Shown: in pieces, positions 1 through 25,220 of the stretch
How the letters are laid out: the number at the start of each line of letters is the position of its first letter
Position numbering within the stretch: the first letter of the stretch is position 1
Virus record (IMG/VR): IMGVR_UViG_3300031711_000023
Span: 1-25,220 of that record
Origin: a virus
Strand: one strand, 5' to 3'
Length of the DNA: 25,220 nucleotides
Notes under the pieces: model-generated
Databases searched by the model: none
The model's input: the letters and a program-made list of their open reading frames with translations, nothing else
What the model was told of the DNA's origin: nothing
Program-made: the position numbers and the translations under genes

Positions 1-279
1 CAGTGTGATCGCGACCACATGCTTTGGAGCCTCAGCAGGTGCAACTGCATGGTCAGGTATGGCTCCGGCGATTCCTTACCTGCAATCAAACTGGGAAAGA
101 AAAACGTTTTCACCACTCCCGAGGGTGACGAAATCGTAAAGCCGGACAGTTGGGAGGTGATGACACCTCGGGCAATCTCGGAAATCATGAAAAACCGAGG
201 TGAGATATACATCGGCCATCTGTTCCCCATCTTCAATCCAACGGATGACATTTCAAATGAAGGGGAAACGCCGGCATGA
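1..279 (+). CDS. Unknown protein, 5' end outside window
   Basis: The frame is open from the first base of the window, so the gene may begin upstream; the first ATG inside is at 19. The visible protein is short (about 86-92 aa), of mixed composition, with no motif I recognise. Its stop codon overlaps the start of the next gene in an ATGA junction, the translational-coupling arrangement used repeatedly in this phage, which supports it as a real gene. The lysine/glutamate-rich middle and hydrophobic C-terminal stretch (IYIGHLFPIF) look like a small folded domain. Function unknown. Confidence 0.5.
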   Translation, partial: QCDRDHMLWSLSRCNCMVRYGSGDSLPAIKLGKKNVFTTPEGDEIVKPDSWEVMTPRAISEIMKNRGEIYIGHLFPIFNPTDDISNEGETPA

Positions 280-713
280 AACTCGACATCGTCTACTGTC
301 GCCAGTGCGGCGGGAATCACCCCCCAAACGAACACACGAAGTCCGGCTCGACCCGCAAGCCGGGCGATCCTCCGCCCGCGCCGCCCCGCTCGTCATGGGG
401 AAAGAAGCCGCCTACCAAGCCGGTAGCCGCCAAGCCCAAGCCGACAAGGCGCCCACCACTATTGCCGCGTCCCAAGACCCCGGACTTCGTGGCAACCGAT
501 CCATCCTCAACACCACCCCTTCCGACGCCAGCCGCCAAGCAGACCCCAGAGTACCTCGGTAGGCAGCGGCTCCTGATGCGCCAGAAGCGCGCCGCCGAGC
601 GGGACGGAATCAGCCTGGACGAGTGGCGCGCCAAGCACGGCGACGACTTCATGCCGCCCCGCCAACGCCGGCCCATGAAACCTCGCAAGGCCAAGAAGCC
701 GCCCCGCAGGTAG
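276..713 (+). CDS. Proline/lysine-rich basic protein, unknown
   Basis: A 145-aa protein starting in an ATGA overlap with the gene before it. Residues 1-12 hold a CRQC pair. Residues 20-95 are almost entirely Pro, Lys, Arg, Ala and Thr and are probably disordered. Residues 90-120 (YLGRQRLLMRQKRAAERDGISLDEWRAKHG) look helical, and the last 20 residues are Arg/Lys/Pro-rich. Such strongly basic small proteins near phage head genes may bind DNA or RNA, but that is inference. It lies two genes upstream of the portal. No family recognised. Confidence 0.6.
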   Translation: MKLDIVYCRQCGGNHPPNEHTKSGSTRKPGDPPPAPPRSSWGKKPPTKPVAAKPKPTRRPPLLPRPKTPDFVATDPSSTPPLPTPAAKQTPEYLGRQRLLMRQKRAAERDGISLDEWRAKHGDDFMPPRQRRPMKPRKAKKPPRR

Positions 714-727
714 ACGCCACCCCGGAT

Positions 728-895
728 ATGGGCGAAACTGCCCCGGCAAAAGCCGTGGGCGACTCAGTGCTGCTTCCCTATTTCCTGGGTATCGTTCTGG
801 CGTTTGCCGCGCTGGTGATGTGGGTTGCCAGCCTGATCGACCGGTGGCGCCAAAGACGCGGCACCGCCCGGCATCGTCCCGACCAAGGCTTGTAG
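728..895 (+). CDS. Small single-span membrane protein
   Basis: A 55-aa protein with one clear membrane segment, about residues 15-37 (LLPYFLGIVLAFAALVMWVA), followed by a positively charged tail (DRWRQRRGTARHR). The charge pattern predicts the C-terminus on the cytoplasmic side. I chose the ATG at 728 because it lies 15 nt after the previous stop; the same frame is open from an earlier ATG at 623, but that would overlap the previous gene by 91 nt. No strong Shine-Dalgarno is visible. It could be a holin-like or membrane-anchoring small protein, but nothing proves this. Confidence 0.45.
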   Translation: MGETAPAKAVGDSVLLPYFLGIVLAFAALVMWVASLIDRWRQRRGTARHRPDQGL

Positions 896-913
896 CGGCC
901 CGGAACATTTTGC

Positions 914-964
914 GGTAGTCTCCGCCCGATAGCCCCACCCCTGCGTTGGCGCCCAGCCGCCGGC
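914..964 (+). promoter_or_regulatory. Repeated leader element A (before portal)
   Basis: A GGTAGTCTCC motif (914-923) is followed by a hairpin with arms GTTGGCG (945-951) and CGCCGGC (958-964), loop 6 nt; the stem is 7 bp including two G-U pairs. The portal ATG begins 23 nt after the stem, with AGAGGA as ribosome site in between. The same element recurs before the genes at 13713, 15920 and 23469. Whether it is a promoter part, an mRNA-processing site or a translation enhancer is not decided by sequence. Confidence 0.6.
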
Positions 965-987
965 GGATTCTCACGCCAGAGGACCGC

Positions 988-3564
988 ATGGCCACCAACG
1001 ACGACACCGTGGAAATCCCCTACGAAGAGCCCCACCAGGCCAGTGACGGTGATTCGGCTGGCGAATACCTCATGCTGCCCCCGCCAGAAGACGACCTCAC
1101 CATCGAAGAAGAACCCGATGGCTCGGTCACCTACACCATGGGCGAGGACGAGACCTACGAGCGCGAGACCGGCGGGTTCTACGATAACCTGGCCGAAATC
1201 GTCCCCGAGAACATCCTTCAAAGCATCGCCACCGATCTCATTCAGAAGATCGAGCAGGATAAGAACGACCGGGAACCCGGCGACAAGCTCTACGAGGAGG
1301 GCATCCGGCGCACCGGTCTTGGCCAGGATGCGCCCGGCGGTGCCGCCTTTGACGGTGCGTCCAAAGTGGTCCACCCGATGCTGACCGAGGCGTGCATCGA
1401 CTACGAGGCCCGGATCATCAAGGAGGCTTGGCCGACCGGCGGCCCGGTGCGTCAGCGCATCATGGGTAAGCCGACCAAGGACAAGACCGAGCGGGCCAAG
1501 CGCAAGGTCGACTTCATGAACTGGCAGCTCAAGGACCAGATCAAAGAGGCCCGGTCGCAACTCGAATCGATGCTCACCCAGGTCCCACTCTCCGGGGACG
1601 GCTACCTGAAACTCTGGTACGACCCCAAACTGGAGCGGCCGCGTGTCCAGTTTCTACCTCGCGATAAGTGCATCATCCCCAAGAACGCTGGCGGCTGGTA
1701 CGCCGCGGAGCGCCGAACCGTGCTGGACACGATCTCGCGTGTCACGATGCAGGACCGGGTCGACGCGGGCATGTATCGCGACCTCAGCCTCCCGAAGGCT
1801 TCCACCGATCCGGTCCCAACCAAGCCGGAAGAGGCCAACGAGAAGATCGAAGGCGTCACGTCAGGCGGCATGAACATCGATGGTGACCGCGACACCTACG
1901 AAACCATGGCCTATCTCGAAATCTCGCCCGAGATGGCACAGGTCTTGTCCCATGAGGAAGAAGGGCGGCTTTACCCGTATCTCCTTACCCTTGACGTCAC
2001 CACCAAGCAGGTTCTGGCGCTGTATCGCGATTGGGAAGAAGACGACAAGACGCGCGAACCGATCGATCACGTATTTGAGTTTCCGTTCATCCCGTGGCGC
2101 GGCTCGCACTCGATTGGCTTGCCCCACATCATTGGCGGTCTGTCAGGCGCGGCGACCGGATCGCTTCGCGCCCTTCTCGACTCCGCCATGATCGCCAACG
2201 CGCAAGGCGGCTTCGTTCTCAAGGGTGGAACGGGAGATAGTTCCAAGACGTTGGCACCCAAGTTTGGCGAGTTTCAGCAGCTCGACGGCGGGGCCAGCCC
2301 TGGCATGAACGACATCCGCCAGCGCGTCATGCAGTTCAACAGCAAGGAGCCGTCCGGCGTTCTGTTCCAGCTTCTTGGCTTCGTGGTCGAGGCGGGCAAG
2401 GGTGCGGTTCGCACCTCACTTGACGAGATGAACGTCGACGGCAATCCCAACGTTCCGGTCGGCACCCAGCTTTCCCGCGTCGAGGAGGGGCTTGTCGTCT
2501 TCTCCGCGGTGCATGGCCGGTTCCACTCCGCGTTTGACCGCTTCTTATCTGGGCTACACCGGCTCAACCGAATGTACCTGCCGGACGAGCCGATCACAAT
2601 CGACGCCGCCGGGCAGGAACTGTTCATCAGCCGGCAGGACTTCGACAGCCAGCTCGACGTTGCGCCGGTCAGCGATCCGACGATCTACAGCGACCAGCAA
2701 CGCATGGCACAGATCCAGGCCGTGTTGGCCAGATCCGACGCGCACCCCGAGCGCTACCAGGGCCGCACCGTCGAAATGCGCCTGCTCAAACTTCTGCGAA
2801 TCGACGATCCCGACGAGTTCCTTATCCCGGACAACGTTCCCACCGAACAGAACGCGGTCAACGAGAACGTGGCCATGGCGCTGGCCAAGCCCGTCGCGGT
2901 TTTTATGGACCAAGACCACTTCGCTCACATCATGACGCACTTGCAGTTCGGCACGTCACCGGCCTTTGGCATGAACCCGCTCATCGCGCCAAAGTTCATT
3001 CCCGCATTCCTCGACCATGTTGCACAGCACATCATCTTCGCCTACGCCAAACTGTCGAACGACATTGTCAACTTCGCCACCAACAGCAGCGCCGCGGACC
3101 TCATGTCGCCGGATGGCGAGGTGAAGGCGGCCTTCGACAAACTCCTGGCCGTCGCCAGTGGCAAAGTTGTGCCCTACGCCGCTGGCCTCTATCAACAAAT
3201 CGCGCCGCAACTTCAGCAGGCCTATGAAATGCTCAAGCAGATATCTCCGCCCGCCCCCGCGGACCCCGCCACGGTTGCGCTGCAGTCGGCTCAGGCCGAG
3301 ACGGCGCGCCGGGCGCAAAACGACCAGGCCACATCGGCGCTGGCCGCGGCCAAGCTCCAGCAAACAGCACAGTCCGACTCCGCAAAGAACGCCATCCTGG
3401 CAGATCGCAATCGGATTACCGAATCGAACGCACAGATCGCCGCAAAGACTCGGCTGGCCCAAACCGCCATGCAGGGGCAAGAGGCGGAAGATATTGCACT
3501 TCTCAACATACGGGCAGGGCACGAGTCGCGCTATCGGGACGGCACGACGTTGGGGGGCATGTAA
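988..3564 (+). CDS. Portal protein
   Basis: An 858-aa protein forming the ring at the capsid vertex through which DNA is packaged and ejected. Identification rests on overall resemblance to large podovirus portals: an acidic N-terminal arm (residues 1-65), a mixed core with motifs such as LPRDKCIIPKNAGGW (about 223-237) and IPWRGSHSIGLPHIIGGLSG (about 368-387), then a long Ala/Gln-rich helical C-terminus (about 750-840), as expected for a portal barrel or crown. The ATG at 988 is preferred over an upstream in-frame TTG at 946, because 988 has AGAGGA four nt before it and the TTG lies inside the conserved leader hairpin. Longer than typical P22-type portals (about 725 aa). It heads a transcript-like unit behind leader element A. 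Confidence 0.88.
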   Translation: MATNDDTVEIPYEEPHQASDGDSAGEYLMLPPPEDDLTIEEEPDGSVTYTMGEDETYERETGGFYDNLAEIVPENILQSIATDLIQKIEQDKNDREPGDKLYEEGIRRTGLGQDAPGGAAFDGASKVVHPMLTEACIDYEARIIKEAWPTGGPVRQRIMGKPTKDKTERAKRKVDFMNWQLKDQIKEARSQLESMLTQVPLSGDGYLKLWYDPKLERPRVQFLPRDKCIIPKNAGGWYAAERRTVLDTISRVTMQDRVDAGMYRDLSLPKASTDPVPTKPEEANEKIEGVTSGGMNIDGDRDTYETMAYLEISPEMAQVLSHEEEGRLYPYLLTLDVTTKQVLALYRDWEEDDKTREPIDHVFEFPFIPWRGSHSIGLPHIIGGLSGAATGSLRALLDSAMIANAQGGFVLKGGTGDSSKTLAPKFGEFQQLDGGASPGMNDIRQRVMQFNSKEPSGVLFQLLGFVVEAGKGAVRTSLDEMNVDGNPNVPVGTQLSRVEEGLVVFSAVHGRFHSAFDRFLSGLHRLNRMYLPDEPITIDAAGQELFISRQDFDSQLDVAPVSDPTIYSDQQRMAQIQAVLARSDAHPERYQGRTVEMRLLKLLRIDDPDEFLIPDNVPTEQNAVNENVAMALAKPVAVFMDQDHFAHIMTHLQFGTSPAFGMNPLIAPKFIPAFLDHVAQHIIFAYAKLSNDIVNFATNSSAADLMSPDGEVKAAFDKLLAVASGKVVPYAAGLYQQIAPQLQQAYEMLKQISPPAPADPATVALQSAQAETARRAQNDQATSALAAAKLQQTAQSDSAKNAILADRNRITESNAQIAAKTRLAQTAMQGQEAEDIALLNIRAGHESRYRDGTTLGGM

Positions 3565-3604
3565 CCAGACACTTGCCTTTGAGGGGCGAACGGAAGAATA
3601 ATCA

Positions 3605-3625
3605 CGGCGCCAACAGGTCACGCCG
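3605..3625 (+). promoter_or_regulatory. Degenerate leader hairpin before cold-shock gene
   Basis: Arms CGGCG (3605-3609) and CGCCG (3621-3625) enclose an 11-nt loop, and the ATG of the cold-shock gene follows 20 nt later. The 3' arm, continued as CGCCGG, and the distance to the start match the four stronger leader hairpins, but the 5' arm lacks the GTTGGCG sequence and the loop is longer. I treat it as a possible divergent member only. Confidence 0.3.
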
Positions 3626-3645
3626 GAACACACCGGAGAAACACA

Positions 3646-3903
3646 ATGCTCGGTACGGTAAAATTCTACGACACGGACAAGCGGTTCGGCTTCATTACCG
3701 GAAACGACGGAAAAGACTATTACTTCACGGATGCCGGTCTGCCGCGCCGTCGCGACTACGATCCCATCGAAGGCGATCTGATCGCGTTTGACACCCGTGT
3801 CGCGGATCGCGGCCCCATCGCACACCACATCAACTTAAACCCCGACAAGGACACCACAAATGCCGTGCAGCAATTGCAAATTCTCCGAAGCCCCCAGGGA
3901 TGA
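3646..3903 (+). CDS. Cold-shock-domain protein (CspA-like)
   Basis: An 85-aa protein with a cold-shock fold over residues 2-62. GTVKFYDTDKRFGFI matches the family start, including an RNP1-type KRFGFI (residues 12-17; Arg replaces the usual Gly), and DYYFTD (24-29) sits where RNP2 is found. Family members bind single-stranded RNA or DNA and melt RNA secondary structure. The ATG has CGGAGA about 8 nt upstream. The tail from residue 63 is polar and unrelated to the fold. It is the first gene of an accessory block after the portal and overlaps the next gene by 44 nt. It may modulate late mRNA folding, of interest given the many leader hairpins here, but that link is inference. Confidence 0.88.
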   Translation: MLGTVKFYDTDKRFGFITGNDGKDYYFTDAGLPRRRDYDPIEGDLIAFDTRVADRGPIAHHINLNPDKDTTNAVQQLQILRSPQG

Positions 3904-4102
3904 GCGGGGACAGATAGTCTTTGGCGCCGACGTCCGAGTCTGCAAGCGGATGCCACCAAATACTGTCGTCATTCCGACGCAGCGCGGCCTAAGCATCAAC
4001 GCGGCATGGCCAACGGTCCCCAATGGCGGGCACTGCTTCTGCTACGAACTCAATCTGGCAATTGGTGGCGCCGTCTCTTCGATCCCGGAGACGCAACAAT
4101 GA
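3860..4102 (+). CDS. Small cysteine-rich protein, unknown
   Basis: An 80-aa protein starting inside the end of the cold-shock gene, with AAGGA 8 nt before its ATG. Cysteines at residues 3, 6, 28, 59 and 61 (MPCSNC near the start, CFC near the end) suggest a metal-binding or zinc-finger-like small domain. The stop overlaps the next start as ATGA. No named family recognised. The tight overlaps on both sides support a real, co-translated gene. Confidence 0.6.
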   Translation: MPCSNCKFSEAPRDERGQIVFGADVRVCKRMPPNTVVIPTQRGLSINAAWPTVPNGGHCFCYELNLAIGGAVSSIPETQQ

Positions 4103-4533
4103 GCGGCGCGGGAGAAGTTGCCTACTCATTTGGTCCAAGCCACAACATCACGCTTCGCAATCTACGTGACTGCCCTCCGGAACGTGCCATGCAATGCACA
4201 CTGTGGCCTTTTCGACGGCCTCTCACTCAAAGGGTGTGGTTCTGGTTTGACGAAGTTGCAGCGCGACTTGTCGGGCACCAAGAAACCGCCAAGATTATTC
4301 ACGAGACACGCACGCTTTGGCGCCGCCATCCGTGGATGCGGACGGGTGAGGTTTGGTGGCGTCCATACTGGGGCGACACATGGCCGGATGCAGTTGGTAC
4401 TATCGAGACCATTGACGTTGTCGGTCGCGATAGCGGTCTTCACCAGTGGAACGTCACGCCAAACATAGCCAACTATTATGCCTTTGACGTCGAAGCCTAC
4501 TACTGCGCCGTGCTCCGGAGAAACTTGCTGTGA
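4099..4533 (+). CDS. Tryptophan-rich unknown protein
   Basis: A 144-aa protein beginning at an ATGA overlap, with GGAG 8 nt upstream; this start is preferred to an in-frame upstream ATG at 4006 that would overlap the previous gene by 97 nt. It is unusually rich in Trp (for example VWFWFDE and EVWWRPYWGDTWPD) and has four Cys. The C-terminal half alternates hydrophobic and polar residues as in a beta-rich domain. Its stop overlaps the next start as GTGA. No function can be assigned. It belongs to the accessory chain 3646-5437 and has no recognisable virion signature. Confidence 0.55.
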   Translation: MSGAGEVAYSFGPSHNITLRNLRDCPPERAMQCTLWPFRRPLTQRVWFWFDEVAARLVGHQETAKIIHETRTLWRRHPWMRTGEVWWRPYWGDTWPDAVGTIETIDVVGRDSGLHQWNVTPNIANYYAFDVEAYYCAVLRRNLL

Positions 4534-5042
4534 TCGGCTTGGTCCGCGCGGAGATCGAGCGCCGGTATCCGTGCCGGATGGGGTTGCTTGGCGCGCGCTG
4601 CAACACTGGCGAGACCTACGTTGTGATCGGAACACCCGCACACGGCCGGCGCTTTCCGGCCGAACTCCCCGGCGTTGTCGGGGACATGGCAGGTTCCGCG
4701 GTTTGGAGCAGCGAAAAGGAGGCGTGTGCCAAGTTCCTCGAAGCCTTCAACAAATACGCGGCGGCGTGCGAGGCGCTGCGCCGGCCGGGCGAGGGCCCGC
4801 TTACTCTGTTCTGGCGCTACGCCGAGCCGCACCTGTTCATGGAGTACAGCGGACGCACCGGTAAGACCTGGACGCTGGATCGGCCGCGTTTTATCTCCAA
4901 GTGCCGAATCCGAGCCAGGCTCATTCTTACCGCCAAGCCGGTTGTCTGGGCGTCCCAAGCCGAGTACGATGCGGCCCTCGCTGCAGCGGAAAAGGAGAAT
5001 TCCCATGGCGACGACCAAGAGCACCCCGGCACCCAAGCGTAG
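4530..5042 (+). CDS. Unknown 170-aa protein, GTG start
   Basis: It begins with GTG in a GTGA overlap with the previous stop, a coupling junction seen again at 6152. The protein is a mix of aromatic, Arg and Ala residues, with a likely helical stretch at about residues 60-85 (SEKEACAKFLEAFNKYAAAC) and beta-like strands after it. No catalytic motif recognised. Its last 38 nt overlap the start of the tiny gene at 5005 in another frame. Order and coupling suggest co-production with the genes at 3860 and 4099, perhaps as a complex (inference). Confidence 0.6.
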   Translation: MIGLVRAEIERRYPCRMGLLGARCNTGETYVVIGTPAHGRRFPAELPGVVGDMAGSAVWSSEKEACAKFLEAFNKYAAACEALRRPGEGPLTLFWRYAEPHLFMEYSGRTGKTWTLDRPRFISKCRIRARLILTAKPVVWASQAEYDAALAAAEKENSHGDDQEHPGTQA

Positions 5043-5154
5043 CGCGCCGCCAGCAGGACCCGTGCGGCAGCATTACGAGTTGGCGACGACCGGCAAGATC
5101 AAAGGCATGAATGGTTCGGCGAAGCCTGCCCCGGCGAAGGGCGGCAAGCGCTAA
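5005..5154 (+). CDS. Tiny basic protein (49 aa)
   Basis: An ATG at 5005 is preceded by AAAAGGAGAA, one of the strongest ribosome sites in the window, although it lies inside the end of the 170-aa gene. The protein is almost all Lys, Arg, Ala, Pro, Gly and Thr with a short central HYELATTGKIKGMNG segment; it would be disordered and strongly positive. It resembles in style the basic proteins at 276 and 12473, so nucleic-acid binding is possible. Function unknown. The same frame is open upstream to 4675, but the Shine-Dalgarno fixes the start. Confidence 0.6.
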   Translation: MATTKSTPAPKRSAPPAGPVRQHYELATTGKIKGMNGSAKPAPAKGGKR

Positions 5155-5191
5155 CGGGATCTGCGGCGGTGGAAAACAGGTGGAGAGATCT

Positions 5192-5437
5192 ATGTCGGAC
5201 GTTGATAGAGTACCAACCCCGAAGGAGGTCTTGGCGCGCAGTGGTGCAAATTGTATCTACATCGACGAAAATGGCGTTGAAGCCATTGGGCTCACAAAAG
5301 ACGGCGTTGTTTACACTCTTTATGGGTTTGTCGTCTCCGGCGTAAAAACTACCCACCAAATGACGCCATCAGAAATCGCAGATCATTTTGGATCGGCGCT
5401 GACATGCACGATCGTCGAGTCACCCGGCCCGAACTAG
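5192..5437 (+). CDS. Unknown 81-aa protein, last gene of accessory block
   Basis: Start ATG 5192 has GGTGGAGAG just upstream; an in-frame ATG at 5111 would overlap the tiny basic gene and lacks such a site. The protein is compact and neutral to acidic, with alternating strands (CIYIDENGVEAIGLTKDGVV) and a terminal helix, consistent with a small alpha/beta fold. No family recognised. It is followed within 32 nt by a strong intrinsic terminator, so it ends the transcript of the accessory block. Its lower GC suggests later acquisition. Confidence 0.65.
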   Translation: MSDVDRVPTPKEVLARSGANCIYIDENGVEAIGLTKDGVVYTLYGFVVSGVKTTHQMTPSEIADHFGSALTCTIVESPGPN

Positions 5438-5468
5438 GGGCGCAAACAACATCTTGTTCAGGCACTTG

Positions 5469-5500
5469 AGCGGCGGAGGCGAAAGCCCCGCCGCTTTTCT
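5469..5500 (+). terminator. Intrinsic terminator with GAAA loop
   Basis: AGCGGCGG (5469-5476) pairs perfectly with CCGCCGCT (5488-5495). Inside, GGC (5478-5480) and GCC (5485-5487) close a GAAA tetraloop, leaving one bulged A. TTTTCT follows directly. This is a textbook rho-independent terminator for plus-strand transcription; the other strand has no T-tract, so it should not stop the convergent gene at 5510. Confidence 0.88.
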
Positions 5501-5509
5501 ATTAGTGGG

Positions 5510-5842
5510 CTACGATGATGACTTGGCCGCGGACGCCAGCGCGCCACCCACGCAGGCCGTCGTGTTGTGGGGCGCGCTCCCCTTGGTTCTCCGCTTGGAC
5601 TCCATCTTGGCGCGCTTCTTTCGAAGATCAGCGGCGGTGATCTCCTTGGTGTTCGCCTTTGCCCACACTTCAAGTTCTTGCCGGCTGTATGCCGTGATGT
5701 GGCTCAGCGTCAGCTTGTAGGGCGGCCCCTTACCTTCGGACGCGAGCCGCCCAAGGGTCTGCGGTGTCAGGATGTAGCCAAGCGAAATGAGATAAGACGC
5801 TGCTTCTTTTCTGGTCAGCCATTCCCTGGTGTGAGTGCTCAT
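5510..5842 (-). CDS. Helix-turn-helix regulator, AlpA/excisionase type
   Basis: The only convincing minus-strand gene, 110 aa. Residues 9-60 read like the HTH_17/AlpA-excisionase winged-helix family: WLTRKEAASYL (first helices), LTPQTLGRLASEG (recognition region), GPPYKLTLSHITAYSRQELEVWA (wing plus last helix). The tail (residues 61-110) is Lys/Arg-rich then Ala/Ser-rich. Such proteins bind DNA as transcription regulators or recombination directionality factors. An alternative start at 5908 adds 22 residues and has AAGGG 5 nt upstream, but that extension uses codons unlike the rest. It sits divergent to the gene at 5967 and convergent to the accessory block, so it could control the head genes (inference). 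Confidence 0.75.
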   Translation of the reverse strand: MSTHTREWLTRKEAASYLISLGYILTPQTLGRLASEGKGPPYKLTLSHITAYSRQELEVWAKANTKEITAADLRKKRAKMESKRRTKGSAPHNTTACVGGALASAAKSSS

Positions 5843-5966
5843 TCCGGTTTTCCGCCTACTCGGTTTTGGGTTACCTGTTCGGGATATTACTTTCTTTACT
5901 GCCGCCATACAAACCCTTGTGGATGCACGTTGCTGTTCTTCATCCCCTGGATAATCCTGCCGGATC

Positions 5967-6155
5967 ATGAGGCCACAACGTATCGAGGACGCGATCCGCG
6001 AGGAAATTCGGAGAACCAAGGACGCAGCCTTTAACGACATCCAGCCAGGAGACATCCATAGCTGGGACTTAGCAAAGGGCACGGTTCTGGGGCTTTCAAA
6101 AGCGCTCGATACGATCAAGACGGCCAAACGAGAACAGGAAGACGAACTATCGTGA
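5967..6155 (+). CDS. Small helical protein, unknown
   Basis: A 62-aa, highly charged, probably all-helical protein (AIREEIRRTKDAAF and LGLSKALDTIKTAKREQEDE). An in-frame stop at 5952 fixes the ATG at 5967, though no Shine-Dalgarno is visible; a -10-like GATAAT (5950-5955) would place transcription almost at the ATG. The stop overlaps the next start as GTGA, coupling it to the GroES-like gene. Small helical proteins of this kind are common in phage head operons, but no specific family is recognised. The 124-bp gap to the HTH gene probably holds divergent control signals that I could not define. Confidence 0.6.
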   Translation: MRPQRIEDAIREEIRRTKDAAFNDIQPGDIHSWDLAKGTVLGLSKALDTIKTAKREQEDELS

Positions 6156-6703
6156 GCGCTGTACCCGATAACACCGCACCAATATCATTTGCCACCTACG
6201 GCAGTGGTCCGACGTTTGAGTATTCCTCCTATGAGGAGGCGTTTCCGAGCGTCGAACCCGGCCGCGAACCGTTCGGCGCGAACATCCTGGTTCAGATCAG
6301 GCAACCCAAGAGCGTGACCAAGGGCGGCATCATGCTGGCCCCTGCCGACCGCTCGACCGAGTACTACAACACCCGTGTGGCCAAGGTCGTCGCCATCGGC
6401 CCGATGTGCTTCAAGTCCACCCGCGACGCCGAAGACAGTGATGGCAATCCAGTCCTGGTCCACGTCGAGTGGCCGGAAGGGCCTTGGTTCAAGGTCGGAG
6501 ATCACGTCGAAATCCCGCAGTACGGCGGTCAGCGCTTTGTCGTCAAAGGCAAAGTGTCGCATCCCGTTCGCGACTTCGACACGGACCGCAAGTGGACCAC
6601 CACCGAGGATGAAGAGGAAATCACCTTCGCCTGGTTCAAGGCCAAGGACATCATCGCCAAGATCACCAGTGATCCTTTACGGATCATTGCCTACGCAGAC
6701 TAG
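6152..6703 (+). CDS. GroES-like co-chaperonin (Cpn10 fold)
   Basis: A 183-aa protein whose core (about residues 38-172) follows the Cpn10 pattern: GANILVQIRQP start strand, GGIML (58-62) where GroES carries the mobile-loop hydrophobic tripeptide that docks on GroEL, RVAKVVAIGP (75-84), KVGDHVEIPQYGGQRFVV (114-131) and a closing AWFKAKDIIAKI (160-171). It is longer than GroES (about 97 aa) because of an N-terminal extension and an insert around 88-110. Phage GroES homologues (as T4 gp31) help fold capsid protein in host GroEL; placement directly before scaffold and capsid genes fits. No GroEL gene is in the window. GTG start in a GTGA overlap. Confidence 0.85.
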   Translation: MSAVPDNTAPISFATYGSGPTFEYSSYEEAFPSVEPGREPFGANILVQIRQPKSVTKGGIMLAPADRSTEYYNTRVAKVVAIGPMCFKSTRDAEDSDGNPVLVHVEWPEGPWFKVGDHVEIPQYGGQRFVVKGKVSHPVRDFDTDRKWTTTEDEEEITFAWFKAKDIIAKITSDPLRIIAYAD

Positions 6704-6714
6704 GGACGCCACAC

Positions 6715-7986
6715 ATGGCCAGCACTCGAAACGTTATGACAGCAGCCGATGACGACGGCGACGGAACGGAAGTCCTTGCGCCAGTCGAGCAGCAGGCCCC
6801 CACCGATTCTGCCGCGCCGGTCAATGACGACGCCGCCGCCGACCAACAGGCGCCCCAAAATCAGCAAGTCATTACCTCGACGCACCAGCCCAGAGACGGC
6901 GAAATCGTCCCCGACTACGACATCGTTATTGACGACGGGACCGACCAGGACCAAGACGGTGCGCAGCCGGAAGACCGCGCCGCGAACACTCAGGCCGATC
7001 GCCGCCGCCAGGAACCCGCTCCCGGCGCACACGAGTCCCGGTCCAGCCGCCGGATGCGGCAGCGCGCCGCCAAGGAGCGCACCACCGCCGAACTGAGCCG
7101 CACCTATGCCGAAATCGACAATTTACGCCAGCAGCTTGCCGAGGTTACGCAGCGGTACGGCACTGTCGAGCCCCGCCTCAACGAGCTGACCGAGGCCAAT
7201 CTTCGGTCTCAGCGAGAAGGGCTCGAATCCAAAGTGGCCGACGCCGAACGCCGCCACGCCGCCCTCGAAGACGAATACTGGAGCGCCATCGAATCCGGTG
7301 ACATGGCGCGGGCCCGGCAGATCGACCGCGACCGGCAAAATGCCTTTGTCACCAAGACAAAGCTTGGCATGGCGGTCGAAAACTTCGACCAGCTCGTCAA
7401 GCAGCGCCAGTCCCGCTCGCCGGCCGCCGGTGACGAGGACCGCGATCCGCCGCGCCAGACCGAGCAGCGGCAGGCCCCGCAGCGCCAGCAGCAGGCCCCC
7501 AGCGTCAGCCCGGTCGCGACGCGCCTTGCCAAAGACTTCATCGACGGCGATGCACCGTGGTACAACTCGCCGGGCTCCGAACTCGACTCCAGCATTCTCA
7601 CCGCCATCGAAACGTCGGTCGGCAATTCCGGGCTCAACCCGGAGACCGAGGCGTTCTGGGACCGGGTCTATGACCTCGCCACCGAGCGCCTGCCCCACCG
7701 ATTCGCCGCCGACGATACTGCCGCCGCCCGCCAGCCGGCGCCGCGCCCGCAGGCCGCGCGTCAGGCCCCACCGGTGCGCCGCGGCCCCCCGACCGGGGCG
7801 CCCAGCACATCGCGCTCGGCCGGCGGCAACAAGAACGTGTTCCGCCTAACCCCGGAGCGCGCCAAGGCCGCGTTCCAGGCCGGATATATCGATGAGAACA
7901 ACAAGCCCATCGATCGAGCAAAGTTTTTCCAGGTTGCCTCCCAGTGGGCGGCCGAAGACCGTGCCGCACTGCGCACAGGTCGATAG
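6715..7986 (+). CDS. Capsid scaffolding protein
   Basis: A 423-aa protein with low-complexity acidic/Gln/Pro-rich ends and a long coiled coil at about residues 118-230 (ELSRTYAEIDNLRQQLAEVT and following). A second disordered Pro/Arg/Gln region (about 320-375) leads to a C-terminal helical segment (LTPERAKAAFQAGYIDENNK) that could contact the capsid protein, as in other phage scaffolds. Scaffolds direct procapsid assembly and leave before DNA packaging. Position two genes ahead of the decoration-type and capsid genes supports the call. No sequence motif alone proves it. The Shine-Dalgarno is weak (GGGA). Confidence 0.75.
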   Translation: MASTRNVMTAADDDGDGTEVLAPVEQQAPTDSAAPVNDDAAADQQAPQNQQVITSTHQPRDGEIVPDYDIVIDDGTDQDQDGAQPEDRAANTQADRRRQEPAPGAHESRSSRRMRQRAAKERTTAELSRTYAEIDNLRQQLAEVTQRYGTVEPRLNELTEANLRSQREGLESKVADAERRHAALEDEYWSAIESGDMARARQIDRDRQNAFVTKTKLGMAVENFDQLVKQRQSRSPAAGDEDRDPPRQTEQRQAPQRQQQAPSVSPVATRLAKDFIDGDAPWYNSPGSELDSSILTAIETSVGNSGLNPETEAFWDRVYDLATERLPHRFAADDTAAARQPAPRPQAARQAPPVRRGPPTGAPSTSRSAGGNKNVFRLTPERAKAAFQAGYIDENNKPIDRAKFFQVASQWAAEDRAALRTGR

Positions 7987-7998
7987 AGGACTCACACC

Positions 7999-8643
7999 AT
8001 GGTAGATCGCGAAGACAGGCTGACGGCACCGACCAACGAGTCGAAGACGCGGAAGCCCGTGACCAGTACCCCAAAGACCCACAAGAAACCGGGTCCGCAA
8101 AAGGGTGCTCGCCGTCTTGCGCCAGATCCCGTGCGTGATGACGATCCCGACGACCTGCCGCCGGACGACCGGTACACTGTCGACGAATCGGAGAACCTGA
8201 GCGACGAAGAACGCGTCGCCATCTTCATGTCGCCGAACAACCAGTCGGCATTGCCGAACCTTCCCGAGATTCCCGGCTTTCATACCTGTTGGCTCACGAC
8301 ATCGTCCAAAAGCGATACGGTCGCCTCGCGTTTGCGCCAAGGATATACCTTGATCCGCGCAAAGGAGCTTGGCCCAGAATTCCGCGCAATGGGCGTTTCA
8401 AACGGCGACTTCGCCGGCTGCGTGATGATCAACGAAATGATCGCCGCCAAACTTCCGAACCGACTATTCCAGAAAATGATGGCTGAAGCTCATCACGAGG
8501 CCCCGCTCTTCCAGGAAGAGACGATCAGGACCAAGATCGATGCTGCTGCCAATCTGCTGGAAGACCGTGGAAGCCGTCTCATCGAAGGTGATGCAATGCT
8601 GGATCTCGCAAAACGGATACCAGCGCCAGCCTTCGTGCGGTAA
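7999..8643 (+). CDS. Phage head-region protein, unknown
   Basis: A 214-aa protein with AGGA 8 nt before its ATG. Residues 1-40 are basic and disordered, 45-75 very acidic (RDDDPDDLPPDDRY), and 85-214 form a folded domain starting FHTCWLTTSSKSDTVASRLRQGY, then helices with Met and Glu. The motif pattern (WLTT..SKSDTVASRLRQGYTLIRAKELG) looks like a conserved phage protein found between scaffold and capsid genes, but I cannot name its role. It may be a scaffold accessory or minor head protein. Opposite charges of the two N-terminal segments are notable. Confidence 0.65.
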   Translation: MVDREDRLTAPTNESKTRKPVTSTPKTHKKPGPQKGARRLAPDPVRDDDPDDLPPDDRYTVDESENLSDEERVAIFMSPNNQSALPNLPEIPGFHTCWLTTSSKSDTVASRLRQGYTLIRAKELGPEFRAMGVSNGDFAGCVMINEMIAAKLPNRLFQKMMAEAHHEAPLFQEETIRTKIDAAANLLEDRGSRLIEGDAMLDLAKRIPAPAFVR

Positions 8644-8665
8644 GGAGCCCCACGATTCTGCCGAA

Positions 8666-8700
8666 GGTGTCCACGGTTCAACAATGAACGTGGGAGCACC
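8666..8700 (+). promoter_or_regulatory. Hairpin covering the ribosome site of the decoration-type gene
   Basis: GGTGT (8666-8670) pairs with GCACC (8696-8700), CCACG (8671-8675) with CGTGG (8689-8693) and TTCA (8677-8680) with TGAA (8685-8688), around an ACAA loop: 14 pairs with a 1-nt and a 2-nt bulge. The Shine-Dalgarno GGGAG (8692-8696) lies within the 3' arm, 7 nt before the ATG at 8704, so the structure could limit translation initiation. There is no T-tract, so it is not a terminator. Confidence 0.65.
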
Positions 8701-8703
8701 CCA

Positions 8704-9318
8704 ATGGCTTCAACTTCCTCGCCGTATGGCCTTCAGGTCATCAACGACCAGACCGGTCAGGTCCGCCCGTTGACGATTCCGAACGGCATTACGTCCGGCT
8801 ATGCCTCCAATATCTTTTACGGCAGCGCCGTGAAGATCAATCCGACCTACGGCACGCTCGAAGCCGTCACCGCCAACACCGACAAGATTTGTGGGGTGTT
8901 CCTTGGCTGCTTCTACACGCCGACCGGCGGCGATCCGCGTCCGTCACCCTTCTGGCCGACAGGCATGACCTTTGCCTGCGCCGCGGGCACCAACAACGCG
9001 CTCGAAGTGATGTACGCCCAGATCATCCCGGCATGGACTCCCGGAACGCGCTTCCGCATCCAGGCGGATGGCACCGTGGCCCAGCCCCTGCTCGGTTCGC
9101 AGTTCAATCTGTCGAACTTCGTCGCCGGCAACACGGTCACCGGTCTGTCGAACTGCACCGCGGCCTATGCCGGCGTTGCTGCTTCGTCGCAGGGCCAGTT
9201 GGTGCTCGAAGAGTTCTATCCGGGCATCTACAGCGCGGTCGGCGATGCGTACACCGACCTCATCGTGTCGGTCGCGTATCCGCAGATCGTCAGCGGCTAC
9301 CAGACGAGCATCGGCTAA
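8704..9318 (+). CDS. Head decoration/stabilisation-type protein
   Basis: A 204-aa beta-rich protein with many Gly, Thr, Asn and Tyr residues and few charges. It begins SSPYGLQVINDQTGQVRPLT and continues with NGITSGYASNIFYGSAVKIN and CGVFLGCFYTPTGGDP, a pattern I associate with small virion proteins encoded just before the capsid gene in podovirus-like phages. A role as decoration or head-stabilising protein is inferred from size, beta content and position 39 nt ahead of the capsid gene. Its ribosome site is inside a strong hairpin. Confidence 0.6.
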   Translation: MASTSSPYGLQVINDQTGQVRPLTIPNGITSGYASNIFYGSAVKINPTYGTLEAVTANTDKICGVFLGCFYTPTGGDPRPSPFWPTGMTFACAAGTNNALEVMYAQIIPAWTPGTRFRIQADGTVAQPLLGSQFNLSNFVAGNTVTGLSNCTAAYAGVAASSQGQLVLEEFYPGIYSAVGDAYTDLIVSVAYPQIVSGYQTSIG

Positions 9319-9357
9319 CGGCCAGACTCGCCCAACCATCTATAAGGAGAGACCTTA

Positions 9358-10275
9358 ATGGCCACCCCGATGACATCAGCGCTCTTCAAGAGCATTGTGT
9401 CCCCGATCTTGAACACCGAATTCGACGGCGTCTACGACCAGCGCGAAGACGAGTGGAAAGGCCCGTTCAAGGAGATCACCGGTATTGCCCGCAGCTACCA
9501 CGAGGAACCGTTCCTCTATGGCTTCGGCGCGGCCCCGGAACTTCCGGACGGCGCCCCCGTCACCTATCAGTCCGGCGGCGAGTTGTTCCGCAAGCGCTAC
9601 CAGTACAAGGTCTACGGCCTTGCCTTTGCGCTTACCCAGATCCTGGTGGAAGACGGCGATCACATCGCCATCGGCCAGATATACTCGCGCCACCTCGCAC
9701 AGTCCCTGGTCGAGACCAAGGAAACGCTGTGCGCCAACGTGTTCAACCGGTCGTTCAACTCCAGCTATGCCGGCGGTGATGGCGTCAGCCTGATCAGCGC
9801 GGCGCATCCCCTGGCCACCGGCGGCTACTGGTCGAACCAGCTCGCCTCCTCGGCCGCCCTGTCGCAGACCTCCGTCGAGCAGATGCTTACGCAGATCCGC
9901 AACTCGGTCGACGCCAACGGCAAGAAGATCAACCTCAAGCCGCGCGCCCTCGTCGTCGCTCCCGCCAACGAACTCCAGGCCGAAGTCATCTTGAATTCAA
10001 TCCTGCGTTCCTCGACCGGCAACAACGACCTGAACCCGATCAAGTCGAAGAACCTCCTGCCGGAAGGCGCCTACACGGTGAGCCGTCTGACCTCGCCGAC
10101 GGCGTGGTGGATCATCACCAATGCTCCGGAAGGCAACAAGGTCGTGGTTCGTCGGCAGGTCAAGCGCTCGATGGAGGGCGACTTCGAGACGGACAGCATG
10201 AAGTACAAGGCCACTTCGCGCTATGCCGTCGGCAACAGCGATCCTCGGGCCGACTTCGGAACGCCGGGGCTCTGA
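9358..10275 (+). CDS. Major capsid protein
   Basis: A 305-aa protein with AAGGAG 8 nt before the ATG, a strong ribosome site as expected for the most abundant virion protein. Features shared with HK97-fold capsid proteins of podovirus-like phages: an N-terminal helix region, GYGVAF-like KVYGLAFALTQILVEDGD (about residues 83-100), DGVSLISAAHPLATGGYWSN (about 141-160), PRALVVAPANELQAEVIL (about 196-213) and a C-terminal basic/beta segment. It builds the icosahedral shell with the portal and scaffold encoded upstream. A hairpin and T-run follow the gene. HK97 fold is inferred, since sequence alone is rarely decisive. Confidence 0.85.
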   Translation: MATPMTSALFKSIVSPILNTEFDGVYDQREDEWKGPFKEITGIARSYHEEPFLYGFGAAPELPDGAPVTYQSGGELFRKRYQYKVYGLAFALTQILVEDGDHIAIGQIYSRHLAQSLVETKETLCANVFNRSFNSSYAGGDGVSLISAAHPLATGGYWSNQLASSAALSQTSVEQMLTQIRNSVDANGKKINLKPRALVVAPANELQAEVILNSILRSSTGNNDLNPIKSKNLLPEGAYTVSRLTSPTAWWIITNAPEGNKVVVRRQVKRSMEGDFETDSMKYKATSRYAVGNSDPRADFGTPGL

Positions 10276-10292
10276 GCCAACGTTCCTACGCG

Positions 10293-10346
10293 GGTCCGAC
10301 AAGACGATTGCATAGCGCAGCGTTTCGTCGGACCTGACCGGGTTTT
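10293..10346 (+). terminator. Hairpin and T-run after capsid gene, possible terminator
   Basis: GGTCCGAC (10293-10300) pairs perfectly with GTCGGACC (10327-10334); AGACG/CGTTT pairs (one G-T) extend the stem past one A-C mismatch, leaving a 14-nt loop. TTTT (10343-10346) begins 8 nt after the stem, farther than in an efficient intrinsic terminator. It may be a partial terminator or a 3'-end protector giving more capsid than downstream mRNA. Confidence 0.5.
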
Positions 10347-10351
10347 AATTC

Positions 10352-10371
10352 GCGCCCCGATGAGGTGGCGC
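10352..10371 (+). promoter_or_regulatory. Leader hairpin before beta-helix gene
   Basis: GCGCC (10352-10356) pairs with GGCGC (10367-10371), extended by CC/GG (10357-10358 with 10364-10365) past a bulged T, loop GATGA. A strong AAGGAGG ribosome site and the ATG at 10385 follow. It has the same layout as the four repeated leader hairpins but a different sequence. Confidence 0.4.
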
Positions 10372-10384
10372 TAAGGAGGCTGAA

Positions 10385-11392
10385 ATGGCCCTTGACATCG
10401 AAACCACCAACTTCCCGAACGGCATCTCGTCCTATGGCGCGCTGACGTTTGGCGTTGGCGGCATTCTTCCGTTCGGCGGAAAGTACTTCTGGGTCGACGA
10501 GACTAATGGCTCGGATGGCAACTCCGGCGCCGCCAATCGTCCCTTTGCCACGATCGATGCGGCCTATGCGCAGATGCGCGACGGCTATAACGATGTGTGC
10601 TTCTTCTCTGGCTCCGTTCACCTCGGCGCAACGCTGGCGTGGAGCAAGTCAAAGACCCACCTTGTCGGCCTGTGCGCACCCACTAAGCGCGGCAAGCGGG
10701 CCCGTCTCTCGCCAGCAACAACGCTGGCCGGAACGGCGGGCTTCAACAAACTGGTCGAGGTCAGCGGCCAGGGCTGCATGTTTGCCAACTTCCAGGCGTT
10801 CTACGGCTTCTCCAATACCGCGGCGGCGCTCATTGCGTGGTCGGAGATCGGCGGTCGCAACAGCTACGACAATGTCGAGTTCCTTGGCTTTGGCGATGGC
10901 ACGGCGGGTACTGGAACGGCCAACCTGACCGGGGCTCGCGCGCTCAAGATCGCCGCGGACGAAGGCGAGGTGACGTTCCGCAACTGCGTGTTCGGGGTCG
11001 ACACCACGACCAGAAACGTCACCAACTATACGGTGGAAATCGCGCCGGATACCGTGTCTGGCGTCGGCACACCGCGTATCTACTTCGAAAACTGCGACTT
11101 CGAAGCCTATCTCGGCGCCTCTGGCGACGCTTCCTCGCATCTTCTTGTCGGTGCAGGCGGCATTGATCGGTATGTCAAATTCATCAATACCCGCTTTGGC
11201 AACGAAGTGTCGGCCGGCGCCACTGTTATGGCTCAGGTCTTCAATGTCGTACTGGCAGCGGGCGGCGCAGTCCGCCTATACGACAGCGCGTTCTACGGCG
11301 CCACGGCTTGGCAGACCGCGCCAACCGCCAACGTCCAGATGAACATGACCGCGCCATCCGCCAACGGCGGCAAGGCAATTACGGTCGCATAA
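10385..11392 (+). CDS. Beta-helix virion protein
   Basis: A 335-aa protein with AAGGAGG just upstream. Residues about 33-60 (KYFWVDETNGSDGNSGAANR then PFATIDAAY) match the N-terminal signature of right-handed parallel beta-helix (pectate-lyase-like/DUF1565-type) proteins, and the rest has rungs with repeated F.N..F patterns (VTFRNCVFG, IYFENCDFE, VKFINTRFG). No catalytic triad is evident. Encoded next to the capsid gene, it may be a head fibre or capsid-surface protein; a tailspike-like enzyme is less likely given its position. The first 30 residues probably form the attachment part. Confidence 0.7.
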   Translation: MALDIETTNFPNGISSYGALTFGVGGILPFGGKYFWVDETNGSDGNSGAANRPFATIDAAYAQMRDGYNDVCFFSGSVHLGATLAWSKSKTHLVGLCAPTKRGKRARLSPATTLAGTAGFNKLVEVSGQGCMFANFQAFYGFSNTAAALIAWSEIGGRNSYDNVEFLGFGDGTAGTGTANLTGARALKIAADEGEVTFRNCVFGVDTTTRNVTNYTVEIAPDTVSGVGTPRIYFENCDFEAYLGASGDASSHLLVGAGGIDRYVKFINTRFGNEVSAGATVMAQVFNVVLAAGGAVRLYDSAFYGATAWQTAPTANVQMNMTAPSANGGKAITVA

Positions 11393-11401
11393 GGAGAAGT
11401 C

Positions 11402-11761
11402 ATGACCGACGAACCAGTCCAGACCCAAGAACCGGAGGCGGCCACGTCGGCCGCCGATCCGGCACCAGCCGAGACCTCCGCGCCAGTGGAGACCACGGCC
11501 CCCGCCGCCACTGCCGAGCCGCAGGTCGACACCCCTGTGGCCGCCAGCACCGGCGAAACGGAAGCCAGTTCTACGGCGTCAACAGCGACGGCAGCGGCAG
11601 AACCGGCAACACTCTCGAAAGCCGAATCCTTCCGTGTGAAGGCCAAGGCCAATGCTCGAACAGCCTTGGCCAAGCAGTTGTTCCGCGGCTCCCCGGCCTT
11701 CGAAGATCTGCTTGCCGTTGCCGACGCCATTATCGATACCCTGGCGGATGACGACCTTTAG
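11402..11761 (+). CDS. Ala/Thr/Glu-rich protein with helical C-terminus
   Basis: A 119-aa protein; its AAGGAG ribosome site overlaps the previous stop. Residues 1-70 are a low-complexity run of Ala, Thr, Pro, Glu and Ser, probably disordered and acidic. Residues 72-119 (SKAESFRVKAKANARTALAK, then FEDLLAVADAIIDTL) form likely helices. No named family. Location among head genes and tight spacing suggest a minor virion or assembly factor. Confidence 0.6.
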   Translation: MTDEPVQTQEPEAATSAADPAPAETSAPVETTAPAATAEPQVDTPVAASTGETEASSTASTATAAAEPATLSKAESFRVKAKANARTALAKQLFRGSPAFEDLLAVADAIIDTLADDDL

Positions 11762-11774
11762 GGAGTGACGTTTC

Positions 11775-12461
11775 ATGTCCCATCCGATGATCCAGGATTT
11801 GCAAATCACGGCGGCTGTTGCCAACGGCGTGGCACTGGCTCAATCGCTTGGCGCCGCTGGAAATCTGACGCTTAACGGCTCTCTGGTTTCCGGCGGCGTT
11901 GCCACACTGGACAGTGGGGGTGCGGCCCGGCGCCTCATCATCTCCTCGGTTGGCGACGATCACTTGCTGACCTGGACCATCACTGGCACCAAACTCGATC
12001 CCGGTAATCCAACCAACTCCGTTGCGGCGACCGAGACACTGGCCGGTGCCAACGCTGGCGATGCGATGAGCCTGACCGACTTCTTGACGGTCACCAACAT
12101 CGCGGGGTCCGGCGCCACGGCAGCCAACGTCACGGCAGGAACAAACGGATGGGCTTCGGCACCAGCGGTTCCCCTCGACAACTACGAGCCGCTTTTTCAG
12201 GCATCGGCTGTCGCCTACGTGCTTTCCGGGGCCCCCACGTACCAACTCGATGTCACCTACGATGACGTCTACGGGACGTGGCTGAAGCCTGGTCAGCCCA
12301 TCATCTGGCTGCCCTGGGACGACTTGGTCAATCAACACGGAACCGGCAAGACCGTGCTTTCGGAATCCCGTGGTGTGGCGCCGGTGCGCGCCGCTCGGTG
12401 GACCCTGACGGCAGTTGGCGGCATCAGGGGGACTATCCTCCAGCAGCGCGGTCCAGTGTAG
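11775..12461 (+). CDS. Virion structural protein, beta-rich
   Basis: A 228-aa protein with GGGAG 9 nt before the ATG. It resembles a common phage structural protein: an N-terminal AVANGVALAQSLGAAGNLTLNG followed by ARRLIISSVGDDHLLTWTIT and GANAGDAMSLTDFLTVTNI. The fold should be a beta-sandwich. Its C-terminal part (TWLKPGQPIIWLPWDDLVNQ) is aromatic. It is not possible to tell from sequence whether it belongs to the head surface or the tail; the position between head and tail genes fits either. Virion role likely. Confidence 0.68.
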   Translation: MSHPMIQDLQITAAVANGVALAQSLGAAGNLTLNGSLVSGGVATLDSGGAARRLIISSVGDDHLLTWTITGTKLDPGNPTNSVAATETLAGANAGDAMSLTDFLTVTNIAGSGATAANVTAGTNGWASAPAVPLDNYEPLFQASAVAYVLSGAPTYQLDVTYDDVYGTWLKPGQPIIWLPWDDLVNQHGTGKTVLSESRGVAPVRAARWTLTAVGGIRGTILQQRGPV

Positions 12462-12472
12462 GAGGGTATCCC

Positions 12473-12949
12473 GTGGTCAAGTATCTCAGGGACGGCGAGG
12501 ACTTCTCCGCCCACCACTTCGCCGTATCGCGATCGTCTGGCCCTACCAAACTGGCCCAGGGCGGCCAGGTCCGGCGCGGCCCAGGCATCCCCATGGACGC
12601 CGACACTCCCATTCCGCCGTCCAAACTCGGAACGCCGCCCACGAAGCCAGCCAGGCGCCAGGCGCCGCCGTCCCGCGCCCCGGCACCAAAGCAGACCAAG
12701 ACATCAGCCCGGACCGATCCGCTCGACGACGGGACCGATTATTACCCGCCCGGCGAGGCCAAAGGCGGCTTCATAAAGGCTGCAGTCCATAGGCCTGGGC
12801 GCCTGAAGGCCATGGCCAAACGCGAAGGCATCTCCACCCTCCAAGCTGCCGAGAAGGCAAGCCACAGCCCTGACCCGTCGCTACGGGCTGCTGGCAACCT
12901 CGGCAAGCGTTTCATCAGCGGCGATTTCTCCCACAAGAAGAAGGGCTAA
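12473..12949 (+). CDS. Small basic phage protein, GTG start
   Basis: GTG at 12473 has GGAGGG six nt upstream, much better than an upstream in-frame ATG at 12278 that would overlap the previous gene by 184 nt. The 158-aa product has an N-terminal KYLRDGEDFSAHHFAVSRS segment, a Pro/Lys/Arg-rich disordered middle (residues 35-90) and a C-terminal helical unit (GRLKAMAKREGISTLQAAEK) ending RFISGDFSHKKKG. It is strongly positive. The next gene has a similar basic style. It may bind DNA or act in head completion, but no family is recognised. Confidence 0.65.
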   Translation: MVKYLRDGEDFSAHHFAVSRSSGPTKLAQGGQVRRGPGIPMDADTPIPPSKLGTPPTKPARRQAPPSRAPAPKQTKTSARTDPLDDGTDYYPPGEAKGGFIKAAVHRPGRLKAMAKREGISTLQAAEKASHSPDPSLRAAGNLGKRFISGDFSHKKKG

Positions 12950-12953
12950 GGCC

Positions 12954-13622
12954 ATGGGCAAGAACATCGTACATTTGCCGGAGGGTCAGGACTTTTTCGG
13001 CGGTCCGGCCGGCAAGCACACCGCCATGATGAAGGATTTCGGGTTCAAGGAATCGATCGGTAGCGGCAAGTCGCCGGTGGCGAAAGCGCATGGCGGACGG
13101 ATGTGCAAGGCAGATGGAGGGAAGGTCGAGAAGGTACCAGTTCCAAAACCGAGGCCGGATATCCGCGGCGATTACGACCAGATCAGCAAGGCATACGACG
13201 AGCCCGGCATGGGCCTAATTTCGCATACGTCGTACATGCACAAGCGCACGGGGAAAGAAACGCCAGACATCCCCAAGAAGGCACTTCCTCTTGCCAAGGG
13301 CGGCATGGTCCACGACGACGCTGCAGCCGACAAGGTGATGATCAAGAAGGGCATCAGCCAGCACGAGACCCAGGAGCACGGCGGCAAGCATGCCGACATC
13401 AAACTGCGCCGCGGTGGCAAGCCCAAACTCCCAAAATCTGCCAAGCCGTTACGCCGGTTCATGCGGCGACCGCCGATCCAAAAACCGCCAATCCTTCCGA
13501 CCGCATCGTCGCCCGGTTCCGCGCTCAACAGTGCGGCCCCTCCGGCCCCCGACTTCACCGCGACCGCCGGACCGCCGCCAAATTCCGGTGTCACGCCGAT
13601 GCGCCGCGGTGGCCGATGTTGA
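12954..13622 (+). CDS. Basic protein with repeated Gly-Gly motifs
   Basis: A 222-aa protein starting 4 nt after the previous stop. It carries repeated short GG motifs in a basic setting (KAHGGRM, KADGGKV, LAKGGMV, LRRGGKP, MRRGGRC) and His/Lys-rich linkers; the last 60 residues are Pro/Ala-rich. No globular family is recognised. GG motifs of this type occur in several uncharacterised phage virion proteins. It ends the second head/virion unit; leader element B follows. Confidence 0.6.
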   Translation: MGKNIVHLPEGQDFFGGPAGKHTAMMKDFGFKESIGSGKSPVAKAHGGRMCKADGGKVEKVPVPKPRPDIRGDYDQISKAYDEPGMGLISHTSYMHKRTGKETPDIPKKALPLAKGGMVHDDAAADKVMIKKGISQHETQEHGGKHADIKLRRGGKPKLPKSAKPLRRFMRRPPIQKPPILPTASSPGSALNSAAPPAPDFTATAGPPPNSGVTPMRRGGRC

Positions 13623-13642
13623 TGACGCTGCCGTAGTGATAT

Positions 13643-13687
13643 GGTAGCCTTGTTTTCAGCAATCCGAGTTGGCGCATGGCCGCCGGC
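13643..13687 (+). promoter_or_regulatory. Repeated leader element B (before signal-peptide gene)
   Basis: GGTAGCCTTG (13643-13652), then arms GTTGGCG (13668-13674) and CGCCGGC (13681-13687) with a 6-nt loop. The ATG at 13713 follows 25 nt after the stem, with AAAGGAG between. Same element as A, C and D; the GGTA motif matches the others less well in its second half. Confidence 0.6.
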
Positions 13688-13712
13688 TATCCTTCCAAAG
13701 GAGCCCGTGGCC

Positions 13713-14687
13713 ATGCGCCGTTTTCTTTCCAGCCTGATTCTTATCTTCCTCGCCACCGTGGCCGCCGCCGCCCAAAGCGTGCAGCCGTTTTCGCCCACGG
13801 CGACACCTGTCACGCTTGCGGTCACCGCTTCATCGGCGCGTGTGGCTCTGCCGTCAACAAGTCCAACAGCGCTAATCGTCAATACCGGCTCGAATGCGGC
13901 CTACATCGTGTTGGGAAATTCGAGTGTTGTGGCAACGACGTCCAATCTTCTGCTCAATCCCGGGTGTCCGTTTGCCCACAATTCAAGCGGCCAGACCTAT
14001 CTTGCGGCAATTACCGCGACATCCACAACGACCCTGTCAATCTCTACCGGATCAGGACTTCCCACACTTCCAAACAGCGGGTGTGTGATTTCAGGGGTCA
14101 TTTCCGGCACCGTTACTGCAAACCAAGGCACCGCAGGCGCGAACGCGTGGCCGGTCAAGATCGACCAGACTACGCCCGGCACGACCAATGGGGTGGTGGT
14201 GAACTCAGGCACGGTCAGCGTTGGTGGTGAATTTCAGCAATCCGCAACGCTTACGGTCGCAGCCTCGTCGCACGCAGCCAATCAATGCCTCGGGCCGACG
14301 CAGTCGTTCACGGTTACCACGCTCGCAAATGGTGGCGTGATCCTCGACAACGTCAGCCTGCGTTGGCAGACGGGGCTGACGTCCCCGGTCGCGTTCTATA
14401 TTTTCAACGCTCAGCCCACTGCGTGCGACGATGGCGCGACTTTTGCGCTTTCCGCCGCAGACGACGACAAGCGCCCGCCCGGTGGGTATTTTGTCATTAC
14501 CCCCTCGACCATGCAAGGCGTGACACAGACGAGTGGCGTCTATAATAATATGGCTATGCACATGAAGGCCGATGCGGCGGGTAAGATATGGATACAGGCC
14601 GTGACGACCGCGACTGTATCGCCGGGCTCGGTCGGCGACCCGCACGTTTCCATCAATGGTATGTGGGACAATACCGCGGGGCTGTAA
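13713..14687 (+). CDS. Virion-like beta protein with signal peptide
   Basis: A 324-aa protein whose first 22 residues (MRRFLSSLILIFLATVAAAAQS) form a classical signal peptide. The body looks like a phage structural domain: SPTALIVNTGSNAAYIVLGN and YLAAITATSTTTLSISTGSG (about residues 45-120), then ANAWPVKIDQTTPGTTNGVV and a C-terminal beta domain. The four Cys all lie in the exported part, consistent with disulfides. ATG 13713 has AAAGGAG 9 nt upstream; a GTG at 13707 in the same frame is possible. A signal peptide is odd for a virion protein, which normally assembles in the cytoplasm; it may act in the periplasm or host envelope. Confidence 0.7.
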   Translation: MRRFLSSLILIFLATVAAAAQSVQPFSPTATPVTLAVTASSARVALPSTSPTALIVNTGSNAAYIVLGNSSVVATTSNLLLNPGCPFAHNSSGQTYLAAITATSTTTLSISTGSGLPTLPNSGCVISGVISGTVTANQGTAGANAWPVKIDQTTPGTTNGVVVNSGTVSVGGEFQQSATLTVAASSHAANQCLGPTQSFTVTTLANGGVILDNVSLRWQTGLTSPVAFYIFNAQPTACDDGATFALSAADDDKRPPGGYFVITPSTMQGVTQTSGVYNNMAMHMKADAAGKIWIQAVTTATVSPGSVGDPHVSINGMWDNTAGL

Positions 14688-14688
14688 G

Positions 14689-15735
14689 ATGAAACTGCTT
14701 CGGGCTTTATTCGTAGGATTGCTCGTATTCGGGCTGGCGTGCTCGGCTTCGGCCATGCATCCCGGCATGCGCGTGTCGATGCTTCAGGGTGTGCAGACCG
14801 GCACCATTACGCAGTCGTCGCTGGACAATAACTACGCGAAGAACCTTGGCACTTGCACCATCAATCGTATCAAGCGTGATTGCGTTACAGTTCAGGCCAT
14901 TACGCGAGCGCAAGTCGAAACGACACTGCTTCCGTCGTCGGCTTCCGGCGCGGTGTACTGGACGCTCCCCGCGGGCACTTTTACAAACTCACCTGGAATT
15001 GGGCAGCAAATCTATGAGGCCCGCAATCAATACCTGTCAAACTCCGCGGCCCCGGCAACGCAGACCTCCGCCGCGCTCCCCGCGGGCGCGGTCACGCTTT
15101 GGGTAAATGGCGAAGGGTCCGCGGAGCTGAGCAACGGGACCGCAACGGGGTGCGCTGGGACCGCAACGAATGGAGCGCCGGTAACGGTCACTGTTACGGC
15201 AGGGACGTGCGTCGTCGCCGTTACTGGGGCTCTCAACGCCTTCAATCTTGAGAATGGTGCTTTCGGAACGCCGTTTATGCCATGCGTAACGGCTCCATGT
15301 GCCCGCGCGGCGGACGTGGTAACGCTGATCGGGGCTGGGCAGACGGCGGCGCTAGGGGCGAAGAACTTTTATTTTGTGACAAACTCGGCGGCTGGAACAG
15401 TTCCCGATTTGCTGGTGTTTGGCGGAAGTGCGGAAATTTACTACTCAGTCTCCACTAAGACAATTACTTACTACGGGGCTGGCAATCGTGCGCGAGGAGA
15501 GGCGGCGGCGGGAACAATTGCTGCGAGATTTGCTTCGTCGGTTTATTGGGGTGGGAATGGCTCGTCGGTGCGGGCAAACGGTGGAACTATTGGTACTAAC
15601 AACACTCCAATAACCATGAACACTGGGACGGTGAACCTTGGTAACGGATTTGCGTATTTGAACGGCAGCATGGGGAGGGTTGCAATGAGCAGACAGCCCT
15701 CACCACAATTTCATGCATTGGCGGTTGCCCCATGA
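14689..15735 (+). CDS. Exported lectin-like (ConA/LamG-type) phage protein
   Basis: A 348-aa protein one nt after the previous stop. Residues 1-22 (MKLLRALFVGLLVFGLACSA and two more) are a signal peptide; the Cys there is not in a good lipobox. The mature part has six Cys. The C-terminal 130 residues resemble the laminin-G/concanavalin-like domain found at the end of phage tail proteins, closing with AYLNGSMGRVAMSRQPSPQF, the counterpart of the LNGxIrRlaxxPxxLSxxxL ending. Carbohydrate binding is therefore possible. GC content falls in the last 350 bp. With the gene at 13713 it forms a two-gene exported unit. Confidence 0.65.
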   Translation: MKLLRALFVGLLVFGLACSASAMHPGMRVSMLQGVQTGTITQSSLDNNYAKNLGTCTINRIKRDCVTVQAITRAQVETTLLPSSASGAVYWTLPAGTFTNSPGIGQQIYEARNQYLSNSAAPATQTSAALPAGAVTLWVNGEGSAELSNGTATGCAGTATNGAPVTVTVTAGTCVVAVTGALNAFNLENGAFGTPFMPCVTAPCARAADVVTLIGAGQTAALGAKNFYFVTNSAAGTVPDLLVFGGSAEIYYSVSTKTITYYGAGNRARGEAAAGTIAARFASSVYWGGNGSSVRANGGTIGTNNTPITMNTGTVNLGNGFAYLNGSMGRVAMSRQPSPQFHALAVAP

Positions 15736-15850
15736 CCCGCGCCCTTGCCCCTTGCCGACCACGAGAACGGGCACCCGCGCGGGTGGCCTAGCGATCATCC
15801 TGGAGGGTAGTAAGCCACTATTCTCGCTCATGACATCTTTTGGTGCCCAT
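15736..15850. other. Non-coding gap with a perfect palindrome
   Basis: The gap from 15736 to the next start at 15920 holds a 14-nt perfect palindrome, CACCCGCGCGGGTG (15772-15785), with no T-tract on either side, then a Shine-Dalgarno-like GGAGGG (15802-15807) without a close start codon, then leader element C. The palindrome could be a weak transcript end or a protein-binding site. Confidence 0.4.
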
Positions 15851-15894
15851 GGTATTGTCCCGGCACCACTGAGTTGGCGACGGTCCCCGCCGGC
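15851..15894 (+). promoter_or_regulatory. Repeated leader element C (before first tail adaptor)
   Basis: GGTATTGTCC (15851-15860), then arms GTTGGCG (15873-15879) and CGCCGGC (15888-15894), loop 8 nt. The ATG at 15920 follows 25 nt after the stem, with GGAGA between. Same element as A, B and D; its position argues against earlier in-frame starts for the adaptor gene. Confidence 0.6.
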
Positions 15895-15919
15895 TGGTTT
15901 CCTATGGAGAACCAGTCGA

Positions 15920-17038
15920 ATGCCAACCTCGGGTACCGTTTCTCAATACCGCCTGACCGTCCAGCAGGTGATCGACCACGCCTTTCGCCGATCAACAGGG
16001 CTAGGTGCTGCGAAACTGGCCGGCGAGTCCCAGATAATCGCACGCGACTGCCTCTACACCCTTCTGTCCGAACTGGTGAACGTGTCCTGGCCGCTTTGGA
16101 CCCAGCAGTTCAGCGTCCTCAGCGTCGGCATCGGCTCGGCCGATGTCCTGACCCCAAACGGAACCGTCGATGTCAGACACGCCTACTGGCGCAGTTTCTG
16201 GCCCTGGCGGAACGACGCGACGCTAACGGATGGCTCCGATGGGACTGACCTGTTCGCAGGCGCGCCAAACGATGATGTGACAGTTCCCGGCCCTAATCCA
16301 TCGGTGTCAGTAGACTTTGGCGTAGACCAAACGGTCGACGGCATCGGCGTGCTTTGGGGCGGCTCCGCCAGCGTGACCACAGCGCTGACCCTTCTGACCT
16401 CAAAAAATGGGGACGACTATTCGGCCGCCAAAACCCTTCCGGTCACAACCTTCACCGGCGGCCAGTGGTCATACTTCAAACTCGATCCGGTCATCACCAC
16501 GGAATATCTCCGCATCCAGTACACCTCGGCAGGTTCCTGGCTTCTTAACCAGTTGAACTTCTGCTCGAACAGCCAAGACATCGAGATGGGAATGATCTCG
16601 ATCGACGACTACTACAACCTGCCAAACAAGCAGTACTCCGGTGAGCGCGCCGTTCAGTGCTACGTCGAGCGCAACGTGCTTATGCCTACCCTGAAGATTT
16701 GGCCGGTGCCGAACACGCAAGCCTTCTACAACGGAACGGTTTCGTCGGTGATGCGCCGCTACATCCAAGACCCTGGCGCGTTCTCTGACGTCCTGGAAAT
16801 TCCGCAGCGCTGGTACGAGGCGGTGATCTGGCGGCTCGCGTCTCGCCTCGTCGACGAACTTCCCGACGACACCACGGGTCTTGCCAGCATGGATGGCGCC
16901 ACCCGAATCCAGGAGAAAGCTCGACGGACCCAGCGTTGCGAGGATGGCGCGACCCGTGCAGAAGCCCTTGCGTGGAGCGAGGAAAGAACTCCAGGTCCGA
17001 TCCATATGACGCCAAATCTTGCGTGTTACACCAAATAA
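15920..17038 (+). CDS. Tail adaptor/connector protein with F5/8-type insert
   Basis: A 372-aa protein. Residues 1-95 (SQYRLTVQQVIDHAFRRSTG, then ARDCLYTLLSELVNVSWPLW) and 225-372 (LKIWPVPN, YIQDPGAFSDVLEIPQRWYE, ending MTPNLACYTK) match a podovirus tail adaptor type that joins portal and tail. Between them, residues about 100-215 look like a galactose-binding/F5-8 type C beta-sandwich (VSVDFGVDQTVDGIGVLWGG, GQWSYFKLDP, TTEYLRIQYTSAGSW). Start at ATG 15920 (GGAGA 9 nt upstream), although the frame is open further upstream. The insert may decorate the tail collar and bind sugars. It is the first gene behind leader element C. Confidence 0.72.
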   Translation: MPTSGTVSQYRLTVQQVIDHAFRRSTGLGAAKLAGESQIIARDCLYTLLSELVNVSWPLWTQQFSVLSVGIGSADVLTPNGTVDVRHAYWRSFWPWRNDATLTDGSDGTDLFAGAPNDDVTVPGPNPSVSVDFGVDQTVDGIGVLWGGSASVTTALTLLTSKNGDDYSAAKTLPVTTFTGGQWSYFKLDPVITTEYLRIQYTSAGSWLLNQLNFCSNSQDIEMGMISIDDYYNLPNKQYSGERAVQCYVERNVLMPTLKIWPVPNTQAFYNGTVSSVMRRYIQDPGAFSDVLEIPQRWYEAVIWRLASRLVDELPDDTTGLASMDGATRIQEKARRTQRCEDGATRAEALAWSEERTPGPIHMTPNLACYTK

Positions 17039-17054
17039 TTGCGGAGATTTTTCG

Positions 17055-17414
17055 ATGAGTCAGGTCAGCAGAAAACTTCGCCAGACGTCAGAGGGATATT
17101 CGCACTGGTGCCCTGGCTGTGAGGAGATGCACTGCATTTCGCTCACGCGCAATGGCGGTCCGAACTGGACGTTTGATGGCAACGTAGACGTGCCCACCTT
17201 CTCTCCGTCCGTGCGGATTACCGGCAAACAGTGCATCAACGAAAATGGCAAGTGGACGGGAAAGTGGCGCCTCGGTCCGGACGGAAAGGCGCTCGATGGT
17301 TGTTGCCACTACATCCTTAATTCCGGCCAGATTCAGTTTTGCCCTGACAGCACGCACGCGCTGGCCGGGAAGATGGTCCCGCTTCCAGATTTGCCAGAGT
17401 TTGTGAGGGACTGA
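17055..17414 (+). CDS. DUF6527-type small zinc-binding protein
   Basis: A 119-aa protein with GGAG 8 nt before the ATG. It shows the pattern of a small family common in phages (DUF6527, recalled from its motifs): HWCPGC (residues 18-22), WTFDGNVDVPTFSPSV (38-53), CCHYILNSGQIQFCPDSTHA (83-102) and VPLPD (108-112). Cys 19, 22, 83/84 and 96 with His 85 and 101 are candidate metal ligands. Function unknown; often found within tail or lysis regions. Stop and next start overlap by one nt. Confidence 0.75.
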   Translation: MSQVSRKLRQTSEGYSHWCPGCEEMHCISLTRNGGPNWTFDGNVDVPTFSPSVRITGKQCINENGKWTGKWRLGPDGKALDGCCHYILNSGQIQFCPDSTHALAGKMVPLPDLPEFVRD

Positions 17415-18118
17415 TGGCAATTTTCGTCAACACTACTGGGCATACAACACTCGACGTTGGAATCTGCGCGCGCTGTAAATGTGCCTATCCTCGCGACGAA
17501 CTTACGCCTGACCCCAACGCGCCAGGTCTGATGGTGTGCCCGGACGGCTGCAAGGACATCTACGACCCATATAGGCTTCCGGCTCCGCCCGCAGATCGCG
17601 TCTCAGTTACCAACCCGCGTCCGGATGAATCTCTGGCGCTCGCCTATTCTGGCGCGGTCCCGGTTCCGCTGTTCACCGACAAGCCGTTTACGGTTGATCG
17701 CCTTGGCCCGGCGCGGCCGTGGCACAAAAACAAGCTATACCGTGCAGGAGATACCTGCACTCCGTTGAACGTTGATCTCGATACGACGGTTCTTCCGCAG
17801 AATTGGTGGATGTGCGTCCATGGTGGAACATCAGGTTCATCGCCTCCAGATTGGCCCACCGAGCCAGGCGTCCTTCTCGGAGATTACATCGCCCTGACGA
17901 GCGACACGGGTATTGGAGCGGTTGTACGAATTCTCGACGATGCCAGACTTCTAAGTATTACCGACGATGATCGCGCAAAATATCTTATCACCGCCGACAC
18001 ATTTATTCCGGTGGATGCTGGATTACATCTTCTTTCCGACAGCGGAATAAAAATCTTTGCGGAAAGTAACGGCGACGGCACCGTGTGCTGGCTTAATCTT
18101 GGCATTTATCCAATGTGA
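17414..18118 (+). CDS. Zinc-ribbon phage protein
   Basis: A 234-aa protein translated from a TGATG junction. Residues 16-55 form a zinc-ribbon-like unit: CARC (18-21), then VCPDGC (41-46) and KDIYDPYRLP, a motif order I have seen in phage proteins encoded next to tail genes. Residues 90-234 are beta-rich with Trp and Gly (NWWMCVHGGTSGSSPPDWPT) and an acidic stretch. No enzyme motif. It may be a tail component that binds metal for stability. GC drops in its last third. Confidence 0.65.
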   Translation: MAIFVNTTGHTTLDVGICARCKCAYPRDELTPDPNAPGLMVCPDGCKDIYDPYRLPAPPADRVSVTNPRPDESLALAYSGAVPVPLFTDKPFTVDRLGPARPWHKNKLYRAGDTCTPLNVDLDTTVLPQNWWMCVHGGTSGSSPPDWPTEPGVLLGDYIALTSDTGIGAVVRILDDARLLSITDDDRAKYLITADTFIPVDAGLHLLSDSGIKIFAESNGDGTVCWLNLGIYPM

Positions 18119-18125
18119 GGGTCTC

Positions 18126-18554
18126 ATGGCTTCTGGCGAAGAAACGTTTACCGAGTTCACGCTGAACTGCCCCGCGGCGCAGCAGATACTAAGTTCTGGA
18201 TATGTTGTGATTGTCCAAAGCGGACGATCCTACAAAATCCCGGCTGGACAACTAATTGGCGCAGCCATCCCAACAATCATCACAGAGGGCGCGAGTTATG
18301 AAGCACTTTCCACCGATACTTTTATTGGGGTAGCAAACTCGGTTGCCACGACCATCCTGCTTCCGGGTGGTTTATCATTTGCCAAGCGACTAACCGTTGC
18401 CGATTGCCTTGGCAACGCAGGAAGTCTTGCTGTCACAATAACCCCAGGAATAGACGACAATATTGACGGTCTATCAAACTACCGCCTAATCGAAAACTGG
18501 CAGTCCGTTGATCTTCAATACATACCGACACTCAACACATGGAAGGCGTTCTAG
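18126..18554 (+). CDS. Small beta-domain virion protein
   Basis: A 142-aa protein with GAGG 5 nt before the ATG. Residues about 55-142 repeat the phage appendage pattern: a strand-rich start (YEALSTDTFIGVANSVATTI), LPGG, then VTITPGIDDNIDGLSNYRLI and a WQSVDLQYIPTLNTWKAF close. The same type of domain appears twice in the tail fibre at 19223. It is probably a minor tail or fibre-attachment protein. Three nt separate its stop from the next start. Confidence 0.6.
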   Translation: MASGEETFTEFTLNCPAAQQILSSGYVVIVQSGRSYKIPAGQLIGAAIPTIITEGASYEALSTDTFIGVANSVATTILLPGGLSFAKRLTVADCLGNAGSLAVTITPGIDDNIDGLSNYRLIENWQSVDLQYIPTLNTWKAF

Positions 18555-18557
18555 CCC

Positions 18558-19226
18558 ATGGCGACGAATGTCAACTACACGTCATTGGTTGGTGACGTTA
18601 CGCGCTACATCGAGCGCGGCGGATCGGCCTCCAGCGACCCCACGGTGTTCGATCAAATTCCTCGGCTTATCAATCAGGCTGAGCGGAACATCATGACAGC
18701 GCTGAAACTTCTTGGAGCCGTAGAAGTGTTGGTCGACGGAACCGGCCTCACCGAGGGCCAGCCGATCGTCACCAAGCCAGATCGCTGGCGCCAGACTGTT
18801 TCGATCTCATATGGGGCTGGCGCAACAAACAACACGCGCACCCTTTTGCTTCCAAGAAGCTTGGAGTATTGCCGAAACTTCTGGCCTGACGACTCTGTCA
18901 CCAACGCCGATTTTCCGCCGCAGTATTACGCCGACTATGACCTCCAGCACTGGCTGGTCTGCCCGACGCCGCCGTCTACGTACCCACTAGAAATCATTGC
19001 ATACCTTCAGCCGATGCTACTCGATGAAACAACGCAGACCAACTTTTTCACGATCTACACGCCTTCGCTTCTGCTCTACGGCGCCCTGCTCGAAGCGGCG
19101 CCATTCCTCAAAAGTGATGACCGCATTCCGGTCTGGCAGACCTATTGGAACCAACAGGTAGCACTGCTTCAGACCCAAGACCTTCAGCGTATTCTCGACC
19201 GCTCGACCGAGAGGAAATCCACATGA
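18558..19226 (+). CDS. Head-tail adaptor protein
   Basis: A 222-aa protein of the short podovirus adaptor type (comparable in role to P22 gp4): N-terminal NYTSLVGDVTRYIERG, FDQIPRLINQAERNIMTAL (about residues 31-49), beta middle, and a helical end SLLLYGALLEAAPFLKSDDR (about 170-190) with TYWNQQVALLQTQDLQRILD. It would dock below the portal ring and help close the packaged head. The Shine-Dalgarno (GGAAGG) is 11 nt away, rather far. Its stop overlaps the tail fibre start as ATGA. Confidence 0.78.
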   Translation: MATNVNYTSLVGDVTRYIERGGSASSDPTVFDQIPRLINQAERNIMTALKLLGAVEVLVDGTGLTEGQPIVTKPDRWRQTVSISYGAGATNNTRTLLLPRSLEYCRNFWPDDSVTNADFPPQYYADYDLQHWLVCPTPPSTYPLEIIAYLQPMLLDETTQTNFFTIYTPSLLLYGALLEAAPFLKSDDRIPVWQTYWNQQVALLQTQDLQRILDRSTERKST

Positions 19227-21529
19227 CTTCCGGCTTCGCAAACAAATTCACTGGTAATCCCGTCAAGCCCGCCCAGGTGCAATACGAGCCCCTGACGTTC
19301 ACGGTAAGTACGTCGCTGGTCTGGCCTACCGAGTCCCTTGAAGGTGCCAATTACGTTGCGGCCTGGATGAACTGTGTTGCGAGCGCTGCATCACTATCCT
19401 TGATCATGCCTGACGCGACGATTGGAACTCCCGGCGTTGCCGCCATTATGACTAATATTGGCGCCTACACATTCAGCGTGACCGATAGCGTTGGAACACT
19501 AATCGGGACAATTGAGGCCGGGCAGAGCTGGGTCATTGTTCTGGAGGACAATTCGACGGCCTCCGGGGCGTGGCAGGCCGTCCAACTCGGCGCCACGACC
19601 AGCAATGCGCAGGCCGCAGCCCTGGCCGGCGCCGGACTCCAAGCCATCATCGACAAACTGCAGATTCAAATTCTGACGGTATCGGCAGCGACAAACCAAG
19701 CTATTACCGCGGATTACCGGGCCAAAGGATTTGTCTGGACGGGCGTTAACGGGACTATCCAACTCGACGCGCTTTCGACCCTAACTGTCGGGTGGTGGTT
19801 CCTGGCTACAAATAACGGAACCGGAACGCTTACTATTTCAGCGACGGGAACCGACACAATTAACGGCCACGCCAGCATCACGCTACCGGCTAACCCTGAC
19901 GGAACCCCGTATTCCACCATCATTGTTGCCGGGGCGACAGGGTTCGTCACTTTTGGCGGTGCGCCATCGGTGATCCCGATTTCCGGAGGTGGAACGGGCG
20001 CAACCTCATCTGATGCCGCTTTGGTGAACTTTGGTGGCACAACGCTCGGTATCAGCCTATTTAAGGTTTTGACCCCCGCGGCGGCACTCGAATTACTTGG
20101 CATTGGACCAAGCGCATTCACCGAGGCAACAACTGCATCCAATCAGTCTCTGACGAGCGATTCAGCCAATACGGCCTTTATTTGTACTACCGCACTGACA
20201 ATAAGTCTTCCGGACAGTACCGACAGTGACAATGGCATCGATGACCGGTTTCTTTTTGCGGTCTACGCATACGGTGGCGACGTTACATTAGCTCCCGTGA
20301 GCACAGATGCGGTCAACGGAAATGAGAATGGTGTTTCATTTGTAATAACCCAGGGCAGTTCCGCCATTGTTTTCACGGATGGAGATAAACACTGGTGGGT
20401 TCCGTTTTGCTACAACCAAGGAATTCAGTGGTCTGCCTCGGCCGGTGCGGGTGACGCCTACACTTCCACGTTCACTCCGCTAATTCCGTTTTTCAATGAC
20501 GGTCTTGTTATCGGAATTCGGATGCACACCGCAAACACGGTGGTCGACCCAACCTTGAAGGTCGACAACTATCCGGCTCGCACCATTACAAAGCTTGGCG
20601 GAAAAGAACTCGCGCCAAACGACATACCTGGAAATAACTTCGATGCAATCTTTCGTCTCAACGAGGGGGCCGATCGCTGGGAACTAATGAACCCGGTGAC
20701 AACGTGGCTTGATAACTATTCCACATCTCGGGGGGCGACGGTATTCCGAGGAAAAGATTACTGGGAGGCATTAGCGCCAGGTCTCAATAAGCAAATTCTC
20801 ACGATGTATGTCGACGATACCGACAGCACGATAAAATATGTTCTATGGAAGGACCCGCCTGGGCCAAAACTTCACACGAGAACCTTCACATCCGGAAGCT
20901 CAATCACATTCGATGATACCGTGGACACAAACACAGTGTTCGAAGTAACGGGAGCGGGCGGCGGAGGTGGCGCGTCAGGAGGGCCGGGCGGTGGTAACGG
21001 AAACGGTGGCGCCGGTGGTGGCGCGGGTGCATATGGCCGCTTCTCGTTCTCCGGAATGGACGCAGGTGAGGTCGCTTCAATCACGATCGGAACCGGAGGA
21101 AACGGTGGGTCTGGTTCAACGGACGGAACGGACGGAACGGCATCGACGTTTGTTTATGGGTCGGCAAGTTTTAACTTTGGTGGTGGGGGGGGCGGTGTTG
21201 CTGGTGGGCCGTCAACAGGTGGATCGGCGGGAACCTGCACAGTAAGTGCGGGGTCACTTACCCTTTTAGATTCGGACGAACCGACAGTCGGGCGCGGAGG
21301 TGACGGCCAATACCTAGGAAATTCGATTGCCGTCGGGGGCGCTGGCGGGTCAAATCCTTTGGGTCAAGGGGGAGCAACGTCATGGGGTGGAAATCAGGCA
21401 TCCGCACTCACTGGAAATAACGGTACTGGTCACGGCGGTGGTGGGGGCGGAGGCGCTGAAAACGGCGGAACCCTTACCAACGGCGGCAACGGCACAAACG
21501 GCGTTATTATCCTTCGCTGGGTGTCCTAA
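19223..21529 (+). CDS. Tail fibre with glycine-rich tip
   Basis: A 768-aa protein starting at an ATGA overlap (GAGAGGAAA upstream). Residues 1-170 look like a conserved podovirus fibre N-terminus (SLEGANYVAAWMNCVASAAS, LIMPDATIGTPGV). Two beta domains (about 170-250 and 300-390) resemble the protein at 18126. ISGGGTGAT (about 252-260) is a motif typical of tail fibres. From about residue 578 to the end, long Gly runs (GGGGGASGGPGGGNGNGG and later clusters) end in GVIILRW, suggesting a polyglycine-helix tip like those used for receptor binding. This is the likely host-range determinant. GC is lower than in the head genes. Confidence 0.82.
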   Translation: MTSGFANKFTGNPVKPAQVQYEPLTFTVSTSLVWPTESLEGANYVAAWMNCVASAASLSLIMPDATIGTPGVAAIMTNIGAYTFSVTDSVGTLIGTIEAGQSWVIVLEDNSTASGAWQAVQLGATTSNAQAAALAGAGLQAIIDKLQIQILTVSAATNQAITADYRAKGFVWTGVNGTIQLDALSTLTVGWWFLATNNGTGTLTISATGTDTINGHASITLPANPDGTPYSTIIVAGATGFVTFGGAPSVIPISGGGTGATSSDAALVNFGGTTLGISLFKVLTPAAALELLGIGPSAFTEATTASNQSLTSDSANTAFICTTALTISLPDSTDSDNGIDDRFLFAVYAYGGDVTLAPVSTDAVNGNENGVSFVITQGSSAIVFTDGDKHWWVPFCYNQGIQWSASAGAGDAYTSTFTPLIPFFNDGLVIGIRMHTANTVVDPTLKVDNYPARTITKLGGKELAPNDIPGNNFDAIFRLNEGADRWELMNPVTTWLDNYSTSRGATVFRGKDYWEALAPGLNKQILTMYVDDTDSTIKYVLWKDPPGPKLHTRTFTSGSSITFDDTVDTNTVFEVTGAGGGGGASGGPGGGNGNGGAGGGAGAYGRFSFSGMDAGEVASITIGTGGNGGSGSTDGTDGTASTFVYGSASFNFGGGGGGVAGGPSTGGSAGTCTVSAGSLTLLDSDEPTVGRGGDGQYLGNSIAVGGAGGSNPLGQGGATSWGGNQASALTGNNGTGHGGGGGGGAENGGTLTNGGNGTNGVIILRWVS

Positions 21530-23121
21530 TGGCTGAGGATCACAAGGAGTTAAAATTTCCCCCAGGAATACAGCGAGACGGAACCGCGCTCGACTCCGAT
21601 GTCTGCATTGACGGACTATGGACGCGGTTCAAAAACGGGCGGCCCCGCAAGATGCCGGGTTACAAGAACGTCTATTCAAGTTTGTCCGGAAAGCCCCGCC
21701 GCGTGCACATGTTCTATCAAAACTCAAAAATCTACGTTCACGTCGGAACTGGGGCGTCCCTCGAACAAATTATCATGGATCGGAACGGAAATTTTCTCGA
21801 ACACCATGATAGAACGCCGGACGTTTTTGCATCTGGCCCTGAGTCGGGATGGACGCTTGACGCAATGTTTGACTCGACCAGTAAGGTGACGCAGATCATT
21901 GCACACTCGTCTCCGGACATCTCGCTCAACGCTTCGGACGTTGGAACGATTCCGTTCATCGGTGATGTTACAAAGTCCGACAAATTAAAGCCAATTCACT
22001 ATTCCTACCAAGACGACGGTTCCTATTATCTTCCCAAAATCTCCGGCGGTATTGCTTGCATAAAATCGTTTCTGTTCGACTTTGACAGCAACGGATACGT
22101 CGGCTGGTCGGCGCCAAACCTTCCGGAGACCCTTGGTCTTCAAGGCGGATCGTCCGGAGCCGGGAGCGCCCGCGCCTCTGCGCAGAAGATCATCGCTGGT
22201 ATGCCGGTTCGTGGTGGATCGGCCGGACCGGCCGCACTGTTCTGGAGCCTTTCGGAACTAATCCTCGCTCAGTTTATTGGAACAGCGAGTGGTGGGTTTT
22301 CGTTCAATACGGTTTCGCCGTCGAGTTCCATTCTGTCGCCGCAAAGTGTCATTGAATACAACTCGCTCTATTTCTGGGCCGGTGTCGATCAGTTCATGGT
22401 CTACAATGGAACCGTCGTCGAAGCCGTGAACAATTTCAATGCCGACTGGTTCTTCGACAACATAAATTGGGATGCTGCTGGTAAGTCGTTTGCCTATAAG
22501 GTCCCTCGGTTTGGGGAAATTTGGTTTTGCGCCCCTTTGTTCGGGGCGACGGAGCCGAGCCATGCCGCGATCTTCAACGTCCGCGAAAATTGCTGGTACG
22601 ACACCGAACTTCCGGAAGGTGGCCGCGGCGCCGGGTATTTTGCGCAGGGAACGCACTATCCCGTCATGGGCGGCGTCGAGAAGGGAGACACAGGTTACAC
22701 CCTTTGGGCTCACGAGTGCGGGTTCGACAAATTGGTCGACGGAAAGCCAGAGCCGATCAGGGCTTATTACACGACGCCGGTTATCAGCGGTCCCGGCCTT
22801 GATCCCCCCGCCGATGAAGGAATGTCGATTGGTCAGATGGAACCGGACTTTATTCAGTCCGGAGACATGACCGCTACAGTTACCGGTCCAGCGAATGCCA
22901 AGGCCGATCCGGTCGATGGAACCCCGTCTGTCATCAAAGCCATTCCCAAAACGCCAGCGGAACAGCTCATCGGGTTCAAGGATGCGCGGCGCCTTGCCAG
23001 CATCCGCTTTGAGAGCAATACGCTTGGGGGGAACTTCGTCGCAGGAAAGACGATCCTTCACACCACAAGGGGCGATGCCCACCGCACTGGTGGCGCGGCC
23101 CCAGCGATCGGCAAGAAGTAA
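21529..23121 (+). CDS. P22 gp10-like tail hub / DNA stabilisation protein
   Basis: A 530-aa protein beginning in a TAATG overlap. Its opening LKFPPGIQRDGTALDSD and GLWTRFKNGRPRKMPGYKNV (about residues 9-48), with later SLYFWAGVDQFMVYNGTVVE and FNVRENCWYDTELPEGGRGA, match the family that plugs the channel after packaging and forms a beta-propeller-like hub to which fibres attach. Position directly after the tail fibre gene fits that role. The C-terminal 100 residues are a beta domain. Start has no clear Shine-Dalgarno, so translation is probably coupled to the fibre gene. Confidence 0.85.
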   Translation: MAEDHKELKFPPGIQRDGTALDSDVCIDGLWTRFKNGRPRKMPGYKNVYSSLSGKPRRVHMFYQNSKIYVHVGTGASLEQIIMDRNGNFLEHHDRTPDVFASGPESGWTLDAMFDSTSKVTQIIAHSSPDISLNASDVGTIPFIGDVTKSDKLKPIHYSYQDDGSYYLPKISGGIACIKSFLFDFDSNGYVGWSAPNLPETLGLQGGSSGAGSARASAQKIIAGMPVRGGSAGPAALFWSLSELILAQFIGTASGGFSFNTVSPSSSILSPQSVIEYNSLYFWAGVDQFMVYNGTVVEAVNNFNADWFFDNINWDAAGKSFAYKVPRFGEIWFCAPLFGATEPSHAAIFNVRENCWYDTELPEGGRGAGYFAQGTHYPVMGGVEKGDTGYTLWAHECGFDKLVDGKPEPIRAYYTTPVISGPGLDPPADEGMSIGQMEPDFIQSGDMTATVTGPANAKADPVDGTPSVIKAIPKTPAEQLIGFKDARRLASIRFESNTLGGNFVAGKTILHTTRGDAHRTGGAAPAIGKK

Positions 23122-23366
23122 TGGCGGTAAATCCCTCTATGATCGGATTTGACGCCTGGGCGGCTCAAACCTCGTCGTCGATTCAGCAAAGCGGTGGCGG
23201 GGTACCCCAGGCCCCGGCCGATGAAACGCACTGGCGGGCCTACGCGACCCAGCTCAAGCAGGCCCAATCACCCATTGCGACCGAGATTCCAGACCATGCC
23301 GGGTTTGAGAAATGGCAGGATTGGGCGGCGCGGGTCTACGATAGCGCACAGCGGAACGGTCTGTGA
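23121..23366 (+). CDS. Small phage protein with duplicated FxxW motif
   Basis: An 81-aa protein in a TAATG overlap. Two related segments occur, GFDAWAAQTSSSIQQ (about residues 9-23) and GFEKWQDWAARVYDS (about 61-75), suggesting an internal duplication of a short helix. Between them HWRAYATQLKQAQSPIATEI looks helical. It has no Cys. Function unknown; position after the gp10-like gene suggests a minor tail protein. Confidence 0.6.
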   Translation: MAVNPSMIGFDAWAAQTSSSIQQSGGGVPQAPADETHWRAYATQLKQAQSPIATEIPDHAGFEKWQDWAARVYDSAQRNGL

Positions 23367-23403
23367 CCCAGGTTATGGGGTCTTTCGCTACGCCGCCCTC
23401 CCT

Positions 23404-23448
23404 GGTAATATCCTTGCCGCACCCCGCGTTGGCGACACTCCCGCCGGC
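23404..23448 (+). promoter_or_regulatory. Repeated leader element D (before GNAT gene)
   Basis: GGTAATATCC (23404-23413), then arms GTTGGCG (23428-23434) and CGCCGGC (23442-23448), loop 7 nt. The ATG at 23469 follows 20 nt after the stem, with AAAGGA between. It shares CACCCC and GCGTTGGCG context with element A. A -10-like TAATAT (23406-23411) overlaps the first motif, but no good -35 is seen. Confidence 0.6.
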
Positions 23449-23468
23449 GATCCCCAAAGGACGCCGCG

Positions 23469-23954
23469 ATGACTGCCGCCGCCGAAACTCCCGTGATCTA
23501 TGCCGTCGAGCCCTTGGCCGAATGCCTGAAGGGCATTGCCGCAATTATGCAAGATCACGGCACGGCCTTTACCTATTACAAGCATCTCAAAGGCCCCGTC
23601 GATCCTGACTTCGGATTTTACGAGACGTTCGAGGAACAGGGCCGCCTCCGCATTTGCACGGCTCGCCACGACAGCGAACTCGTCGGCTATTTCATCATCG
23701 TCACTGGTCCAAGCGCGCACTACAAAAATCTCAAACTCTGCATCGACGACACGTTTTACCTGAAACCGGAATATCGCAGGGGCTTCGGTCTCTATTTCTT
23801 CGTCAAGTACTGCGCCGACCAGATGCAGGACTTTGGCGGAGCGGGTTCATGCCTCGTAATTTCGGACAAGGAAAACCAGGACATGAAGCCGATTCTTAAG
23901 CGCCTCGGGTTTGCACCGGAGGAAATCCGCTGGACCAAGATGGTGGAGATATAG
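23469..23954 (+). CDS. GNAT-family acetyltransferase
   Basis: A 161-aa protein with AAAGGA before its ATG. The GNAT acetyl-CoA site is visible as DTFYLKPEYRRGFGLYFF (residues 94-111), with RRGFG as the pyrophosphate-binding loop, after a strand LVGYFIIVTG (71-80) and before a C-terminal RLGFAP (145-150). Phages of this type often carry such an enzyme in the tail region; its target is unknown and could be a virion protein or a host factor. It is the first gene behind leader element D. Confidence 0.8.
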   Translation: MTAAAETPVIYAVEPLAECLKGIAAIMQDHGTAFTYYKHLKGPVDPDFGFYETFEEQGRLRICTARHDSELVGYFIIVTGPSAHYKNLKLCIDDTFYLKPEYRRGFGLYFFVKYCADQMQDFGGAGSCLVISDKENQDMKPILKRLGFAPEEIRWTKMVEI

Positions 23955-24743
23955 ATGTTCTGGGCACTTCTTCCGATGATTGCAAAAATGTTCGCCGCAT
24001 CCGGAGCGGCTTCCGGCGCGGCCGGGGCCGCGGGTTCCGCCGGTGCAGCAGGTGGTGCAGCCGGCGGGGCCGCCAGTGGAGCGGCGGGTGGGGCTGCGGC
24101 GGGTGGTGCCGGTGGCGCAGGCGGTGGCTTTGGGTCGATCCTGAAAATGATCGGTGGAAGTGGTGGGGGCGGTGGTGGCGGCGGAGGTGGTCTAGCAGGA
24201 ATGATGGGCGGCGGTGGTGGTGCCCCCGCTGGCCCTGGCGGGGGCAGCGACCCAGCAAGCCAAATTATGAAAGGGCCCGGGAGTGAGGCTCAAGACGCTG
24301 GATCGCAGACCTATGCTCCCGTTGATCAGTCTGCAGGCGCGCTTGCCTCGGCGCAGCCGCACGGATCAAAGTTTTCAGAAACCGTTCCCGGTCAGTCGAC
24401 CGATCACACTAGCGTGCTGGAGTCCATCAAGAAGTACATGGAGGGCTCAAAAGGCTATGCGCACGGCGGGAGTTACTTGGGCCAAGCAGTAGGTGAAAAC
24501 TCGGAACCACTTTACGTGCGAGGCCAGGGCGACGGAACTTCAGACTCCATACCGTCGTACCTGTCCGATGGAGAATACGTTCTCACGGCTGGGGATGTTT
24601 CTAGAATTGGTCAAGGCAGTAACGAAGCCGGGGCTCGTCGGCTTGACGAAATGCGGAAAGCCATTGCTAACGACGCTGGGGCAAAACAGCATCAGCCTCG
24701 CATCAAGCATCCCATCCAATACCTGAAAGAGGCATCCAAATGA
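23955..24743 (+). CDS. Gly/Ala-rich virion protein with conserved C-terminus
   Basis: A 262-aa protein starting right after the previous stop. Residues 1-13 are hydrophobic, and 15-97 are a low-complexity Gly/Ala run with hydrophobic islands (GSILKMIGG, GLAGMMGG). The C-terminal part has a motif I associate with podovirus-like genomes: GQGDGTSDSIPSYLSDGEYV (about 190-209) followed by SNEAGARRLDEMRKAI. The Gly/Ala part could insert into membranes during DNA entry. An internal-virion or tail role is likely. Its stop overlaps the next start as ATGA. Confidence 0.7.
   Translation: MFWALLPMIAKMFAASGAASGAAGAAGSAGAAGGAAGGAASGAAGGAAAGGAGGAGGGFGSILKMIGGSGGGGGGGGGGLAGMMGGGGGAPAGPGGGSDPASQIMKGPGSEAQDAGSQTYAPVDQSAGALASAQPHGSKFSETVPGQSTDHTSVLESIKKYMEGSKGYAHGGSYLGQAVGENSEPLYVRGQGDGTSDSIPSYLSDGEYVLTAGDVSRIGQGSNEAGARRLDEMRKAIANDAGAKQHQPRIKHPIQYLKEASK
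23997..24240 (+). repeat. Low-complexity GGC/GCC/GGT tract
   Basis: Within the gene at 23955, a 240-bp stretch is built from GGN and GCN codons coding Gly and Ala, with runs such as GGGGGCGGTGGTGG. It is prone to slippage and length variation, so the protein length may differ between related phages. Confidence 0.7.
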
Positions 24744-25220
24744 GCCTTCAATCTCTTTTTGGTTCCGGAAAGGGGGCAAGGACAAATTCTTCGTCATCCG
24801 TCCATGGCCCTGAGTGGCTTTCGAACGACTACCAAAATCTTGCCAGCAGGGCGACGGACCTTGCGAATAAGCCGTACGAAAGCTGGACCGGCCCATACGT
24901 TGCCGCACCATCGGCAGACACACAGGCGGCGTGGAAGAAAGCTGAAAATACACAGGGTACCTACCAGCCATATCTTGATCAAGCCGCGGCAGCAACGAAG
25001 CAGGGTTCTACGGCTGTATCGCAGGGAGACGTATCCAATCTCTTAAATCCAAACCAAAAATACGTTACCCAAGGTCTCACGCAGAACTTCATGAAGAATG
25101 TTCTGCCGTCGATCCAGGACAAGTTTGTCGGCGCTGGACAATCTCGGTCGGCACAAGAGGCCCAGGTCACCAACAATGCCGCAGGCGACCTTAATAATTC
25201 GATCGGTCAGTCGATGGCTG
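24740..25220 (+). CDS. Internal virion (ejection-type) protein, truncated by window end
   Basis: The ATG at 24740 lies in an ATGA overlap with the gene before it, and the frame stays open to the window end (160 codons). The N-terminal part resembles podovirus internal or tail proteins: GPEWLSNDYQNLASRATDLA, PYESWTGPYVAAPSADTQAA and then a helical NFMKNVLPSIQDKFVGAGQS with Gln/Ala-rich continuation. Such proteins are ejected with the genome in related phages, which is inference here. The 3' end is outside the window. Confidence 0.65.
   Translation, partial: MSLQSLFGSGKGARTNSSSSVHGPEWLSNDYQNLASRATDLANKPYESWTGPYVAAPSADTQAAWKKAENTQGTYQPYLDQAAAATKQGSTAVSQGDVSNLLNPNQKYVTQGLTQNFMKNVLPSIQDKFVGAGQSRSAQEAQVTNNAAGDLNNSIGQSMA

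Follow-up and report, generated by a model that had tools for sequence, protein, structure and literature searches.

A repeated promoter-linked leader hairpin as a candidate translational control element of phage late genes

The timing of phage late genes is usually attributed to transcription. In phage Mu, Com reads CC(N)2-3GAG in a loop and has one target, the mom TIS (PMC6483171). The T4 genes e, soc, 49 and I-TevI carry inhibitory structures in their initiation regions, and use of the late promoter takes away the 5' portion, one half, of the helix (PMC3014915). The put RNA of phage HK022, about 70 nt long with two stem-loops, acts on RNA polymerase (PMC9378689). The LoaP-dependent leader hairpin of dfn and mln, which are Bacillus secondary-metabolite operons, has a UNCG tetraloop and serves antitermination (PMC12691694). 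Here we describe a short hairpin, hairpin A, that precedes four late genes of a tailed phage. It looks like an undescribed control element, and it probably times translation of its genes.

Four hairpin copies and their putative upstream promoters

The window is the whole stretch of DNA analysed, a linear virus record of 25,220 bases with late genes of a tailed phage. It encodes a portal protein (988-3564, + strand; phrog_1216, E = 1.3e-5), a small cold-shock-domain protein directly 3' of the portal gene (3646-3903, +; Pfam CSD PF00313, score just at the cut-off), a GroES-like protein (6152-6703), the major capsid protein (9358-10275), and tail and fibre proteins. The closest annotated phages are Caulobacter phages RW, KcrB, RLK and GB2A (portal 44%, capsid 69% identity). 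The closest records overall are L146 (portal 47%, site-3 gene g15920 42% identity) and L179 (g15920 46%).

We observed exactly four copies of GTTGGCG-N6-8-CGCCGGC in the record, all intergenic, on the + strand and with identical 7-nt arms, compared to 0.017 exact copies expected on average in third-order Markov shuffles. These are the copies that the initial annotation had placed, with loops of 6, 6, 8 and 7 nt (CCCAGC, CATGGC, ACGGUCCC and ACACUCC at sites 1-4). All four fall within the ~4.4% of the window that is non-coding. The + strand contained no site with one mismatch to the pattern, and no other recurrent 6-bp hairpin on this strand of the window reached three copies. The true stem is 8 bp, as the flanking bases pair too (C-G, A-U, A-U and C-G at sites 1-4), and its folding energy is -10.4 to -11.4 kcal/mol per copy. 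The initial annotation knew of no described element with such a sequence, and Rfam covariance models run against the whole window likewise gave no match up to E = 1.

Each copy leads a gene on the + strand. Site 1 (944-965, +; 8 bp, loop 6) precedes the portal gene. Site 2 (13667-13688, +; 8 bp, loop 6) leads a gene with a signal-peptide-like start and no family match (13713-14687, +), and site 3 (15872-15895, +; 8 bp, loop 8) leads g15920, which has an F5/8-C-like domain and is conserved in relatives (15920-17038, +; phrog_12985). Site 4 (23427-23449, +; 8 bp, loop 7) leads an acetyltransferase-like gene (23469-23954, +; phrog_1249, E = 7.5e-6). Start codons lie 23, 25, 25 and 20 nt from the arm end at sites 1-4, in line with the 20-25 nt described earlier.

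The sequence GGTANNNT precedes the hairpin at 4/4 sites. On the + strand of the window, GGTANNNTCC occurs three times, always at a hairpin site, and three of the four occurrences of TGGTANNNT are at hairpin sites; about 0.5% of random quadruples share a 4-mer and a further conserved column. GGTA lies 31, 25, 22 and 24 nt before the stem at sites 1-4, the range of 22-31 nt given before. Site 2 has the promoter ATGACG-N17-TAGCCT with TGG before the -10 (13622-13650, +), and site 3 has ATGACA-N17-TATTGT with an extended -10 (TGG; 15830-15858, +). Sites 1 and 4 have a -10 without a clear -35: TAGTCT at 916-921, in GGTAGTCTCC (914-923, +), and TAATAT at 23406-23411, in TGGTAATATCC (23403-23413, +). 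The promoter in L146 has a -35 of CTGACG and a 17-bp spacer, and that in L179 reads TTGAAC-N18-TAGACT. Sites 2 and 3 and L146 fit NTGAC[AG]-N17-TANNNT with TGG. The promoters thus show sigma70-type features (TTGACA-like -35, 16-18 bp spacer, TANNNT, extended TGN), sites 1 and 4 by the -10 only.

The best reading of GGTA is as a -10 region of the host sigma70 type (TGG-TANNNT), and with a sigma70-like -10 at this place the hairpin would lie near the mRNA 5' end. The -10-to-stem distance is 22, 16, 13 and 15 nt at sites 1-4 (10 and 12 nt in L146 and L179), which would put hairpin A about 4-16 nt from the inferred 5' end. From the sequence, we infer that transcription starts at the four promoters. 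Of the earlier proposal of a phage late promoter plus leader, the coupling of promoter and leader is supported; a dedicated phage promoter is not, as the promoter looks like host sigma70.

The initial annotation also had the four genes begin four plausible transcripts. Two features split the first late block, a strong terminator (about 5468-5500) and a gene on the reverse strand (5510-5842), and the block seems to resume at a hairpin-less promoter-like site near 5950. Not all late transcripts begin with a hairpin, and the copies cannot be taken to mark every late start. The intrinsic-terminator-like hairpin in the middle of this block (TTTTCTATT; 5466-5500, +) has a GAAA loop and an energy of -24.5 kcal/mol. 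The promoter-like sequence CCCTGGATAATCC at 5940-5967 (+) resembles that of site 4 without the hairpin, and a small ORF and the GroES-like and capsid genes come right after it. At site 2 (13628-13650, +), the -10 region and the 3' arm of a terminator-like hairpin overlap; the upstream block would end at this hairpin.

Predicted competing folds of the leader

RNAfold of the leaders prefers a second structure, fold B, where the right arm extends a hairpin that holds the Shine-Dalgarno sequence (SD) and often the start codon too. At site 1 the right arm is predicted to pair around the SD and AUG (959-992, +; -18.4 kcal/mol). At site 2 fold B would hide the SD and start (13670-13720, +; whole leader -40.2 kcal/mol), and at sites 3 and 4 the SD (15891-15918, +, -16.0 kcal/mol; 23442-23468, +, -14.4 kcal/mol). 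Hairpin A and fold B are mutually exclusive. The right arm is the strand common to both and the better conserved arm.

We assessed fold B by keeping the right arm fixed and shuffling the downstream sequence. Total energy was lower than in shuffles at three sites (P = 0.005, 0.18, 0.009 and 0.009 at sites 1-4; Fisher 6e-5), and so was the energy gained through the right arm (P = 0.016, 0.16, 0.024 and 0.005; Fisher 2e-4); site 2 was not significant in this arm-only test (P = 0.16-0.18). The right-arm gain was -11.6, -7.9, -9.3 and -13.3 kcal/mol at sites 1-4, compared to at most -7.6 kcal/mol when the right arm was grafted 22 nt before 23 other gene starts of the window. RNAduplex with the right arm alone did not separate the sites from controls; the effect appears only as an extension of the SD hairpin. 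Pairing of the left arm to the start of the coding sequence was striking in predicted folds and was set aside, as it was not above control genes.

The energy of hairpin A (about -11 kcal/mol) is close to the right-arm gains of B, as expected of a two-state leader. In equilibrium folding of the whole leader, B beats A by 6 to 21 kcal/mol. Forcing A raised SD exposure modestly, from 0.49 to 0.54, 0.11 to 0.47, 0.12 to 0.32 and 0.40 to 0.50 at sites 1-4. With B favoured at equilibrium and so modest a gain in exposure, a factor or co-transcriptional kinetics must be assumed.

Our preferred reading, to which we give a probability of about 0.4, is a promoter-coupled 5' leader that acts as a translational switch. 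Transcription from a sigma70-type promoter would yield an RNA in which hairpin A, M-GUUGGCG-(N5-8)-CGCCGGC-K, is the earliest structured feature. The right arm of A could alternatively extend B, locking the SD and start codon of the first gene. With A formed or stabilised the ribosome-binding site would be free, and with A lost it would be hidden, which would make A an anti-sequestor. A candidate trans factor, a phage or host protein, would recognise hairpin A; recognition of A is probable because the stem sequence is kept beyond mere pairing. In this way, translation of the leading gene in several late blocks would be held back or timed. Folding in vivo, the trans factor and the regulatory effect are all postulates of this model. 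The earlier idea of a translation enhancer is not supported as such, given a leader predicted to hide the SD at equilibrium; what it retains is the anti-sequestor role that the hairpin would play. For an RNase processing site, also suggested before, the stem is short and nothing in support was found.

The same stem might instead be a 5'-terminal protective or ribosome standby structure that counters 5'-dependent decay of late mRNAs without any switching, fold B being a by-product of GC-rich sequence. On the inferred transcript, hairpin A does come ahead of any other structure, about 4-16 nt from the 5' end, and its loops vary freely, as expected if only stem stability counts. A generic stem, however, should not keep arm bases identical at 14/14 positions, two fixed U-G pairs among them, across four sites whose loops are unrelated, and the pairing of right arm and SD exceeds both the shuffles and the 23 control genes. 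We consider this reading unlikely.

Diverged copies in related phages and a candidate regulator

A covariance-model scan of relatives, as proposed by the initial annotation, recovered diverged copies in L146 and L179. The model (R2) was built from the four window copies and run on 60 related loci (1.16 Mb). It matched L146 at 15912-15937 (E = 0.02 in 1.16 Mb, second-best match) and L179 at 14288-14312 (E = 0.58, rank 4). The L146 copy, TGGTACAGTCC-tgacg-CCGC-GCCTGCG-ccttgc-CGCTGGC-G-N13-AGGAG-cccgccg-ATG, occupies the counterpart of the site-3 junction, into which one small gene is inserted. TGGTANNNTCC occurs once in the 45.5-kb record of L146, directly before its hairpin. The L179 copy, GTTGGCG-N5-CGCTGGC, lies between the TTGAAC/TAGACT promoter and GAGG-N6-ATG. 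In both, the -10, hairpin, SD and ATG follow the order and spacing of the window, features that R2 did not see. Fold B was tested independently in L146, where the right-arm gain was -10.0 kcal/mol (P = 0.047); it was weak in L179 (gain -7.0 kcal/mol, P = 0.12-0.37).

The element is present in three phages (the window phage, L146 and L179), with one copy each in the incomplete records of L146 and L179. Further convincing copies were not found in the full records of 50 relatives, and screening the relatives for repeated leader hairpins or leader 8-mers gave noise only. The best R2 match, in L208, and those in L173, L163, L224, L276 and phage RW were rejected because they lie inside long open frames. 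A 282-nt leader precedes RW_GP076c, the Caulobacter phage RW homologue of the site-3 gene (locus L278, record about 43881-44161); this leader contains a terminator-like stem as well as a long inverted repeat rich in GC, and its sequence differs from the window element.

Over the six copies, the outer pair is CG in three, AU in two and GC in one, and is always paired. Two UG pairs become CG in L146, where U-U also takes the place of one pair; in L179 that pair is GU. Pairing holds in 97.9% of cells, matched by 8/500 shuffles, a count from few sequences that is biased towards pairing as the relatives were picked with a structure-containing model. On these sequences the outer-pair covariation is real, and a position that changes while always paired favours an RNA stem. 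Loop length ranges over 5-8 nt, and orientation relative to the gene is constant. The proposal of an RNA-level leader element coupled to a promoter is supported by the non-coding location, the two relatives, the covarying outer pair, the variable loop and the fixed orientation. We regard a real promoter-linked leader hairpin as well supported and highly probable.

The inverted repeat could also be a DNA operator that acts on the late promoters from a position immediately 3' of the start site. Its simplest ligand would be the small excisionase/HTH-like protein encoded on the reverse strand within the otherwise forward late region (5510-5842, -; HTH_17 below cut-off, excisionase/regulator matches). 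Among the fetched loci, homologues of this protein occur only in the element-bearing L146 (about 6205-6372) and L179 (about 711-899), again on the reverse strand; the three phages may be one clade, however, which makes this co-occurrence weak evidence. Read as half-sites, G-Y-Y-N-G-C-G, the element would tolerate the L146 mismatch. The spacers of 5-8 bp, the variable distance to the -10 and an orientation always along the gene all speak against an operator, as does the coordinated change of the outer position on the two sides, a requirement of pairing but not of a dimer site. An operator seems to us about as doubtful as a protective stem. The HTH protein is a candidate regulator, and action through DNA is at least as plausible for it as action through RNA. 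For the translational switch, no match to a Com-like or other RNA-binding regulator was found among the window ORFs scanned (25-kb fragment). The product of the cold-shock-domain gene is a possible RNA chaperone candidate; the gene had no match in the relatives searched.

Comparison with described leader systems

Less probable again is a role in transcription elongation, in which a put-like hairpin, or one to which an antiterminator binds as LoaP does, would modify RNA polymerase where long late operons begin. In favour of this, the transcripts with the hairpin at their 5' end head blocks of several kb; in HK022, putL follows closely on its promoter, and LoaP depends on a small leader hairpin. 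No readthrough is required, however, since the sole strong internal terminator (about 5468-5500) has a promoter-like site and a reverse gene after it, and this lowers the antitermination reading. In addition, put has two stem-loops and a length of about 70 nt, the UNCG loop of dfn contrasts with a non-conserved loop here, and a NusG paralogue was not seen in the window.

Exact-pattern scans of IMG/VR and GTDB genomes gave, among the matches listed, single copies, and the inspected sites appear to lie inside long open frames; these look like chance matches within genes. Matches in L374, L384 and L388 stand before an ATG and were rejected for want of promoter spacing. A portal search of genome contigs gave no match. 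Although the exact motif is thus also found singly in public collections, apparently within genes, a functionless coincidence of chance or assembly is very hard to reconcile with four exact non-coding copies compared to 0.017 expected, a constant order of promoter, hairpin, SD and start, and diverged copies in two relatives.

Returning to the translational switch, a broader form is more tentative: a clade of phages related to Caulobacter phage RW may couple its sigma70 promoters to a sequence-specific RNA hairpin of an undescribed kind, and one trans factor may stabilise this hairpin and so free, in several late blocks together, the ribosome-binding sites that are hidden. If one short RNA does compete with SD-hiding folds at several late blocks, virion genes would be co-regulated post-transcriptionally. 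The hairpin is a compact part that is open to testing, and the related HTH gene offers a first candidate regulator.

The element is not filed under Com targets, put, dfn hairpins or any Rfam family because it fails a defining test of each and has no Rfam match. Like the dfn/mln hairpin, it is small, near-identical and common to separate operons; unlike it, the loops are 5-8 nt and none is UNCG. It resembles put as a promoter-proximal structured phage RNA, but is a single 22-24 nt hairpin adjoining the SD. As in the T4 e-type leaders, the SD and/or AUG of a late gene would be held in an RNA helix; here, though, both hairpins are downstream of the predicted -10, and one sequence recurs at four genes. 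A fixed stem with a free loop would be a mode of recognition unlike known phage leader elements. In contrast to the Mu Com target, the stem is conserved and the loop is not, none of the four loops contains GAG, and the window phage has four targets compared to one in Mu. Mu mom TIS/Com is nonetheless closest in working, through its logic of a hairpin set against an inhibitory fold. Both are late-gene leaders in which a short hairpin immediately precedes, and overlaps with, an inhibitory fold that would conceal the start of translation, and in our computations a start-hiding B fold like that of the Mu TIS is predicted at 4/4 sites and in L146, above chance overall.
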